NCBI RefSeq assembly: GCF_031458325.1
Contig: NZ_JAVDYG010000001.1
Coordinates: 2,914,001-2,978,000, forward strand
DNA from: Nocardioides marmoribigeumensis
GTDB taxonomy: Bacteria > Actinomycetota > Actinomycetes > Propionibacteriales > Nocardioidaceae
Reading direction: 5' to 3'
Length of the DNA: 64,000 bases
The position numbers were made by a program, and so were the translations under genes. How positions within the stretch are numbered: the first letter of the stretch is position 1; each line of letters begins with the position of its first letter. The notes beneath the pieces are model-generated. The model searched no databases. It was not told the DNA's origin and saw nothing but the letters and a program-made list of their open reading frames with translations. Of this stretch, positions 1 to 64,000 are shown one piece after another.

Positions 1-269
1 TCGACATCGGGCACGACAACCTGCTGGCGTTCTTCGACTTCCCCGGCCTCGACGTCGGGGAGTACGCCGAGGTGCTCGGCGGCCTGCACCACATCGCGAT
101 CTCCGTCGAGCCGGAGCAGTGGACCAGGCTCAAGGGGAGGCTCGAGCAGGCCGGCGTGGAGTACGCCGAGCTGAGCGGCACCTCGATCTACTTCCGTGAC
201 CCCAACGGCGCTCGCCTGGAGCTGATCGCCGACCCGCTCGGGGAGATGTACGGCACCAAGGTGCTCTGA
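1..269 (+). CDS. VOC (glyoxalase/bleomycin-resistance fold) family protein, C-terminal part
   Basis: The reading frame is open from the left edge and ends in TGA at 267-269, so the gene starts outside the window. The visible 88 or so residues have the look of a vicinal-oxygen-chelate domain: a GGLHHIAI strand with a metal-type His, then SIYFRDPNGARLELI, the usual C-terminal strand with an Arg-Leu-Glu metal-ligand motif. These proteins are metal-dependent dioxygenases, epimerases, glyoxalases or resistance proteins, and the substrate cannot be told from this fragment. A GTG at 72 could be read as a start but lies inside the domain, so an upstream start is far more likely. Confidence 0.75.
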   Translation, partial: DIGHDNLLAFFDFPGLDVGEYAEVLGGLHHIAISVEPEQWTRLKGRLEQAGVEYAELSGTSIYFRDPNGARLELIADPLGEMYGTKVL

Positions 270-441
270 GCGGCTTTGGGCCGGAGCGGGACCTGGAGCA
301 GGTGTGTCTAGCCCCTCCGGACCATCTTGCCGGTCGTCCCGCGTCCCTCCCTTGCCGCTCCGGACAACCCAGGAGTAGGGCGGGAGGTGTTCAGCCCACG
401 CGTCGCTCCCACCGGCGCGTGGAGGCGAGAGGGGACCTCCC

Positions 442-3400
442 ATGACCATCTCCGTACGCCCGCCCTCAGGACCCCGCCGCCGTGCCGTGCTGGCAGCCGC
501 CGTCACCCTGGCGACGACCGCGGCCCTCGTCGGCATCGCACCAGCCGCCGCCGACGCGTCGTCCGTGGCGACGAGCAGCGCCGCGACCGCGTCGCAGGGC
601 AAGGGGCCGAAGGCGCCGCGCCTGCTCTACACGAAGGGCGCCAAGGGGCAGCGGCACGCCCCGCAGAGCGGGCCGCACTTCGACACCACGACCGACATGA
701 CCTACCACAACGGCGTGGTCATGCGGGACGTCACGAACTACCTCATCTTCTGGAACCCGACGACGCAGCCCACGGGCTACTCCGGCGCGATGTTCGACTC
801 GAACTACCGCAGCATCATCGAGCGCTACTTCCACGACATCGGCGGGACGCCGTACTTCGACATCCTCACGCAGTACGGCGACAACAGCGGCCTGCCGGTG
901 CCCAGCACGACGCACTACGGCGGCACGTGGACCGACACCACGACCTTCCCGCACGCCGGCACCAACACCGACCCGCTGGTCGACGGCGACATCCGCGCCT
1001 CGATCGACCGCGCCATCGCGGCCAACCCGACGTGGCAGGCGCCGAGCAACTCCACGATGTACTTCGTCTACACCGGCAAGAACGTCATCGAGTGCGACGG
1101 CAGCGGCGCGACCCGCAACTGCTTCACGGCCACCGACTACGCCGGGGGCGCCAGCGTCCGGGGCAAGTTCTGCGCCTACCACTGGAGCAACGGCAACAAG
1201 ATCTACGGCTACATCCCCTACGCCTCGACCGGCAGCTGCTACGGCGACGAGACCACGTGGCCCAACGGCTCGGGCGTCGACATCTCGCTGGACGTGACCT
1301 CCCACGAGCAGTTCGAGGCCTACACCGACCCCTTCGGCGACGGGTGGTTCGACGACGTCGACAACGGCGCCGGCGAGAACGGCGACAAGTGCAACTTCAA
1401 CTACGGCCCCTACGAGGACGACGGCACCAACATCGTCCTCAGCGGCCACGCCTACCAGCTGCAGCGGGAGTGGAGCAACGGCTCGCCCCACGGGTGCGTC
1501 AAGCGCTACGGGGCACGGCCCAGCACCTCGATCACCGGTGACCTGAGCTTCGGCCAGGTGCCCCGCGGTTCCTCCGCGACCAAGGAGATCGCGGTGACCA
1601 ACACCGGACCGGGCGACCTCGACCTCCTCGACGTCAAGCTGGCGTCCGGGTCGAGCAGCGCGTTCTCGCTGACCCCGGCCGCCCCCAACCACGCGACCCT
1701 GCACACCGGCGACGCCGCGTTGTACGACGTGAGGTTCTCGCCGCCGGCGAACGCGACCCTGGCCGCGCCGTACACCGCGACGCTCGCGATCGACTCCGAC
1801 GACACCGTCCCCAACGACACCGGGTCACCGACCAACGCCCAGCTGACGGCCACGACGAACGTGTCGGCCTCGGGCAGCGCCGGGCTCCCGGAGCTGACCG
1901 TCACGGGCTCGCTGAACTTCGGGACCGTGCCGCGCGGGACCAGTGCGTCGCGCAACGTCGTCATCCAGAACACCGGGTCCGCGGACCTGCACGTCAGCGG
2001 CGTCACGATGAGCGGCGACAGCGCCTACAGCATCAGCCCGGCCGACGCGAGCGGGGCGACCCTGGCGCCGACCGACAGCCTCACGGTCGAGGTGACCTTC
2101 GCGCCGCCGAGCAGCGCCACCAGCCCGGGGCCCCGCACCGGGACGCTGTCGATCACGACCGACGCCCCCTCGGGTGGCTCCGCGACCGTCCCGGCGACGG
2201 GCACGGTGGGCATCCCCAAGGTCGCCCTCTCGCCGGCGTCGCTCGGCTTCGGGGTCGTCTGCCCCGGCGCGACGTCGGACCGCCAGCTGACGGTCACCAA
2301 CACCGGGACCGCGCCGCTGACGATCTCCTCGATCACCATCGATGGCGGGAGCACGCCGGGACTCTCGGTCGTCGCGCCGCCGGGGCTGCCCCAGACGCTG
2401 CCCGTCGGAGCTCACCTGGAGTTCACGGTGCGGTTCCAGCCGAGCGGCCCGACGGGCGGACCGGTCACGGGCACCGTGGTGGTCACGACCGACGACCCGG
2501 ACAACCCGCAGGTGTCCGTGCCGATCACCGGTGAGGTCGGCCAGCCGGCGCTCACGCTGAGCACGACCGCGCTGGACTTCGGTGGGGTGGCCACGGACAA
2601 CCGGACCAGCCCCAGCACGAGGACCAGGTCCCTGACGCTGTCCAACACGGGCAGCTGCGGGATGACCGTCTCCGCGCTGACCGTGGCGGGTGCCGCCGGC
2701 ACCGACTACACCGTGGTCGGCGGGCCGAGCCTGCCGCTGACGCTGGCGGCCGGGAGCTCGGTGACGATCGACGTCCGGTTCAACCCGACCGCAGCGGGGC
2801 CGCGCAACGGCACCCTCACGGTGGCGTCGAGCGACCCGGCGACCCCCTCGGTCGTGGTCGCCCTCACCGGCACCGGTCTGGTGCCCGCGATCCTGACCTC
2901 ACCGGCGTCGCTGACCTTCGGGCCGACGGTGATCCAGAGCCAGGCCCCGGGCTACCCGGGGGTGACGCAGACCGACACGGTCACCAACACCGGGCAGTCG
3001 GAGCTGATCGTCGACGCCCTGGGCACGACGGGCGCGCCGTTCGGCGCACCAGGTCCGGCGAGCCCGCCGTCGAGGTTCGCGACGAGCGACCACTTCGGTG
3101 AGCCGGTGACGTTCGCCCCGACCACCACCGGCAAGTTCGTGGGCTCGTTGGCGGTCGCGGACAACGACCCCGAGGGAGGCGCGAGTGCCACGGTGCCGCT
3201 GTGCGGCGAGGGAGTTCGCCGGGGCATCCGGGTCCTGGCGGTCAACGCCGCCGGCACGCCGTTCGCGACGATCAAGGCGCTCAAGCTGCAGTCCAAGGGC
3301 ACGGCGCAGAACGTCAACGTCAACCTCAGCAACCTGGCGCTGACCGGCGTGACGTCGTCGTGCGTCGCCGGGCAGCAGCGGCACTACGAGAACCAGGCCC

Positions 3401-3534
3401 TGCCGGCGACGGACACCCTCAACCAGCGGGCGTCGTACTACACGCTCTCGGTCACCGCGGGTGGGAAGTCGACGACGATCACCTTCACCCTCGGGGTCAG
3501 CGAGTTCAAGACCCTCACGGTGACGATCAAGTAG
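442..3534 (+). CDS. Large secreted protein: Exordium-like N-terminal domain followed by five ASPM/SPD-2/Hydin-type Ig-like repeats
   Basis: The 1030-residue product begins with an Arg-rich n-region and a hydrophobic stretch ending AAADASS, a Sec or Tat-like signal peptide, so it should be exported. Residues about 75-350 resemble the plant EXORDIUM/phosphate-induced protein family and its bacterial relatives: an early YHNGVVM strand, a central TSHEQFEAYTDP segment and an ENGDKC segment. The His-Glu pair in the middle segment might bind metal, but I cannot show catalysis. Five repeats of about 110 residues follow, starting near 364, 484, 593, 703 and 816, each with an LxFGxV...TNTG core typical of choice-of-anchor-D/ASPM domains. 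A last domain of about 120 residues is unassigned. The role is probably extracellular or cell-surface adhesion. It is followed by a small lipoprotein gene 23 bases downstream. Confidence 0.75.
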   Translation: MTISVRPPSGPRRRAVLAAAVTLATTAALVGIAPAAADASSVATSSAATASQGKGPKAPRLLYTKGAKGQRHAPQSGPHFDTTTDMTYHNGVVMRDVTNYLIFWNPTTQPTGYSGAMFDSNYRSIIERYFHDIGGTPYFDILTQYGDNSGLPVPSTTHYGGTWTDTTTFPHAGTNTDPLVDGDIRASIDRAIAANPTWQAPSNSTMYFVYTGKNVIECDGSGATRNCFTATDYAGGASVRGKFCAYHWSNGNKIYGYIPYASTGSCYGDETTWPNGSGVDISLDVTSHEQFEAYTDPFGDGWFDDVDNGAGENGDKCNFNYGPYEDDGTNIVLSGHAYQLQREWSNGSPHGCVKRYGARPSTSITGDLSFGQVPRGSSATKEIAVTNTGPGDLDLLDVKLASGSSSAFSLTPAAPNHATLHTGDAALYDVRFSPPANATLAAPYTATLAIDSDDTVPNDTGSPTNAQLTATTNVSASGSAGLPELTVTGSLNFGTVPRGTSASRNVVIQNTGSADLHVSGVTMSGDSAYSISPADASGATLAPTDSLTVEVTFAPPSSATSPGPRTGTLSITTDAPSGGSATVPATGTVGIPKVALSPASLGFGVVCPGATSDRQLTVTNTGTAPLTISSITIDGGSTPGLSVVAPPGLPQTLPVGAHLEFTVRFQPSGPTGGPVTGTVVVTTDDPDNPQVSVPITGEVGQPALTLSTTALDFGGVATDNRTSPSTRTRSLTLSNTGSCGMTVSALTVAGAAGTDYTVVGGPSLPLTLAAGSSVTIDVRFNPTAAGPRNGTLTVASSDPATPSVVVALTGTGLVPAILTSPASLTFGPTVIQSQAPGYPGVTQTDTVTNTGQSELIVDALGTTGAPFGAPGPASPPSRFATSDHFGEPVTFAPTTTGKFVGSLAVADNDPEGGASATVPLCGEGVRRGIRVLAVNAAGTPFATIKALKLQSKGTAQNVNVNLSNLALTGVTSSCVAGQQRHYENQALPATDTLNQRASYYTLSVTAGGKSTTITFTLGVSEFKTLTVTIK

Positions 3535-3557
3535 GGACGTGCAGGACGGGGCCGGAC

Positions 3558-4019
3558 GTGCGCGTCAGGCTGCTCGCGGGGGCGGCGCTCTCCGCCCTCG
3601 CAGCCCTGGCCGCGTGCGGGTCGGACGCGTCCCGGCCGGTGGCGACGCCGACCGGGGCGACCGGGGCGACGGGGTCCTCGGTCTCCGCGACCACGCACGT
3701 GGTGCGACTGTCGGAGGCGACGGCCGGGCGCACCGTCCGGGTGCGGCGCGGCGACCGGGTCACGCTCACGCTGCACAACACCTACTGGCGCATCGCCCCG
3801 GCCGCGGACGGCGCGCTCGAGCAGGTCGAGCAGCAGGTGGACCGTCCCGCCCCGCCGGGCACCTGTCGACCGGGGGTGGGGTGCGGCACGGTGCGCACCC
3901 GCTACGTCGCGGTGTCCCCGGGCGCCGTGCGGCTCACGGCGTCGCGGACCTCGTGCGGGGAGGCGATGGCCTGCCCGCCCGGTCAGGGCCGCTACGCCGT
4001 GACGGTGGAGGTCGGCTGA
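3558..4019 (+). CDS. Small secreted lipoprotein, possibly chagasin-like
   Basis: The predicted product of 153 residues starts at a GTG chosen because it gives a compact lipoprotein signal peptide (Arg residues, a hydrophobic core, and an LAAC lipobox with Cys at residue 20). The mature part has a Thr/Gly-rich linker, then a beta-rich domain with VRRGDRVTLTLHNT. This recalls chagasin-type (I42) cysteine-protease inhibitors and cupredoxin-like folds, which also start with a GDxVxLxL strand. Two further Cys pairs lie in the C-terminal half. It follows the secreted repeat protein by 23 bases and may be co-transcribed. The functional assignment is weak and the export prediction is good. The ribosome-binding site is poor. 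Confidence 0.6.
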   Translation: MRVRLLAGAALSALAALAACGSDASRPVATPTGATGATGSSVSATTHVVRLSEATAGRTVRVRRGDRVTLTLHNTYWRIAPAADGALEQVEQQVDRPAPPGTCRPGVGCGTVRTRYVAVSPGAVRLTASRTSCGEAMACPPGQGRYAVTVEVG

Positions 4020-4035
4020 GGCTCCCGTGGCGCTG

Positions 4036-4064
4036 TGCGACCGTCAGCGGCGGGACGGGTCGCA
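4036..4064. terminator. Weak inverted repeat between convergent genes
   Basis: TGCGACC at 4036-4042 pairs with GGTCGCA at 4058-4064 around a 15-base loop, between the lipoprotein gene and the 3' end of lon. There is no T-tract. It could act as a bidirectional terminator, but 7-bp repeats arise easily in GC-rich DNA. Confidence 0.25.
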
Positions 4065-4158
4065 GCCGAACCCTCCACGCAGCACGCCGACTGCGACGTC
4101 ACCGGCACCGGAGCACCAACCCTCGCGCCTGCACGACCGTGACGCGCCCTGCAGCCGG

Positions 4159-6513
<2,355 letters not shown>

Positions 6514-6575
6514 GCCTTCACCTCGTTCTGATGAGTTGAAGGCTCAACCACGTCGGACCCCCGAGGTGTTCCGGC

Positions 6576-6592
6576 GTTCGCCGAGGGCGAAA
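6576..6592. promoter_or_regulatory. Probable ClgR binding site upstream of lon
   Basis: GTTCGC-CGAGG-GCGAAA is a near-perfect palindrome. From memory it matches the published actinobacterial ClgR consensus (core CGCYNANRGCGWW) at every core position. ClgR is known to activate clp genes and, in Streptomyces, lon. The site is 63-79 bases upstream of the lon ATG, a sensible activator position. No clgR gene is in the window. Confidence 0.6.
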
Positions 6593-6636
6593 CCGGGCGC
6601 CTCCCGCCGGGCGTGCTCCTCGACTGTTCTGGATTT

Positions 6637-6674
6637 ATTGCTCAGTAGGTATTGCCATATTCCTCCGGAGGAAA
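6637..6674. promoter_or_regulatory. Tandem operator-like palindromes upstream of the ABC transporter operon
   Basis: An AT-rich island contains ATTCCTCC|GGAGGAAA at 6659-6674, whose inner 14 bases are a perfect palindrome. A weaker copy, ATTGCTCA|GTAGGTAT, sits at 6637-6652. The centres are 22 bp apart, two helical turns. The same 16-bp pattern recurs upstream of six other operons of the catabolic island. The position is 55-92 bases before the TTG start of the ATPase gene, and also about 125-160 bases upstream of lon. The binding factor is unknown. Confidence 0.6.
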
Positions 6675-6728
6675 TACTTTTCTCGTGACGGGCACCACAG
6701 CCCGGCCCCGAGCAGTGAGGGAGGGACC

Positions 6729-8342
6729 TTGAGCGAGACGACGACCGTCGACCGGCCCATCGAGCAGATGCCGCTGGTGCGCATCGAGAACCTGTCCAAG
6801 ACCTTCCCCGGCCAGCGAGCGCTGGACCAGGTCGACCTGGACATCCGGGTCGGCGAGGTGCACGCGCTCCTCGGCCAGAACGGCTCGGGCAAGTCGACCC
6901 TGATCAAGGTCCTCACCGGTTTCCACGCCCCCGACGACGGCGTCCGGGTCAGCGTCGACGGGGCCGAGGGCGCCTTCACCCGCACCGGACCCTCGCCGCT
7001 CGACGGCGAGGTGCTCAACGTCCGCGCCGTGCACCAGCACCTCGGCCTGGTGCCGCAGCTCAGCGTCGTCGACAACGTCGCGCTGTGCACCGGCTACCTC
7101 CGCGCGCCCGGCGGCCGCATCGACTGGGCCGCGCAGGCGAGCCTCACCCGCGAGCTGCTCGCAAGGGTCGGCCTGGAAGGCCTCGACATCCACGCGGGCG
7201 TCGACGTGATCTCCCCGCTCGAGCGCACCCAGGTCGCCATCGCACGGGCCCTGCACGGCTGGAGCGAGGGCGCCCACGGGCTGCTCATCCTCGACGAGCC
7301 GACCGCCGCGCTGCCGGCCGAGCAGGCCGAGGACCTCTTCACCCTCGTCCGCCGGCTCCGCGACACCGGGGTGGCCATCGTCTACGTCTCCCACCGGCTC
7401 GACGACCTGGTCTCCATCGCCGACCACGTGACCGTCCTGCGCGACGGCCGCTCGGTCGCCACCACCTCGATGGAGGGGCTGACCCACGACGACCTGGTCG
7501 GGCTCATGCTCGGCAAGGAGGCGGCGGCCAAGGCCCACGCCGTCGTGCGCTCGCACGCCGTCGAGGACGGGCGTCCCCCGGCCGTCGTCGACGGCAAGCA
7601 CGGCCGCACCCTGCGCGTGTCGGGCCTCGTCGGCGCGGAGCTGCGGGGCCTCGACTTCACCGTCGCTCCCGGCGAGGTGGTCGGCGTGACCGGCATCGTC
7701 GGCGCCGGGCAGGACGAGCTGCCCTACCTGCTGGTCGGCGCCCGCAAGGCCGCGGCCGGCACCGTCGAGATCGACGGGACGACGTACGACGTGACGCGGC
7801 TCGACCCGCGCCGCTGCGCCGGTCTCGGTGTGGCCCTGGTGCCGGCCGACCGGGCCAACGAGGCCGTCCTGCCGCAGACCGACATCACCGACAACATCAC
7901 GCTCCCTCGCCTCCGGCTGTTCTCCAAGGGGGGCTGGCTGCGCCGCTCCTCCGAGCGTGCGGAGGCGGTGCGCTGGATCGAGCGGCTGTTCATCCAGCCG
8001 CAGGACCCGGGCAAGCTCGTCACCGAGCTCAGCGGCGGCAACGCTCAGAAGGTCGTGCTGGCCCGGTGGCTCGGGGTGGCCCGCAACGCGCTGCTGCTCG
8101 CCGAGCCCACGGCCGGGGTCGACATCGGCGCCAAGAGCCTGATCTACAGCCATCTCCGGGCCGCGGCCGCGGAGGGACTGCCCATCGTCGTGTGCTCCAC
8201 CGACGCCATGGACCTCGAGCAGCTCTGCACCCGGGTCCTCGTGCTCTCGGACGGTCGGCTCAAGGCCGAGCTCACCGGGGCCGACATCAACGAAGACACC
8301 ATCAACCACGCTGTTCTGTCCGCGACGGAGGCATCCGCATGA
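6729..8342 (+). CDS. ABC-type sugar-family importer, double ATPase subunit (RbsA/MglA type)
   Basis: The 537-residue cytoplasmic ATPase carries two fused nucleotide-binding domains, as in ribose and galactose importers. The first has a canonical Walker A GQNGSGKST, a LLILDEPTAALP Walker B, and a degenerate signature (SPLERTQ). The second has a degenerate P-loop (GIVGAGQDE) but a good LSGGNAQK signature. This asymmetry is normal for the family. The start is a TTG closely preceded by GGGAGGG; a later ATG at 6768 is an alternative. It overlaps the permease gene by 4 bases (ATGA). Although called sugar-type, relatives also import other small hydrophilic compounds, and the position at the head of an acyl-CoA catabolic island suggests a non-sugar substrate. 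Expression is probably controlled by the palindromes at 6637-6674. Confidence 0.92.
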   Translation: MSETTTVDRPIEQMPLVRIENLSKTFPGQRALDQVDLDIRVGEVHALLGQNGSGKSTLIKVLTGFHAPDDGVRVSVDGAEGAFTRTGPSPLDGEVLNVRAVHQHLGLVPQLSVVDNVALCTGYLRAPGGRIDWAAQASLTRELLARVGLEGLDIHAGVDVISPLERTQVAIARALHGWSEGAHGLLILDEPTAALPAEQAEDLFTLVRRLRDTGVAIVYVSHRLDDLVSIADHVTVLRDGRSVATTSMEGLTHDDLVGLMLGKEAAAKAHAVVRSHAVEDGRPPAVVDGKHGRTLRVSGLVGAELRGLDFTVAPGEVVGVTGIVGAGQDELPYLLVGARKAAAGTVEIDGTTYDVTRLDPRRCAGLGVALVPADRANEAVLPQTDITDNITLPRLRLFSKGGWLRRSSERAEAVRWIERLFIQPQDPGKLVTELSGGNAQKVVLARWLGVARNALLLAEPTAGVDIGAKSLIYSHLRAAAAEGLPIVVCSTDAMDLEQLCTRVLVLSDGRLKAELTGADINEDTINHAVLSATEASA

Positions 8343-9397
8343 CCACCCTGACCATCGACCGCAGGGCCGAGTGGAAGCGTCGTCTGAGCTTCTCGAACCT
8401 CAGCGTCGTCTACATCCTCGTGGCGCTGGTGGTCTTCTTCGGAGTCTGGAAGACCGACCTCTTCCTCACCTACGACACCTTCAGCGGGATGCTCAACCAG
8501 AACGCCATCCAGGCGCTGATGGCCCTCTCGCTCATCATGGCGCTGTCCAGCGGGGTCTTCGACCTCTCGATCGGCTACGTCATGAGCCTGACCTCGATGC
8601 TCACCGCCTACCTGGTCAGCCCGCAGTACGGCAACCTCCTCCCGAGCTCGGCGATCGCGATCGCGCTCGCGGTGGCGCTCCTGGCCGGCGTGGTCAACGC
8701 GATCGTCGTGGTGATCTTCAAGATCGACTCGTTCATCGGCACCCTCGCGACCGGCTCGATCTTCTACTCCGCGGCGGTCTACGTCACCGACAACGTGCCG
8801 ATCTCGGTGGGCACCTCGACGATCCGCAGCCTCGGCAGCTGGAACGTCGCGAGCCTGGGTGCCCCGGTCTTCGTGGTGGCCGTGGTGATGGTCGTGCTGT
8901 GGTATCTCATGGGCCACACGCCCACCGGCCGCGCCGTCTACGCCACCGGGCTGGGCCCGGAGGCCGCCCGTCTGGCCGGCATCCGCACCAAGCGCATCCA
9001 GTTCACCTCGCTGCTGGTCTCGGCCCTCGTCGCCGGGGTCGCCGGGGTCCTGGCGACGGCGAAGTTCAGCCAGGGCTCGGCGGGCGTCGGCGCGCCGTAC
9101 CTCATCCAGGCGTTCGCCGCGGTCTTCCTCGGCGCCACGCTGTTCCGCGGCAGCCTCTTCAACGCCGTCGGCACCGTCATCGCGGTCATCATGCTCGGCA
9201 CGATCACGGTCGGCCTGGCACTGGCCGGCGTGGTCCAGCAGTGGGTGCCCTACGCCTTCCAGGGCCTCATCCTCATCTCCGCCCTCGGCCTCGGCGGACT
9301 GCGCCGCCGGCCCAAGGCGCCGACCGCCGCGGAGGTGGAGCCCGCTCCGTCCGCGGAGGTGCCCGCCCAGCCCGACGGCGTGCCCACGCACGTCTGA
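8339..9397 (+). CDS. ABC-type sugar-family importer, permease subunit (RbsC type)
   Basis: This is a 352-residue integral membrane protein with about eight to ten hydrophobic segments. The BPD_transp_2 pattern is typical: a central SSGVFDLSIGYVMSL loop, then GRAVYATGLGPEAARLAGI, the cytoplasmic coupling region that docks on the ATPase. The charged C-terminal tail is rich in Pro and Glu. The ATG overlaps the stop of the ATPase gene (ATGA), so the two are translationally coupled. A single permease presumably forms a homodimer. The substrate-binding lipoprotein follows after 88 bases. Confidence 0.92.
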   Translation: MTTLTIDRRAEWKRRLSFSNLSVVYILVALVVFFGVWKTDLFLTYDTFSGMLNQNAIQALMALSLIMALSSGVFDLSIGYVMSLTSMLTAYLVSPQYGNLLPSSAIAIALAVALLAGVVNAIVVVIFKIDSFIGTLATGSIFYSAAVYVTDNVPISVGTSTIRSLGSWNVASLGAPVFVVAVVMVVLWYLMGHTPTGRAVYATGLGPEAARLAGIRTKRIQFTSLLVSALVAGVAGVLATAKFSQGSAGVGAPYLIQAFAAVFLGATLFRGSLFNAVGTVIAVIMLGTITVGLALAGVVQQWVPYAFQGLILISALGLGGLRRRPKAPTAAEVEPAPSAEVPAQPDGVPTHV

Positions 9398-9485
9398 CCC
9401 AGCCCGACACCGCACGTCCCCCGATCGCCCAGAGCCTCTGTGCGACACCTGTTCCGCGCACGGCGGAGCTCACCAAGGAGAGAAC

Positions 9486-10673
9486 ATGAAGATGTCCACC
9501 AGGTCCGGCGGTCTCGCCGCGGCCCTCGCCGGCTTCGCGCTCGTGCTGAGCGCCTGCTCGGCCCAGGCGCCCGCCGACTCGAAGGGCAGCGGCGACTCGT
9601 CGTCCACGTCGTCCTCCGGCGGCGACGCGCTGCCCAACACCACGGGACAGAAGACCCTGGACGCGATCGAGGCCAACACCGGCGTCGACGGGGCCAAGAA
9701 GCTGCTGGCGATGTGGACCGCGACCCCCACCACGATCGGCATCACCGAGCCGGTCAAGGGCAAGATCCCGAGCGGCAAGAAGATCGCCTTCATGAACTGC
9801 GGCGTCGAGGTCTGCATCGCCCTCGGCAAGGCCGTCAAGGAGGCCGCCACGGTGCTCGGCTGGACCGTCGAGGACGTCAACGTGGGCGCGAGCCCCGACG
9901 AGATCAGCGGCGCCTGGAACCGCGTCGCCGCCGGCGACTACGACGGCGTGATCGCCTCGGGACTGCCGAGCGTGCTGTTCGCCGACGCGGTCGACAAGCT
10001 GAAGAAGAAGGGCGTGCCGATCGCCGAGTGCTGCGTGGCCGACGACAACCCCGGCATCACCGCCATCGTGGGCGACTCCACGGTCCCGCCGACCGGCAAG
10101 CAGTACGCCGCCTGGGTCGCCGCCGACTCCGACGGCAAAGCCAACACCCTGTGGGTCGGCTCCGCGGACTTCCCGATCATCGCGACGCTGAAGTCCAACT
10201 TCGACGAGGGCATGAAGAGCTGGTGCCCCGACTGCAAGGTCGCCGACATCGACATCCCGGCCGCCGAGATCGGGACCACGATGCCGACCAAGATCGCCGC
10301 CTACGTCCGCTCGCACCCCGACGTGAACTACATCGCCCTGGGCTACGACGGCTTCGCCACCGGCCTGCCGCAGGCGCTCCAGGACGCCGGCGTGGCCGAC
10401 AAGGTGAAGTTCATCGGTGACGACGCGCTGCCCATGAACAAGCAGATGGTGATGGACGGCCAGCAGGGCGCGAGCATCGCGTTCCCGATCTACGAGGAGA
10501 TGTACGCCGCGGTCGACGCCCTCGCCCGGACCTTCGTCGGCGAGTCGGTGGAGCCCTCCCTGTCGATGATGCCCCTGCAGATCTACACCAAGGACAACAT
10601 CAACGACCCGTCGAAGTTCGAGCCGCTGGTGCCCGACTACAAGGAGCAGTTCATGAAGCTGTGGGGCAAGTGA
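9486..10673 (+). CDS. ABC importer substrate-binding lipoprotein (periplasmic-binding-protein family 4)
   Basis: The predicted 395-residue lipoprotein has an LSAC lipobox with the lipidated Cys near residue 24 and a Ser/Gly/Asp-rich linker. A two-lobed sugar-type binding domain follows, starting at SGKKIAFMNCG. Internal signatures include ASPDEISGAWNRVAAGDYDG, ECCVADDNPG and NYIALGYDG, the shape of RbsB-like proteins. Four Cys residues in the binding domain (MNCGVEVC and CPDC) are unusual for the class and could form disulfides. An AAGGAG ribosome-binding site precedes the ATG. A strong hairpin follows the stop. The ligand cannot be deduced; the genetic context points to an acid, alcohol or terpenoid-like compound rather than a hexose. 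Confidence 0.9.
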   Translation: MKMSTRSGGLAAALAGFALVLSACSAQAPADSKGSGDSSSTSSSGGDALPNTTGQKTLDAIEANTGVDGAKKLLAMWTATPTTIGITEPVKGKIPSGKKIAFMNCGVEVCIALGKAVKEAATVLGWTVEDVNVGASPDEISGAWNRVAAGDYDGVIASGLPSVLFADAVDKLKKKGVPIAECCVADDNPGITAIVGDSTVPPTGKQYAAWVAADSDGKANTLWVGSADFPIIATLKSNFDEGMKSWCPDCKVADIDIPAAEIGTTMPTKIAAYVRSHPDVNYIALGYDGFATGLPQALQDAGVADKVKFIGDDALPMNKQMVMDGQQGASIAFPIYEEMYAAVDALARTFVGESVEPSLSMMPLQIYTKDNINDPSKFEPLVPDYKEQFMKLWGK

Positions 10674-10701
10674 GCCCTCACCGCTCGAGCTGACCCGAAC
10701 C

Positions 10702-10738
10702 CGGGTCCGGCCGGCCGTCTGCACGCCGGCCGGACCCG
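10702..10738 (+). terminator. Strong GC hairpin after the ABC transporter operon
   Basis: A 14-bp perfect stem (10702-10715 with 10725-10738) encloses a 9-base loop, 29 bases after the stop of the binding-protein gene. There is no T-tract, which is common for actinobacterial terminators. It would separate transporter transcription from the acyl-CoA dehydrogenase run, or attenuate it. Confidence 0.65.
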
Positions 10739-10757
10739 CCACCACCGAAGGGGAACC

Positions 10758-12002
10758 ATGTCGCGTCCCGAGGTCGACACCGACGTCGACGAGTTCCGAG
10801 CCCGGAGTCGAGCCTGGCTCGAGTCCACCGGGCTCGACCGCAGGGATGGGCGCTGCGACGGGCGGCACGACGTGGTCTCCGTGTTCCACGACCTCCCGCA
10901 CGACGAGGAGCTCGCCCTGCTGGAGCGGCTCTGCGCCTGGCAGCGCACCAAGCACGACGCGGGGTTCGCCGCGATCACCTGGCCGGCGCCGTACGGTCCC
11001 GGGCTCTCCCCGGCGCACGAGGAGGCCTTCGTCTCCGAGGAGCTGGCCTGGGCGACCCCCGGGGCGCACGAGCTGCTCACGGTGACGCTCAACCTGGTCG
11101 CGCCCACGCTGCGCGAGCTCGCCTCGCACGACCTGTGCGCGGAGCTGGTCGGCCCGTTCCTGCGCGGGGACCAGCTGGCCTGCCAGCTCTTCTCCGAGCC
11201 GGGCGCGGGCTCCGACCTGGCCAATGTTTCGACCCGTGCGGTGCGCGACGGAGACGACTGGATCGTCACCGGGCAGAAGGTGTGGTCCTCGGGCGCGCAG
11301 TTCGCCGGGTGGGGCGAGCTGATCGCACGCACGGACCCGGCGGCCCCCAAGCACAGCGGGCTGACGGCCTTCATGGTCCCGCTCGACAGCCCGGGTATCG
11401 ACGTCCGGCCCCTGCGCCAGATGAGCGGGGGCCAGAGCTTCAACGAGGTCTTCCTCGACTCGGTGCGCATCCCGGACCGCTATCGCATCGGCGAGGTGGG
11501 ACAGGGCTGGAAGGTCGCGCTCACCACGCTCGGGTTCGAGCGCGGTGACAGCGCCAACCAGGCCCTGGTCGGCGGCGACTGGCGGCGGGCGTTCGCGGTC
11601 GCGCAGCGCACCGGCGCCGACCGGGACCCCCTCGTGCGGCAGCTCATGGCCGAGACGTACGTCGCGTGGCGGCTGGGCGCCGTCGCCTCGGCCCGCGACG
11701 AGAAGGACGAGGCCGAGGGACGCGCGTCCGGCGCGATCGGCTCCGTGCGCAAGCTGCAGTGGCTGCACCGGATGCAGAGCGTGTCCGACCTGACCCGCGA
11801 GGCGCTCGGTGCCGACCTCGCCGTCGACTCCGGGGCGCCCGACGCCTTCGAGTGGACCCAGCAGCTGCTGGGCGTGCCGGGCTACCGCATCGCCGGGGGC
11901 TCGGACCAGATCCAGAAGAACATCATCGGGGAGCGCCTCCTCGGCCTCCCCGCCGAACCCCGGACAGACCGGGACAAGCCGTGGCGGGAGACCCGACGAT
12001 GA
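10758..12002 (+). CDS. Acyl-CoA dehydrogenase (FadE type, large subunit-like)
   Basis: The 414-residue flavoprotein has the three ACAD parts: an N-terminal helical domain, a beta domain with LFSEPGAGSDLA and an FAD-binding TGQKVWSSGA strand, and a C-terminal helical domain ending RIAGGSDQIQKNIIGERLLG. It introduces an alpha-beta double bond into an acyl-CoA. Enzymes of this kind in steroid side-chain catabolism work as heterotetramers of two different ACADs. The shorter ACAD at 21248-22315 is the natural partner candidate here. The gene is preceded by GAAGGGG and overlaps the next SDR gene by 4 bases (ATGA). The substrate is unknown. Confidence 0.9.
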   Translation: MSRPEVDTDVDEFRARSRAWLESTGLDRRDGRCDGRHDVVSVFHDLPHDEELALLERLCAWQRTKHDAGFAAITWPAPYGPGLSPAHEEAFVSEELAWATPGAHELLTVTLNLVAPTLRELASHDLCAELVGPFLRGDQLACQLFSEPGAGSDLANVSTRAVRDGDDWIVTGQKVWSSGAQFAGWGELIARTDPAAPKHSGLTAFMVPLDSPGIDVRPLRQMSGGQSFNEVFLDSVRIPDRYRIGEVGQGWKVALTTLGFERGDSANQALVGGDWRRAFAVAQRTGADRDPLVRQLMAETYVAWRLGAVASARDEKDEAEGRASGAIGSVRKLQWLHRMQSVSDLTREALGADLAVDSGAPDAFEWTQQLLGVPGYRIAGGSDQIQKNIIGERLLGLPAEPRTDRDKPWRETRR

Positions 12003-12766
12003 GTGCTCATGCAGGTGTGCTGGACGGCAAGGTGGCGCTGGTCACCGGAGGCAGCCGCGGGCTCGGACGCGAGATGGTGCTGGCCTTCGCCGACGCCGGC
12101 GCCGACGTCGTGATCGCCAGCCGCAAGGTCGAGAGCTGCGAGGCCCTGGCCGAGGAGGTCTCGGAGCGGACCGGGCGCAAGGCGCTTGCCGTCGGCGCGC
12201 ATGTCGGCGACTGGTCCTCCATCGAGCACCTCGTCGACCGGGCCTACGAGGTCTTCGGCCGCGTCGACGTGCTGGTCAACAACGCCGGCATCGCGCCGAC
12301 GTACCCCAGCCTGCTCGAGGTGGGGGAGGACCTGTGGGACAAGACCTTCGCGGTCAACGTCAGGGGGCCGTTCCGCCTCGTCGCCCTCGTCGGTCCGCGC
12401 ATGCGCGAGACCGGTGGTGGGTCGATCATCAACGTCAGCAGCATCGCCTCGGTGCGCCCCGTGCCGGAGTTCCTGCCGTACGCCGCGTCCAAGGCCGCGC
12501 TCAACACGCTCACCCAGGGCTTCGCCTCGGCGTACGGCCCGACGGTGCGGGTGAACTGCCTCATGGCCGGACCGTTCCTCACCGACATCAGCTCGGCCTG
12601 GGACATGGAGGCCTTCGAGCGCGACGCCCAGCACATCCCGCTCCGGCGTGCGGGGAGGCCGGAGGAGGTCGTGGGAACGGCGCTCTACCTGGCCTCGGAC
12701 GCCTCGAGCTACACCACGGGCGTCGTCCTGCCCGTCGACGGCGGACGGTCAGCCTCTGCCTGGTGA
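11999..12766 (+). CDS. Short-chain dehydrogenase/reductase
   Basis: This is a 255-residue classical SDR: TGGSRGLG dinucleotide-binding loop, NNAG, a catalytic Ser in NVSSIAS, YAASK with the Tyr-Lys pair, and a C-terminal PVDGG. It most likely oxidises or reduces a hydroxyacyl-CoA or alcohol with NAD(P). Its ATG overlaps the stop of the upstream ACAD gene, and it is the last gene before an AT-rich promoter island, so ACAD and SDR probably form a two-gene unit. The specific substrate cannot be told. Confidence 0.9.
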   Translation: MSAHAGVLDGKVALVTGGSRGLGREMVLAFADAGADVVIASRKVESCEALAEEVSERTGRKALAVGAHVGDWSSIEHLVDRAYEVFGRVDVLVNNAGIAPTYPSLLEVGEDLWDKTFAVNVRGPFRLVALVGPRMRETGGGSIINVSSIASVRPVPEFLPYAASKAALNTLTQGFASAYGPTVRVNCLMAGPFLTDISSAWDMEAFERDAQHIPLRRAGRPEEVVGTALYLASDASSYTTGVVLPVDGGRSASAW

Positions 12767-12768
12767 TA

Positions 12769-12810
12769 AAAGATCATGATAAATACTTGATCTAATTCAT
12801 ACCGAGGAAT
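12769..12810. promoter_or_regulatory. Promoter island with two operator-like palindromes upstream of the CoA-transferase operon
   Basis: This AT-rich spacer between the SDR stop and the CoA-transferase start holds ATTCATAC|CGAGGAAT (12795-12810). A weaker copy, AAAGATCA|TGATAAAT, is at 12769-12784, with centres 26 bp apart. A separate perfect inverted repeat, AGATCA...TGATCT (12771-12776 and 12788-12793, 11-base spacer), overlaps them. It probably carries the promoter and operator for the long run 12847-24667. Confidence 0.55.
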
Positions 12811-12846
12811 AGAGTTCGGATGACACGGACCACCGAAGGAGACGCG

Positions 12847-14139
12847 ATGGAACAGCAGCTGGACCCCCGCTCGCCGGCACGCCGGAGCGGCCTGCTGTCC
12901 GGGATCCGCGTCGCCGACTTCTGCTGGATGGGCGTCGGCTCCGTGGCCACCCGCATGCTGGCCGACTTCGGTGCCGAGGTGATCAAGATCGAGGACCGCA
13001 CGCGGCTCGACATGCCGCGCCGGCTGCCGATCTACAAGGGCGACCTGCGGTCCTACGGCGAGGAGGACCCGAACCCGGACCCGAACAAGGGCGGCCTGTT
13101 CAACAACTACTGCCGCAACAAGCTCGGCGTCACGATCAACATGCGCACCCCCGAGGGCAAGGAGCTGTGCGAGCGGCTCATCGCCAGCAGCTCGGTGGTC
13201 ACCGAGAACTTCGCCCCCGGCGTGATGGAGCGCTGGGGCCTGACCTACGACACGGTCAAGGAGATCCGGCCGGACGTGATCATGGCCCGGATGAGCGGCT
13301 ACGGCCACGACGGCCCGCACAGCGGCCACAAGTCCTACGGCCCGGTGATCCAGGCGGTCTGCGGCCTGTCGTTCAACAGCGGCCTCGCCGGCCGCGAGCC
13401 CTCCGGCTGGGGCCTGTCCTACATGGACAACCAGGCGGCGTACTACAACTCCGCGGCCCTGCTGCTCGCGATCTACCACCGGATGCTCACCGGCGAGGGC
13501 GGCGAGATCGACGTCTCCGCGGTCGAGGTCGGGATCAACCTGCTCGGTCCCGACCTGCTCGACACCCTGGTCAACCAGCGGCCCAGCCGCCGGGCCGACT
13601 TCCCGCGCGGCAACCGCCTCGAGTTCGAGGGCGCCGCCCCGCACGGGGTCTACCCCGCCTCGGGTGCCGACGAGTGGGTTGCGGTCGCCGTCTTCGACGA
13701 CCGTGCCTGGGAGTCCCTGGTCGAGGTGCTCGGCAGCCCCGACTGGGCGACCGATCCGAACCTCGCCACCGTGGCGGGCCGCGTCGCCCGGCAGGACGAC
13801 CTCGACGCCCACCTGTCGCAGTGGACCAAGAATTTCGACAAGCACGACCTCATGCACCGGCTCCAGGCTGCGGGGGTCCCCGCCGGCGCCGTCCAGAACT
13901 CCCGCGACCTCGCCGAGGTCGACGCCCAGATCGCCCACCGCGGCACCTTCTTCGAGCTCGACCACCCCGTCATCGGGCCCGCGCTCTTCGAGGGCAATCC
14001 GATGAGCTTCTCCCGCACCGAGCAGCACAACTGGCGCTCCGCGCCGCTGCTGGGCGAGGACAACGACTACGTCTTCGGCGAGCTGCTCGGTCTCTCGGCC
14101 GACGAGCGCGCCGACCTCACCGACCGAGGAGCGATCTGA
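12847..14139 (+). CDS. Family III CoA-transferase (CaiB/BaiF type), subunit with catalytic Asp
   Basis: The predicted protein has 430 residues and starts at the ATG at 12847, because AAGGAG lies 5 bases upstream; an in-frame ATG at 12820 has no such site. It opens with the usual GIRVADFCWMGVGSVATRMLADFGAEVIKIE fold start. Asp194 in the SYMDNQAAYY segment sits where formyl-CoA transferase has its aspartyl-CoA-forming Asp. GEGGEIDVSAVE and a C-terminal GVPAGAVQN also fit the family. It moves CoA from a donor acyl-CoA to a free acid. It overlaps a second, divergent CoA-transferase gene by one base, so an activating heteromer is likely. Confidence 0.9.
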   Translation: MEQQLDPRSPARRSGLLSGIRVADFCWMGVGSVATRMLADFGAEVIKIEDRTRLDMPRRLPIYKGDLRSYGEEDPNPDPNKGGLFNNYCRNKLGVTINMRTPEGKELCERLIASSSVVTENFAPGVMERWGLTYDTVKEIRPDVIMARMSGYGHDGPHSGHKSYGPVIQAVCGLSFNSGLAGREPSGWGLSYMDNQAAYYNSAALLLAIYHRMLTGEGGEIDVSAVEVGINLLGPDLLDTLVNQRPSRRADFPRGNRLEFEGAAPHGVYPASGADEWVAVAVFDDRAWESLVEVLGSPDWATDPNLATVAGRVARQDDLDAHLSQWTKNFDKHDLMHRLQAAGVPAGAVQNSRDLAEVDAQIAHRGTFFELDHPVIGPALFEGNPMSFSRTEQHNWRSAPLLGEDNDYVFGELLGLSADERADLTDRGAI

Positions 14140-15335
14140 TGTCCGCCGCGCGTGCCCTCGCGGGCTCCCTGCCCTTCGCCGGCCTGCGGGTCGTCGAGCT
14201 CTGCGACACCCCGGCGGGGGAGCAGCTGGGCAAGCTGGTCGCCGACCTCGGTGGCGAGGTGGTCAAGGTCGAGCCGCCGGGCGGCGTCGCCAGCCGCCGG
14301 CACGGTCCGTTCCGCACCGGACCGGATGGCGTCCCCACCGAGGAGAGCCTCGCCTTCGTCGCCTACAACTCGAGCAAGCGCAGCGTCGTGCTCGACGACG
14401 GCGAGGCGGGCCGTGCCCTGCGCGACCGGCTGGTCGCCGGCGCCGACGTCCTGCTCACCACGGGCTCGCCGCGCGAGCTGGCCGCCGCGGGGCTCGACCT
14501 CGACGCGCTGGTCGAGCAGCACGAGCGCCTCGTCGTCGTCTCCACCTCGCCGTTCGGGCTCACCGGTCCCTGGAAGGACTACCTCACCAGCGACCTCGTC
14601 GGTCTGGCCGCAGGAGGCCCGCTCGCCTCCTGCGGCTACGACGACCACAGCATCCCGCCGATCCTGCCCGGGGGCGGGCAGGCCTTCCAGACGGCGGCCA
14701 GCTTCGGCTACTGCGGCCTGCTCCTGGCCCTCATCGAGCGCGAGCAGTCCGGCCGCGGCCAGCTCGTGGACGTGTCGATGCACGAGGCCAACGCCGTCAG
14801 CGGTGAGCTCGCCAACCCCTACTGGTTCTATCCCAAGGCGATCGTGCAGCGGCAGACCTGCCGGCACGCCCAACCGGTGCCGACCCAGCCCGCGCTCTTC
14901 CAGTGCGCAGACGACGTGTGGGTCTACTTCGCGCTGATCCTGGCCGAGCAGCGGTCGTGGAAGGCGCTCGTCGCGTGGATGGACGAGGTCGGCCTCGCCG
15001 ACGACCTGGGCGACCCGGCGTACGACGACCTGGCCCATCGCCAGGCGAACTTCCCGCACGTGCAGGAGATGCTCGACGTGTTCTTCATGCTCCAGACGTC
15101 CGAGGACGCCTACAGCGAGGGGCAGCGGCGCGGTCTGCCGATCGGCCCGCTGCGGGCCTTCGAGGACCTGCCGCACGACGAGCACCTGGTCGCACGGAGC
15201 TTCTTCGTCGACGTCGCGGACGACGACGGCACGGTCACGACGCTGCCCGGGCTGCCCTACCGCTTCAGCGCCTTCGCCGCGGAGCCCGGGCCTGCCCCGC
15301 GCCTGGGTGCCGACCAGGGCCTGGTGACGGCATGA
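14139..15335 (+). CDS. Family III CoA-transferase, partner subunit lacking the usual Asp
   Basis: The 398-residue protein has the family III fold start (LRVVELCDTPAGEQLGKLVADLGGEVVKVE) and the RGQLVDVSMHEA strand. Where the family normally shows a conserved Asp after the glycine-rich PGG turn, this protein reads GGGQAFQTAAS. I judge the nucleophile missing. With the intact enzyme at 12847-14139 directly upstream (the TGATG junction shares one base), it is best read as the second subunit of a heteromeric transferase or as a CoA-ester binding partner. The alternative is that it works without an acyl-enzyme. It overlaps the next gene by 4 bases. Confidence 0.85.
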   Translation: MSAARALAGSLPFAGLRVVELCDTPAGEQLGKLVADLGGEVVKVEPPGGVASRRHGPFRTGPDGVPTEESLAFVAYNSSKRSVVLDDGEAGRALRDRLVAGADVLLTTGSPRELAAAGLDLDALVEQHERLVVVSTSPFGLTGPWKDYLTSDLVGLAAGGPLASCGYDDHSIPPILPGGGQAFQTAASFGYCGLLLALIEREQSGRGQLVDVSMHEANAVSGELANPYWFYPKAIVQRQTCRHAQPVPTQPALFQCADDVWVYFALILAEQRSWKALVAWMDEVGLADDLGDPAYDDLAHRQANFPHVQEMLDVFFMLQTSEDAYSEGQRRGLPIGPLRAFEDLPHDEHLVARSFFVDVADDDGTVTTLPGLPYRFSAFAAEPGPAPRLGADQGLVTA

Positions 15336-16513
15336 CGTGGCGGCCCGGCTCCTGTGCCGTCGTCGGCATCGGCGCCACCGACTTCTCCAAGGACAGCGGG
15401 CGCTCGCCGCTCACCCTCGCCGCGCAGGCGGCGCACGCCGCGCTCGCCGACGCGGGGCTGACCGCGGCCGACGTCGACGGCATCGTCCGCTGCGACATGG
15501 ACACGATCTACCCCGCTGCCCTGGCCGAGGCACTCGGCGTGCCGGACCTGGGCTACTGGGGTGACGCCGGGCCCGGCGGCTCGGGCCCCGCTGCCATGGT
15601 CGGGCAGGCGGTCGCCGCGATCGAGGCCGGCCTGGCCACGACCGTCGTGGTCTTCCGCGCCCTCAACGGCCGCAGCGGCCTGCGCTACGGCAAGGGCGCC
15701 GCGACCGACGTGCGCGCCGGCGGCGAGGCGTCCTACGAGGACCTCTACCTGCCCTACGGCATGCAGACCGCCGGACAGTTCTTCGCCCTGCTGGCGCAGG
15801 ACCACATGAACCGCTACGGCAAGACCCAGGAGGGTCTCGCCGAGATCGCGCTGGCCTGCCGCGAGCACGCCAACGCCAACCCGGCCGCACAGTTCCACGA
15901 CCGCACGATGACCGAGGAGTCCTACTACGCCTCCCGCATGCTGTCGACGCCGCTGCGGCTCTTCGACTACTGCCTCGAGAGCGACGGCGCCGCCGCAGTC
16001 GTGGTCACCTCGGCGGAGCGGGCCGCGGACCTGCGCCAGAAGCCGGCGTACGTCGCGTCCGTCGCGCAGGCGGCCGGTCCCGAGCCCCAGCCGGGGTTGA
16101 TGTTCCCGATGCTGACCCGCACCGAGATGCTGACCACCCCCGCGGTGGACTGCGCCCGCCGGCTCTTCGGCCGCGCCGGGCTGACGGCCGCCGACGTGGA
16201 CGTCGCCCAGATCTACGACTGCTTCACGATCACGGTGCTCCTCCAGCTCGAGGACTACGGCTTCTGCGGCCGCGGGGAGGGTGGGGAGTTCGCGGCCGCA
16301 GGACACCTCAGGCTGTCCGGCGACCTGCCGATCAACACCAGCGGCGGCCACATGTCGGAGGCCTACATCCACGGCATGAACCACGTGGTCGAGGGAGTCC
16401 GCCAGGTCCGCGGGACCTCGACGGCCCAGGTCCCCGGGGCCCAGGTCTCGCTCGTGACCAGCGCCCCGCCGCCCGGCGCCAGCGCCCTGCTGCTCACCGC
16501 GGAGGCGTCATGA
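15332..16513 (+). CDS. Thiolase-fold aldolase (Ltp2-like), lacks the thiolase Cys
   Basis: The 393-residue thiolase-superfamily protein has no Cys at the nucleophile position, which reads GDAGPGGSG near residue 80. At the GHPxGATG position it has NTSGGHMSEAYIHGMNH, so Tyr345 replaces the thiolase His. As I recall, exactly this substitution (Tyr344) with loss of the Cys defines Ltp2, the steroid side-chain retro-aldolase, which acts in complex with a DUF35 protein. Here a DUF35 gene overlaps the 3' end by 4 bases. A beta-hydroxyacyl-CoA with a tertiary hydroxyl would be cleaved to a ketone plus a short acyl-CoA. The substrate need not be a steroid. The member at 17339 is a different subtype. 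Confidence 0.85.
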   Translation: MTWRPGSCAVVGIGATDFSKDSGRSPLTLAAQAAHAALADAGLTAADVDGIVRCDMDTIYPAALAEALGVPDLGYWGDAGPGGSGPAAMVGQAVAAIEAGLATTVVVFRALNGRSGLRYGKGAATDVRAGGEASYEDLYLPYGMQTAGQFFALLAQDHMNRYGKTQEGLAEIALACREHANANPAAQFHDRTMTEESYYASRMLSTPLRLFDYCLESDGAAAVVVTSAERAADLRQKPAYVASVAQAAGPEPQPGLMFPMLTRTEMLTTPAVDCARRLFGRAGLTAADVDVAQIYDCFTITVLLQLEDYGFCGRGEGGEFAAAGHLRLSGDLPINTSGGHMSEAYIHGMNHVVEGVRQVRGTSTAQVPGAQVSLVTSAPPPGASALLLTAEAS

Positions 16514-16929
16514 CCGAGCGTGTCCTGCCCGTCCTCGACGACCCGGAGACCGCGGGCTTCTGGGCCGCCGCCGCCGAGCACCGCCTCGTGGTCCGCGCGT
16601 GCGCGGCCTGCGGCAAGGAGCATCACCTGCCGCGCGCGTTCTGCGCCGACTGCGGCACGGTGAGCGACCACTGGGTCGACGTGCCCCCGCGCGGCCGGCT
16701 GGTCTCGTGGACCACGGTGCAGCACCAGGTGCACCCGGGCTACCCGACGCCCTACACCGTGCTGCTGGTCGAGCTCGAGGACCGTCCCGGCATGCGCATG
16801 GTCGGGCAGCTGCCCGGTCAGCCGGTCACGCCGCTCACGGCCGGTCAGCCGGTCGAGGCGTGGTTCGAGCACGTCGACGACACCGTGCTGCCGCAGTGGC
16901 GACCGACCGAGGGGGAGTGGTCGTCATGA
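16510..16929 (+). CDS. DUF35 Zn-ribbon/OB-fold protein, partner of the Ltp2-like aldolase
   Basis: This 139-residue protein has a rubredoxin-like zinc ribbon (CAAC and CADC, residues about 31-49), then an OB-fold strand set beginning RGRLVSWTTVQH. DUF35 proteins bind thiolase-fold enzymes and shape acyl-CoA binding; they are required for the activity of Ltp aldolases. The ATG overlaps the aldolase stop (ATGA), and the next DUF35 gene overlaps its own stop, giving the mirrored order thiolase, DUF35, DUF35, thiolase. Confidence 0.88.
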   Translation: MTERVLPVLDDPETAGFWAAAAEHRLVVRACAACGKEHHLPRAFCADCGTVSDHWVDVPPRGRLVSWTTVQHQVHPGYPTPYTVLLVELEDRPGMRMVGQLPGQPVTPLTAGQPVEAWFEHVDDTVLPQWRPTEGEWSS

Positions 16930-17342
16930 GCGCCACCCGTCTGATCGACCCGACCCTGTTCAGCGAGGACGGCAGCGCGCTGGTCGGCAGCGTCTGCGCG
17001 GACTGCGGCACCACCGCCTTCCCCGCCCAGCGCAGCTGCTCGCGCTGCAGCGGTGACGACGTCTCGGAGACGGTGCTGCCCCGCGAGGGCACGCTCTGGG
17101 CCTACACCGTCCAGGCCTTCGAGCCCAAGCGGCCGTTCCGCCACGACGGTGAGTTCGCGCCCTTCGGCCTCGCCTACGTCGACCTGGGCCCGGTCCTCGT
17201 CGAGTCCCGGCTGACCGTGGCCGACGTCGCGGCGCTCAGCCCCGGGCTGCCGGTCCAGCTGGTCACCGAACCGCTGTTCACCGACGACGACGGCACCGTC
17301 GTGCACGGCTTCGCCTTCGCACCGCTGGAGGACGCACGATGA
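16926..17342 (+). CDS. DUF35 Zn-ribbon/OB-fold protein, partner of the second thiolase-like enzyme
   Basis: The protein has 138 residues, with zinc-ribbon cysteines CADC and CSRC (residues about 24-41) followed by an OB-fold with EGTLWAYTVQAF and PFGLAYVDL. It is only distantly similar to the DUF35 protein encoded just upstream, so each probably serves one thiolase-like enzyme. Its stop overlaps the start of the thiolase-like gene at 17339 by 4 bases, which makes that its likely partner. Confidence 0.88.
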   Translation: MSATRLIDPTLFSEDGSALVGSVCADCGTTAFPAQRSCSRCSGDDVSETVLPREGTLWAYTVQAFEPKRPFRHDGEFAPFGLAYVDLGPVLVESRLTVADVAALSPGLPVQLVTEPLFTDDDGTVVHGFAFAPLEDAR

Positions 17343-18487
17343 GCGACGACGTGGTGATCATCGGTCTGGGCATGCACCGCTTCGGCCGCACCGACGGGAC
17401 GAGCGGTCGCCAGATGGGCGTGCACGCGACGCGGGCCGCCCTTGCGGACGCCGGCATCACCTGGCCCGACGTGCAGTTCGCCTTCGGCGGCAGCTATGCC
17501 TCCGGCGACGCCGACACCCTGGTCTCCGACCTCGGCCTGACCGGACTGCCGTTCGTCAACGTGCGCAACGGCTGCGGCACCGGCGGCTCCGCCCTGATCA
17601 GCGCACGCAACGCGATCGCCTCTGGGGTCCACGACCTCGGCCTCGTCGTCGGGTTCGACAAGCACCCGCGCGGCGCCTTCACCGAGGACCCCGCCAACCT
17701 CGGCCTCGGCCGGTGGTACGGCGAGAGCGGCCTCATGGTGACCACGCAGTTCTTCGCGATGAAGATCCAGCGCTACATGGCCGAGCACGGCATCACCGAC
17801 CGCACGCTGGCGAAGGTGGCGGCCAAGGCGTTCCGCAACGCGGAGCACAACGAGCACGCCTGGCGCCGGACCCCGATGACCGAGGAGCAGATCCTCGCCG
17901 CGCCGATGGTCAACCCGCCGCTGACGCAGTACATGTTCTGCTCGCCCGGCGAGGGCGCGGTGGCGCTGGTCCTGGCCAGTGCCGAGAGGGCGCGCTCGCT
18001 CGGCGTCACCGGCGTACGCCTCGACGCGGTGGAGCTGCGCACCCGCCGCTTCGGGTCGTTCGAGGTCTACAGCCCGTGGCTGTCGCCCGAGCGCGCGGAC
18101 GGACCGACCAGCCAGGCGGCCCGCGCTGCCTTCGAGTCGGCGGGCATCGGGCCCGACGACGTCGACGTCGCGCAGGTCCAGGACACCGAGTCGGGCGCGG
18201 AGATCATGCACCTCGCCGAGACCGGGCTGTGCAAGGACGGCGAGCAGGAGCGGCTCTACGCCACCGGCGCGCTCGAGATCGGCGGCGTGCTGCCGGTCAA
18301 CACCGACGGCGGCGTGATCGCCAACGGCGAGCCCATCGGCGCCACCGGTCTGCGTCAGGTCCACGAGGTGGTCCTGCAGCTGCGCGGCGGCGCCGGTGTC
18401 CGGCAGGTCCCCGACTCGCCCAAGGTCGGTTTCACCCACGTGTACGGCGCACCGGGCCTGAGTGCCTGCGCCGTGCTGAGCGTCTGA
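17339..18487 (+). CDS. Thiolase-fold enzyme (SCPx/Ltp family) with Cys but Glu in place of the GHP His
   Basis: The 382-residue SCP-x-like thiolase-superfamily member keeps a Cys in the nucleophile position (Cys79 in RNGCGTGGSAL). In the GHPxGATG motif the His is replaced: it reads NGEPIGATG, Glu331. A normal thiolase needs that His in the oxyanion hole. The enzyme therefore may be a modified thiolase, an aldolase, or a Claisen-type enzyme with altered chemistry. The overlapping DUF35 gene (16926-17342) should encode its partner. I cannot choose between thiolysis and aldol cleavage from sequence. Confidence 0.85.
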   Translation: MSDDVVIIGLGMHRFGRTDGTSGRQMGVHATRAALADAGITWPDVQFAFGGSYASGDADTLVSDLGLTGLPFVNVRNGCGTGGSALISARNAIASGVHDLGLVVGFDKHPRGAFTEDPANLGLGRWYGESGLMVTTQFFAMKIQRYMAEHGITDRTLAKVAAKAFRNAEHNEHAWRRTPMTEEQILAAPMVNPPLTQYMFCSPGEGAVALVLASAERARSLGVTGVRLDAVELRTRRFGSFEVYSPWLSPERADGPTSQAARAAFESAGIGPDDVDVAQVQDTESGAEIMHLAETGLCKDGEQERLYATGALEIGGVLPVNTDGGVIANGEPIGATGLRQVHEVVLQLRGGAGVRQVPDSPKVGFTHVYGAPGLSACAVLSV

Positions 18488-18503
18488 GAGAGAAGAGAGC
18501 ACC

Positions 18504-19805
18504 ATGAGCTGGGGATTCGAGACCGACCCGGAGTACGCCGCACAGCTGGACTGGGTGAGCGAGTTCGTCACCGCCGAGGTCGAGCCGCTGGACCAGGTGA
18601 TCGACCACGCCTGGAACACCCGCGACCCTCAGCGCAACAAGCTGATCCGGCCGCTCCAGCAGCGGGTCCGCGAGCAGAAGCTGTGGGCCTGCCACCTCGG
18701 CCCCGAGCTCGGCGGCCCGGGCTACGGCCAGCTCAAGCTCGCGCTGCTCAACGAGCGCATCGGCCACACGCACTCGGGTCCGGTGGTCTTCGGCAACCAG
18801 GCGCCGGACAGCGGCAACGCCGAGATCCTGGCCCACTTCGGCACCGACGACCTCAAGAAGCGCTACCTCGAGCCGCTGCTGGAGAACGAGATCGCCTCGA
18901 GCTACTCGATGACCGAGCCGACCGGCGGCTCCGACCCGACCGACTTCCGCACGCGCGCCGTCCTCGAGGGCGACGAGTGGGTGCTCAACGGGGAGAAGTG
19001 GTTCTCCTCGCACGCCAACTTCGCGGAGTTCCTCATCGTGATGGCGGTCACCGACCCCGACGCGCCGCCGCACCAGCGGCTGTCGATGTTCGTCGTGCCG
19101 ACCGACACCCCCGGCGTCGAGATCGTGCGCCCGGTGGGCGTCTTCGGCCACGACGAGGAGGAGGGCACCCACCCCTACCTGCGCTACACCGACGTCCGCA
19201 TCCCCGCCGACCACATGCTCGGGGGGCGCGGCGAGGGCTTCCAGGTCGCGCAGACCCGTCTCGGCGGAGGCCGCATCCACCACGCGATGCGCACGGTCGG
19301 TCTGGTCCGCAAGTCGCTCGACATGATGCTCGAGCGCGCGGTCTCGCGGACCTCCGGCGGCCGCCCGCTCGGCGAGCGCCAGCTGGTCGCCGAGATGATC
19401 GCCGACTCCCACATCCAGCTCGAGCAGTTCCGGCTGCTGGTGCTGCAGACCGCGTGGCGCATCGACCGCTACCAGGACTACCGCAAGGTGATCGTGGACA
19501 TCGCCTCGGTCAAGGCGGCGATGCCCAAGGTGCTCCTCGACGTGGCCGGCCGCGCGATCCAGATCCACGGCTCGCTGGGCATCTCCGAGGAGATGCCGTT
19601 CGGCAAGTGGGCACTGGAGAGCTACCACATGGGCCTCGCCGACGGCGCCACCGAGCTGCACAAGCTGCAGATCGCCAAGCGGCTGATGCGCGGCGTCCAG
19701 CCCACGACGGGGCTGTTCCCCAGCACGCACCTCCCGACGATGCGCGCCGCCGCCGAGCTGAAGTACGGCGACCTGCTGCTCGCCGACGACCCGGTGGACG
19801 CATGA
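18504..19805 (+). CDS. Acyl-CoA dehydrogenase family protein (ACAD10/11 or LvaC type)
   Basis: The 433-residue flavoprotein starts after an AGAGAAGAGAG ribosome-binding region. It has MTEPTGGSDPTDF, NGEKWFSSHANF and a C-terminal QIHGSLGISEEMP...GLADGATELHKLQIAKRL. The late DGxxELH motif is the mark of the human ACAD10/ACAD11 dehydrogenase half and of bacterial LvaC, not of classical FadE. In those systems the dehydrogenase acts on a 4-phosphoacyl-CoA made by an aminoglycoside-phosphotransferase-like kinase. The next gene, overlapping by 4 bases, is exactly such a kinase. The pair is therefore a split version of the ACAD11 fusion. Confidence 0.88.
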   Translation: MSWGFETDPEYAAQLDWVSEFVTAEVEPLDQVIDHAWNTRDPQRNKLIRPLQQRVREQKLWACHLGPELGGPGYGQLKLALLNERIGHTHSGPVVFGNQAPDSGNAEILAHFGTDDLKKRYLEPLLENEIASSYSMTEPTGGSDPTDFRTRAVLEGDEWVLNGEKWFSSHANFAEFLIVMAVTDPDAPPHQRLSMFVVPTDTPGVEIVRPVGVFGHDEEEGTHPYLRYTDVRIPADHMLGGRGEGFQVAQTRLGGGRIHHAMRTVGLVRKSLDMMLERAVSRTSGGRPLGERQLVAEMIADSHIQLEQFRLLVLQTAWRIDRYQDYRKVIVDIASVKAAMPKVLLDVAGRAIQIHGSLGISEEMPFGKWALESYHMGLADGATELHKLQIAKRLMRGVQPTTGLFPSTHLPTMRAAAELKYGDLLLADDPVDA

Positions 19806-20878
19806 GCGGCGAGGTGCGCGAGGAGCTCGCGCCCGTCCGGCCGGGGGAGGACCTCGACTGGGTGGCCCTCGAGGCCCACCTGCGGTCCCACCTGCCCGAG
19901 GACCTCGCCCACGTCGCGGAGGCCGAGGGGTTCGAGGTGCTGCAGTTCCCCAACGGCTCGGCCAACCTCACCTACCGCGTCGTGCTCGGCGACACGCCCC
20001 TGGTCGTACGACGGCCGCCGTTCGGGCAGATCGCGGTCGGCGCCCACGACATGGGCCGTGAGTACCGCGTGCTGTCGCGTCTGCACGCGAAGTACCCCCG
20101 CGCACCCCGCGGACTGCTGTTCTGCGAGGACACCGAGGTCGTGGGCGCACCCTTCCTGGTCTCGGAGTACCGCTCCGGGCTGGTCGTGTGGGACTCCGTC
20201 CCCGACGCGCTGCGCACCGTCGACGAGCCCGGCCGCGCGATCGGCCTCGCCGTCGCCGAGGCGCTGGCCGACCTGCACGAGGTCGACCCCGACGACGTCG
20301 GCCTGGCCGACCTCGGCCGCCCCGAGGGCTACCTCGGACGGCAGGTGGCCGGGTGGACCAAGCGCTGGGCGGCCGTGGCCTCGCAGCCCGAGGGCCCGGT
20401 CTGGGAGGTCGGCGAGAAGCTGGCCGCCACCCTTCCCGAGACCCGCGTCACCGGCTTCGTGCACAACGACTTCAAGATCGACAACTGCCAGTTCGCGCCC
20501 GGCGACCCCGGCACGGTGGTCTCGGTCTTCGACTGGGACATGACCACCCTGGGCGACCCGCTGGCCGACCTCGGCACCCTGCTGAACTACTGGCCCGGCG
20601 AGCCCGGCCAGGCCAACGCCGTGCCCGGGCTGGACGGCTTGGGACTGCCGACGCGGGACGAGGTCGTCGAGCGCTACCTCGCCCGCCGCGGGCTCGACGT
20701 CGACCCCGCCGTCATGGACTGGTACGAGGCTTTCGGCTGCTGGAAGACCGCGGTCATCCTGCAGCAGCTCTACGCCCGCTTCGTCCGCGGCGAGACCACC
20801 GACCAGCGCATGGGCGAGCGCGGCGCCCAGGTCGACCCGCTCGGCCTCCGCGCGCTCGGCCTGCTCCACGCGAGCTGA
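19802..20878 (+). CDS. APH-family kinase, probable 4-hydroxyacyl-CoA kinase (LvaA/ACAD11 N-terminal type)
   Basis: The 358-residue phosphotransferase has an N-lobe FPNGSANLTYRV loop and an LVVRRPPFG strand. The catalytic loop is GFVHNDFKIDN (Asp and Asn), followed by SVFDWDMTTLGDPLADLG, which contains the Mg-binding Asp. Kinases of this clade sit next to, or are fused with, ACAD10/11-type dehydrogenases. In Pseudomonas levulinate catabolism LvaA phosphorylates the gamma-hydroxyl of a 4-hydroxyacyl-CoA so that it can be eliminated. The gene overlaps the ACAD gene by 4 bases and is followed by a small two-Cys protein gene. The role as a gamma-hydroxyacyl-CoA kinase is inferred; the family assignment is secure. 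Confidence 0.87.
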   Translation: MSGEVREELAPVRPGEDLDWVALEAHLRSHLPEDLAHVAEAEGFEVLQFPNGSANLTYRVVLGDTPLVVRRPPFGQIAVGAHDMGREYRVLSRLHAKYPRAPRGLLFCEDTEVVGAPFLVSEYRSGLVVWDSVPDALRTVDEPGRAIGLAVAEALADLHEVDPDDVGLADLGRPEGYLGRQVAGWTKRWAAVASQPEGPVWEVGEKLAATLPETRVTGFVHNDFKIDNCQFAPGDPGTVVSVFDWDMTTLGDPLADLGTLLNYWPGEPGQANAVPGLDGLGLPTRDEVVERYLARRGLDVDPAVMDWYEAFGCWKTAVILQQLYARFVRGETTDQRMGERGAQVDPLGLRALGLLHAS

Positions 20879-20922
20879 CGCACCACACCGACGAGCCACT
20901 CACGAACCGAAAGGCAACACCC

Positions 20923-21222
20923 ATGGACCTCAAGGCCGGCCAACGCCTGCACAGCACCGTCTGCGACACCAGTGTCGTCGTCGTCAAGGGAGCGACCGGG
21001 GTGGACCTCACCTGCGGTGGGGCTCCGCTCTCCGACTCCGCCGGAGGCGTCGCCGGCGCCCCCGCGTCCGGTCACGACGAGGGCTCCCTGCTCGGCAAGC
21101 GCTACGAGGACGCCACCACGGGGATCGAGGTGCTGTGCGTGAAGCCCGGCGCCGGCAGCATCGCCGTCGACGGCCGTCTGCTCACGCTCAAGGCCGCCAA
21201 GGCCCTGCCGTCCAGCGACTGA
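20923..21222 (+). CDS. Small conserved protein, possible LvaB-like partner of the kinase
   Basis: This 99-residue soluble protein is compact and beta-rich. A central VDLTCGGAPL motif follows an early STVCDTSVVVV strand, then LLGKRYED and IEVLCVKPGAGS, so there are three Cys residues. It has no signal peptide or membrane segment. I recall similar small proteins next to acyl-CoA genes in other actinobacteria but know no function for them. It starts 45 bases after the LvaA-like kinase gene. In Pseudomonas a small uncharacterised protein, LvaB, is encoded next to LvaA and is needed for its activity, so a partner role is plausible. I cannot verify homology here. Confidence 0.7.
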   Translation: MDLKAGQRLHSTVCDTSVVVVKGATGVDLTCGGAPLSDSAGGVAGAPASGHDEGSLLGKRYEDATTGIEVLCVKPGAGSIAVDGRLLTLKAAKALPSSD

Positions 21223-21247
21223 CCGGCCGGACGAGGGAGGCACCGTC

Positions 21248-22315
21248 ATGATCCTCACCGACACCGAGGACCTCGAGGCCCTGCGCAAGGTCACCCGGGA
21301 CTTCGAGTCCACGGTCTCGGCGCACGACGTCATCGAGCGGGAGGCGCGGGTCGACCGCGCCCTGTGGGAGCGCGCGTGCCGGGAGCTCGGCGTGGCCGCG
21401 GTCGGCGTCCCCGAGGCGTACGGCGGCCTCGGGCTCGGTCCCGCGGGCATCGCCGTCGTGCTCGAGGAGGGGGGACGCGTCCTGGTCCCGCTGCCCCTGC
21501 TCGGGTCGATGGTGCACGCGCAGGAGCTGCTCGTCGCCAGCGGTGACCACGCCCTGCTCGAGGAGGTCGTGCCCGGGCTGCTCTCCGGGCAGGTCGTCGC
21601 GGCGGTGGCGGACCGGGAGGGCCTGACGCCCGCGTCGGCGGTGCGGTCCGGTGAGGGCTGGCTCCTCTCGGGCACCAAGGCAGCGGTGCTCGACGGCATG
21701 AGCGCCGACCTGCTCCTCGTCGTCGCGGCGACGGACGCGGGGCCCTCGCTGTTCCTCGTCGACGCCGCGGACGTGTCCCGCGAGGCGGCCGAGTCCCTCG
21801 ACCTGACCCGTGACTTCGCCCGCGTGTCGCTCGACGCGGCACCGGGACGGCTGGTGGGCGACTGGGCGTCGCTGTCGACCGCGGTCGCACCGACGCTGAC
21901 GCTCGCCGTCGCCGCCGAGGCGGTCGGCTCGGCCGAGGCGTGCCTGGAGGCCTCGGTCTCCTACGCCAAGACCCGCGTGCAGTTCGGGCGCGAGATCGGC
22001 AGCTTCCAGGCCGTGAAGCACCTCCTCGCCGAGGTCGCCGTCCGCATCGACGACGCCCGCAGCGCGCTCGACCACGCGATGTGGGCCGCGACCCACCACC
22101 CGGAGGAGGCTGCGCTCACCGCCTCGATGGCCGCTGTGACCGCGACGACGGCGCAGCTCCGCGCCACGGCCGACAACATCCAGGTGCACGGCGGCATCGG
22201 CTTCACCTGGGAGCACACGGCGCACCTCCACTTCCGTCGCGCGCGCAGCAACGCGGCGCTCTTCGGCGACGTCCGCCACCACCACGAGAACGTGCTGAGC
22301 GCACTCGGCCTGTGA
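21248..22315 (+). CDS. Acyl-CoA dehydrogenase (FadE type, short subunit-like)
   Basis: The protein is 355 residues, shorter than usual (380-400), with a reduced middle domain. The C-terminal half is well conserved: TRVQFGREIGSFQAVKH and QVHGGIGFTWEHTAHLHFRRA, as in ChsE2/FadE29-like subunits. Those form alpha2-beta2 enzymes with a longer ACAD, and the gene at 10758 would be the natural candidate. It starts with a GAGGGAGG ribosome-binding site 24 bases after the small LvaB-like gene and overlaps the next gene by 4 bases (GTGA). The substrate is unknown. Confidence 0.9.
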   Translation: MILTDTEDLEALRKVTRDFESTVSAHDVIEREARVDRALWERACRELGVAAVGVPEAYGGLGLGPAGIAVVLEEGGRVLVPLPLLGSMVHAQELLVASGDHALLEEVVPGLLSGQVVAAVADREGLTPASAVRSGEGWLLSGTKAAVLDGMSADLLLVVAATDAGPSLFLVDAADVSREAAESLDLTRDFARVSLDAAPGRLVGDWASLSTAVAPTLTLAVAAEAVGSAEACLEASVSYAKTRVQFGREIGSFQAVKHLLAEVAVRIDDARSALDHAMWAATHHPEEAALTASMAAVTATTAQLRATADNIQVHGGIGFTWEHTAHLHFRRARSNAALFGDVRHHHENVLSALGL

Positions 22316-23355
22316 AGGCCTTCCAGATCGTCGCGCCCCGGGAGACGTCGCTGCGCGACGTCCCGGTGCCGTCGCCCGGACCCTCCGACGTGCTCGTCGA
22401 GGTCGCGGCCGCCGGGGTGTGCCACTCCGACCTCCACCTCGCGCACGCGCGCGCCCTGCCCTACGAGCTGCCGCTGACGCTCGGTCACGAGCTCGCCGGA
22501 CGCGTCGTCGCGGTCGGCGACGCGGTGACCGACAGGACCGTGGGGGAGCAGGTGGTCGTCTACCTCTGCTGGGGCTGCGGCGAGTGCCGGGCCTGCCTCG
22601 GCGGCGCCGAGAACTACTGCCTGGCCCACCACGACGACTCGGTCCCGGGTCCGGGCATGGGGCGCCACGGCGGCATGGCGGACTACGCCGTCGTCCCGGC
22701 GCGCCACGCCGTGCCCCTGGGCGACCTCGACCCCGTGGCGGCCGCTCCCCTCGCGGACGCCGCGCTCACGCCGTACCACGCCGTCGACCGGGCCCGCCCT
22801 CACCTGGGGGAGGGCTCGACCGCGCTCGTGATCGGCGTCGGCGGGCTGGGCAACCTCGCGGTGCAGATCCTCGCCGCGACCACGGGGGCGCGCGTCCTCG
22901 CGGTCGACACCGACCGCTCGCGGCTCGAGCTCGCCGCGACGCACGGCGCGCACGAGGCGCTGGTGAGCTCCGAGGACACCGCTGCCGACGTGGCCGAGCT
23001 GACCGCCGGGCTCGGCGTCGACGTCGTCCTCGACTTCGTCGGCGCGCAGGCCACCCTCGACCTCGCCGCTGCTGCGGTCACCACGGGCGGGCGGATCAGC
23101 ATCTCGGGCCTCGCCGCCGGCCGACTGCCGCTGCTCGCCGGTCCACCGCCGTACGGCCTGCCCTGGGGTGTGTCGGTGGTCAAGCCCTACGCGGGCTCGA
23201 GGGCCGACCTGGAGGCCGTCCTCGACCTCGCGCACGCCGGCGCGATCCAGGTGCCGGTCGAGGTGCACGCCCTCCCCGATGCCGCCGCGGTGCTGGAGCG
23301 GCTCGAGGCCGGTCTCGTGCAGGGGCGCGCCGTCCTCGTCCCCGACCGGCCCTGA
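22312..23355 (+). CDS. Zinc-dependent alcohol dehydrogenase (MDR family)
   Basis: The 347-residue MDR enzyme carries both zinc sites. The catalytic site is in GVCHSDLH with GHELAGRV, and the structural site is the four-Cys loop CGECRACLGGAENYC. The Rossmann loop is GVGGLGNLA, followed by VDTDRSRLELA, whose Asp favours NAD over NADP. The start is GTG overlapping the preceding stop (GTGA), which keeps the canonical N-terminus MKAFQIV. It should oxidise a primary or secondary alcohol intermediate to an aldehyde or ketone. Confidence 0.92.
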   Translation: MKAFQIVAPRETSLRDVPVPSPGPSDVLVEVAAAGVCHSDLHLAHARALPYELPLTLGHELAGRVVAVGDAVTDRTVGEQVVVYLCWGCGECRACLGGAENYCLAHHDDSVPGPGMGRHGGMADYAVVPARHAVPLGDLDPVAAAPLADAALTPYHAVDRARPHLGEGSTALVIGVGGLGNLAVQILAATTGARVLAVDTDRSRLELAATHGAHEALVSSEDTAADVAELTAGLGVDVVLDFVGAQATLDLAAAAVTTGGRISISGLAAGRLPLLAGPPPYGLPWGVSVVKPYAGSRADLEAVLDLAHAGAIQVPVEVHALPDAAAVLERLEAGLVQGRAVLVPDRP

Positions 23356-23410
23356 CCCCCGAAGCCCATCGTCCGGGACCAGCCCGGCACGTCACACGAA
23401 GGAGACCCAC

Positions 23411-24193
23411 ATGAACCGCTTCGTCGACAAGGTCGTCCTCATCACCGGGGCCGGCTCCGGTCTCGGCCGTGCCGCGGCCGCCCGGGTCGCGAGCGAGGGC
23501 GCGAAGGTGTCGCTCGTCGACCGCGACGCAGCCTCGCTGGCCGACACGCGGGAGCTGATCGAGAAGGAGAACCCCGGTGTCGAGACCCTTGTCGTCACTG
23601 CCGACGTCGCCGACGAGGCGCAGGTCGAGCACTATGTCGCCGCGACCCTCGAGGCCTTCGGGAAGATCGACGGGTTCTTCAACAACGCGGGCGTCGAGGG
23701 CCGGCAGAACCTGACCGAGGACTACGCGTCGGCGGAGTTCGAGAAGGTCATCGGCATCAACCTCACCGGCGCCTTCTACGGGCTCCAGCACGTGCTCCGA
23801 GTGATGCGGCTCCAGGGCCACGGCGCGATCGTCAACACGGCGTCGGTGGGTGGCATTCGCGGGATCGGCAACCAGTCGGGCTACTCCGCGAGCAAGCACG
23901 GTCTCGTCGGCCTGACCCGCAACTCCGGTGTGGAGTACGGCCAGTACGGGATCCAGGTCAACGCGATCGCGCCCGGCGCGATCATGACGCCGATGGTCGA
24001 GGGCTCACTCCGCCAGATCGATCCCGACAACTGGGAGGAGATCGGGCAGCAGTTCGTCCAGCCGAACCCCATGAGGCGCTTCGGCGAGGCCGAGGAGGTC
24101 GCGGCGCTGGTCGCGTTCCTGCTCTCCGGCGAGGCCGGTTTCATCAACGCCGCGGTCGTCCCGATCGACGGCGGGCAGTCCTACAAGTACTAG
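23411..24193 (+). CDS. Short-chain dehydrogenase/reductase
   Basis: This is a classical SDR of 260 residues: TGAGSGLG, DVADEAQVEHYV, FFNNAG, a catalytic Ser in NTASVGG, YSASKHG, and PIDGGQSYKY at the C-terminus. Asp40 in SLVDRDA after the second strand points to NAD(H). The ATG follows AAGGAGACCCAC. It is part of the long plus-strand run and ends 9 bases before the NTF2-like gene, so the two are probably coupled. Likely role: oxidation of a cyclic or acyl-CoA alcohol; the substrate is unknown. Confidence 0.9.
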   Translation: MNRFVDKVVLITGAGSGLGRAAAARVASEGAKVSLVDRDAASLADTRELIEKENPGVETLVVTADVADEAQVEHYVAATLEAFGKIDGFFNNAGVEGRQNLTEDYASAEFEKVIGINLTGAFYGLQHVLRVMRLQGHGAIVNTASVGGIRGIGNQSGYSASKHGLVGLTRNSGVEYGQYGIQVNAIAPGAIMTPMVEGSLRQIDPDNWEEIGQQFVQPNPMRRFGEAEEVAALVAFLLSGEAGFINAAVVPIDGGQSYKY

Positions 24194-24202
24194 GAGAGCA
24201 GC

Positions 24203-24667
24203 ATGACGAATGACACGATGCGCGCGGACACCGTGACTCGACAGGCCCTGGCGGCGTACGTCGCCAAGGCCCAGGTCGGGGAGGTCCTGCAGGCCTACGC
24301 CTTCGGCTGCGACGAGAAGGACCGGGAGGCGCTGCTCGGCGTCTTCACCGAGGACGCTCGGGCGACGTACGACGGCCAGACCTGGCTCGAGGCTGGGACG
24401 ACCATCGTCGACTGGCTGCTCGAGGCGCTCGGGGGGCTCTCCTACAGCCAGCACATGATCACGACCCCGCGGACCACCATCGACGGGGGCACGGCCCACG
24501 CCGTGGGCTACCTCAACGCCCACCAGCTCGCGGGCACGGACCCGGCGACCCTGATCCGGATGAACGCCCGTTACGACTGCGACCTGCGCCCGGTCGACGG
24601 CAGGTGGCGCATCAGCAGCCTCACCCTGACGGTCGGGTGGTTCGACAGCGGAGCGCCCGCGAGCTGA
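24203..24667 (+). CDS. NTF2-like (SnoaL/ketosteroid-isomerase fold) protein
   Basis: The 154-residue protein has the alpha+beta cone pattern: helix LQAYAFGCDEKDREALLGVF, an FTEDARATYDG strand, the SQHMITTP segment, and final strands with GRWRISSLTLTVGWF. Members act as isomerases, dehydratases, cyclases or non-enzymatic binding proteins. It resembles the other NTF2-like gene in the window (33256), which sits in the P450 operon, so the two may act on related intermediates. It is the last gene of the run and lies only 6 bases from the convergent pntB gene. Confidence 0.82.
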   Translation: MTNDTMRADTVTRQALAAYVAKAQVGEVLQAYAFGCDEKDREALLGVFTEDARATYDGQTWLEAGTTIVDWLLEALGGLSYSQHMITTPRTTIDGGTAHAVGYLNAHQLAGTDPATLIRMNARYDCDLRPVDGRWRISSLTLTVGWFDSGAPAS

Positions 24668-24673
24668 GCCCGG

Positions 24674-26107
<1,434 letters not shown>

Positions 26108-26116
26108 TCTTTCCGG

Positions 26117-27667
26117 TCAGGACCTGGAGAACATGGCGAGCATGCGGCGGGTCACCGCGAAGCCGCCGAAGACGTTGATGGAGGCCAGGAGAATGGCCAC
26201 GAACGACAGCACGGTGATGACGTTGTCGTCCTGCCCGATCTGCAGCAGTGCCCCGACCACGATGATCCCGGAGATCGCGTTGGTCACCGACATCAGCGGC
26301 GTGTGGAGGGCGTGGTGCACGTGCCCGATGACGTAGTAGCCGATCACGATCGCCAGGGCGAAGACGGTGAGGTGCACCTGCAGGGCGGCCGGGCTGCTCG
26401 CGATCAGGGCGAACAGCACCGCGGCTGCGGTGAACACGGTCGCCATGCGGCCTGCTGGAGTCAGCTTCGTCCTCGCCTTCGACTCCTGCGCGGGAGCGGT
26501 CGGGGCCGTGGTGGCGGGCGCGGCGGAGACCTGCACCGGTGGTGGGGGCCAGGTGCTCTCGGTGACCCCGTCGTGGTGCCGCACGACGGTGATGCCGCGC
26601 TGGACGACGTCGTCGAGGTCCAGGACCAGCCGGCCGTCCTTCACCCCGTCGACGCCGGGCGTCATCAGCGTGAGCAGGTTGACCAGGTTGGTGCCGTAGA
26701 GCTGGGAGGCCTGCGTGGGCAGGCGACCGGCGAGGTCGGTGTAGCCGATGATCGTGACGCCGTTGTCGGTCACGACGGCCTGGTCCTTGACCGTGCCCTC
26801 GACGTTGCCGCCGTTCTGGGCGGCCATGTCGACGATGACGCTGCCGGGCTTCATGGAGGCGACCATCTCGGCGGTGATGATCCGCGGCGCCGGGCGGCCC
26901 GGGATGAGCGCGGTGGTGATGACGATGTCGACGTCGGCGGCCTGGTCGGCGTAGAGCTCGGCCTCACGCGCCTTGTAGTCCTCGCCCATCTCCTTGGCGT
27001 AGCCGGTCGCGGAGACCTCGACCTCGGGCGACTCGATGGAGAGGTACTCCCCGCCCAGCGACCTCACCTGGTCGGCCACCTCCGGTCGGGGGTCGGTCGC
27101 GCGGACGATCGCACCGAGCGACCCGGCGGCGCCGATCGCGGCGAGCCCGGCGACACCAGCGCCCACGACGAGGACCTTGGCCGGCGGCACCTTGCCCGCG
27201 GCGGTGACCTGGCCGGTGAAGAAGCGGCCGAAGGCGTGGGCGGCCTCGATGACGGCGCGGTAGCCCGCGATGTTGGCCATCGAGGACAGCACGTCGAGCG
27301 ACTGCGCCCGCGAGATGCGGGGGACGGCGTCCATGGCGAGTGCCGTGATGGGTCGCCGGGCGAGGTCCTCGACCAGGTCGGGGTTCAGCGCAGGGGAGAG
27401 GATCGCGACCACCGTCGCGCCCGGCTTCACCGCGTCGAGCTGTGCGGACGTCGGTGCGTTGACCCCGAGGACGATGTCGGCCTCCGACGTCGACCCGATG
27501 CTCGCGCCGGCCTCGGCGTACGCCTCGTCGGTGAAGCTCGCGGCCGCGCCGGCACCGGGCTCGACCACGACGTCGTACCCGAGCTTGAGCAGCCGGGCGA
27601 CCGTCGTGGGCGTGGCCGCGACACGCGTCTCGCCTGGGCGTGCCTCCAGGAGGACTCCGATGAGCAT
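26117..27667 (-). CDS. pntA: NAD(P) transhydrogenase, alpha subunit (fused alpha1-alpha2 form)
   Basis: The protein has 516 residues, close to E. coli PntA (about 510). The N-terminal two-thirds is the NAD-binding dI domain, starting at [20 protein letters not shown] with [13 protein letters not shown] and [14 protein letters not shown] Pro/Ala linker with a low-complexity stretch follows, then three or four transmembrane helices. Many actinobacteria split this subunit in two; here it is fused. The start is the ATG at 27667. The gene follows an SDR gene by 32 bases, so the transhydrogenase is co-transcribed with two oxidoreductases. Confidence 0.95.
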
Positions 27668-27699
27668 GGGCGCTCCGTTCGTGAGGGTGGGCAGGCTGC

Positions 27700-28473
27700 T
27701 CAGCGGGCGGTCCAGCCGCCATCGACGACGAGCGTCTGGCCCGTCATGTAGGACGAGGCGTCCGATCCTAGGAAGAGCAGTGCGCCGTCGAGCTCGGCCA
27801 CCTGTCCGGGACGTCGGAGCATAGTGCTGCGATCGACCCAGCGGGCGCTCGTCTCGTCGGCGAAGAGCGCGTCGTTCATCTCCGTGCGGAACCACCCGGG
27901 GACCAGCGCGTTGACCCGGACGCCGTGGCGGCCCCACTGACCGGCGAGCTCGCGGGTCATCGCGACGACCGCACCCTTGGACGCGGCATAGCCGACGCCG
28001 CCGACGGGGGCGGCCGAGACCAGCGCCAGGATCGAGGCCACGTTGACGATCGAGCCGGAACCCGCTGCGCACATCGCCTCGCCGGCGTGCTTGGCGAGGA
28101 GGAACGGCCCGCGCAGGTTGATCGCGAGGACGCGCTCGAGGTCGTCCTCGGTCTCGTCCTCGACGCGCGCCGGTCCCGACGCGCCGGCGTTGTTGACCAG
28201 CACGTCCACGCGCCCGGTCTCGGCGAGCACGCGAGCGACGAGGGCCTTGCAGTCGGCGGGGTCGGCGACGTCGCACGCGACCGGTCGGATCGCGCCCGAG
28301 GTCCGCGGGGAGGCGGCGAGGGCCTCGAGGCGGTCGAGGCGGCGCGCGGCGGCGTAGACCGTCGCGCCCGCGTCGGCGAGCACCTCGGCGAAGCGGCTGC
28401 CGAGCCCCGACGAGGCCCCGGTCACGACGGCCGTGCGGCCGGTCAGGTCGGTCAGGTCGGTCAGGGCATTCAT
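27700..28473 (-). CDS. Short-chain dehydrogenase/reductase
   Basis: The classical SDR (257 residues) has [26 protein letters not shown] and VDGGWTAR at the end. YAAARR after the second strand suggests NADP preference, fitting the downstream transhydrogenase. Its start ATG overlaps the stop of the upstream quinone-oxidoreductase-like gene (ATGA on the minus strand). The N-terminus is encoded by tandem 9-base repeats giving the sequence LTDLTDLTG. Confidence 0.9.
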
Positions 28474-29444
28474 CAGGGGATCATGAGGACGCGACCGAAC
28501 GCGACGCCCGTCTCGACGTAGCGGTGCGCCTCGGCGGCATCGGACAGCGCGAAGCTGCGGTCGAGCACGGCCTTCAGCTCGCCGGTGCCGACCCGAGCGA
28601 TGAGGTCGGCGATCAGGTCGTAGGTGCGCTGGGGCTGGCGCGACTGCTCCATGGCGAAGAAGACCGCCGTGAGGGCGCCGTTCTTCTCCATCAGCGGCCA
28701 CACCTTGGGCGGGTCGACGTCGCGGCCGGCGTTGCCGATCCAGCTGATCCGGCCGCGGTAGGCGAGCGCGGCGATGCTGCCCTCGAGCGTGCGGCCACCG
28801 ATCGGGTCGACGACCAGGTCGGCGCCCCTGCCGTCGGTCAGGCGGAGCACCTCGGCGACCACGTCGACCTGGGTGTAGTCGACGACGTGGTCGGCCCCGA
28901 GGGCGAGCAGCCGCTCCTCCCGACCGTCGGCGGCGACCGAGGTGGTGAGCACGGTCGCGCCGGCGGCCTTCGCGAGCTGGATGGCGGCCAGGCCGACCCC
29001 GCCGCTGCCGGCCTGGACCAGCACGGTCTCGCCCGGGGAGAGGTGACCGAACTCGAACAGGCAGTCGCTGGCCGTGCCGAACTCCACGGGCAGCGCGGCG
29101 GCGTCCTCGAACGACACCGTGTCGGGCAGGGCCCAGACCTTGCGCGCGGTGACGCTGGCGAGCTCGGCGTGCGAGCCCTTCATCATCATCGCCACGACGC
29201 GCTGGCCCGGACTCACCGAGGTCACGCCCTCGCCGACCTCGCGCACCACGCCGCTGGCCTGGTAGCCCACGACGTGGGGGCGGTCGAGCCCCTGGCCCTC
29301 GCGGCGGTTGATCAGGTCACCGCCCTGGATGCCGATGGCGCGGACCTCCAGGAGCACGCCGCCAGGGCGTACGGCGGGGTCCGCGATCTCGTCGTAGCGC
29401 AGGACCTCGGGTCCACCGGTCGTGTTGAACATGGCTGCCTTCAT
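28473..29444 (-). CDS. Zinc-independent quinone-oxidoreductase-like MDR enzyme
   Basis: This 323-residue MDR protein lacks the Cys/His zinc ligands. It has [11 protein letters not shown] at the N-terminus, [15 protein letters not shown], and a Rossmann motif [15 protein letters not shown]. Those features define the QOR/crotonyl-CoA-reductase-like group, which uses NADPH to reduce quinones or enoyl groups. It is the first gene of a minus-strand operon with an SDR and pntAB. A member of the shared palindrome family (29473-29488) lies 28-44 bases upstream of its start, between it and the divergent XRE gene. Confidence 0.9.
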
Positions 29445-29472
29445 GGGGAGGACGCTACCCCAGGATCGGCCT

Positions 29473-29488
29473 ATTTACCATGAGGAAT
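29473..29488. promoter_or_regulatory. Operator-like palindrome between the qor-SDR-pntAB operon and the XRE regulator
   Basis: ATTTACCA|TGAGGAAT lies in an AT-rich island between divergent genes (starts at 29444 and 29523). Read on the minus strand it is ATTCCTCA|TGGTAAAT, close to the copies at 42133 and 6659. It could control either or both promoters. Confidence 0.55.
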
Positions 29489-29522
29489 TATTGGGAAGCC
29501 GGTCGAGGACTAGGCTGCCGCC

Positions 29523-29873
29523 GTGGTGGGAGACAAGGACGACTGGGCCACGCTGGCGCCGTTCCTGCGTGCCCAGCGGCAGATGGCCCGGCTCTCGCTG
29601 CGTGCCCTGTCCCAGATGACCGGCGTGTCCGACAGCTACCTGAGCCAGGTCGAGCGGGGCCTCCACCAGCCCTCGCCCGAGGTGCTCAAGGCGATGGCCG
29701 GCGCCCTGGGCGTCTCCGCCACGACCCTCTACGAGCGCATGGGCTGGATCGAGGCCGACGAGCCGGAGGCCCGCGAAGGGGTCGAGCTGGCGATCGAGCG
29801 CGACCCTCGCCTGACCGAGGCCAAGAAGGCCGCGCTGCTCACGATGTACCGGGTCCTGGTCGCTGACGACTAG
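29523..29873 (+). CDS. XRE-family helix-turn-helix transcriptional regulator
   Basis: The 116-residue protein has a single cro/C1-type HTH (residues about 12-66): LSLRALSQMTGVSDSYLSQVERG followed by PSPEVLKAMAGAL. The C-terminal acidic helix pair is short, with no sensor domain. The GTG start has no obvious ribosome-binding site and lies close to a possible -10 region (TAGGCT, 29511-29516), so the transcript may be leaderless. It is divergent from the qor operon and precedes an alpha/beta hydrolase. It is a possible regulator of the local operons, but its target site is unknown. Confidence 0.88.
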   Translation: MVGDKDDWATLAPFLRAQRQMARLSLRALSQMTGVSDSYLSQVERGLHQPSPEVLKAMAGALGVSATTLYERMGWIEADEPEAREGVELAIERDPRLTEAKKAALLTMYRVLVADD

Positions 29874-29896
29874 GCCCGTCGAGTCTCGCTTGACTC

Positions 29897-29913
29897 ACCA
29901 AGCTCTGCTTGGT
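29897..29913 (+). terminator. Short hairpin between the XRE regulator and the hydrolase
   Basis: ACCAAGC-TCT-GCTTGGT is a perfect 7-bp stem with a 3-base loop, 24 bases after the XRE stop codon. A smaller repeat GAGTC...GACTC sits just before it. There is no T-tract. It may terminate, attenuate or be a protein-binding palindrome. Confidence 0.4.
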
Positions 29914-29945
29914 CTACTTCGGACTCCCCGAGCGAAGGACCTGAG

Positions 29946-30749
29946 ATGCCGACCGTGACCCGCGACGACGGAGCCGAGATCTGGTGGGAGGCGACGGGCC
30001 CCGAGGGGGCCCCGGCGGTGGTGCTCGTCATGGGGCTGGGCTACCCGGCGGCCATGTGGTGGCGCCAGGTGCCGGCCCTCGCCGACCGCTGCCGTGTCAT
30101 CGTGCTGGACAACCGTGGGGCTGGCCGGACCGGCGACGTCGTCGGGGCGCCGTACTCCGTGCCGATGATGGCGGCCGACGTCCTCGCCGTGCTCGACGCC
30201 GCAGGGGAGCGCCGAGCGCACGTCGTGGGGATCTCCATGGGCGGGATGATCGCCCAGGAGGTCGCTCTCGCCCACCCCGAGAGGGTCGCCTCGGTCGTGC
30301 TGCTGGCCACCCACCCGGGTGCGGCCCACGCGACGTTCCGCCCGGAGGCGACCGCCCTGCTGTCGTCCCGCGCGAGCTGGACGCCGCAGGAGGCTGCCGA
30401 GGCGTCGATCCCCTTCAACTACGCCGCCACCACCCCGCGTGAGGCGATGGAGGACGACTGGGCCGTGCGCCTGCCCCTCGCGACGACGCCCGCGGGCTAC
30501 CTCGCCCAGCTCGCGGGGACGACGCCCTGGACGTCCCTGGACCGGTTGTCCGGTCTGCAGCCGCCGGCGCTGGTGGTGCACGGTGCCGACGACGCGCTCA
30601 TCCCGGTGGAGAACGGGCGGCTGGTGGCGCGCTCGATCCCTGGCTCCGAGCTCGTCGTGCTGGCGGACGCCAACCACGTCCTGACGACGGACCAGACGGC
30701 CGCGGTCAACGCGCTGATCCTCGACTGGGTTGCCCGGCACAGCGCCTAA
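29946..30749 (+). CDS. Alpha/beta hydrolase
   Basis: The hydrolase has 267 residues, with an oxyanion-loop region VLVMGLGYP, the nucleophile elbow GISMGG (Ser near residue 99), an acid in VVHGADDALIP, and a late His in ADANHVL. It is a cytoplasmic esterase, lactonase or enol-lactone-hydrolase type; the exact substrate is unknown. It follows the XRE gene by 72 bases with hairpins in between and ends in a promoter island whose first palindrome overlaps its stop codon (30747-30749). A possible job is opening a lactone or ester intermediate before CoA activation. Confidence 0.85.
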   Translation: MPTVTRDDGAEIWWEATGPEGAPAVVLVMGLGYPAAMWWRQVPALADRCRVIVLDNRGAGRTGDVVGAPYSVPMMAADVLAVLDAAGERRAHVVGISMGGMIAQEVALAHPERVASVVLLATHPGAAHATFRPEATALLSSRASWTPQEAAEASIPFNYAATTPREAMEDDWAVRLPLATTPAGYLAQLAGTTPWTSLDRLSGLQPPALVVHGADDALIPVENGRLVARSIPGSELVVLADANHVLTTDQTAAVNALILDWVARHSA

Positions 30750-30785
30750 TCATCCTGAGCATTAAAATAATTCATCCGAAGGATT
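30748..30785. promoter_or_regulatory. Tandem operator-like palindromes upstream of the SDR-ALDH-P450 operon
   Basis: ATTCATCC|GAAGGATT (30770-30785) and a second copy AATCATCC|TGAGCATT (30748-30763) have centres 22 bp apart, the same spacing as the pair at 6637-6674. They are followed by a leader of about 90 bases before the SDR ATG at 30877. Confidence 0.6.
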
Positions 30786-30876
30786 GACGAACCCGGCCCT
30801 CGTCGGATTCCATAGGCCCTGTGGCCGTCCTCACAGTCGTGAGACGACGGATCCAGGACTTGGAGGACAGGGACGG

Positions 30877-31656
30877 ATGAAGCTCGAGGGCAAGGTGGCC
30901 GTGGTCACGGGAGGCACCCGTGGGATCGGCCGGGGCGTGACCGAGGCGTTCCTCGCCGAGGGTGCGACGGTCGTGATGGCCGGCCGGTCGGAGGAGAAGG
31001 GCAAGCAGGCCCTCGAGGAGCTCGACGCCGGCGACCGTGCCGCGTTCCGCAGCTGCGACGTCCGTTCGCGCGAGGGTGTCAAGGCCCTCATCGACTCCAC
31101 GGTCGAGGAGTTCGGCCGCATCGACATCCTGGTCAACAACGCCGGCGGCAGTGACGGCTTCGCGCCGATCCACGAGCTGGCCGACGAAGCCTGGGACAAG
31201 GCGATGGACCTCAACGTCAACTCGGCCTTCTGGGCCACCCGGGCCGCCGTGGCGCACATGCTCCCGCAGTCCTTCGGCCGCATCATCAACATGTCGTCGG
31301 TCGAGAGCAAGCTCGGCAACAAGGCCTCGGTGAGCCACTACATCACCAGCAAGCACGCCCTCAACGGCCTCACGAAGGCCACGGCGTTCGAGTACGGCAC
31401 CAACGGGATCACGTGCAACGCGCTGTGCCCCGGGGCGATCGAGACCGACCTCATGACCGAGGTCGGCCCCGGCTACGCGGCCGAGAACGGGATGACCTAC
31501 GAGGAGTACAAGAACGTCTACGCCGCCGAGTCGGCGATCAAGCGGCTGAACACGGTCGAGGAGGTCGGCGCGATGGCCGTCCTGCTCGCCAGTGACGTCG
31601 GCGGCGGGATCACCGGCGCCCTCATCAACATCGACGGCGGCACCGCGCCGTACTGA
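30877..31656 (+). CDS. Short-chain dehydrogenase/reductase
   Basis: The 259-residue classical SDR has TGGTRGIG, NNAGG, NMSSVES, YITSKHA, and INIDGGTAPY at the end. AGRSEEK after the second strand leaves the cofactor uncertain. The ATG follows GGAGGACAGGGACGG. It is the first gene after the tandem palindromes at 30748-30785 and heads an operon with an aldehyde dehydrogenase, an NTF2-like protein, a P450 and a ferredoxin. It probably oxidises the alcohol produced by the P450. Confidence 0.9.
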   Translation: MKLEGKVAVVTGGTRGIGRGVTEAFLAEGATVVMAGRSEEKGKQALEELDAGDRAAFRSCDVRSREGVKALIDSTVEEFGRIDILVNNAGGSDGFAPIHELADEAWDKAMDLNVNSAFWATRAAVAHMLPQSFGRIINMSSVESKLGNKASVSHYITSKHALNGLTKATAFEYGTNGITCNALCPGAIETDLMTEVGPGYAAENGMTYEEYKNVYAAESAIKRLNTVEEVGAMAVLLASDVGGGITGALINIDGGTAPY

Positions 31657-31689
31657 CGGACCTGACGGACCTGACGGCCCCTGACGACT
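31653..31689 (+). repeat. Tandem 9-base repeat after the SDR stop
   Basis: The unit CTGACGGAC is present three times in a row (the third with one change), followed after one base by a partial copy CTGACGACT. It begins inside the stop codon of the SDR gene. It may be simple slippage; no function is evident. Confidence 0.6.
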
Positions 31690-31726
31690 CTCGACCACCA
31701 CCTGCACCGCAGCGGAAGGACCCTCC

Positions 31727-33226
31727 ATGACAGCCACCGACCAGCTCGCCGACTACGGCCTGAGCCAGGGCGCCCTCGACCTCCTCGACGGCGGCGTCGT
31801 CGGGCACGTGATCGACGGCGAGATCGGCCAGTCCGCCTCCGGCGAGACGATCCCCGTCTTCGACCCGTCCAGCGGCAAGCAGATCGCCGTGGCCGCCGAC
31901 GGTGGCCAGGCCGAGGTGGACCGGGCCGTCGCCGCGGCCCGCCAGTCCTTCGACGACGGCCGGTGGCGCAACTTGACGGCCCAGCAGCGCGAGCAGAAGC
32001 TGCGCCGCCTGGCCGACCTGATCGACCAGAACCGCAGGACGCTCGGCGACCTCGACAGCCTCGACGCGGGCATCCTCCACGCCTATGCCGGCTTCATCGT
32101 CGACTTCGCGGTCGGTGGCGTGAACTACTACGCCGGCTGGCCGACCAAGCTGCGCGGCTCGGTGCCCGACGTGGCCAACGGCCTCAACGTCGTGGTCAGC
32201 CGCGAGCCCATCGGCGTCGTGGGCATCATCGTCCCCTGGAACGGCCCGAGCGCCGTCATCGCCTTCGTCGCCGCCGCGCTCGCCGCGGGCAACTCGGTGG
32301 TCCTCAAGCCCGCACCGCAGACACCGCTGTCGGCGCACGTGCTCGGCCGCCTGTGTCTCGAGGCCGGGATCCCCGACGGCGTCGTCAACGTGCTCCAGGG
32401 CGCCGGCGCCGCGGGTGCCGGACTGGTCACGCACCCCGACGTCGACAAGATCTCGTTCACCGGCTCGGTGCGCACCGGCAAGGCGATCGCCGCCTCCGCC
32501 GCGGCCCAGCTCAAGAAGGTCAGCCTCGAGCTCGGCGGCAAGAGCCCGTTCATCGTCTTCCAGGACGCCGACCTCGAGGCCGCCGCTGCCGGCGCGATGA
32601 GCGCAGTCTGGAGCAACTCCGGCCAGGTCTGCACCGCCGGCACGCGGACGTTGGTGCACCGCAGCATCTACGACTCGTTCGTGGAGGCCGTGGTCAGCCG
32701 GTCCAAGGAGATCCGCGTCGGGTCTGCGTTCGACGACAAGACGGAGATGGGCCCGCTGATCTCCGCCGACCAGCTCGCGGTGGTCGAGGAGTACGTCGGC
32801 ATCGGGGTCGCGGAGGGGGCGTCCCTGGTGCTGGGCGGGTCGCGCGGCCTGGGGGAGGGCTACTTCCACGAGCCGACCGTCTTCACCGAGGTCCGCCCGG
32901 ACATGCGCATCGCCCAGGAGGAGATCTTCGGCCCGGTCATGTCGCTGTTCCCGTTCGAGACCGAGGCCGAGGCCTACGCGCTCGCCAACGACGTCGAGTT
33001 CGGCCTCGCCGCCGGCGTCTGGACCAAGGACCTCGACCGGGCCCACCGGGCCACGCGGGCTCTCCACACCGGCACGGTGTGGGTCAACAGCTTCCAGCTC
33101 GCCGACGCCGGCGTGCCCTACGGCGGCGTCAAGCAGTCCGGCTACGGACGGGTGCTGGGCGGCGAGGGCCTCGACGACTTCCTCGTCACCAAGTCCGTCT
33201 GGACCGCCTACGACCCGGTCGTCTGA
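31727..33226 (+). CDS. Aldehyde dehydrogenase (NAD(P)-dependent)
   Basis: The cytosolic ALDH superfamily enzyme (499 residues) shows VPWNGPS in the cofactor region, FTGSVRTGK, the general base Glu in LELGGKSP near residue 268, the catalytic Cys302 in SGQVCTAGTR, and EEIFGPVMS. Together with the upstream SDR and downstream P450 it would convert an alcohol-derived aldehyde to the acid, ready for CoA activation. It has an AAGGA ribosome-binding region 70 bases after the SDR stop. Confidence 0.95.
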   Translation: MTATDQLADYGLSQGALDLLDGGVVGHVIDGEIGQSASGETIPVFDPSSGKQIAVAADGGQAEVDRAVAAARQSFDDGRWRNLTAQQREQKLRRLADLIDQNRRTLGDLDSLDAGILHAYAGFIVDFAVGGVNYYAGWPTKLRGSVPDVANGLNVVVSREPIGVVGIIVPWNGPSAVIAFVAAALAAGNSVVLKPAPQTPLSAHVLGRLCLEAGIPDGVVNVLQGAGAAGAGLVTHPDVDKISFTGSVRTGKAIAASAAAQLKKVSLELGGKSPFIVFQDADLEAAAAGAMSAVWSNSGQVCTAGTRTLVHRSIYDSFVEAVVSRSKEIRVGSAFDDKTEMGPLISADQLAVVEEYVGIGVAEGASLVLGGSRGLGEGYFHEPTVFTEVRPDMRIAQEEIFGPVMSLFPFETEAEAYALANDVEFGLAAGVWTKDLDRAHRATRALHTGTVWVNSFQLADAGVPYGGVKQSGYGRVLGGEGLDDFLVTKSVWTAYDPVV

Positions 33227-33255
33227 GCAGAGCACGAACCAGGAGGGACACACCC

Positions 33256-33753
33256 ATGGACGAGGCAACCCTGCAGCGGCTGGTCGACCGGCTCGCCATC
33301 CAGGACACGATGACGACGTACGCCGCGTCGATCGACGAGGGCGACTACGCCACGCTGCGCACGGTCTTCGCCGACGACGCGACCGCCGTCTACGACAAGG
33401 ACAGCGACCTGCTCCGAGGTGCCGACGAGATCCTGGCGTGGCTGAAGGACGCGACAGCCGACCTGGACTGGCAGCACCACATGATCTCGGTCTACGGCGT
33501 CGAGATCGACGGCGACGAGGCGACGGCGCTGATCTACCTGCTGTCGCACCAGACCGTCGTGGGCGCGCCCCACCAGACCCGCATGATGACCAGCAAGTAC
33601 CGCAACCGGCTCCGGCGCGTCGGGGACCGCTGGCGGATCTCGGACCTCCGGCTCCAGGTCGGCTGGTACGAGCAGCGTGACTTCCCCCAACCAGTGACCG
33701 ACCAAGCGTCGGTGGACCCGAGCACGACCACGAACGAGGAGATCCCAGCATGA
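33256..33753 (+). CDS. NTF2-like (SnoaL fold) protein
   Basis: The protein has 165 residues and a cone-fold pattern: IQDTMTTYAASIDEGDYATLRTVF, ADDATAVYD, WQHHMISVYGV, TSKYRNRL, and DRWRISDLRLQVGWYE. The C-terminus is extended by about 20 residues rich in Thr and Pro. It resembles the NTF2-like protein encoded at 24203. AGGAGGG precedes the ATG, and its stop overlaps the P450 start (ATGA), which suggests that it works with the P450 pathway, for example as an isomerase, dehydratase or product-binding protein. No catalytic residues can be assigned. Confidence 0.82.
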   Translation: MDEATLQRLVDRLAIQDTMTTYAASIDEGDYATLRTVFADDATAVYDKDSDLLRGADEILAWLKDATADLDWQHHMISVYGVEIDGDEATALIYLLSHQTVVGAPHQTRMMTSKYRNRLRRVGDRWRISDLRLQVGWYEQRDFPQPVTDQASVDPSTTTNEEIPA

Positions 33754-34988
33754 CCACCACACCTGACGGCGAGGTCACGACGACCTCCGAGGAGACCGCC
33801 CGGGGCTGCCCGGTCATCGACTTCGACTTCACCGTGGAGCGTCCCGCCCTGGAGTACTTCACCTTCCTCGACGGACTGCGCGAGGAGGCCCCGATCGCCT
33901 GGAACACCTACGGCGGTGGCTTCTGGATGCTCAACCGCAACGCGCTGGTCGGCGAGGCCTTCCAGACTCCCGAGGTCTTCAGCAGCTCGGCGACGGTCCC
34001 CACCCTCCCGAACCCCGACTACCACTTCATCCCGACCATGGAGAACGGCGCGGAGCACCGGAAGTACCGCGCGGTGCTCAACCCGCAGTTCTCGCCCAAG
34101 GTGGTCGCGACGCTCGAGCCGTCCATCCGTCGTGACTGCATCGACCTGATCGAGTCCCTGGTCGAGAAGGGCTCGGTCGACCTCGTGGCGGACTTCGCGA
34201 TGGTCTTCCCGACCAAGGTCTTCCTGCAGATCGTGGACCTGCCCGCCGAGGACACCGACACCTTCGTCACGTGGGTCGAGGACGTGTTCGCCGGCCTGGG
34301 CAACGCGGCGAAGGCCGAGGGCATGGCTGCGGCCATGGAGGGGATCCGGGTCTACTTCACCACCTTCATGGAGGAGTGGCGGGCCAACCCGGGCGACCCG
34401 GAGACGAGCTTCTTCGGGCGCCTGCTGAACTCCAACATCGGCGACCGTCCGATCCGGGACGACGAGTTCCTCAACATGTCGCTGGTGCTGCTGCTGGCCG
34501 GCCTGGACACGGTGAAGAGCCAGATGGGCTACATGTTCTACCACCTGGCGACGCACCCGGAGGACCGCCAGCGGATCATCGACGAGCCGGAGATCGCCGC
34601 CAACGCCGTCGAGGAGTTCCTGCGGGCGAACGCGATCGTGATGGACGGTCGCAAGCTCGCCCAGGACGTCGACTTCCACGGCTGCCCGATGAAGAAGGAC
34701 GACATGGTCATGCTCACGCTGGCCGCGGCGTCACGCGACACCACGGAGTTCGACCACGCCGACCAGATCGACTTCGACCGCAAGGCGGTCACCCACTTCT
34801 CGTTCGGCAGTGGACCCCACCGCTGCCTCGGGTCCCACCTGGCCCGGCTGGAGCTCAGGGTCGTGCTGGAGGAGTGGCACAAGCGCATCCCGCACTACCG
34901 GCTCGACCCGGCCGTGGCGCGGGAGGACATCGTCGAGAGCGGACCGCAGCTCGGGCTGAGCTCGCTGCCGCTGGTGTGGGAGGTCTGA
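33750..34988 (+). CDS. Cytochrome P450 (class I bacterial CYP)
   Basis: The soluble P450 (412 residues) has the I-helix LLLLAGLDTVKSQMG, an ExxR in EEFLRAN, and the haem-binding loop FGSGPHRCLGSHLAR with Cys359 as the thiolate ligand. The N-terminus has no membrane anchor. In the I-helix the usual acid-Thr pair is present (Asp-Thr). A 3Fe-4S ferredoxin gene follows at once, and a 2Fe-2S ferredoxin and reductase lie at 44247-45811. It would hydroxylate the pathway substrate. I cannot name the CYP family. Confidence 0.95.
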   Translation: MTTTPDGEVTTTSEETARGCPVIDFDFTVERPALEYFTFLDGLREEAPIAWNTYGGGFWMLNRNALVGEAFQTPEVFSSSATVPTLPNPDYHFIPTMENGAEHRKYRAVLNPQFSPKVVATLEPSIRRDCIDLIESLVEKGSVDLVADFAMVFPTKVFLQIVDLPAEDTDTFVTWVEDVFAGLGNAAKAEGMAAAMEGIRVYFTTFMEEWRANPGDPETSFFGRLLNSNIGDRPIRDDEFLNMSLVLLLAGLDTVKSQMGYMFYHLATHPEDRQRIIDEPEIAANAVEEFLRANAIVMDGRKLAQDVDFHGCPMKKDDMVMLTLAAASRDTTEFDHADQIDFDRKAVTHFSFGSGPHRCLGSHLARLELRVVLEEWHKRIPHYRLDPAVAREDIVESGPQLGLSSLPLVWEV

Positions 34989-34989
34989 G

Positions 34990-35241
34990 ATGACGGATAC
35001 GACGGACACGACGACCGACACGACCGAGCCGGACGGCCCCTTCCGCGTCGTCATCGACCGCGACAAGTGTGTCGGCCACGGTCGCTGCTACAGCCTGGCG
35101 CCGGAGGTGTACGTCGACGACGAGGAGGGCTTCAGCGAGCTCGCCGACGGCGACACGCCGGCGACCCCGGAGCTCAGGGACAAGGCTCGCCTCGGCGCGG
35201 TCACCTGCCCCGAGGGAGCCATCAGCCTGGTCCCGCTCTGA
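34990..35241 (+). CDS. Single-cluster (3Fe-4S type) ferredoxin for the P450
   Basis: The product has 83 residues. After a Thr/Asp-rich leader of about 15 residues comes VVIDRDKCVGHGRC, a Cys-xx-His-xx-Cys motif, and later VTCPEGAI. That is three cluster cysteines with His in the fourth position, the pattern of actinobacterial P450 ferredoxins. It delivers single electrons to the P450 encoded one base upstream. The leader (TDTTDTTTDTTE) is unusually repetitive. A strong hairpin follows the stop. Confidence 0.92.
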   Translation: MTDTTDTTTDTTEPDGPFRVVIDRDKCVGHGRCYSLAPEVYVDDEEGFSELADGDTPATPELRDKARLGAVTCPEGAISLVPL

Positions 35242-35252
35242 CCGAGCGCGCC

Positions 35253-35278
35253 CGCGGCCTCCCGATGGGGAGGCCGCG
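35253..35278 (+). terminator. Strong hairpin after the P450-ferredoxin operon
   Basis: A perfect 11-bp stem (35253-35263 with 35268-35278) has a 4-base loop GATG, 12 bases after the ferredoxin stop. There is no T-tract. It is a clear intrinsic-terminator-like structure that separates the P450 operon from the CoA ligase operon. Confidence 0.75.
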
Positions 35279-35297
35279 GCGACGTGTCGGCAATCGT

Positions 35298-35313
35298 ATT
35301 CATCATGATAAAA
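35298..35313. promoter_or_regulatory. Operator-like palindrome upstream of the CoA ligase/GntR operon
   Basis: ATTCATCA|TGATAAAA lies 17-32 bases before the ligase ATG at 35330, just after the terminator hairpin. It belongs to the 16-bp palindrome family seen at six other promoters. The operon it would control encodes one of the two GntR regulators, which is compatible with autoregulation. Confidence 0.55.
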
Positions 35314-35329
35314 GAGGGAAGTGGACGAG

Positions 35330-36805
35330 ATGGAACTCTCGATGCTGCTGGAGATGGCGGCCGAAGGCTGCCCCGACCGGGTCGCCGTCGGCCGGCGCGC
35401 CGACGGCCTGACCTACGCCCAGCTGCTCGCCCGCGCACGCAGCCTGGGCGCGCGGCTCGCGGGGCAGGACCTCCAGCACGTCGGGATGGTCGACACCAAC
35501 TCCGAGGCCGTCCCCCTGCTCGTCTACGCCGCGTCCTACGCCGGCCTGCCGTTCGTGCCGCTCAACTACCGGCTGGCCGACGCCCAGCTCCAGGCCGCCG
35601 TACGCCGCATCGCGCCGGCCGTGGTCGTGGCCTCGCCCGAGCAGGCGGCTCGCTTCCCCGGCATCGAGGGCATCACCGTGGTGTCGCCGGACGACCTGGC
35701 CAGGGTGGACGCCCACGACGCGGAGGAGCCTCCGAGCGGCGGGGACATCGCGATCCTGCTGTTCACCAGCGGCACCAGCGGTGAGCCCAAGGGGGCCGTG
35801 CTGCGACCGAGCCACCTGGTCTCCTACGTGCTGTCGACCGTCGAGTTCCTCGGTGCGGAGGAGGACGAGGCCATCCTGGTCAGCGTCCCGCCCTACCACA
35901 TCGCCGGCATCTCGACCGTCCTCACGTCGGTCTACAACGGGCGCCGCATGGTGCAGCTGCCGGCCTTCAGCCCCGAGGGCTGGGTCGAGCTGGCCCGGGC
36001 CGAGCGGATCACCCACGCGATGGTCGTGCCCACGATGCTGGGCCGCATCCTCGACGTCGTCGAGGCGGACGGCGAGGGACTGCCCGCGCTGCGGCACCTG
36101 TCGTACGGCGGCGGGCGGATGCCCGGCACCGTGGTGGAGCGGGCGCTGCGCCTGCTCCCCGACGTCGACCTGGTCAATGCCTACGGGCTGACCGAGACCA
36201 GCTCGACGATCAGCGTCCTCGGGCCCGAGGACCACCGCGAGGCGGCGGCCAGCACCGATCCCGACGTGCGGAGGCGCCTGGGCTCGGTGGGCCGCCCCCT
36301 CCCGTCGGTCGAGATCGAGATCCGCGACCACGACGGCACGGTCGTCGGCCCCGGCGAGCAGGGCGAGATCTTCGTCCGAGGCGAGCAGGTGTCGGGGGAG
36401 TACCTGTCCCACAAGGCGATCGACGACGAGGGCTGGTTCCCGACGAGGGACCGCGGCCTGCTCGACGCGGCCGGCTTCCTCTACGTCGACGGCCGCGCGG
36501 ACGACGTGATCGTGCGGGGCGCGGAGAACCTCTCCCCGGGCGAGATCGAGGACGTCCTGGTCCAGCACGAGGCCGTCGCCGAGGTGGCCGTCGTCGGGCT
36601 GCCCGACACCGAGTGGGGCGAGCGCGTCGTCGCAGCCGTCGTCCTGCACGCGGGCAAGGACGCGTCCGAGAAGGAGCTGCAGGACTGGGTGCGCGCCCGG
36701 CTGCGCTCCTCCAAGACGCCGTCGGAGGTGCACTTCGTCGAGGTGCTGCCCCACAACGAGACCGGCAAGCTGCTCAGACGGGTGCTTCGCGAGCAGCTGG
36801 CGTGA
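35330..36805 (+). CDS. Acyl-CoA synthetase (AMP-forming)
   Basis: The ANL-superfamily ligase (491 residues) has the phosphate-binding loop FTSGTSGEPKGA, an adenine-binding YGLTETSS, GWFPTRDRG, and a C-terminal catalytic Lys in NETGKLLRR. It activates a carboxylic acid as the acyl-AMP and then the CoA thioester. I chose the ATG at 35330 because it gives the usual MELSMLLEMAA start; a GTG at 35321 is also in frame. Its stop overlaps the GntR gene (GTGA). It is one of three ligases encoded in this operon, presumably with different substrates or pathway steps. Confidence 0.92.
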   Translation: MELSMLLEMAAEGCPDRVAVGRRADGLTYAQLLARARSLGARLAGQDLQHVGMVDTNSEAVPLLVYAASYAGLPFVPLNYRLADAQLQAAVRRIAPAVVVASPEQAARFPGIEGITVVSPDDLARVDAHDAEEPPSGGDIAILLFTSGTSGEPKGAVLRPSHLVSYVLSTVEFLGAEEDEAILVSVPPYHIAGISTVLTSVYNGRRMVQLPAFSPEGWVELARAERITHAMVVPTMLGRILDVVEADGEGLPALRHLSYGGGRMPGTVVERALRLLPDVDLVNAYGLTETSSTISVLGPEDHREAAASTDPDVRRRLGSVGRPLPSVEIEIRDHDGTVVGPGEQGEIFVRGEQVSGEYLSHKAIDDEGWFPTRDRGLLDAAGFLYVDGRADDVIVRGAENLSPGEIEDVLVQHEAVAEVAVVGLPDTEWGERVVAAVVLHAGKDASEKELQDWVRARLRSSKTPSEVHFVEVLPHNETGKLLRRVLREQLA

Positions 36806-37626
36806 ACATGGCTGCGGACCCGCCGCCGCCGCGCCGCATCGCGCCGCGCCGCGGCCTGCCGGTGGTCCATGGACGAGTCGAGGGGGATGACGAGGTGGGC
36901 TCCGAGGTGCCGCCACGGCGCATGCCCAAGCTGTCCGAGGCGATCGCGGGCGAGCTGGTGCGTGACATCGTCGCCAGCGGCATGCGGATCGGCGACCACC
37001 TGGCGCCGGAGGCCACGATGCTCGTGGACTACGGCGTGGGCCGGGAGTCCCTGCGGGAAGCCCTGCGGCTGCTGGAGTCCCAGGGCCTCATCACGATCAA
37101 GCGCGGACCGGGCGGGGGCCCGGTCGTCGCCGGGGTCGACCCGCTCTACCTGGCCCGCACCACCTCGCTGTTCTTCCACGTGGGTGGCGCGACGTACGAC
37201 GAGGTGCTCGAGGCCTGGCAGGTGCTGGAGCCCGCGCTGGCCGCGCAGATCGCCCGACGGCCCGGCCGCGCCGACGTCGCCCGTGCGCTGGGCCCCTACC
37301 TCTACCCCCAGGACGACACCGGCCAGGTGCAGGAGGCCAAGGACACCGGCTTCCACACGGCGGTGGCCGAGCTCAGCGGCAGCCGCGTGATGATCCTGCT
37401 CCTGCAGTCACTGGGCCACATGCTGGTCGACCACGTGGCCGAGGCGTTGAGCCGGGTCGAGGACTGGGAGGGCGTCGAGCGGGAGCACGCCGAGATCGCC
37501 GAGGCGATCCTCAACGGGCGGCCGGCGAAGGCGCAGCACCTGATGGACCTGCACATCGCCGGCGTCCGCGCCAGCTGTGCGACGCGCTGGCCGGAGCGGA
37601 TGCTCGACCCGGTGGTGTGGCAGTGA
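36802..37626 (+). CDS. GntR-family regulator, FadR/FCD subgroup
   Basis: The 274-residue regulator has an N-terminal extension of about 40 residues, a winged helix (KLSEAIAGELVRDIVASG, then RESLREALRLLESQGL and the wing IKRGPGGGPVV), and an all-helical FCD ligand domain with HTAVAE and LMDLHI metal/ligand positions. FCD domains usually sense acyl-CoAs or organic acids. The start is GTG overlapping the previous stop; an ATG lies 6 bases later. It is a close paralogue of the GntR protein at 45837, with an almost identical recognition-helix region. It sits between two ligase genes with 4-base overlaps, so it is co-regulated with the pathway. Confidence 0.9.
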   Translation: MNMAADPPPPRRIAPRRGLPVVHGRVEGDDEVGSEVPPRRMPKLSEAIAGELVRDIVASGMRIGDHLAPEATMLVDYGVGRESLREALRLLESQGLITIKRGPGGGPVVAGVDPLYLARTTSLFFHVGGATYDEVLEAWQVLEPALAAQIARRPGRADVARALGPYLYPQDDTGQVQEAKDTGFHTAVAELSGSRVMILLLQSLGHMLVDHVAEALSRVEDWEGVEREHAEIAEAILNGRPAKAQHLMDLHIAGVRASCATRWPERMLDPVVWQ

Positions 37627-39116
37627 GCCTCAACATCGCCACCGTGCTGCGCGAGGCCGCGGCCGCCCAGCCCGACCGGACCTGCCTGGTGCTCGGCCCG
37701 CGGACGGTCAGCTACGCCGAGGTGGACACCGAGTCGGCCCGCCTGGCCGCCGGCGTGCTCTCCCTGGGGCTCGAGCGGGGCGACGCCGTCGCCGTCCAGC
37801 TGGCCAACTCGGCCGACTTCGTCTTCGCCTACTTCGGGCTGATGCGGGCGGGCCTGGTGATGGTGCCGATGAACCCGCTGCTGCGCGAGCGGGAGGTCGC
37901 CCACCTGCTGGCCGACTCCGGTGCCAGGGCCCTGCTCACCGGCAGCCCCCACCTCGACGAGGTCGCCGCGGCGGCCGGGGACCTCCCGGTCTTCGTCGCC
38001 GGCAGCGGACCGGTGCCGGAGGGGTGCCGCTCGCTCACGGAGCTGTACGCCGACGAGCCGTTCCGCGACGTCGTGCCGACGAGCTCGGAGGACACCGCGG
38101 TGCTGCTCTACACCAGCGGCACGACCGGACGGCCCAAGGGAGCGGAGCTGACCCACCTCCAGCTGGTGTTCAACTCGATCAACTCCGGCGCGCTCTTCGG
38201 CTTCGGCCCCGACGACGTCTCCCTGGCCGTGGTGCCGTTCTTCCACGTCTACGGGCTGAGCCTGATCGGCGTCGCGGTCCGCTACGTCAGCACGATCACC
38301 GTGATGGAACGCTTCGACGCGGCCGCGGCGGTCGAGGCGATGGAGCGCGACGGCGTCAGCATCATGTTCGGCGTCCCGACGATGTACCACGCGCTCCTCC
38401 AGCAGGACACGAGCGGTCGCGACCTCTCGCGCTTCCGGCTCGCCGTCTCCGGCGGGGCGGCGATCCCCGGCGAGATCCTGCGCGAGGTCGAGGAGCGCTA
38501 CGGCGTGCTGCTGCTCGAGGGCTACGGCCTGTCGGAGTCCTGCGCGACCGCGACGTTCAACCGCTCCTTCGAGGACCGTCGGTTCCTCTCGATCGGCAAG
38601 CCCATCTGGGGGGTCGAGGTCGTCGTCGTCGACGGTGACGGCCGCCGGCTGCCCCGCGGGGCGGAGCACGTGGGTGAGCTCGTCGTGCGCGGCCACAACG
38701 TGATGAAGGGCTACCGCAACAACCCGGAGGCGACCGCCGAGGCGCTGCGCGACGGCTGGCTGCACACCGGGGACCTCGGCTACGAGGACGAGGACGGCTA
38801 CCTCTTCGTCGTCGACCGGCTCAAGGACCTGGTCATCCGCGGCGGCTACAACGTCTACCCCCGCGAGATCGAGGAGGTGCTCTACGCGCACCCGGCGATC
38901 AGCGAGGCCGCCGTCATCGGTCGGCCCGACGACCGGCTCGGCGAGGAGGTCGTCGCCGTGGTCGTCCTGCGTCCGGGGGCGGAGGCCACCGAAGCGGACG
39001 TGATCGCGTTCTGCAAGGCCCGGCTCGCGGCGTACAAGTACCCCCGCGAGGTCCGGCTCGTCCCCGACCTGCCCAAGGGATCCACGGGCAAGATCCTCAA
39101 GAAGGAGCTGCGTTGA
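37623..39116 (+). CDS. Acyl-CoA synthetase (AMP-forming, long-chain-type)
   Basis: The 497-residue ANL ligase has YTSGTTGRPKGAE, an FFHVYGLS region, EGYGLSESCA, the hinge and A8 region GWLHTGDLG with VDRLKDLVIRGGYNVYP, and a catalytic Lys in KGSTGKILKK. It is the most canonical of the three ligases in this operon. The GTG start overlaps the GntR stop (GTGA). Its TGA overlaps the TTG start of the next ligase. The likely substrate is a medium or branched acid; it cannot be determined from the sequence. Confidence 0.93.
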   Translation: MSLNIATVLREAAAAQPDRTCLVLGPRTVSYAEVDTESARLAAGVLSLGLERGDAVAVQLANSADFVFAYFGLMRAGLVMVPMNPLLREREVAHLLADSGARALLTGSPHLDEVAAAAGDLPVFVAGSGPVPEGCRSLTELYADEPFRDVVPTSSEDTAVLLYTSGTTGRPKGAELTHLQLVFNSINSGALFGFGPDDVSLAVVPFFHVYGLSLIGVAVRYVSTITVMERFDAAAAVEAMERDGVSIMFGVPTMYHALLQQDTSGRDLSRFRLAVSGGAAIPGEILREVEERYGVLLLEGYGLSESCATATFNRSFEDRRFLSIGKPIWGVEVVVVDGDGRRLPRGAEHVGELVVRGHNVMKGYRNNPEATAEALRDGWLHTGDLGYEDEDGYLFVVDRLKDLVIRGGYNVYPREIEEVLYAHPAISEAAVIGRPDDRLGEEVVAVVVLRPGAEATEADVIAFCKARLAAYKYPREVRLVPDLPKGSTGKILKKELR

Positions 39117-40585
39117 CCGCCTCGCTGACCGCTTCCCTGACCGACGGCACCACCACGCTCGACCGCGACCAGGCCGAGGCCCGCCTCTACGGCGCGGTGG
39201 TCGCCCTGCGCGAGCTGACCGACGGCACGTCGGGGCGGGTCGCGGTGATGGCGCACAACTCCGTCGAGACCGTCCTCACCCACGCCGCGGTGATCCTGGC
39301 CGGGCTCTCCGCGGTGCCGGTGAGCTTCCACCTCACCGCCGGCGAGGTCGCCTACCTGCTCGAGACCTCCGGGGCGGCGCTCCTGGTCGCCGACGCCCAG
39401 ACCGCAGCGGTGGCGGCCGAGGCCGCCGCCCGCGCCGGGGGAGTGCGCGTGGTGGACACCTCGCTGCTGGCCGTCGAGGCCCAGGCGCCCGAGGACCTGA
39501 GGTCCCTGCGGCCGCGTCCGCCGATGCTCTTCACCTCGGGCACCACCGGTCGCCCCAAGCCGGTCGAGCAGCCGCCCACGATGTTCCCGCGCGTGGACAG
39601 CGTGGCCGAGCTGCTCACCGTCTTCGCGGAGAACCCGCTGGCGCAGCACCGGCCGCACCTCGTGGTCGGCCCGCTCTACCACACGGGTCCGCTCACGGCC
39701 GTGCGTCTGCTGCTCGCGGGGACGCCCCTGGTGGTGATGCCGCGCTTCGACGCCGAGGGCGTGCTGCGCGCCATCCAGGAGCACCGGATCCAAGGATCGG
39801 TGATGGTGCCGACCCACTTCTCCCGACTGCTGGCGCTGCCCGAGGACCTGCGCGCGTCGTACGACGTCAGCTCGCTGCGCGAGGTCGTGCACACCGGCTC
39901 GGCCTGCCCTGTCGACGTCAAGCGGAAGATGATCGAGTGGTGGGGGCCTGTGCTCGTCGAGGCCTACGGCGGCACCGAGGTCGGGACCACCACCAGCCTC
40001 GACAGCACGGAGTGGCTGGCCCATCCCGGATCGGTCGGACGGGCGGTGCCGCCGTTCGAGGTGCTGGTGCTCGACGAGGACGGTCGCGAGGTGCCCACCG
40101 GCGAACCCGGCCAGCTCTGCTTCCGCGACGCGACCGGCCGAGGGCTGGTCTACGCCGTCGACGGGCTCACCGGCACGACCTACGGCCCGGGTGTGTTCAC
40201 GCTCGGCGAGGTCGGCCGTGTCGACGAGGACGGCTTCGTCTGGATCACCGACCGCACGGCCGACCTGGTCGTCTCGGGCGGGGTGAACATCTATCCCGCC
40301 GAGGTCGAGCGCGTGCTGCTCGCCCACCCCGACGTCGAGGACGTCGCGGTGTTCGGGGTCCCGGTCGAGGACCTGGGCGAGGAGCTGCGGGCACTCGTGG
40401 TCGTGACGGGCGACGTCACCCCCGAGGACCTGATGGCGCTGTGCCGCTCGGAGCTGGCGGGCTTCAAGTGCCCGCGCCGGCTGGACCTGGTGGACGGGCT
40501 GCCCCGCACGACGATGGGCAAGCTGGACAAGCGCGTCCTGCGGGAGCGCTACGGCGCCGGGGTGTCGACGAGCGACCGCTCCTAG
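39113..40585 (+). CDS. Acyl-CoA synthetase-like (AMP-forming) protein
   Basis: This 490-residue ANL member has FTSGTTGRPKPVEQP, in which the second Gly and Ala of the P-loop-like motif are replaced by Pro and Val. It keeps YGGTEVGTT, WITDRTADLVVSGGVNIYPAE, and a C-terminal Lys in TTMGKLDKR. It may be a ligase with a different substrate. The start is TTG overlapping the previous stop (TTGA) with AGAAGGAG upstream. It ends the operon, and a convergent hydrolase follows 250 bases later. Confidence 0.88.
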   Translation: MTASLTASLTDGTTTLDRDQAEARLYGAVVALRELTDGTSGRVAVMAHNSVETVLTHAAVILAGLSAVPVSFHLTAGEVAYLLETSGAALLVADAQTAAVAAEAAARAGGVRVVDTSLLAVEAQAPEDLRSLRPRPPMLFTSGTTGRPKPVEQPPTMFPRVDSVAELLTVFAENPLAQHRPHLVVGPLYHTGPLTAVRLLLAGTPLVVMPRFDAEGVLRAIQEHRIQGSVMVPTHFSRLLALPEDLRASYDVSSLREVVHTGSACPVDVKRKMIEWWGPVLVEAYGGTEVGTTTSLDSTEWLAHPGSVGRAVPPFEVLVLDEDGREVPTGEPGQLCFRDATGRGLVYAVDGLTGTTYGPGVFTLGEVGRVDEDGFVWITDRTADLVVSGGVNIYPAEVERVLLAHPDVEDVAVFGVPVEDLGEELRALVVVTGDVTPEDLMALCRSELAGFKCPRRLDLVDGLPRTTMGKLDKRVLRERYGAGVSTSDRS

Positions 40586-40741
40586 GCCCGCTCTCGTGGA
40601 CCGGCCGCCGTCAGGTTCGTTCGAGCTCGGCGGACGCCGACGTCGATCCGGCCAGGAAGCATGTCCCGATCCGCCGAACAGCTGGTTCTCGCCACGAGCA
40701 GCCGCAAGGCGAACTAACACGCCGTGATCGGGGGGCGGCGC

Positions 40742-40768
40742 CATGGGGTCGTTCGCCGGCACCCCATG
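40742..40768. terminator. Inverted repeat between convergent genes
   Basis: CATGGGGT (40742-40749) and ACCCCATG (40761-40768) form a perfect 8-bp stem with an 11-base loop. It lies in the 250-base gap between the last ligase and the convergent hydrolase, so a bidirectional terminator is plausible. I see no gene in the rest of that gap. Confidence 0.45.
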
Positions 40769-40835
40769 ACTGCATCCGAACCCAGAAGCACCAGCGACAC
40801 CACAGGTCCGTCCTAGCGCCGGGGCAGGTGAGGGC

Positions 40836-41609
40836 TCAGGCGCCGAGGAAGAACGCCCGCCAGACAGGGGCAGGGTGGAACCTGGGGAGGTCCCGGGCCG
40901 GCAGGGCCAGCCGGTCGGCGACGACGTACATGGCCTGCGGGTTGTGGCCCAGCCCGTTGTGGCTGGAGAAGACCCCTACGTTCTCGGCGAGGTCGGACTC
41001 CTCCTCGGTGCACGACCACCACGGCACGACGCCGTCGGTGCGCGAGTAGATCGAGGTGGTCGGCACGCCCAGGGGGCGCGAGGTCGGGCCGCCGGGGGAC
41101 AGGTCGTCGGCGGCGTCGTGGAGCGGGGCGTAGAGGTCGTACACCCACGCGGCGTGGCTGTTGTGGTGGTCCAGGAGCCGGTAGGGGCTGCCGAGCGTGA
41201 TCACGCGGCGCACCAGATGGGGATGGCGCACGGCGACGTGGCGGGCATAGATGCCGCCGAGTGACCACCCGACGAGCTGGACCGGCTGCTGGTGCTCGTC
41301 GGCGAGGCGTTGGACCAGGTCGTCGATCCCGTCGAGGATCTTGCGCGACGGACCGATGTTGCGACCGAGCCCCCAGGCCACCGGCCGATGACCCACGCGC
41401 CCGAGGAACTTCCTCAGGACCATCGTGGAGCCATCGGTGCCGGTGAAGCCCGGGAGCACGACGACGGGTCCGCCGTCGCCCTTGGGCGCGAGGGCGAGCA
41501 GCCCCGCGCTCCCCACCAGCGCGGCGTACTCCCCCCAGGCCCGTGGAAGCTCCGCGGCCTGCAGCAGCAGGCTCGGGCGCGACTCCTGGCCGGTCTTCGA
41601 TGCGTGCAT
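40836..41609 (-). CDS. Alpha/beta hydrolase (lipase-like), PHA-associated
   Basis: The 257-residue cytoplasmic hydrolase has PVVVLPGFTGTDGS for the oxyanion region, the nucleophile elbow VGWSLGG, an acid near YSRTDGVVPW, and His in SSHNGLGHNP. It resembles triacylglycerol lipases and acetyltransferase-type hydrolases. I use the ATG at 41609 because AGGAGAA precedes it, although the frame is open much farther upstream. It lies 74 bases downstream of the phasin gene on the same strand, opposite the PHA synthase. An intracellular PHA depolymerase or esterase role is possible but not shown. Confidence 0.82.
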   Translation of the reverse strand: MHASKTGQESRPSLLLQAAELPRAWGEYAALVGSAGLLALAPKGDGGPVVVLPGFTGTDGSTMVLRKFLGRVGHRPVAWGLGRNIGPSRKILDGIDDLVQRLADEHQQPVQLVGWSLGGIYARHVAVRHPHLVRRVITLGSPYRLLDHHNSHAAWVYDLYAPLHDAADDLSPGGPTSRPLGVPTTSIYSRTDGVVPWWSCTEEESDLAENVGVFSSHNGLGHNPQAMYVVADRLALPARDLPRFHPAPVWRAFFLGA

Positions 41610-41683
41610 GACGTTCTCCTCAGTGGTGATGCCGTGGTCCGTCACGCGGCGTCGAAGGGTGGGTGCTGCTCCGGGGGTCCGGG

Positions 41684-41989
41684 TCAGCTCTTGGTCGAGG
41701 ACTTGGCCTTGGACGACCCCTGCGGGCCGGACTGGCTGGCCTCGGTGGCCTCGCCGGCCAGCTTGAGGGCGAAGTCCTTCTGCGCGCCGAGCAGCTTCTC
41801 GGCGAACGCGAAGTGGGCCGAGACGACCTCGAGCGCGGTCGGGACGCCCTCGGGGCGGGGGAGCGTCGGCAGCTTGCCGGCGGTCTCGGAGGCCTTGCCG
41901 GCCAACTTCTGGGTCAGGTCGTTGAGGGGCTTGACCGCCTCGAGCAGCTGGTCGGCGGCCTTCTCGGTGAGCTCGGTGTAGGTCGTCAT
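41684..41989 (-). CDS. Phasin-like PHA granule-associated protein
   Basis: This small amphipathic helical protein of 101 residues has phasin-type heptads (LTEKAADQLLEAVKPLNDLT and HFAFAEKLLGAQKDFALKLAG). The C-terminal tail is Ser/Lys-rich (SSKAKSSTKS), like the Ala/Lys tails of PHA granule proteins. It would coat polyhydroxyalkanoate granules. A good ribosome-binding site, GAGGAGAA, precedes the ATG, and a promoter of near-consensus form is visible upstream. It is divergent from the PHA synthase operon, which supports the assignment. Confidence 0.82.
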   Translation of the reverse strand: MTTYTELTEKAADQLLEAVKPLNDLTQKLAGKASETAGKLPTLPRPEGVPTALEVVSAHFAFAEKLLGAQKDFALKLAGEATEASQSGPQGSSKAKSSTKS

Positions 41990-42028
41990 GGGGTTCTCCT
42001 CGGGTGTGTGGGTCGATCGGATGCACGA

Positions 42029-42057
42029 AGTACACCAAGCAATGCGTTATAAGTCAA
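42029..42057 (-). promoter_or_regulatory. Sigma70-type promoter of the phasin gene
   Basis: On the minus strand, TTGACT (42057-42052) and TGTACT (42034-42029) are separated by exactly 17 bases. The expected transcript start lies some 30-35 bases before the phasin ATG. A repeat pair AATGC...GCATT (42041-42045 and 42058-42062) flanks the -35 element and could bind a regulator. Confidence 0.6.
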
Positions 42058-42100
42058 GCATTAGACCACGGGCACACCGTCACGCGTGAAGTGTCTCCTA

Positions 42101-42148
42101 TTCATCCCCACGAATCCAAGATTTATGGCCTATTCCTCTGGATAAATA
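42101..42148. promoter_or_regulatory. Two operator-like palindromes upstream of the PHA synthase operon
   Basis: ATTCATCC|CCACGAAT (42101-42116) and ATTCCTCT|GGATAAAT (42133-42148) lie in the 207-base divergent region between the phasin gene and the PHA operon. Their centres are 32 bp apart. They belong to the palindrome family of the catabolic island, which would tie PHA formation to the same regulator. Confidence 0.55.
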
Positions 42149-42196
42149 ACGCGAGATGCGGCACAGTGATGCGCATCAGACGAAGGAGGAGGACTC

Positions 42197-42514
42197 GTGG
42201 GTGCACCGTGGTGGCTCCAGGCGTTCAACGCCGTCGAGGGAGCCGTCGGCCCCCGCGTGGAGGAGTTCGTGCACGGGCCGACGTTCTCCACCTCGCTCGT
42301 GGTCGTGCAGAAGGTCAAGCGCGGGATGAAGGGCCAGGTCGAGCGCCGCACCAGCCAGGTCTGGCACCTGGTCAACCTGCCGGCCGGCACCGACGTACGC
42401 CGGCTCCGCGGGCAGATCGGCGATCTGGACCACGAGGTCCGGGCGCTGCGCAGCGCTCTGGAGCGCGAGAAGCGCGCGCGGGCGCGCAAGGAACGGAGCC
42501 GGGACGATGGCTGA
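42197..42514 (+). CDS. Small PHA-synthase-associated protein, possible PhaE substitute
   Basis: This 105-residue soluble protein is encoded directly upstream of, and overlapping by 8 bases, the PHA synthase gene. The N-terminal half contains a VEEFVHGPTF segment. The C-terminal half (from about residue 70) is a strongly charged coiled coil (GQIGDLDHEVRALRSALE) with a basic tail. Class III synthases need a second subunit, PhaE (about 40 kDa), whose C-terminal part is helical; no full-size PhaE is present here. A minimal partner role is inferred from position. It has a very strong AAGGAGGAGG site before the GTG start. Confidence 0.72.
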   Translation: MGAPWWLQAFNAVEGAVGPRVEEFVHGPTFSTSLVVVQKVKRGMKGQVERRTSQVWHLVNLPAGTDVRRLRGQIGDLDHEVRALRSALEREKRARARKERSRDDG

Positions 42515-43628
42515 GACCGCCTCCGGCGCCACCACGAGCGTGCTGCGCACGCCCGCGGAGCTCGTCGACCGGATCCGACGCGACGTCGCGCGCAACGCGC
42601 TGCGGGCGCGCAACGGCATCCGCGTGGTCACCGGCGCCGGGCGCCCCGAGACGGGGCTGACCCCCAAGGACACCGTCTGGGAGCAGGGCAGCGCGACCAT
42701 GTGGCGCTACCGCAGCGACCGGGTCACGCAGGGGCCGCCGCTGCTCATCGTGTTCAGCCTGGTGTCGCAGAGCTACATCCTGGACCTCGTGCCGGGCAAC
42801 AGCTTCGTCGAGCACCTGCGGGACGACGGGTTCGACGTCTTCCTCGTCGACTGGGGGACCGCGGGCGAGCGCGAGTCGCGCAACGGCCTGGAGGACTACG
42901 CCGAGCGCCTCATCCCCGAGGTCCTCGACCGGGTCTGCGACCTGACCGGGAGCCCCGACGTCGCGCTGGTCGGCTACTGCTTCGGTGGCCTGCTCACCCT
43001 CATGGCCGCCGCTGCCGACCCGGAGCTGCCGCTGGCCAGCCTCACCACGATCGCCACCCCGGTGGACTTCACCGACGCCGGCGTCCTGACCGATGCGCTC
43101 GGGAGCGGCGACCTGTCGGTCGACGAGGCGCTGGACGAGGAGGGCAACGTGCCGCCCCACGTCCTGCTGCAGTACTTCCGGCTGATGAAGCCGACCGCCG
43201 AGCTCGCGCAGTACGCCAACATCCTCGACCGGCTCCTGGACGACGACAAGGTGGCCGCGCACCAGCTGATGACGGGCTGGGCCACGGACCACGTGCCCTT
43301 CCCGGGCCGGACCGCTCGACAGGTGGTCGACCTGCTCGTGGGCGACAACTCCCTGCTCGAGGACACCTTCCGGCTCGACGGTCGGCCGGTGTCGCTGCGC
43401 GACATCCGCGTGCCCTACCTCAACGTCGTCGCCGCTCGCGACCACATCGTGCCTCCGGCCTCGGCGCGCCCCGCGCTCGACCTGGTCGGGTCGGAGGACA
43501 AGCAGGAGCTCCTGCTCGACGCCGGCCACATCGGCCTGGCCGTCGGCCGCAAGGCCCACCAGGTCACCATCCCGCAGATCTCCGAGTTCCTGCGTGCGCG
43601 CAGCCGACCGGTGGAGGAGACCCGATGA
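42507..43628 (+). CDS. phaC: Poly(3-hydroxyalkanoate) synthase, class III PhaC type
   Basis: The alpha/beta-fold polymerase has 373 residues. The lipase-like box GYCFGG carries the nucleophile Cys158, with Asp312 in ARDHIV and His341 in AGHIGLAVG. These positions run parallel to Cys149, Asp302 and His331 of the Allochromatium class III enzyme, and the short length also fits class III rather than class I. It polymerises hydroxyacyl-CoA from the surrounding beta-oxidation genes. Overlaps with both neighbours indicate an operon. Phasin and hydrolase genes lie divergently upstream. Confidence 0.93.
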   Translation: MAETASGATTSVLRTPAELVDRIRRDVARNALRARNGIRVVTGAGRPETGLTPKDTVWEQGSATMWRYRSDRVTQGPPLLIVFSLVSQSYILDLVPGNSFVEHLRDDGFDVFLVDWGTAGERESRNGLEDYAERLIPEVLDRVCDLTGSPDVALVGYCFGGLLTLMAAAADPELPLASLTTIATPVDFTDAGVLTDALGSGDLSVDEALDEEGNVPPHVLLQYFRLMKPTAELAQYANILDRLLDDDKVAAHQLMTGWATDHVPFPGRTARQVVDLLVGDNSLLEDTFRLDGRPVSLRDIRVPYLNVVAARDHIVPPASARPALDLVGSEDKQELLLDAGHIGLAVGRKAHQVTIPQISEFLRARSRPVEETR

Positions 43629-44152
43629 GCACCATCACGACCCTGGAGCCGACCCACGCGTCCGCGCTGCGCCGCTTCTTCGACGAGCTCCCCGACGAGG
43701 ACGTCACCTCGGTCAAGGAGGACGTGCGCGACCCCCACGGTGTGGAGATCGCGGTCGCCGACGAGCACAACACCCGCTGGGTCGCCCTGGTCGACGACGA
43801 GGTCGCGGCCTACGCCTCCCTCTACCCGGGCGTCGGCCTGTCCTCCCACGTGGGCGAGGTGCGCCTGGTCGTCGGCAGCCGACACCGCCGCCGCGGCCTC
43901 GGTCGTGCCATGGCCCGCACGGTGCTCATGACCGCCCTGCGCGACGGGCTGTCCAAGCTGACCGTCGAGGTGCCCGCCGACGAGGAGTCCACCGCCGAGA
44001 TCTTCCGCCGGCTCGGCTTCGAGGGCGAGGCGCTGCTGCGCGACCACGTGCAGCACCCGGACGGACGGCTGACCGACCTGCTCGTCCTCGCCCACTTCGC
44101 CGACGAGCAGTCGTCGGTGCTGACCGGACTGGGGGTCGGCGATGACGACTGA
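43625..44152 (+). CDS. GNAT-family N-acetyltransferase
   Basis: The 175-residue GNAT-fold protein has the acetyl-CoA pyrophosphate loop HRRRGLGRAMA, a VRLVVGSR strand before it, and IFRRLGFEGEALLRDHV in the C-terminal half. The substrate is unknown. It overlaps the phaC stop by 4 bases, which is a surprising position in a PHA operon. It could acetylate a protein (acyl-CoA-responsive modification) or a metabolite. A ferredoxin gene follows 95 bases later. Confidence 0.85.
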   Translation: MSTITTLEPTHASALRRFFDELPDEDVTSVKEDVRDPHGVEIAVADEHNTRWVALVDDEVAAYASLYPGVGLSSHVGEVRLVVGSRHRRRGLGRAMARTVLMTALRDGLSKLTVEVPADEESTAEIFRRLGFEGEALLRDHVQHPDGRLTDLLVLAHFADEQSSVLTGLGVGDDD

Positions 44153-44246
44153 CCAGCTCGCCCCCACGACCTCTCTCCCGACCACTCTCATCCCCGCGAC
44201 CACGACCACGACCGACGCCGATCGGCAGAACCCAGGAGGAACGGCG

Positions 44247-44582
44247 ATGCCGACCATCACCTACATCGACCCTGACGGGGTCAAGCACGAGATCGACGCC
44301 CACGTCGGTGCCACCGTCATGGACACCGCGGTCAAGAACGGCGTGCCCGGCGTCGTCGCCGAGTGCGGCGGCTTCCTGTCCTGCGCCTCGTGCCACGTGC
44401 ACGTGGACGACGCGTGGATCGACAAGGTCGGCCGGGCCGAGGACAGCGACGACGAGGTCGAGTGCGAGCTCCTCGACGGCGCCATGGCCGAGCGCACGCC
44501 GGGCAGCCGCCTGTCGTGCCAGATCACCGTCACCGACGAGCTCGACGGCCTCCTGGTCCGCGTCGCGCCGGAGCAGTTCTGA
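44247..44582 (+). CDS. 2Fe-2S ferredoxin (adrenodoxin/putidaredoxin type)
   Basis: The predicted protein has 111 residues, starting at the ATG preceded by AGGAGGA. Cluster ligands are in ECGGFLSCASCHVH and RLSCQI, the Cys-x5-Cys-x2-Cys...Cys pattern of adrenodoxin-like ferredoxins. It carries electrons to P450s or oxygenases. Its stop and the ATG of the reductase gene share a base (TGATG), so the two form a redox pair. The only P450 in the window is at 33750. Confidence 0.93.
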   Translation: MPTITYIDPDGVKHEIDAHVGATVMDTAVKNGVPGVVAECGGFLSCASCHVHVDDAWIDKVGRAEDSDDEVECELLDGAMAERTPGSRLSCQITVTDELDGLLVRVAPEQF

Positions 44583-45811
44583 TGAGCGCGATCGTCATCG
44601 TCGGCGCCGCGCAGGCCGGCCTGCAGATCGCCGTCTCGCTGCGGGAGAAGGGCTACGCCGGCAAGGTCCAGCTCGTCGGCGCCGAGCCGCACCCGCCGTA
44701 CGCCCGCCCGCCGCTGTCCAAGGCCTACCTCTCCGGCGCGGCGACCCTCGAGTCCCTGGCCCTGCGCAACGAGGCGTTCTACACCGACCACGCGATCGAG
44801 CTGATCTGCGGCGACCGGGTGACCGACGTCGAGCTCGACGAGGGCATCGTCAGGCTGGCCAGCGGCCGCGAGCTGCCGTTCGACCAGCTCGCGCTGACCA
44901 CGGGCGCCCGCGTCGCCCGGCTCCCCGTGCCGGGCGCTGAGCTCGACGGTGTGCTCTACCTCCGTGACCTCGCCGACGCCGACCGCCTTGCGGAGCGCCT
45001 GCCGGACGCGACGAACGTCGTGGTCGTCGGAGGCGGCTTCATCGGCCTCGAGGCCGCTGCCGTCTGCCGCAACAAGGGCAAGGAGGTGACCGTCGTCGAG
45101 ATGGGCTCACGCCTCGTGATGCGCGCGGTCGCGCCGGTGGTCTCGGAGTTCTACCGCGCGGCCCACGAGCGCCGGGGCACGACGATCAAGCTCGGCCAGA
45201 CCGTGACCGCGGTCGAGGGCCAGGACGGTGCGGTGACCGGCGTGCGGCTGGACGACGGCACGCTGCTCCCCGCGGACCTGGTCCTCGTCGGCATCGGCGT
45301 GCACGCGCGCGGCGAGCTCGCCGAGCACATGGGCCTGGAGATCCAGAACGGAGCCGTCGTCGTCGACCGGCACGCGCGCACCAGCCACCCGCGGGTCGTC
45401 GCGGCCGGCGACGTCACACTGCTGCCGCACCCGTTGACCCAGGACGTGATGGTGCGGCTGGAGTCGGTGCAGAACGCCGTCGACCAGGCCAAGGTGGCAG
45501 CCGCCACGCTGATGGGCGAGGAGAAGGAGTACTCCTCCGTGCCGTGGTTCTGGACCGACCAGGACACGATCAAGCTGCAGATCGCCGGGCTCTCGACCGG
45601 GTACGACGACGTGGTGGTGCGCGGCGAGCCGGACGAGGAGAAGTTCTCGGTCCTGTACTACCGCCACGGCCGGCTGATCGCGATCGACAGCGTCAACCGG
45701 ACCCCGGAGTACCTCGCCGTGCGCCAAGGCCTAGCCAAGGGGCTCACCGTCCCGCAGGACCGGGCCGCCGACGTCGGCGTGCCGCTCAAGTCGCTCCTTG
45801 TCGAGGCGTGA
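44582..45811 (+). CDS. NAD(P)H-dependent ferredoxin reductase (FAD, putidaredoxin reductase type)
   Basis: The 409-residue flavoprotein has an N-terminal FAD-binding VIVGAAQAGLQIA (the second Gly of the usual motif is Ala), PYARPPLSKAYL, a second Rossmann motif VVVGGGFIGLEAAA followed by VVEMGSRL, and the FAD-binding Asp in VVAAGDVTLL. A C-terminal reductase domain has the PWFWTDQ motif typical of oxygenase-coupled reductases. It passes electrons from NAD(P)H to the adjacent 2Fe-2S ferredoxin. The gene ends 25 bases before the convergent GntR gene. Confidence 0.94.
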   Translation: MSAIVIVGAAQAGLQIAVSLREKGYAGKVQLVGAEPHPPYARPPLSKAYLSGAATLESLALRNEAFYTDHAIELICGDRVTDVELDEGIVRLASGRELPFDQLALTTGARVARLPVPGAELDGVLYLRDLADADRLAERLPDATNVVVVGGGFIGLEAAAVCRNKGKEVTVVEMGSRLVMRAVAPVVSEFYRAAHERRGTTIKLGQTVTAVEGQDGAVTGVRLDDGTLLPADLVLVGIGVHARGELAEHMGLEIQNGAVVVDRHARTSHPRVVAAGDVTLLPHPLTQDVMVRLESVQNAVDQAKVAAATLMGEEKEYSSVPWFWTDQDTIKLQIAGLSTGYDDVVVRGEPDEEKFSVLYYRHGRLIAIDSVNRTPEYLAVRQGLAKGLTVPQDRAADVGVPLKSLLVEA

Positions 45812-45836
45812 GGCGGCGGCGGTGGGCGGGCACGCG

Positions 45837-46661
45837 TCACCGCCAGGCGATCGGCGTCTCCATGTGGTCGGGGTGCTGGGTGCGGTAGTGCTCCACGATC
45901 GCCGCGATGTGGTCGTGCATGAGGTCGCGCGCCTTGCGCGCCCGGCCGTCGATGACGGCCACCGCGATCGCGTGGTGGTCGCTGTCGAGGTGCGGGATCT
46001 CCAGCGGGTCCATGTCCTCCACGACGTGGTCGACCACGATGTGCGTGACCGACTGCACCAGCAGGGTGGTCACCCGGTTGCCGGCGAGCGCGGCGAGCAC
46101 GGAGTGGAAGGTGTTGAGCTCCTCGAAGTGCTCGTGCTCGTCGGCGGGCTGGTGGTCGTCGAGGAACGGCGCCAGCGCGGCCGTCTTGCGTCGGCGGTCG
46201 GCGATGCGGGCCACCTTGGCCGCGATGAGGGGCTCGAGGTCGAGCCAGGTGTCGAAGACCTCGCTGTAGGTCGCGCCACTGAGGGTGTAGTACATGCTCG
46301 CCGTCCGGGCGAGGTAGCTGGCGTTGACCGGGGCGACGTAGGGCCCGCCGCCGGGCCCGCGGCGGATCGAGATGAGGCCCTGCACCTCGAGCAGCCGGAG
46401 ACCCTCGCGCAGGGACTCGCGGCTGACGGAGTACTGCGTGAGCATGTCGGACTCGGCCGGCAGCCGGTCGCCCACCTTGAGGTCGGCCGAGATGATGTCG
46501 CGCACGACCGAGGCCGCCACCAGCTCCGACGCCTTGGGCGGTGCGATGCTCGCCGCCGCCTCCGCGTCACGCACGGGCCGCAGGTTGCCCCCCGGCTTGT
46601 AGATGATCGGGAGCCCCTTGCGGGGGCCCGGCAGGTCCGGCCTGTCGGTGGTCGTGGTCAT
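45837..46661 (-). CDS. GntR-family regulator, FadR/FCD subgroup
   Basis: The protein has 274 residues, the same length as the GntR protein at 36802, with an N-terminal extension of about 45 residues, a winged helix (RESLREGLRLLEVQGLIS and the wing RRGPGGGPYV), and an FCD ligand domain with HSVLAAL and LMHDHIA. Its recognition-helix and wing residues are nearly identical to those of its paralogue, so both could bind the same operators. The gene is divergent from the crotonase operon; a palindrome copy lies in the spacer 45 bases from its start. Confidence 0.92.
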   Translation of the reverse strand: MTTTTDRPDLPGPRKGLPIIYKPGGNLRPVRDAEAAASIAPPKASELVAASVVRDIISADLKVGDRLPAESDMLTQYSVSRESLREGLRLLEVQGLISIRRGPGGGPYVAPVNASYLARTASMYYTLSGATYSEVFDTWLDLEPLIAAKVARIADRRRKTAALAPFLDDHQPADEHEHFEELNTFHSVLAALAGNRVTTLLVQSVTHIVVDHVVEDMDPLEIPHLDSDHHAIAVAVIDGRARKARDLMHDHIAAIVEHYRTQHPDHMETPIAWR

Positions 46662-46705
46662 CTCGTCACCTCTCCCGTCGGCGTGCGGTCGTCAGTCTAG
46701 GTGGG

Positions 46706-46721
46706 AATCGGTATGAGGAAT
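46706..46721. promoter_or_regulatory. Operator-like palindrome overlapping the crotonase start
   Basis: AATCGGTA|TGAGGAAT (minus-strand ATTCCTCA|TACCGATT) lies between the divergent GntR gene and the crotonase-containing operon and covers the ATG at 46713. Binding here would block a leaderless start directly. It is one of the weaker copies, with one good half-site. Confidence 0.45.
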
Positions 46722-47756
46722 GGGTTGGCGGACCACGGAGCGGCAGGAATCTCGCCGGATCCGGCGGAGGATCCCGCCTTCGCCCTCGCCGCGATCGCCG
46801 AGGACGGCGTGCCCTCGCGTCCCCTCACCGTGGTCGACCTCGACGCCGTCGACGGACCCGGGTCGTGGTTCGCCGGTGCCGGCGCCACGCTCGGCCGGGC
46901 GACCCGCCCGCTGAGCGGGTCCGCTCGCGAGGTGGCACGGACGCTCACGACCTCGGTGGTCCCGCCCGGGCTGGCCGACGAGCCGACCCTGGTGGCGGTC
47001 GACGACGTCGACGCCACGGTCGCGGCGATCGTGGCGCGCACCTCGCTCGCTCCCCGCACGACGATCGCGCTCGACGGGCTGCTGAGGCTCACCGAGGGGG
47101 TCGACGCGGAGACCGGTGTGGTCGCCGAGTCCTTCGCCTACTCGATGCTGCTGGCCTCGCCGGAGTTCGCGGCCTGGCGCGCGAGCCGCGCACCCCGGCA
47201 GCGGACGACGACCGCGGACCCGGTGCAACTGCGCCGGGAGGGCGACCGGCTCGACGTCGTGCTCGACCGCCCGGCCCGCGGCAACGCCTTCTCGGCCGAC
47301 CTCCGGCAGGCCCTGGTCGAGGCGCTGCGGTTCGCCGCCCTCGACCCGTCGCTGACGCTGGTGCGCCTGTCCGGCGAGGGCCGGCACTTCTCGACCGGCG
47401 GGGACCTCGACGAGTTCGGCACCGCCCCCGACCCGGGCGCGGCCCACGCCGTCCGCCTCGACCAGAGCGCCGGTCTCGCCGTCCACAGGATCCGGGACCG
47501 CGTCGAGGCCCGCGTGCACGGACGGTGCATCGGCGCCGGCATCGAGGTCCCGGCCTTCGCCGGACGCCTGGTCGCCGCCCCGGGGACGACGTTCCAGCTC
47601 CCGGAGCTCGAGCTCGGCCTGGTGCCCGGCGCCGGCGGGACGGTGAGCATCCCCGCGCGCATCGGTCGCTGGCGCACGGCGTACCTCGTGCTCACCGGCG
47701 TCGCGCTCGGCGCCGCGACCGCGCGGGACTGGGGGCTGGTCGATGCTGTCGAGTGA
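46713..47756 (+). CDS. Enoyl-CoA hydratase/isomerase family protein with N-terminal extension
   Basis: The protein is about 347 residues from the ATG at 46713 (a GTG at 46701 is also possible). The crotonase domain occupies the C-terminal half from about residue 170: the oxyanion-hole strand GRHFSTGGDLDEFG, GRCIGAGIEVPAFAGRL, and the catalytic region ELELGLVPGAGG with Glu in the first half. The first 165 residues do not match the crotonase fold and are unassigned; they may be a regulatory or partner-binding segment. The start is uncertain because no ribosome-binding site is visible and the operator overlaps it. It overlaps the CoA-transferase gene by 14 bases. Confidence 0.8.
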   Translation: MRNGLADHGAAGISPDPAEDPAFALAAIAEDGVPSRPLTVVDLDAVDGPGSWFAGAGATLGRATRPLSGSAREVARTLTTSVVPPGLADEPTLVAVDDVDATVAAIVARTSLAPRTTIALDGLLRLTEGVDAETGVVAESFAYSMLLASPEFAAWRASRAPRQRTTTADPVQLRREGDRLDVVLDRPARGNAFSADLRQALVEALRFAALDPSLTLVRLSGEGRHFSTGGDLDEFGTAPDPGAAHAVRLDQSAGLAVHRIRDRVEARVHGRCIGAGIEVPAFAGRLVAAPGTTFQLPELELGLVPGAGGTVSIPARIGRWRTAYLVLTGVALGAATARDWGLVDAVE

Positions 47757-48927
47757 GGTCGACGTCGCGCGCGCCTGGGCGGAGTCCGGGGGGTCGTGGC
47801 TGACCGGCGAGCGCACCGGGTCACCGTCGGCCGCGGGCGCCGGCGCCGCGGGCGTCGCCGAGCACCTGCTCCGCGACGTCGCGGGCCTGGTGGGCGAGGT
47901 GCCGGGACTGCCGACGGTGGCGGTCCTGGGGGAGCGCGCCGCCCTCGCCGGGCTGCAGCGCGACGGCGCGCGCTCGTGCGGCGGCGCGAGCCGGATCGTG
48001 CCCACCGCCGACGGCCATCTCGTGCTCACCCTGGCCCGCTCGGACGACCTCGCCCTGGTCCCCGCCCTCGTCGAGAGCCCTTGCCTGTCTGGGGATCCGT
48101 GGCTCGACGTCGCCGCCTGGGCCCTGCGCTCCACGAGCCGGGAGGCCGCGGCCCGGCTGCACCTGCTCGGCCTTCCCGGCGGGGCGGTCGGAGGCGCGGT
48201 GGGCGGCTCGCCGGTCCGGGTGCGGGACGGGGGAGCACGCGTGGCCCGCGAACGCCCGCGCGTGCTCGACCTGAGCTCGCTGTGGGCGGGCCCCCTGTGC
48301 GCCCACGTCCTCGGACTCGCCGGCGCTGACGTGGTCAAGGTCGAGAGCACCACGAGGTACGACGGCGCGCGGCGCGGCCACGCGGCCTTCTACGACCTGC
48401 TGCACGCCGGCCACCGCAGTGTCGTCCTGGACTTCGCCGACCCCGCCGACCGCGACCGGCTCCAGCGGCTCGCCGCCTCGGCCGACGTGGTCGTCGAGGC
48501 CTCGCGGCCGCACGCCCTGGCCCGGCTCGGGCTCGACGCCGACGCCCTGGTCACGGCCGGTGTGACGTGGGTGTCGATCACCGCCCACGGGCGGGGCGAG
48601 CCGCAGCGCGTCGGGTTCGGCGACGACGTGGCCGCGACTGCCGGCCTGGTCGGCCCCGGGCCGGTCTTCGTCGCCGACGCGGTGGCCGACCCGCTCACCG
48701 GGCTCGCCGCCGCGGCCGCGGCGCTCCGCAGCCTGCGCGGGCCGCGGGCCCAGCTGCTCGACGTCTCCATGGCCGGCGTCGCCGCGTGGGCGGCCGCGGT
48801 CCCGGTCCCGGACGGCCCGCCGTGCCCGGCGTCGCGCCCGTCCGCGCGCCGGCCCTCGGGCACCGCTCCCGGGCCGGGTGCGGACACGGGGGCCGTGCTG
48901 CACGACTGGCTGGGTGAGCTGCGATGA
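47743..48927 (+). CDS. Family III CoA-transferase with permuted domain order
   Basis: In this 394-residue protein the Rossmann-like half of the CaiB/BaiF fold (RVLDLSSLWAGPLCAHVLGLAGADVVKVE) begins only near residue 175. The N-terminal part contains the motif that normally comes later (GGASRIVPTADGHLVLTL, then HLLGLPGGAVGG). A conserved Asp region, ADAVADPLTGL, and RAQLLDVSMAGVA follow. I read this as a permuted arrangement of the family fold. It probably transfers CoA to a pathway acid. It overlaps the crotonase gene by 14 bases and the amidohydrolase gene by 4. Confidence 0.82.
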   Translation: MLSSEVDVARAWAESGGSWLTGERTGSPSAAGAGAAGVAEHLLRDVAGLVGEVPGLPTVAVLGERAALAGLQRDGARSCGGASRIVPTADGHLVLTLARSDDLALVPALVESPCLSGDPWLDVAAWALRSTSREAAARLHLLGLPGGAVGGAVGGSPVRVRDGGARVARERPRVLDLSSLWAGPLCAHVLGLAGADVVKVESTTRYDGARRGHAAFYDLLHAGHRSVVLDFADPADRDRLQRLAASADVVVEASRPHALARLGLDADALVTAGVTWVSITAHGRGEPQRVGFGDDVAATAGLVGPGPVFVADAVADPLTGLAAAAAALRSLRGPRAQLLDVSMAGVAAWAAAVPVPDGPPCPASRPSARRPSGTAPGPGADTGAVLHDWLGELR

Positions 48928-50327
48928 GGACGCTGCTGCGCGACGTGGAGGTCGAGGGCGAACGGGTGGACGTCGAGCTGGTCGACGGGCTGGTCGCGCG
49001 GGTCGGGTCCGACCTGGAGGTCGGGACGTCGCCGGACGAGGTCGTCGACGCCGGTGGGGGCGCGCTGCTCCCCGGGCTGCACGACCACCACCTGCACCTC
49101 TTCGCCCTCGCCGCGGAGCGGTCGTCGGTGCGCTGCGGCCCGCCGTGGGTGCGCAGCCCCGGCGCCCTCGCGGCCGCGCTCCTCGAGGCCGGTCGCGACG
49201 CCGCGCCGGGGGCCTGGCTCCGGGGGACCGGCTACCACGAGTCGGTCGCCGGCGACCTCGACCGGCACCGGCTCGATGCCATCGTCGGCGACCGAGCGGT
49301 GCGGGTGCAGCACCGCAGCGGTGCGCTGTGGATGCTGAGCTCGCGGGCGCTCGAGCTGGTCGGGGACCGGCTGCCCCACACCCCCGACGTCGAGCGCGAC
49401 GCTGCGGGCCGGCCCAACGGCCGGTTGTGGCGCCTCGACACCGTCCTGCGCGACTGCGCGCCCGGCCCGGCCCCCTCGCTGGCCGGGGTGGAAGAAGAGC
49501 TCGCCGCCTGCGGCATCACCGGGGTCACCGACGCCACACCCGACCTGGACGAGAAGACCACCCGCCTGCTCGAGGACGCCGCGATCGACGGCGTCCTGCG
49601 CGCCAACGTCCTGCTGCTGGGCGCGTCCCGTCCGCTGAGGACCGGGCGCTTCGCCCTCGGCCCGGTCAAGCTGCTGCTGCACGACCACGACCTGCCGACC
49701 CTCGACGAGCTGGTCGACCGGATCCGGGCCGCTCGAGCCGCGGGCCGTCCCGTCGCGGTGCACGTGGTCACCCGGCTCTCCCTGGTCCTCACGCTCGCCG
49801 CGCTCGACGTGGTCGGGGTCGTGCCCGGCGACCGCCTGGAGCACGCGGCCGTCGTACCTCCGGAGCTGCGGGGGGAGCTGGCCCGCCGCGGGCTCGTCGT
49901 GGTCACCCAGCCGGGGTTCCTGCGCACGCGGGGCGAGGCCTACCGCACCGACGTCGACCCCGAGGACCTCGCCTGTCTCTACCCGTACGCCGGTCTGCTC
50001 GCCGAGGGCGTGCAGGTCGCGGCCTCCTCCGACGCGCCCTACGGCGAGCTCGACCCGTGGCACGTCATGGCCGACGCGGCGGCGCGGACCACGGATGAGG
50101 GACACGTGGTGGGGCCCGACGAGCGCGTGCCGGCACGGACCGTGCTCGCCTCCTACCTCTCGGACCCGGCCTCGCCCGGCGGACCCGTCCGTCGCGTCGC
50201 TCCCGGGGCCCCGGCCGACCTCTGCCTGCTCGGCGAGCCCCTCGCGGCTGCGCTGAGAGCGCCCCGGCGAACCCTCGTCCGGCGCACCTTCCACGCCACC
50301 ACGCACGCCACCACGAAAGAGGACTGA
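48924..50327 (+). CDS. Amidohydrolase family protein (YtcJ-like)
   Basis: The metal-dependent hydrolase has 467 residues, with a beta-sandwich N-terminus, the metal motif LPGLHDHHLHLF, a His in VAVHVVTR, DRLEHAAVV (His), and the late acid in SSDAPYG. Relatives act on N-acyl or cyclic amide, enol and aryl substrates; the actual substrate is unknown. The overlap with the CoA-transferase stop (ATGA) and the next ACAD gene only one base away show that it belongs to this catabolic operon, perhaps for a cyclic amide or ester intermediate. Confidence 0.85.
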   Translation: MRTLLRDVEVEGERVDVELVDGLVARVGSDLEVGTSPDEVVDAGGGALLPGLHDHHLHLFALAAERSSVRCGPPWVRSPGALAAALLEAGRDAAPGAWLRGTGYHESVAGDLDRHRLDAIVGDRAVRVQHRSGALWMLSSRALELVGDRLPHTPDVERDAAGRPNGRLWRLDTVLRDCAPGPAPSLAGVEEELAACGITGVTDATPDLDEKTTRLLEDAAIDGVLRANVLLLGASRPLRTGRFALGPVKLLLHDHDLPTLDELVDRIRAARAAGRPVAVHVVTRLSLVLTLAALDVVGVVPGDRLEHAAVVPPELRGELARRGLVVVTQPGFLRTRGEAYRTDVDPEDLACLYPYAGLLAEGVQVAASSDAPYGELDPWHVMADAAARTTDEGHVVGPDERVPARTVLASYLSDPASPGGPVRRVAPGAPADLCLLGEPLAAALRAPRRTLVRRTFHATTHATTKED

Positions 50328-50328
50328 G

Positions 50329-51534
50329 ATGGACTTCGAGCTGTCCCCCCGCGCCACCGAGCACTGCGACCGGATGTGGGACTTCATGCGCGAGAGCGTG
50401 TTCCCGGCCGAGGCGGCCTGGAAGGCGCACCTGCGTGAGCACGGCGACCACTCCTACCCGCCGGTGATGGACGAGCTCAAGGCGGAGGCGCGGCGCCGCG
50501 GGCTGTGGAACCTCTTCCTGCCCTCGGTCTCCGGGCTGTCCGTCCTGGAGTACGCCGCCGTGGCCGAGATCTCCGGCTGGTCGCCGGTGATCGCTCCCGA
50601 GGCGATCAACTGCCAGGCCCCCGACACCGGCAACATGGAGACGCTCGAGCTCTTCGCCACCGACGAGCAGAGGAAGCGCTGGCTCGAGCCGCTGCTGGAG
50701 GGCGAGATCCGGTCGGCCTTCGCGATGACCGAGCCCGCCGTCGCCTCCTCCGACGCGACCAACATCGAGACCAGGATCGAGCGCGACGGCGACGACTACG
50801 TCGTCAACGGGCACAAGTGGTGGATCACCGGCGTCGCCGATGAGCGCTGCGAGATCTTCATCGTGATGGGCAAGACCGACCCGTCGGCCGACCCGCACCG
50901 CCAGCAGTCGATGGTGCTCGTCCCTCGCGACACCCCGGGTGTGGAGATCGTGCGCAGCCTGCCGATCTTCGGCTACCAGGACCAGCACGGGCACTGCGAG
51001 ATCCGGTTCACCGACGCCCGCGTGCCGGTCGCCAACCTTCTGGCCGAGGAGGGGGACGGCTTCCGGATCGCCCAGGCCCGGCTGGGGCCCGGCCGCATCC
51101 ACCACGCGATGCGGGCGATCGGCATGGCCGAGCGCGCGCTCGCGCTGATGGTCGAGCGGGCGAGGTCGCGCACGGCGTTCGGCCGGACGCTGGCCGAGCA
51201 GGGCGTGGTCGGCGACCTGATCGCCCAGTCGCGCATCGACATCGACGCCGCCCGCTTGTCGGTCTACCGCACCGCCTGGCTGATCGACCACGTCGGTGCC
51301 AAGGGCGCGAGGACCGAGATCGCGGCGATCAAGGTGCTGGCTCCGCACGTCGCGACGACCGTCATCGACCGCGCGATCGAGGTCTTCGGGGGCGCCGGGG
51401 TCAGCGACGACACCCCGCTGGCCTACTTCTACGCCTGGGCCAGGGTCCTGCGGATCGTCGACGGCCCGGACGCCGTTCACCGGCGCTCGATCGCCCGCGA
51501 GGAGCTGCGCCGCGAGCGGCCCTACGCCGGCTGA
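50329..51534 (+). CDS. Acyl-CoA dehydrogenase family protein (ACAD10/11 type)
   Basis: The flavoprotein (401 residues) has FAMTEPAVASSDAT, NGHKWWITGVADE, SRTAFGRTLAEQG, and the C-terminal GGAGVSDDTPLAYFYAWARVLRIVDGPDAVH. The DGPDxVH signature is that of human ACAD10/11 and bacterial homologues that act on 4-phosphoacyl-CoA or long branched acyl-CoA. It is therefore a second member of the class represented at 18504, with the only kinase of this kind at 19802. It closes the last operon of the island. Confidence 0.88.
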   Translation: MDFELSPRATEHCDRMWDFMRESVFPAEAAWKAHLREHGDHSYPPVMDELKAEARRRGLWNLFLPSVSGLSVLEYAAVAEISGWSPVIAPEAINCQAPDTGNMETLELFATDEQRKRWLEPLLEGEIRSAFAMTEPAVASSDATNIETRIERDGDDYVVNGHKWWITGVADERCEIFIVMGKTDPSADPHRQQSMVLVPRDTPGVEIVRSLPIFGYQDQHGHCEIRFTDARVPVANLLAEEGDGFRIAQARLGPGRIHHAMRAIGMAERALALMVERARSRTAFGRTLAEQGVVGDLIAQSRIDIDAARLSVYRTAWLIDHVGAKGARTEIAAIKVLAPHVATTVIDRAIEVFGGAGVSDDTPLAYFYAWARVLRIVDGPDAVHRRSIAREELRRERPYAG

Positions 51535-51644
51535 GTGGTTGACGCCCCGGTCACCCCGGAGTGGAATGGGGAGGTCGGGCCCGGCCCCCGCGCGACGCCG
51601 CTCCAACGTCTCTCCAGGACCCCGTCGCTCGAAGGTCGGCACCC

Positions 51645-51983
51645 ATGAACGCATCCCAGTCCTCCGAGCGGGCGCTCGCGCCGCCCGCCCCCCTCTGTCC
51701 GCCCTGGTGCGAGCACGAGCACCTCGGTGTGGCCGACGACCCGTGCGGGTTCCACCACGATGGAGCGGTGACCGCGGTCGGCCTCGAGTTCCCGTCCGGC
51801 CCAGGCCGTGGCGACTACCTGTTCGTCAACGTCTCCCAGGTCGAGCAGCACGGCGAGCTCGGCCGGGCCTTCGTGGAGGTGCAGGACGAGCGCCGCACGA
51901 TCGCGCTGCTCACCCCGGCGGAGTGCGTGCAGCTCGCCCACGCCCTGCTGGACGGGGCGCGCCAGCTCCGCAACGAGCGCTGA
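51645..51983 (+). CDS. DUF6907-type small protein
   Basis: This 112-residue protein has an N-terminal CPPWCEHEHLG motif (two Cys, two His), then CGFHHDG, possibly a metal site, and beta strands leading to ALLTPAECVQLAHALLDGARQL. Proteins of this kind are widespread in actinobacteria and have no known function. It stands alone, 110 bases downstream of the last ACAD gene, with a weak ribosome-binding site (GAAGG). It does not look part of the catabolic island. Confidence 0.75.
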   Translation: MNASQSSERALAPPAPLCPPWCEHEHLGVADDPCGFHHDGAVTAVGLEFPSGPGRGDYLFVNVSQVEQHGELGRAFVEVQDERRTIALLTPAECVQLAHALLDGARQLRNER

Positions 51984-52026
51984 CCCCGGCGGACCCTCCG
52001 CCTGCCGTGCGCGGCACACTGCGCCC

Positions 52027-52491
52027 ATGCCCGTCTTCGACTGCGAGATCCAGGCCCGCCTGCGCGACGTCAACCTCGGCGGCCACGTCGACAACGTCGA
52101 GGCGCTGCGCGTGGTCGACGAGGCCCGCATCCTGTTCCTGCGCCACGCGCGGCTCGACGACCGCGACGGCGGGGCGCTGCGCGACGTTCCGGCTCACGTG
52201 TCCGAGCTCGTCGGGAGCCAGCGCGTGGACTACCACTCCGAGATGCGCTTCGTCGCCTTCCAGCCGTTCCTGCTCCGCCTGTGGGTCAGTCACGTCGGGC
52301 GGTCGTCCTTCGCGGTGTCCGCCGAGCTGCGCGTCGAGGCCGGCCACCCGCCCGCGCTGTCGTCCGAGTCGGGCCTCGTGCTCTGGGACCGCGAGACCGC
52401 GGCGCCCTGGCCGGTGAGCGACGACGTACGCCGGGTGCTCTCGTCCTTCGACGGGCCGCCGGTCGCGCTGCGTGAGCGTCCCGGCGGCTGA
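52027..52491 (+). CDS. Acyl-CoA thioesterase (hot-dog fold, 4HBT type)
   Basis: The 154-residue protein has the 4HBT pattern LRDVNLGGHVDNVEALRVVDEARILFL, in which the Asp-x-x-x-x-Gly-His turn marks the active-site region, followed by VDYHSEMRF and LWVSHVGRSSF. It hydrolyses acyl-CoA or related thioesters. It ends 74 bases before a degraded region. Its connection to the island is possible but not shown. Confidence 0.85.
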   Translation: MPVFDCEIQARLRDVNLGGHVDNVEALRVVDEARILFLRHARLDDRDGGALRDVPAHVSELVGSQRVDYHSEMRFVAFQPFLLRLWVSHVGRSSFAVSAELRVEAGHPPALSSESGLVLWDRETAAPWPVSDDVRRVLSSFDGPPVALRERPGG

Positions 52492-52565
52492 GCCGGCCTC
52501 GGCACCACCGACGTGACCGCCCGGGCCTGACGCCTCGAGGACCACGAGCCCGCACCGGGCGCGCG

Positions 52566-52806
52566 TCAGGTCGTGAGCACCATCCGGAAGCGCGCGTCAC
52601 CCGCCATCATGCGGTCGTAGGCCTCCGCGGCCTGCTCCAGCGGCATCGTCTCGACCCTGGCCTCGACACCGGTGAGCGCCGAGAAGCGCCTGGTGTCCTC
52701 GGAGTCCGCGGCCGTGCCGTTGGCGTGACCGAGCACCCGGCCGGTGGTGCCGACGAGCGCGAAGGCCGGGACCTGGATCGGGTCCTCCGCCGCACCGACG
52801 ACCCGA
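52566..52806 (-). pseudogene. Remnant: C-terminal end of a zinc alcohol dehydrogenase gene
   Basis: The minus strand from about 52806 down to the stop at 52566 encodes the last 80 or so residues of an MDR alcohol dehydrogenase: DPIQVPAFALVG, HANGTAADSEDTRRFSALTG, then EQAAEAYDRMMAGDARFRMVLTT. The whole N-terminal part, including the zinc-binding domain, is missing, and the homology stops abruptly at the point where a plus-strand remnant begins. No start codon or ribosome-binding site remains. A deletion with rearrangement explains it best. Confidence 0.8.
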
Positions 52807-53290
52807 GGGCAACGGCGACCCGGCGCTGGCGCAGTTCGGCGAGGACGTCACCCCGCGGTGCAGGCGGCCGGCGCCACGGTCAGGAACGACGGCCCATGAC
52901 GTTCGTGAACAGCCGCTCGGCGCGACCCGGCACCGCTCTACGACCCGAGCATCGGCGCGGTCCGACGTGGTCGGCGGCGACCTCGCCCTGGGCAAGATCG
53001 TCGACACGATCTCGCACAGCAGGTGGTGGAAGGACTCCGCGATCTTCGTGGTCCAGGACGACAGCCAGAACGGTCCCGACCACGTCGACGGCCACCGCGC
53101 AACGATCCAGGTGATCAGCCCCTCCGCCGTGCACGGCAGGACGGTCTCGACGTACTACTCGCAGATCTCCATGGTCCGCACGATCGAGCAGATCCTCGGT
53201 GCCGAGCCGCTCGACCAGAAGGTGGCGGCCGCGACGCCGATGTACGGCGCGTTCCAGGCCGAGCCCGACCTCACGCCGTACGACGCGAGG
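52805..53290 (+). pseudogene. Remnant: YncE-type phosphoesterase (alkaline phosphatase superfamily) fragments
   Basis: The plus strand begins with a fragment reading GNGDPALAQFGEDVTP. After about 110 bases of scrambled sequence it continues from 52967 with GGDLALGKIVDTISHS, WWKDSAIFVVQDD, QNGPDHVDGHRA, then QISMVRTIEQILG and TPMYGAF. These are the end segments of secreted bifunctional YncE/phosphoesterase proteins. The signal peptide and most of the catalytic domain are absent, and the central part is deleted. It has no stop of its own and runs in frame into the DUF1206 gene downstream, so it is a decayed gene rather than a short one. Confidence 0.8.
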
Positions 53291-53386
53291 CCCTGCGACG
53301 GCCCGCCGGGGAGCTCCCCGGTGGGTCGTCGCCGTCCCACCGCTCGGGGTGGCGTGCGCCGTGACCTCGCCGGGTACCCCCTGGAC

Positions 53387-54211
53387 GTGAGCGCCGAGAC
53401 CGTGGACGACCGGGCCCGGCGCTCCGACGCGCTCGCCTGGTCGGTGCGCGCGGGTCTCGTGGGCTACGCGGTCGTGCACCTGCTCCTCGCGTTCATCGCG
53501 CTCCGCCTCGTGCTGGCGGGCGGTGGCGGGCAGGCGACGGGCCAGGGCGCGCTGGCGCTGCTCGCCGGCGACGGGGTCGGCCGGTGGACCCTCGCGGCGA
53601 TCGCCGTGGGGTTCTGGGCCCTCGTGCTGTGGCAGGTCGTCGCGGCCGCCGTGGGCTACCAGGACCGGGAGGGGCGCTCCCGGCACCTGATGCGGTTCGG
53701 CGCCGCCTGCCGGGTGGTGACCTACGGCTACCTCGGCTACGCCTGCGCGGGCTTCGCGCTGGCCGGCCGCTCCGCCGCCAAGGGCTCGCCCGAGACCACC
53801 ACCGCTCACCTCCTGTCGCTCTCCTACGGCCCGTGGCTGGTGGCCGCGGTCGGGCTCGTCACGGCCGGGATCGGCGTCGGGCTCGGGGTCTTCGGCTGGC
53901 GGGCCGGGTTCGTCGGCCAGCTCGACGAGGAGGCGCGATCCTCCGACCGGCGTGTGCCGATCGTGCTGGTGGGGAGGTTCGGCTATCTCGCCAAGGCCCT
54001 GGCGATGGTGGTGATCGGCGGCCTGCTGGTGTGGGCCGCGTGGTCGCACGACCCGCACAAGTCCGGCGGTCTCGACGAGTCGCTCTACGAGCTGCTCGGG
54101 CACACGCTCGGCACCGTCGCCGTGCTCGTCGTCGGGGCCGGCATCGGGTCCTTCGGGGTCTACCTCCTGGCGCGGGCGCGGCACCTCGACCGGTCGGGGA
54201 TCACGTCCTGA
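53387..54211 (+). CDS. DUF1206 family membrane protein
   Basis: The integral membrane protein has 274 residues and six hydrophobic helices in three repeated pairs. Each pair starts with an Arg/Gly-rich GLVGYAVVHLLLAF-like segment (near residues 22, 107 and 197); GRFGYLAKALAMVVIGGLL is the third. This threefold repeat is the DUF1206 signature in actinobacteria; the function is unknown. I take the GTG at 53387 as start. The frame is open upstream through the phosphoesterase remnant, which explains why a longer reading frame exists. The stop TGA abuts the stop TCA of the convergent protease gene. Confidence 0.85.
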   Translation: MSAETVDDRARRSDALAWSVRAGLVGYAVVHLLLAFIALRLVLAGGGGQATGQGALALLAGDGVGRWTLAAIAVGFWALVLWQVVAAAVGYQDREGRSRHLMRFGAACRVVTYGYLGYACAGFALAGRSAAKGSPETTTAHLLSLSYGPWLVAAVGLVTAGIGVGLGVFGWRAGFVGQLDEEARSSDRRVPIVLVGRFGYLAKALAMVVIGGLLVWAAWSHDPHKSGGLDESLYELLGHTLGTVAVLVVGAGIGSFGVYLLARARHLDRSGITS

Positions 54212-57200
54212 TCAGCGGGCCGTCACGAGGTTGGACCGCGCGGAGAAGGCGCTGGTCCCGATCGCGTTGACCGCGCGCACGGCGAAGCGGTAGCGCCCCC
54301 TGCGCAGCGTCATCGAGAACGACCGGGCGCTCGCCGGGCGCAGGCTCGAGGTCGTCTGCGACACGACCGCTCCGGTGCTGCTGATCCGGTAGGCCGTGAC
54401 GCGGTAGCCGGTGATCGCCGACCCGCCGTTGGTGAGCGGTGCGGCCCACACCGCCTTGGCCGTGACCGTGCCGCCCGTCACGCCGGAGGCGGCCGTCCCG
54501 ATGCGTGGTGCGCCGGGCCTCGCGACGGGTCGGACGAGCCCGGTCCGGGCCTCGGTGCCGGCCCCTGCCGCGCTGACCGCCCGCACCCCGAACCGGTAGG
54601 AGCGGCCGTTGACCAGCCCGGTCACGGTCCGTGTCCGTGTGCTCGCCGCCTGGGTGTACGTCGCCACGGTGGCGCCCTGGCCGTCGTACACCTTGACGGC
54701 GTACTGCGTGACCGCTGACGTGCCCGCCGCTGCCGGGGCCGACCAGGACAGGGCGACCCGCCGGTCGCCGGGCTTGGCGGTGAGGCTCTGCGGGGCGGAC
54801 GGCGCCACCGGAGCGACCGGCGTGACGAGACCGGACCTGGCCTCGGCGCCGTCGCCCACAGCCGTCACGGCGCGCACGGCGACGCGGTAGGCCGTGCCGT
54901 TGACCAGGCCGGACACCGTGGAGGCGCGCGCTGACGCGGCGAGGAGGGCGGACGTCCGGAGCAGCTGTCCGCCGCTGGAGTAGGTACGCACGCGATAGCC
55001 GCTGACCGGGAACGTGCCCGAGGACGAGGGCGCCGCCCAGGTCACCTTGACCTGCTGGTCGCCCGCACTCGCGGAGATGCTCTGCGGGGCGCTCGCGGGT
55101 GTGCCGGCGGTCACCGGTGCGGACGTCGCCTCCGGGCTGACCCCCGCGTCGGAGACGGCCTGGACGCCGATCGTGTAGGTCGAGCCGTTGTCGAGCCCGG
55201 TCACGGTGACCGACGTGGTGTCGGTCTGGGTGCCGCTGACGTAGAGCCTCTGCGTGTCGTAGACGTTGACCACGTAGGTCGTCACAAGGTCCGAGCCGGA
55301 GTTCGACGGAGGGGTCCAGCTCACCGTCGCGCTGCTGTCGCCGGGGGTCGCGGTGACGGCGCGGGGGGCGGTCGGGGCGACGGGGGCCCTGGGAGTCACC
55401 GATCCGGTGCTGGCCTCCGGGCCGGTCCCGGCCTGGCTGATCGCGGCGATCCCGAACGTGTACGCCGTGCCGGCGGTGAGGCCCGTGACCGTGGTGGTGA
55501 GCGGCTGGTCGGCGTAGGAGAGCTGGTCGCCGACCTTGGCGTCGTCGTCGTCGTAGGTCGTCACCCGGTAGGCCGTGACGGGCTCGGTGCCCTCGTCCAG
55601 CGGCGCGGACCAGCTGACCGTGGCCTTCTCGGTGCCCGCCGACGCGGACTGGTTGCGAGGAGCGCTCGGGAGGCGAGGCTGCACCAGCGTCACGCTCGCG
55701 ACCGACTGCTGGCTGCGCCCCGCGCTGCTGATCGCCGTCACGCCGAGCTGGTAGGTGGTGCCGTAGGCCAGGTCCGAGAACCCCCAGCTCGTCGTCCAGG
55801 GGTCGACGGTGGTGGGGGTGAAGGGCTGGCCGTGGGTGTCGAGGCCGCTGCGGGTGACCTCGTAGCCACTGACCGGTGCGTCTCCGTCGACCTCCGGCGG
55901 GTCCCAGGTGAGCCCGGCGTACTGGGTGTTGTCGTCGGGTTGGACGCTGACATGGGCCGGGGCGGACGGAGGAACGTCGGCGTTGACGAAGTCACGCGAC
56001 ACCGCGGACCCCGTGCCGGCATCCGTCGTCGCGGCGACGCCGACGGTGTAGGACGCCCCGGGCGCCAGGCCGGTGAACGCCTGGCTCCGGGTGGACGAGG
56101 ACACCCCGACGGTGCTGCCGTCGGGCCGTGTCACCACGTAGCCGGTCACCGGCAGGCCGCCCGCCGGAGGCGGCTGCCAGGCGATCGTGGCCGAGCTGGT
56201 CGCCGGGTCCTTGGTCAGCGTCACCTCGGTGGGCGCGGCAGGCTTGCCGCAGCCGGTGACCGAGATCGAGTAGGCGCCCACGCTGGCGTAGTCGGTGTAA
56301 CCGGTGTCCGCGGTCCCTCTCCCGACCCCGTCGACCTCCAGGTAGTAGGTCGTGCCCAGGTCGAGGGAGCCGGTCCACACCGCGTCCATCCCGCTCGCGT
56401 GCTCCGGGTCGACCTCCGCCGAGGTCGGGTCGACCGCCGCGAGCTCCGTGCCGTTGCTGCCGAGCAGGCGCAGCCTGATGTCGAGGTCCGGGCCCGGCGG
56501 GGCAGGGGTGGCCGCGATCGTGGCGGGACCGGTGCAGGTCCGCGAGAAGGCGAACGTGTCCTTGTCGGTCGCCGTCGTGATCACGCCGGCCCCCGTGAGC
56601 AGGTCACCCGTGGCCAGGGCCGTCGCGCCGGTGCGGGTGTCGGCGTGGTCGTCGGGGCGCAGCGCCGCGCCGTGGCTCGCGATGACCGCGAAGTCGTCCT
56701 GCTGGTTGGACGCGCCGGTGTACTCGCCCTTGCTCCACTGGGTGATCGGGTGGTTGCCGGACCCCATGATCGGGGCCCACCCGTTGTGGCCGCTGTAGTA
56801 GTCGCCCGTCACCCCGCCGTCGTGCTCGAGCCCCAGGTTGTGCCCCACCTCGTGCGAGACGGTCTCGGCGATCTGCGCGGTGGTGTAGGTCATCTGCGGG
56901 AAGATCCAGGCCGGTTCGTAGGCGTCGCCGCTGCCGACCAGGTCGAAGGACCCGACGTACGCGATGCCGGAGCAGCCGCCCGCGCACGTGGCGGTGAGCG
57001 CCTGCTCGCTGGGGGTGATGAGAGCCCGCACGCCGTAGGTCGTGTCGCTGTCGGTGCTGCGCACCAGGGCTGCGGCCCCCGGGTCGGCCGTCGTCACGTC
57101 CACGTCGAACGGGGCGTAGTCGTCGGCCACCCGCTGCCAGACCTCCTGCACCACCGCGCGCTCGTGCCGGCTGAACACGGCAGGGTCACCGTCGGTGTCG

Positions 57201-57709
57201 AACGCGGGCTGGGCGACGGTGCCGTCGACGCCGCCCTCGTTCCAGGCCGTGCCGGTGACGAGCTGGCCGTCGAAGTCGAGGTAGATCGTCCGGCTGGAGC
57301 CCGGCTTGCTGTGCAGCGCGAACGTCTGGTCGTAGGGGTACGGCGCCACGTCGGCCGCCGCGCTGGGTCCGGTCGTGTCCGTGGAGGCCTGGGCGGTGTC
57401 GCGGGCAGGAGCTCGGTCGACGAAGTACACCCGCCCGGCGGTGTCGACCCAGGCCGTGCCGTCGGACCGCAGCAGGTCGGCGAGGTGCTGCGCGGACATC
57501 TCGTTGCGCCGCGCTGCCTCGGGGAGGCGAGCACCCAGGGCCTTGATCGCGGCCGCGCCGTGCGTGCGGTGCCCGACCAGCCGGCCGGGCGTCGGTGCGG
57601 CAGGCGCCGCCTGGGCCGGGGTCGGGGCCAGCACGGCGGCCGGTCCCACCAGTGCGGTCGCCAGCACTGCTGCGACCGCTCGTCGCCGCGTCCTGACGCT
57701 CGCAGCCAT
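54212..57709 (-). CDS. Secreted zinc metalloprotease (metzincin type) with seven fibronectin III domains
   Basis: The 1165-residue protein starts at the ATG at 57709, preceded by GGGGGA, giving a signal peptide (RTRRRAVAAVLATALVG...PAQAAP). The peptidase domain carries HEVGHNLGLEHDG (His286, Glu287, His290, His296), the metzincin zinc motif, with a Met-turn in PIMGSG. A pre-peptidase C-terminal-like domain follows at about 400-490, then seven Fn3 repeats of about 95 residues with the PxAPxxxxA...W.AP core. It is extracellular. Fn3 arrays usually bind polysaccharides, cells or act as spacers. It is divergent from a secreted protein of unknown function. Confidence 0.92.
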   Translation of the reverse strand: MAASVRTRRRAVAAVLATALVGPAAVLAPTPAQAAPAAPTPGRLVGHRTHGAAAIKALGARLPEAARRNEMSAQHLADLLRSDGTAWVDTAGRVYFVDRAPARDTAQASTDTTGPSAAADVAPYPYDQTFALHSKPGSSRTIYLDFDGQLVTGTAWNEGGVDGTVAQPAFDTDGDPAVFSRHERAVVQEVWQRVADDYAPFDVDVTTADPGAAALVRSTDSDTTYGVRALITPSEQALTATCAGGCSGIAYVGSFDLVGSGDAYEPAWIFPQMTYTTAQIAETVSHEVGHNLGLEHDGGVTGDYYSGHNGWAPIMGSGNHPITQWSKGEYTGASNQQDDFAVIASHGAALRPDDHADTRTGATALATGDLLTGAGVITTATDKDTFAFSRTCTGPATIAATPAPPGPDLDIRLRLLGSNGTELAAVDPTSAEVDPEHASGMDAVWTGSLDLGTTYYLEVDGVGRGTADTGYTDYASVGAYSISVTGCGKPAAPTEVTLTKDPATSSATIAWQPPPAGGLPVTGYVVTRPDGSTVGVSSSTRSQAFTGLAPGASYTVGVAATTDAGTGSAVSRDFVNADVPPSAPAHVSVQPDDNTQYAGLTWDPPEVDGDAPVSGYEVTRSGLDTHGQPFTPTTVDPWTTSWGFSDLAYGTTYQLGVTAISSAGRSQQSVASVTLVQPRLPSAPRNQSASAGTEKATVSWSAPLDEGTEPVTAYRVTTYDDDDAKVGDQLSYADQPLTTTVTGLTAGTAYTFGIAAISQAGTGPEASTGSVTPRAPVAPTAPRAVTATPGDSSATVSWTPPSNSGSDLVTTYVVNVYDTQRLYVSGTQTDTTSVTVTGLDNGSTYTIGVQAVSDAGVSPEATSAPVTAGTPASAPQSISASAGDQQVKVTWAAPSSSGTFPVSGYRVRTYSSGGQLLRTSALLAASARASTVSGLVNGTAYRVAVRAVTAVGDGAEARSGLVTPVAPVAPSAPQSLTAKPGDRRVALSWSAPAAAGTSAVTQYAVKVYDGQGATVATYTQAASTRTRTVTGLVNGRSYRFGVRAVSAAGAGTEARTGLVRPVARPGAPRIGTAASGVTGGTVTAKAVWAAPLTNGGSAITGYRVTAYRISSTGAVVSQTTSSLRPASARSFSMTLRRGRYRFAVRAVNAIGTSAFSARSNLVTAR

Positions 57710-57885
57710 CCCAGGTCCCCCGTCCGCGTGCGCACCCGCGCACACCCCAGCTCGGACGGTACGTCGGGAGGGCCGTCCGCGGGTGAGGATTCCGTCCCGA
57801 GATCCCTGCCGGCCCCGAACGGGGGACGCGCGGTCGAGCCGTTCGTCCCTCCCGGACCCGGGCGTGTGGCCCTAGCGTCCGTCCC

Positions 57886-58965
57886 ATGACCAGGCTTCTC
57901 GGGCGCCGGTCCGCGCCCTCGTCCGTCCCCGCCCTCGTGGCCGTGCTGCTCGCCACCTTCTGCCTCGTCCCCGGGACGAGCCCGGAGGCGAGGGCGTCGA
58001 CGCCGGCGCCCACCCGGCTGTCGCGGCTCCTGGACGGGCCCACCCCCGTCCCGGCCTCGTGCGGCCATGCCGCCGCCAAGGTGTACGGCGGCCACCGCAG
58101 CTTCGGCACCTACCACGGGGACGTGTGGCTCGGTCTGGACCAGAGCTCGTCGTTCGCCCGGCCCCTCATGACCGACGTGAACCGCGACGGCGTGCAGGAC
58201 GGGGTCGTGTCGATGACCTGCACCGCGGGTGGCGTCAGCTGGCCGGACTGGGTGCTGGTCTACACGGGCCGCGCGCGGCTGGTCGGCGCGATCAACCTGG
58301 GCAGTCGGTCCGACACCCAGGAGCACGCCAGCATCACCCGCATCGTCAGGCGCGACGGACGGGTCCGCGTGCACTGGATCAGCTACGAGGGCGCGGCCTT
58401 CAACCCGCGTTACCGCGTCGGGACCCTCGGCAAGGTCGACGGTCGTTGGCGCCTGGTCCACGTGCACCTCGACCCGCCCCGGTGGACCGCGGCCCCCGGA
58501 CGCATCGGACCGTTCCGGGTCGGCCGGTCCGCGCAGTCCTTGCGCGACCTCGGCCTGGTGAAGCGCTCGACGAGCGAGTACTGCTCGATGAAGTGGGACA
58601 CCCGCAACACCCCCAGCACCTTCTGGGCGGAGTTCCGCGAGGGCGACCCGGACGACCTCGACGGCGCCTGGGCGGCGCAGACCCAACGGATCGACCGCGC
58701 TTACGTGCGGACGGCTGCCGGCATCGGCCCCGGCAGCTACGTCCGCGACCTGAGGAACGCCTACGGGTCCCGACTGGTCAAGGTCGACGACGTCATGGTC
58801 GAGGGCGGCCCGATCGACTTCTTCGCGGTGTTCGGGCCCGGAGGTGCGCTGCTCTTCAAGGTGCCCGACGTCCAGTCGCCCAACGCATGGGACGCCGTCG
58901 AGGGGATCGAGGTGGCCAAGGGCCACGACCGGTCGAGCCTCCGCGTGGTCGGCGGCGGTTGTTGA
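57886..58965 (+). CDS. Secreted protein of unknown function
   Basis: The predicted protein has 359 residues and an N-terminal signal peptide (Arg-rich, then ALVAVLLATFCLVPG, cleavage near ARA-STP). The mature part contains four Cys (SCGHAAA, MTCTAG, EYCSMKW and the last residue), a DVNRDGVQDGVVSMTC segment that could bind calcium like an EF/VCBS loop, and beta strands ending GRWRLVHVHL. I do not recognise a family. It is divergent from the metalloprotease gene with 176 bases between starts; shared regulation is possible. Confidence 0.75.
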   Translation: MTRLLGRRSAPSSVPALVAVLLATFCLVPGTSPEARASTPAPTRLSRLLDGPTPVPASCGHAAAKVYGGHRSFGTYHGDVWLGLDQSSSFARPLMTDVNRDGVQDGVVSMTCTAGGVSWPDWVLVYTGRARLVGAINLGSRSDTQEHASITRIVRRDGRVRVHWISYEGAAFNPRYRVGTLGKVDGRWRLVHVHLDPPRWTAAPGRIGPFRVGRSAQSLRDLGLVKRSTSEYCSMKWDTRNTPSTFWAEFREGDPDDLDGAWAAQTQRIDRAYVRTAAGIGPGSYVRDLRNAYGSRLVKVDDVMVEGGPIDFFAVFGPGGALLFKVPDVQSPNAWDAVEGIEVAKGHDRSSLRVVGGGC

Positions 58966-58983
58966 GGCCCACGCGGGCCGGGC

Positions 58984-59367
58984 TCAGCTGAACGAGCCCT
59001 CGTCGACCAGCTCGGCGTCGTCGGCGTCGAACGACCCGGCATGGAGCTCGAAGTCGGCGTCGTCGTCCTCGTCTCCGTCCGGCCCGTCGAACCCGCGGAA
59101 GCCCTCGAACCCCGCGAGCCCCTCGGACCAGCCCGCATCGCCGTCCTTCGGCTTCACGTTGGCCAGGGCGAGGACGCCGGTGGGGGAGGAGATCAGGGCG
59201 TAGGTCTTCAGGGCCGTGTCGAGGTCGGTGAAGCCGAGGTCCTTCCAGCCGGCCAGCTGGGCCACGGCGAGGAAGGCCCCGGCCGCGGTGACGATCGTGT
59301 AGAGCGTGCGGCGCACCGAGGGAGGCAGCGCCTGCAGGGCGGAGGCGAGGGTCGTCCAGGGGTTCAT
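58984..59367 (-). CDS. Small holin-like membrane protein coupled to the lysin fusion
   Basis: In the 127-residue product, residues about 15-42 are a hydrophobic helix (RRTLYTIVTAAGAFLAVAQLAGW) and a second hydrophobic stretch follows (TYALISSPTGVLALANV). The long C-terminal tail is very acidic (DGPDGDEDDDADFE). Size, two hydrophobic segments and position after a lysozyme gene resemble actinophage holins. Its ATG overlaps the stop of the nuclease-lysin fusion gene (ATGA), so the two are translationally coupled. I cannot prove holin activity. No other phage genes flank it. Confidence 0.65.
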   Translation of the reverse strand: MNPWTTLASALQALPPSVRRTLYTIVTAAGAFLAVAQLAGWKDLGFTDLDTALKTYALISSPTGVLALANVKPKDGDAGWSEGLAGFEGFRGFDGPDGDEDDDADFELHAGSFDADDAELVDEGSFS

Positions 59368-61622
59368 CGTTGCTTCCTCTCCGGGAGCCGCTCGAGGACG
59401 GCGTCGATGTGCTGTCGCGCGACGAGCAGCTCGCGGCGCAGGTCGTCGACGCCGTTGCCCGTGCTGTGCACCCGCTTGACCCGCAGGGCGTTGAGGGGCA
59501 GGTCGGGATGCAGGGCGTTGACGTCGACGTGGCCGAAGCCGGGCACGTCGAGGATCGGTCCGACCCTGCCGTCGGAGTGCTGCCAGATCGCCGCCCGCCT
59601 CCACGGCGCCGGGATGCGCGGCTCGCGGAAGTCGTTGCTGTAGCGGGCGACCCAGAGCTTGCACCCGAAGGCGTCGTCGAGGTCCATCGAGGTGTAGATG
59701 ATCGGGGTGGCCGACAGGCCCTTGGCGGCCAGCGCCTGCCGGACGGTGCTCACCCAGACCCCCACCCACCGGGTGAGCTGGTCGCGCTGCAGCACGACGT
59801 GTCCCTCGAGGTCGAGCATCGGCACCATGTCGCCGAGCCGGATGTCGGAGCTGCGGAGGAAGTGCACGGCCTCCTTCTGGGCGTCACCGCCGTCCGGCCG
59901 GGCGAAGTGGTAGGCCCCGACCGGCACCCCCGCCTTGCGCGCCTCCCGCACGCGCTTCTTGTACGTCGGGTCGACGGTCGTCTCGCCGTCGGTGGTCTTG
60001 ACGTACCAGAACCGCAGCCCGGCGGCCTGCGCGCGGCGCAGGTCGAGCCTGCCGGGCTGGTGGTGGCTGGTGTCGACCCCGTCGAGGGTCCGGCGGGGCG
60101 GGAACGCCGCCCCCGTCGGCGTACGACGGGCAGGTGCGGCCGGCCTCGCCTCGCCGGCGCGGTGCCTCCCCGCCGCAGGGCGTCCCTCCGGCTGCGGGGT
60201 GAGGGGCTCGAGCCGCTCCGCGGGCGGGTAGTGGAAGACCGGGATCGGGCTCGGCCGCGGCGTCGGGTCCTTGGCGTGCCCCACCAGCCCGTCGGTGCCG
60301 TTGCGGTACTGCACGACCTGGTCGGCGGCCTGGGGGTGGAGCTTGCCGTGGTCGATCATGACGGCGTGGATGTGGGGGTCCCACGAGCGCGACCTGGGCC
60401 GGTACCACGCGGCGAACCCGAGCTCGCGCAGCACGCGGACCTTGTTCTCGTGGTCGTAGGGGGCGAGGTCGACGACGCCACCGCCCCAGTGGGTCTTGGC
60501 CGACGCCTTGACGGTCGTGTTGTAGGAGCCCTGGTAGATCGTGAGCGTGTAGCCGAGCCGGCGCTCGGCCTCCTCGAGCGCTGCCCTGGTCTTCCAGTCG
60601 ACGACCTTCTTGTTGGTGTCACCAAAAGTGGTCTTCTCGAAGGGAGGCGGCCAGTGCTCGCGCAGGGGAGCGGTCCCGACGGGCTTCTTCGCCTTCACCG
60701 TCTTCTTGGTCGGCTTCTTCGCGGCCTTCCTGGGCCGTCTCACCGCCTCGCTCCCGTCGGCCTGCTGCGGGATGCGGGCGACGGTGAGGAACGGGATGGC
60801 CTCGTCCGCCTCGCCGCGGCCGAGCTGCACGTGGGCGAGCCGCGCCGCGTGGTCGCTGTGCCGCTGGGGGCGCTTGCCGTCGCGGCCCTGGAACACCTGG
60901 CGCTCCAGCAGGCTCCACCGGAGCGTGTCGCCGTCGACGCACCACAACAGGTCGATCGACTTCTGGTCGACGGCGTACTTCACCGGGCGGTCGTCGATCT
61001 CGGACCCCATCGCCGGGTGGATGCCCAGGCGCCGGTTGTAGTCGCCGCCCCCGATCACGGGCTCGCCGGCCGCGGCGAAGGAGAACACCTGGTTGAGGTG
61101 CTTGGCCATCCCGGTGTTCCACTCACGCACCCGCAGCTCGCGGTTGGCGTGCGGGGGGTGGCTGAAGGCGCCGGCGACCAGGTGCAGGTTGGTGACGTGG
61201 AAGACCGCCCCGCTGGCGTCGTGCCGCAGGTGCAGGTGGGTGATGTGGCGACGGAAGTGCACCTTGGCGACCGGCGGGTGCAGCACGATCGCCTTCTTGT
61301 CGAGCACGGTGAAGAGGTCCTTGCGGAACGCGACCGGCTCGCTGTTGTCGTCGGCGCCGTAGAAGACCTCCCACTCGGCGGCCGGGAACGCCTGCGCGAC
61401 GAGCGGCCGGTAGCGGGCCGCGATCTCCTGCAGGAGCACGATGTCGGCGGCCTCGGCGTTCTCCCGCAGGTCCTCGAGGGCCTGGTCGTCGGTGAGCGCT
61501 CCCTCGGGGAACGACTGGATGTTGGCGGTGATCACGCGGAAGTCCGCGACGTCGGTCTGGGCGGGGGCGTGCGTGCCGTTGAGGGCGAGTGCCTCCGCCG
61601 GTCGGTGAGCTGTGCTGGTCAT
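59364..61622 (-). CDS. Fusion protein: EEP nuclease, M15-type peptidase and GH25 lysozyme
   Basis: The 752-residue protein starts at the ATG at 61622. Residues about 30-290 form an endonuclease/exonuclease/phosphatase domain with all motifs (ITANIQSF, LLQEIAAR, GGDYNRR, HSDH). A Lys/Pro linker (KAAKKPTKKTVKAKKP) follows. Residues about 325-450 are a zinc M15-type peptidase, with HWGGGVVDL (His378, Asp385) and DPHIH (His417, His419). After a Pro/Arg linker, residues about 510-715 are a GH25 lysozyme (GVDTSHHQPG, GAYHFARP, MLDLEG). There is no signal peptide, so export needs a holin or lysis. It is translationally coupled to the holin-like gene. A peptidoglycan-cleaving module joined to a nuclease is unusual. 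Confidence 0.85.
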   Translation of the reverse strand: MTSTAHRPAEALALNGTHAPAQTDVADFRVITANIQSFPEGALTDDQALEDLRENAEAADIVLLQEIAARYRPLVAQAFPAAEWEVFYGADDNSEPVAFRKDLFTVLDKKAIVLHPPVAKVHFRRHITHLHLRHDASGAVFHVTNLHLVAGAFSHPPHANRELRVREWNTGMAKHLNQVFSFAAAGEPVIGGGDYNRRLGIHPAMGSEIDDRPVKYAVDQKSIDLLWCVDGDTLRWSLLERQVFQGRDGKRPQRHSDHAARLAHVQLGRGEADEAIPFLTVARIPQQADGSEAVRRPRKAAKKPTKKTVKAKKPVGTAPLREHWPPPFEKTTFGDTNKKVVDWKTRAALEEAERRLGYTLTIYQGSYNTTVKASAKTHWGGGVVDLAPYDHENKVRVLRELGFAAWYRPRSRSWDPHIHAVMIDHGKLHPQAADQVVQYRNGTDGLVGHAKDPTPRPSPIPVFHYPPAERLEPLTPQPEGRPAAGRHRAGEARPAAPARRTPTGAAFPPRRTLDGVDTSHHQPGRLDLRRAQAAGLRFWYVKTTDGETTVDPTYKKRVREARKAGVPVGAYHFARPDGGDAQKEAVHFLRSSDIRLGDMVPMLDLEGHVVLQRDQLTRWVGVWVSTVRQALAAKGLSATPIIYTSMDLDDAFGCKLWVARYSNDFREPRIPAPWRRAAIWQHSDGRVGPILDVPGFGHVDVNALHPDLPLNALRVKRVHSTGNGVDDLRRELLVARQHIDAVLERLPERKQR

Positions 61623-61779
61623 GGCCACCTCGGTTCGCCGGAGGGGCATCCCGCGGGGGACGTGACGGGAGTGGCCCCTTTCCTCCCATGAGGGCAGAGT
61701 GCAGCGGGGTGATACCAGGGAGAAGGCCCGAGGTCTGGACCGACCTTCGTCCCGTTCCCGGTGTGGTTGGCTGACCGGC

Positions 61780-62520
61780 GTGACTGGCGTGGCGGACAGC
61801 GGACCGGGGTCGGGCGGCGCTCTCGTCGTCGGCGGCAGCGGAGGGATCGGGCGCGTGGTCGCCGCGGCACTGCGGGCCGACGGCGTGCCGACCGGGGTCA
61901 CCTTCCGCTCCACCGCCACCGAGTGGGACCCGGCGTGGCGGCTCGACCTGACCGACGCGGCCGCGTGTCGCGAGGTCGTCGCGGCCGCGGCCGAGGCGCT
62001 CGGCGGCCTGCGCACGCTGGTGTACGCCGCCGGCCCGCACGTGCCGATGCGGCACCTCAGCCGGGTCGACCCCGAGGAGCTGGCCGCCCAGCTCGACGGC
62101 GACGCGGCTGCGTTCTTCCGGGTCGCGCACGCCGCTCTGCCCGCCCTGCGCGAGACCCGTGGCTCGGTCGTCGCGGTGACCACCGCCGCGGTCGCGCGCC
62201 ACCCCGTCCGCGACGGGCTGTCGACGGTGCCCAAGGCCGCGGTCGAGGCGACCGCGCGGGCCCTGGCGGTGGAGGAGGGGCGGTTCGGCGTCCGGGTCAA
62301 CTGCGTGGCGCCCGGCATGCTCACCGACGGCATGGCCCAGCGGCTGATGGCCTCGGGCGAGCTGGACGACCACGCGCTCGCGGTGACCCGCGCCAACATC
62401 CCGCTGCGCCGCTTCGGCACCGCCGAGGACGTGGCCCAGGCGGTCGTCTTCCTGGCCTCCGACCGGGCCGGGTTCGTGACCGGACAGGTGCTGCGCGTCG
62501 ACGGCGGCTACTCCGCGTGA
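61780..62520 (+). CDS. SDR-fold protein lacking the catalytic Tyr
   Basis: The 246-residue protein is SDR-like: GGSGGIG dinucleotide loop, VYAAG in place of the usual NNAG, a Ser-like AVTTAAV strand, and RVDGGYSA at the end. In the YxxxK motif the Tyr is missing: it reads STVPKAAVEA, Ser-x-x-x-Lys. The enzyme may use another residue, or act as a binding or regulatory protein. The start is GTG at 61780; another GTG is 9 bases later. It is divergent from the nuclease-lysin fusion gene. Confidence 0.85.
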   Translation: MTGVADSGPGSGGALVVGGSGGIGRVVAAALRADGVPTGVTFRSTATEWDPAWRLDLTDAAACREVVAAAAEALGGLRTLVYAAGPHVPMRHLSRVDPEELAAQLDGDAAAFFRVAHAALPALRETRGSVVAVTTAAVARHPVRDGLSTVPKAAVEATARALAVEEGRFGVRVNCVAPGMLTDGMAQRLMASGELDDHALAVTRANIPLRRFGTAEDVAQAVVFLASDRAGFVTGQVLRVDGGYSA

Positions 62521-62557
62521 GCGCGCGCCACCCGGCCCGTCGGCGTACGACGGAGGC

Positions 62558-64000
62558 TCACTCCGGGTCGTAGCAGGCCAGGAGCAGCGCGAGGTCGTCG
62601 TCGAGCGCGTGGCCGGCGGCCCGCTGCAGGGCGGTGAGGAGGCCGTCGAGCGCCGTGGGGAAGTCGGCTCGGGCCAGGTCGGAGAGCAGGGGCATCGGGT
62701 CGATGAAGTCGCCGGTCGGCGACCGGGCCTCGATCAGCCCGTCGGTGAAGAGCAGCAGCCGGTCGCCGCGTCGCAGGGTCCCGGTCGTGGCGACCGGCTC
62801 GCAGCCGAGGCCGAAGGGTGGCGCGGCGTCGAGCACGAGCGGGCAGGGCTCGCCGTCGAAGGGGAGCAGCACCGGTGCGGGGTGGCCGCAGGTCACCACG
62901 GTGAAGTGGCCGGCGTGGTCGATGTCGACGATGACTCCGGTGACGAAGTCCTCGGGGTCGGGGAGGTAGGGCTGGATGCGGCGGTCGACCTCGCGGGCCA
63001 CGTGGCACACGTCGCCGGTGTCGGCGGCAGCGGCACGGAACTCGCCGATGACGACCGTGGCCGTGCGGACCGCCGAGAGCCCCTTGCCCCGCACGTCGCC
63101 GACGAGCAGACGCACCGACGTCGTGCCCGGCACGATCTCGTAGAGGTCCCCGCCGACCTGGGCCTCGACCGCCGCGGAGAGGTAGCGCGCGGAGAGCCTG
63201 AGCGGCCCCGTCCGGGGCGGGGGCGGGGCGAGGATGGCGCGCTGCGCGACCTCGGCCACCTGCATCACCCCGGCCAGTCGCTCGGACTGCTGCTCGAAGC
63301 TCGCGGCGGTGTCGAGCGCGACGGCGATGCGGTCGGCCATCTCCTCGAGGAAGGCCAGGTCCTCCTCGCCGTAGCTGCGGCCCGACTCGGCCTGGATCAG
63401 CGTGACCGCTCCGAGTACGCCCTGGCGACCCACCAGCGGGGCGATGATCGCGCTGGTGAAGCCGAGCCGCCGGAGCAGGGCGAGGTGGTCCTCGTCCCGG
63501 GCGGCACGCTCCACCACCTCGGCGGGGATGAAGGGGTAGAGCTCGCTCCGGCCGCTGCGGACGACCTGGGGCGCACCGGTGGGGGCGTCCATGTCGACCG
63601 GGAAGGCACCTCGCATGCCACGGGCCCACTCGGTCGTGGCGGGGTCGCGGTGCTGCACCAGCACGGTCTCGAGCGCGTGGTCCCGCAGGAGCTGGACGGT
63701 CACCCAGTCCGCGAAGCGGGGCACGAGCAGTCGCCCGACCTCGCCCAGGGTGGTCTCGAGGTCGAGGCTGCGCGACAGGGTCATCGACGCCTCGTCGAGC
63801 AGGGCGGTGCGCTGCGTGGCGGCGTCGGCGGCCTGCAGCTCCCCGGCCCGGCGTACGGCGCTGGACAGTGCGCCTGCCAGCGAGTGCAGGAAGCCGTCCT
63901 CGGCCGCGGTGAACAGGTCGGGCGGGAAGGTGAGGGCCAGCAGGCCGTACGTCGTGCCCTCGCGTCGCAGCGGCAGCAGGTGGAGGCTGCGGTCGCTGGG
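62558..64000 (-). CDS. GAF-domain SpoIIE/PP2C-type serine phosphatase, C-terminal part
   Basis: The reading frame runs off the right edge, so the start is not seen. About 480 residues are visible. Near the edge is part of one GAF-like segment. A second GAF domain follows (LDLETTLGEVGRLLVPRFADWVTV...GRQGVLGAVTLIQAES), then a helix linker and the SpoIIE phosphatase core (GGDLYEIVPGT, LLVGDVRGKG, HAGHFTVVTCGHPAP, RRGDRLLLFTDGLIEAR, LDDDLALLL). Such proteins sense signals and dephosphorylate anti-anti-sigma factors, controlling stress sigma factors. An internal ATG at 63784 is not the start. Confidence 0.9.
   Translation of the reverse strand, partial: PSDRSLHLLPLRREGTTYGLLALTFPPDLFTAAEDGFLHSLAGALSSAVRRAGELQAADAATQRTALLDEASMTLSRSLDLETTLGEVGRLLVPRFADWVTVQLLRDHALETVLVQHRDPATTEWARGMRGAFPVDMDAPTGAPQVVRSGRSELYPFIPAEVVERAARDEDHLALLRRLGFTSAIIAPLVGRQGVLGAVTLIQAESGRSYGEEDLAFLEEMADRIAVALDTAASFEQQSERLAGVMQVAEVAQRAILAPPPPRTGPLRLSARYLSAAVEAQVGGDLYEIVPGTTSVRLLVGDVRGKGLSAVRTATVVIGEFRAAAADTGDVCHVAREVDRRIQPYLPDPEDFVTGVIVDIDHAGHFTVVTCGHPAPVLLPFDGEPCPLVLDAAPPFGLGCEPVATTGTLRRGDRLLLFTDGLIEARSPTGDFIDPMPLLSDLARADFPTALDGLLTALQRAAGHALDDDLALLLACYDPE

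What the first reader, a model, noticed from the sequence alone, without database searches (positions are those of the whole stretch)
6637..46721. A recurring 16-bp palindrome upstream of seven operons suggests one regulon spanning the island
Ten copies of a motif close to ATTCMTCM|KGAKGAAT lie only in AT-rich intergenic islands: 6637, 6659, 12769, 12795, 29473, 30748, 30770, 35298, 42101/42133 and 46706 (42101 and 42133 are two sites). They precede the ABC importer, the CoA-transferase/aldolase run, the qor-SDR-pntAB/XRE pair, the P450 operon, the ligase operon, the PHA module and the crotonase operon. Such placement is hard to explain by chance, although the AT-rich islands raise the background.
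Basis: partly seen in the sequence, partly recalled or inferred. Interest (0 to 1): 0.82.

Follow-up and report, generated by a model that had tools for sequence, protein, structure and literature searches.

The report
GntR/FCD regulon of an acyl-CoA island
A short palindrome repeated across this island is very probably the shared docking site of a GntR/FCD-type gene switch that controls most of a catabolic gene cluster, and the same switch-and-site pairing is found in many other actinobacteria.

Summary
The palindrome is real and is very probably a regulon operator. Sites 42100 (8.7) and 46706 (6.6) are weak, so the crotonase operon is not an established target. Likely binders are two GntR/FCD paralogues inside the island (36802-37626+, 45837-46661-). 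In 294 genomes of the family, the island's marker CoA-transferase occurs in 9; all 9 carry a near FCD homologue and the refined motif, against the motif in 4 of 285 others. Near FCD homologues in named genomes, 18 of 26 non-training loci have a strong site, against 0 of 18 farther FCDs. At the CoA-transferase operon the site fills a 17-bp promoter spacer in 8 of 8 family genomes where that gene leads, which suggests repression; only 2 of the window's 9 strong sites show this. The operator lacks the usual FadR-subfamily GT/AC core and resembles LutR's TCATC-N1-GATGA. Exceptions: Gordonia/Williamsia, G256, G672.

The parts
6637..6652 (.). operator 1a, ATTGCTCAGTAGGTAT, 22 bp from 1b
   Evidence: PWM 16.5 bits; local shuffles 0 of 2000
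6659..6674 (.). operator 1b, ATTCCTCCGGAGGAAA, in the spacer of TTGCCA-17-TACTTT before the ABC importer operon
   Evidence: PWM 21.7; promoter geometry
6729..12766 (+). target operon: sugar-type ABC importer (ATPase, permease, binding protein), acyl-CoA dehydrogenase, SDR
   Evidence: gene calls, NCBIfam/Pfam
12769..12784 (.). operator 2a, AAAGATCATGATAAAT
   Evidence: PWM 17.2
12795..12810 (.). operator 2b, ATTCATACCGAGGAAT, in the 17-bp spacer of TTGATC (12787-12792) and TAGAGT (12810-12815); same architecture in 7 relatives
   Evidence: PWM 19.4; geometry
12847..24667 (+). target operon: two CoA-transferases (the first BbsEF-like), two thiolase/DUF35 pairs, acyl-CoA dehydrogenases, APH-fold kinase, zinc ADH, SDR, SnoaL
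29473..29488 (.). operator 3, ATTTACCATGAGGAAT, between divergent qor-SDR-pntAB (-) and XRE-hydrolase (+)
   Evidence: PWM 21.3
24674..29432 (-). target operon: quinone oxidoreductase-like, SDR, transhydrogenase PntA and PntB
29523..30749 (+). XRE-type regulator (116 aa) and alpha/beta hydrolase; possible target
   Evidence: Pfam HTH_3, Abhydrolase_1
30748..30763 (.). operator 4a, AATCATCCTGAGCATT, 22 bp from 4b
   Evidence: PWM 19.3
30770..30785 (.). operator 4b, ATTCATCCGAAGGATT, right arm running into a TTGACG -35-like box
   Evidence: PWM 19.9; sequence
30877..35241 (+). target operon: SDR, aldehyde dehydrogenase, SnoaL, CYP101/P450cam-like P450, 4Fe ferredoxin
35298..35313 (.). operator 5, ATTCATCATGATAAAA, before the ligase operon that contains FCD1
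   Evidence: PWM 20.3
35321..40585 (+). target operon: acyl-CoA ligase, FCD1, two further ligases
36802..37626 (+). FCD1: GntR/FCD regulator, candidate repressor (P0001)
   Evidence: Pfam GntR and FCD; 43% identical to FCD2
42100..42115 (.). weak operator-like site 6a, ATTCATCCCCACGAAT
   Evidence: PWM only 8.7; local shuffles 11 of 2000
42132..42147 (.). operator 6b, ATTCCTCTGGATAAAT
   Evidence: PWM 20.9
42197..45811 (+). target operon: small protein, PhaC-like hydrolase, GNAT, 2Fe-2S ferredoxin, ferredoxin reductase
45837..46661 (-). FCD2: GntR/FCD regulator, candidate repressor (P0002)
   Evidence: Pfam GntR and FCD; homologues co-occur with the motif
46706..46721 (.). unsupported weak site, AATCGGTATGAGGAAT, between FCD2 and the crotonase operon
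   Evidence: PWM 6.6; 16 background places in 400 kb score 6 or more; local shuffles 4 of 2000

Best explanation
The palindrome ATTCMTC-N2-GAKGAAT is the operator of a local GntR-family repressor with an FCD ligand domain. It is encoded twice in the island (FCD1 inside the ligase operon, FCD2 beside the crotonase operon). Dimers bind single or paired sites (most often 22 bp, two helical turns, apart) that lie in or next to the promoters of six operons for uptake, P450 oxidation, CoA activation and beta-oxidation of a still unidentified carboxylic or alicyclic substrate, and block RNA polymerase. A pathway acid or acyl-CoA binds the FCD domain and releases the DNA. Shown by computation: the sites, their confinement to the island (strict pattern genome-wide, PWM on a 400-kb sample), their conservation, their co-occurrence with the FCD clade, and the promoter geometry at part of the sites. 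Inferred: binding, repression, cooperativity, the ligand, and which paralogue acts where.
For: (1) Out-of-sample PWM: 9 window sites at 16.5 bits or more, none above 11.1 in 400 kb of the same genome. (2) In 294 genomes of the family the marker CoA-transferase (E<=1e-100) is in 9, all 9 have an FCD homologue at 150 bits or more (a tenth such FCD genome is G245), and all 9 have WTTCMTCATGAKGAAW with up to 1 mismatch, against 4 of 285 others, Fisher p=1.8e-14. (3) In relatives sites stand between FCD and the CoA-transferase operon (7 of the 8 relatives that have it), or before P450 or ABC genes. (4) Near FCD homologues in named genomes, mostly of other families, 18 of 26 non-training loci have a site of 15 bits or more, against 0 of 18 farther FCDs. 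(5) G245 has the FCD and PWM sites, among them 17791 (L092) and 14199 (L093) at over 20 bits that were not in the training set, but no CoA-transferase at E<=1e-100, so the motif follows FCD rather than that gene. (6) Found through the CoA-transferase and not through FCD, all 11 marker genomes other than that hit list's repeats (9 in the family, 2 more in the phylum sample) have a near FCD homologue. (7) Operator inside a 17-bp -35/-10 spacer at the CoA-transferase operon in 8 of 8 family genomes where that gene leads; over all sites of 12 bits or more 13 of 63 and, in independent loci, 9 of 63, against 11 of 4574 AT-rich random positions; TTGnnn-17-TAnnnT also at L149, L151 and L152. (8) LutR, a GntR-type repressor, uses TCATC-N1-GATGA (passages of PMC11734750), the same half-site. 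(9) The island's XRE regulator has no convincing homologue in 42 loci of relatives.
Against: The pattern of point 2 was refined on sites from these same relatives, so 9 of 9 is not an independent result; the 4 of 285 background rate is. G245, the tenth near-FCD genome, has no match to that pattern. Gordonia and Williamsia FCDs (54-57% identity, 5 loci) have no site of 15 bits; one reaches 14.1, and none has the CoA-transferase in the fetched flanks. G256 (39% FCD) has no site in the 20 kb fetched. G672 carries the CoA-transferase and two FCDs but one 13-bit site in about 40 kb. L145 (gene near the locus edge), L150 (best 14.7) and L157 lack strong sites. Only 2 of the window's 9 strong sites show the spacer geometry, and the two sites before G688's CoA-transferase do not. 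FCD2's own upstream region holds only the weak 46706. No binding or expression data.
Confidence: 0.82

Rival explanations
1. The palindromes are a by-product of AT-rich promoter islands (UP elements, -10 boxes, GAGGA ribosome-binding sites) without a shared regulator.
For: All strong sites lie in AT-rich promoter DNA, and the right arm GAGGAAT looks like a Shine-Dalgarno stretch. A loose pattern with up to 1 mismatch occurs in 25 of 39 relatives, so the bare consensus alone is not specific.
Against: AT-rich background of the same genome gives 0 of 4333 positions at 12 bits or more against 9 of 793 in the window. Local shuffles reach the score 0 of 2000 times for each of nine sites. Sites recur at the same promoters in relatives; column-permuted PWMs average at most 0.11 hits per locus.
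Confidence: 0.03
2. The operator is bound by the XRE-type protein (29523-29873) beside site 29473.
For: An operator stands directly before its gene (29473, 21.3 bits), as in autoregulation.
Against: tblastn at E<=1e-3 finds no homologue in 42 loci of relatives save one 34% 59-residue hit in L084 (E 7.6e-4), while many of these loci hold sites. These loci were chosen through FCD, so their FCD content is by design; but genomes found through the CoA-transferase also all have FCD.
Confidence: 0.05
3. FCD activates rather than represses, or does both depending on site position.
For: Site 4b and P450 promoters of relatives abut a TTGAC box, and 7 of the window's 9 strong sites do not show the spacer geometry. 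E. coli FadR is known to do both (recalled).
Against: In 8 of 8 family genomes the CoA-transferase operator occupies the promoter spacer, where a bound dimer would most simply occlude polymerase.
Confidence: 0.2
4. FCD1 and FCD2 have split the sites between them and answer different ligands, so the island holds two overlapping regulons.
For: Two paralogues at 43% identity. The window's sites differ at the centre (CCGG, CATG, ACCG), while the relatives' training sites favour CATG. G110, G672 and G688 also hold two FCDs.
Against: The recognition-helix stretch is nearly the same (GRESLREAL, SRESLREGL), and I found no site subgroup that maps to either gene.
Confidence: 0.35

Closest known systems
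LutR of Bacillus subtilis (GntR-type repressor of lactate genes)
   Same: Operator half-site: TCATC-N1-GATGA (PMC11734750, two passages) against TCMTC-N2-GAKGA here; a repressor of catabolic genes.
   Different: Spacer one base longer here, flanking ATT/AAT arms are part of the motif, and the regulon spans a six-operon island; the paper says LutR sites lie downstream of the promoters.
FadR subfamily (FCD-type C-domain) regulators as reviewed by Suvorova et al. 2015
   Same: GntR wHTH plus FCD domain; two-base central spacing and double sites in divergons occur there too (PMC4494728, abstract and sections 5, 10, 17 seen).
   Different: The usual NyGTM-N0-1-KACNy core is absent: GT/AC is replaced by TC/GA. 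HTH position 28, usually Arg, is A, S, P, N or G in the 32 nearer homologues and S or A in the two window FCDs. The paper itself lists other exceptions (NanR, BioR, FarR).
Benzylsuccinate beta-oxidation (bbs) genes
   Same: The first CoA-transferase's best solved relative is a benzylsuccinate CoA-transferase subunit (9fn0, E 2e-71). One thiolase matches the BbsB model and a solved benzoylsuccinyl-CoA thiolase subunit, with DUF35-type partners.
   Different: Here with a P450cam-like P450, ferredoxins and an ABC importer; none of the 58 window proteins scanned was named benzylsuccinate synthase. The BbsB score is far below NCBIfam's cut-off (162 against 750 bits).

Membership tests
GntR-family FCD (FadR-subfamily) regulator | N-terminal GntR winged helix (PF00392) | tested here: met
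   E 7.6e-13 (FCD2) and 3.9e-11 (FCD1), above the gathering score
GntR-family FCD (FadR-subfamily) regulator | C-terminal FCD domain (PF07729) | tested here: met
   E 1.5e-9 (FCD2) and 4.8e-14 (FCD1), above the gathering score
GntR-family FCD (FadR-subfamily) regulator | Binds DNA as a dimer, ligand-released | not testable with these tools
   No binding assay; only dyad symmetry of sites is seen
Canonical FadR-subfamily operator class | GT...AC core, NyGTM-N0-1-KACNy | tested here: not met
   PWM consensus GTTATTCCTCATGAGGAATAAC has TC/GA at these places; consensus from PMC4494728 section 5
LutR-type operator | TCATC-N1-GATGA | tested here: not met
   Half-site agrees, but the spacing is N2 in the PWM; published form from PMC11734750 passages
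LutR orthologue | Lactate utilisation genes as targets | tested here: not met
   Targets are CoA-transferase, thiolase, P450 and ABC genes; none of the 58 window proteins scanned was named as a lactate-utilisation protein
Regulon (shared operator, several operons, conserved) | Sites before several operons, absent from matched background, conserved in relatives | tested here: met
bbs-type beta-oxidation pathway | BbsEF, BbsG, BbsH, BbsCD and BbsAB set acting on benzylsuccinate (set recalled) | tested here: inconclusive
   BbsEF-like and BbsB-like proteins found; substrate unknown

The most novel reading that the evidence does not exclude
A widespread actinobacterial clade of FCD regulators, mostly marked by a RGPGGGP wing (29 of 32 nearer loci) and without the usual specificity arginine, has its own operator class (ATTCMTC-N2-GAKGAAT). 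It serves as dedicated regulator of an undescribed BbsEF/thiolase-DUF35/P450 pathway, and in Gordonia and Williamsia the same clade appears to have moved to another operator and other genes.
Probability: 0.55. Interest if true: 0.62.

Novelty: new member of a known kind. Interest (0 to 1): 0.5.

Why it matters
It turns an anonymous 40-kb island into one co-regulated pathway with a candidate regulator and operator, so its inducer, and through that the pathway's substrate, can be sought directly. It also shows an operator outside the GT/AC rule of the FadR subfamily together with a residue change that may bear on it, which makes the specificity code testable.

Tried and rejected
The AT-rich-artefact reading was tested with an own-genome background, AT-matched positions and local shuffles, and rejected. 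The XRE protein as binder was tested by conservation and judged unlikely. Sites 42100 and 46706 were kept as weak, not counted as operators. A loose pattern at 1 mismatch matched 25 of 39 relatives, too unspecific to count with. Paper searches: GntR/FCD with Nocardioides (0 papers), Nocardioides cluster terms (1), LutR (2 held, 1 listed), motif strings (4, unrelated by title), FadR subfamily with catabolic clusters (7), FCD motif papers (20), bbs in actinobacteria (55 held, 15 listed). From these I saw titles and abstract starts, and opened only PMC11734750 (passages) and PMC4494728 (abstract, sections 5, 10, 17). No title or abstract start names this operator; most papers were not opened, and subscription papers and regulon databases were not searched, so absence from print is not shown. 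Structure prediction was not run.

Selection and dropped rows: training began with 34 matches of up to 2 mismatches in L077-L095 (nine genomes; counted's listing); 8 with flank GC above 0.60 and 1 duplicate were dropped, leaving 25. Some of the 8 may be real, and the filter tilts the PWM to AT-rich flanks. The search pattern came from the window, so the training is independent in sites, not in shape. The refined pattern was drawn from the same relatives that it then finds. Of the 50 loci, six lie in training genomes and were left out of the 26. Several test loci share a contig (L140/L154, L142/L146, L150/L153) or are close species, so Fisher values overstate independence. At 12 bits instead of 15 the counts are 20 of 26 and 1 of 18.


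Full report
Observation. The eleven coordinates were read directly. Two are off by one (42100 and 42132 are the true starts). By a simple consensus several copies look poor: 12769 does not match ATTCNTCNNGANGAAT even with three mismatches, and 6637, 30748 and 46706 need three. A better test is a matrix that has never seen the window. I took loci around homologues of the island's GntR/FCD proteins in ten genomes of the same family, collected palindromes in nine of them (the tenth, G256, had none in its 20 kb), and built a symmetric 22-bp PWM from 25 sites. In 400 kb of the same genome (20 stretches of 20 kb) the best hit is 11.1. Among positions in 100-bp contexts of GC 0.60 or less, the background has 0 of 4333 at 12 bits or more and the window 9 of 793. 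Exhaustive pattern searches of the genome agree: up to one mismatch, 4 of 4 places are in the window; up to two, 8 of 22; for ATTYMTCMKGAKRAAT all 6 places with up to two mismatches, and 10 of 26 with up to three. The reversed control patterns give 10 and 16 places. Seven of the 14 two-mismatch places outside the window were held as loci; they score at most 9.8 bits and lie in long open frames.

What the sites stand before. Gene calls and domain searches give these groups: ABC importer with an acyl-CoA dehydrogenase and SDR (sites 6637, 6659); a long run of two CoA-transferases, two thiolase/DUF35 pairs, acyl-CoA dehydrogenases and an APH-fold kinase (12769, 12795); qor-SDR-pntAB divergent from an XRE gene (29473); SDR-aldehyde dehydrogenase-SnoaL-P450-ferredoxin (30748, 30770); ligases with FCD1 inside (35298); a PhaC-like hydrolase with ferredoxin and reductase (42132, perhaps 42100). 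The crotonase/CoA-transferase operon has only the weak 46706, so six groups are supported, not seven.

Which regulator. The island codes for two GntR/FCD proteins, 43% identical; the next matches to FCD2 in this genome have E-values of 1e-9 or worse. In the draw of 294 family genomes the first CoA-transferase is present in 9 at E<=1e-100; all 9 have an FCD homologue scoring 150 bits or more, as has one further genome, G245. All 9 contain WTTCMTCATGAKGAAW with up to one mismatch, as do 4 of the other 285, and G245 does not (Fisher p=1.8e-14). That pattern was refined on sites from these relatives, so the background rate is the informative half. Maps show the site between FCD and the CoA-transferase operon in 7 of 8 relatives, and sites before P450 or ABC genes. 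G245 has PWM sites, some not used in training, without that CoA-transferase. A scan of named genomes brought 50 FCD loci. Of 26 nearer ones not used in training, 18 carry a site of 15 bits or more, in several within a few hundred bases of the FCD gene; they include Prauserella, Amycolatopsis, Thermomonospora, Nocardia, Rhodococcus, Streptomyces, Georgenia, Frankia and Desertimonas. Of 18 farther FCDs none does, one reaching 12.4. The XRE protein has no convincing homologue in 42 loci of relatives.

Results against. Five Gordonia or Williamsia loci with 54-57% identical FCDs lack strong sites; they also lack the CoA-transferase in the fetched flanks. One has a variant at 14.1 bits, and by eye three other Gordonia loci hold related but diverged palindrome-like stretches upstream of FCD. 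In a sample of 396 genomes of the phylum, searched with the CoA-transferase at E<=1e-120, both hits other than the window's own have FCD homologues on the same contig. G688 has 14 sites of 12 bits or more (10 of 15 or more) in 40 kb, but G672 has a single one of 13. G256, L145, L150 and L157 also lack strong sites. So the pairing is strong but not universal.

Mechanism. At the CoA-transferase operon the palindrome lies in the 17-bp spacer between a TTGA-type -35 and a TA-type -10 in 8 of the 9 family genomes; in the ninth (G220) that gene is inside an operon. TTGnnn-17-TAnnnT also surrounds the sites upstream of that gene in L149, L151 and L152, but not in G688. Over all sites of 12 bits or more a stricter form of this geometry holds for 13 of 63 in the window and relatives and 9 of 63 in independent loci, against 11 of 4574 random AT-rich positions. 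In the window itself 2 of 9 strong sites show it (6659, 12795); 29473, 35298, 42132 and the rest do not. Neighbouring sites within 60 bp are 22 bp apart in 7 of 30 cases, the commonest spacing, as expected for dimers on one face of the helix; some of these come from close relatives. I infer repression by occlusion, with release by a pathway metabolite on the FCD domain.

Comparison with the known. The FadR-subfamily operator consensus is NyGTM-N0-1-KACNy (PMC4494728, sections 5, 10 and 17 seen). Here GT/AC is TC/GA. That paper reports that Arg at HTH position 28 prefers G/C at site positions 6/14; in my alignment position 28 is A, S, P, N or G in the 32 nearer homologues and S or A in the window's FCDs, a plausible but untested explanation. 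The farther group (RGRGGGA wing in 15 of 18) mostly lacks the Arg too, so this residue alone does not define the operator. LutR's TCATC-N1-GATGA (PMC11734750, two passages) is the closest published site I found. The enzymes recall benzylsuccinate beta-oxidation joined to a CYP101-like P450; the substrate is not known.

Verdict. A real, conserved, island-wide regulon of a GntR/FCD clade: new as a member, ordinary in kind, with an unusual operator and an open question of substrate.

Noticed in passing
window 12820-12847: The longest ORF start of the first CoA-transferase (ATG 12820) lies at or before the transcription start expected from TAGAGT (12810-12815); ATG 12847, with an upstream GAAGGAG, is the likelier start.
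   Followed up: partly
window 24674-27667: A transhydrogenase (PntA, PntB) lies in the regulated island, which suggests the pathway has a special NADPH/NADH demand.
   Followed up: no
L127, L129, L131, L132, about 9860-9890: Gordonia FCD homologues have a different palindrome-like stretch upstream (in L132 ATTCGTCCGTACGAAT), as if the operator had changed within the clade.
   Followed up: partly
L158-L174: A second FCD group, most of it with longer matches (about 960-1155 bases), mainly in Mycobacterium, Nocardia and Frankia relatives, has mostly an RGRGGGA wing instead of RGPGGGP and no copy of the motif above 12.4 bits; its operator is unknown to me.
   Followed up: no
window 54212-57634 (-): A 1140-aa protein with six fibronectin type III stretches and a reprolysin-like metallopeptidase match, outside the regulon.
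   Followed up: no
window 15332-18487: Two thiolase/DUF35 pairs sit side by side; relatives differ in whether the second pair is kept next to the first.
   Followed up: no
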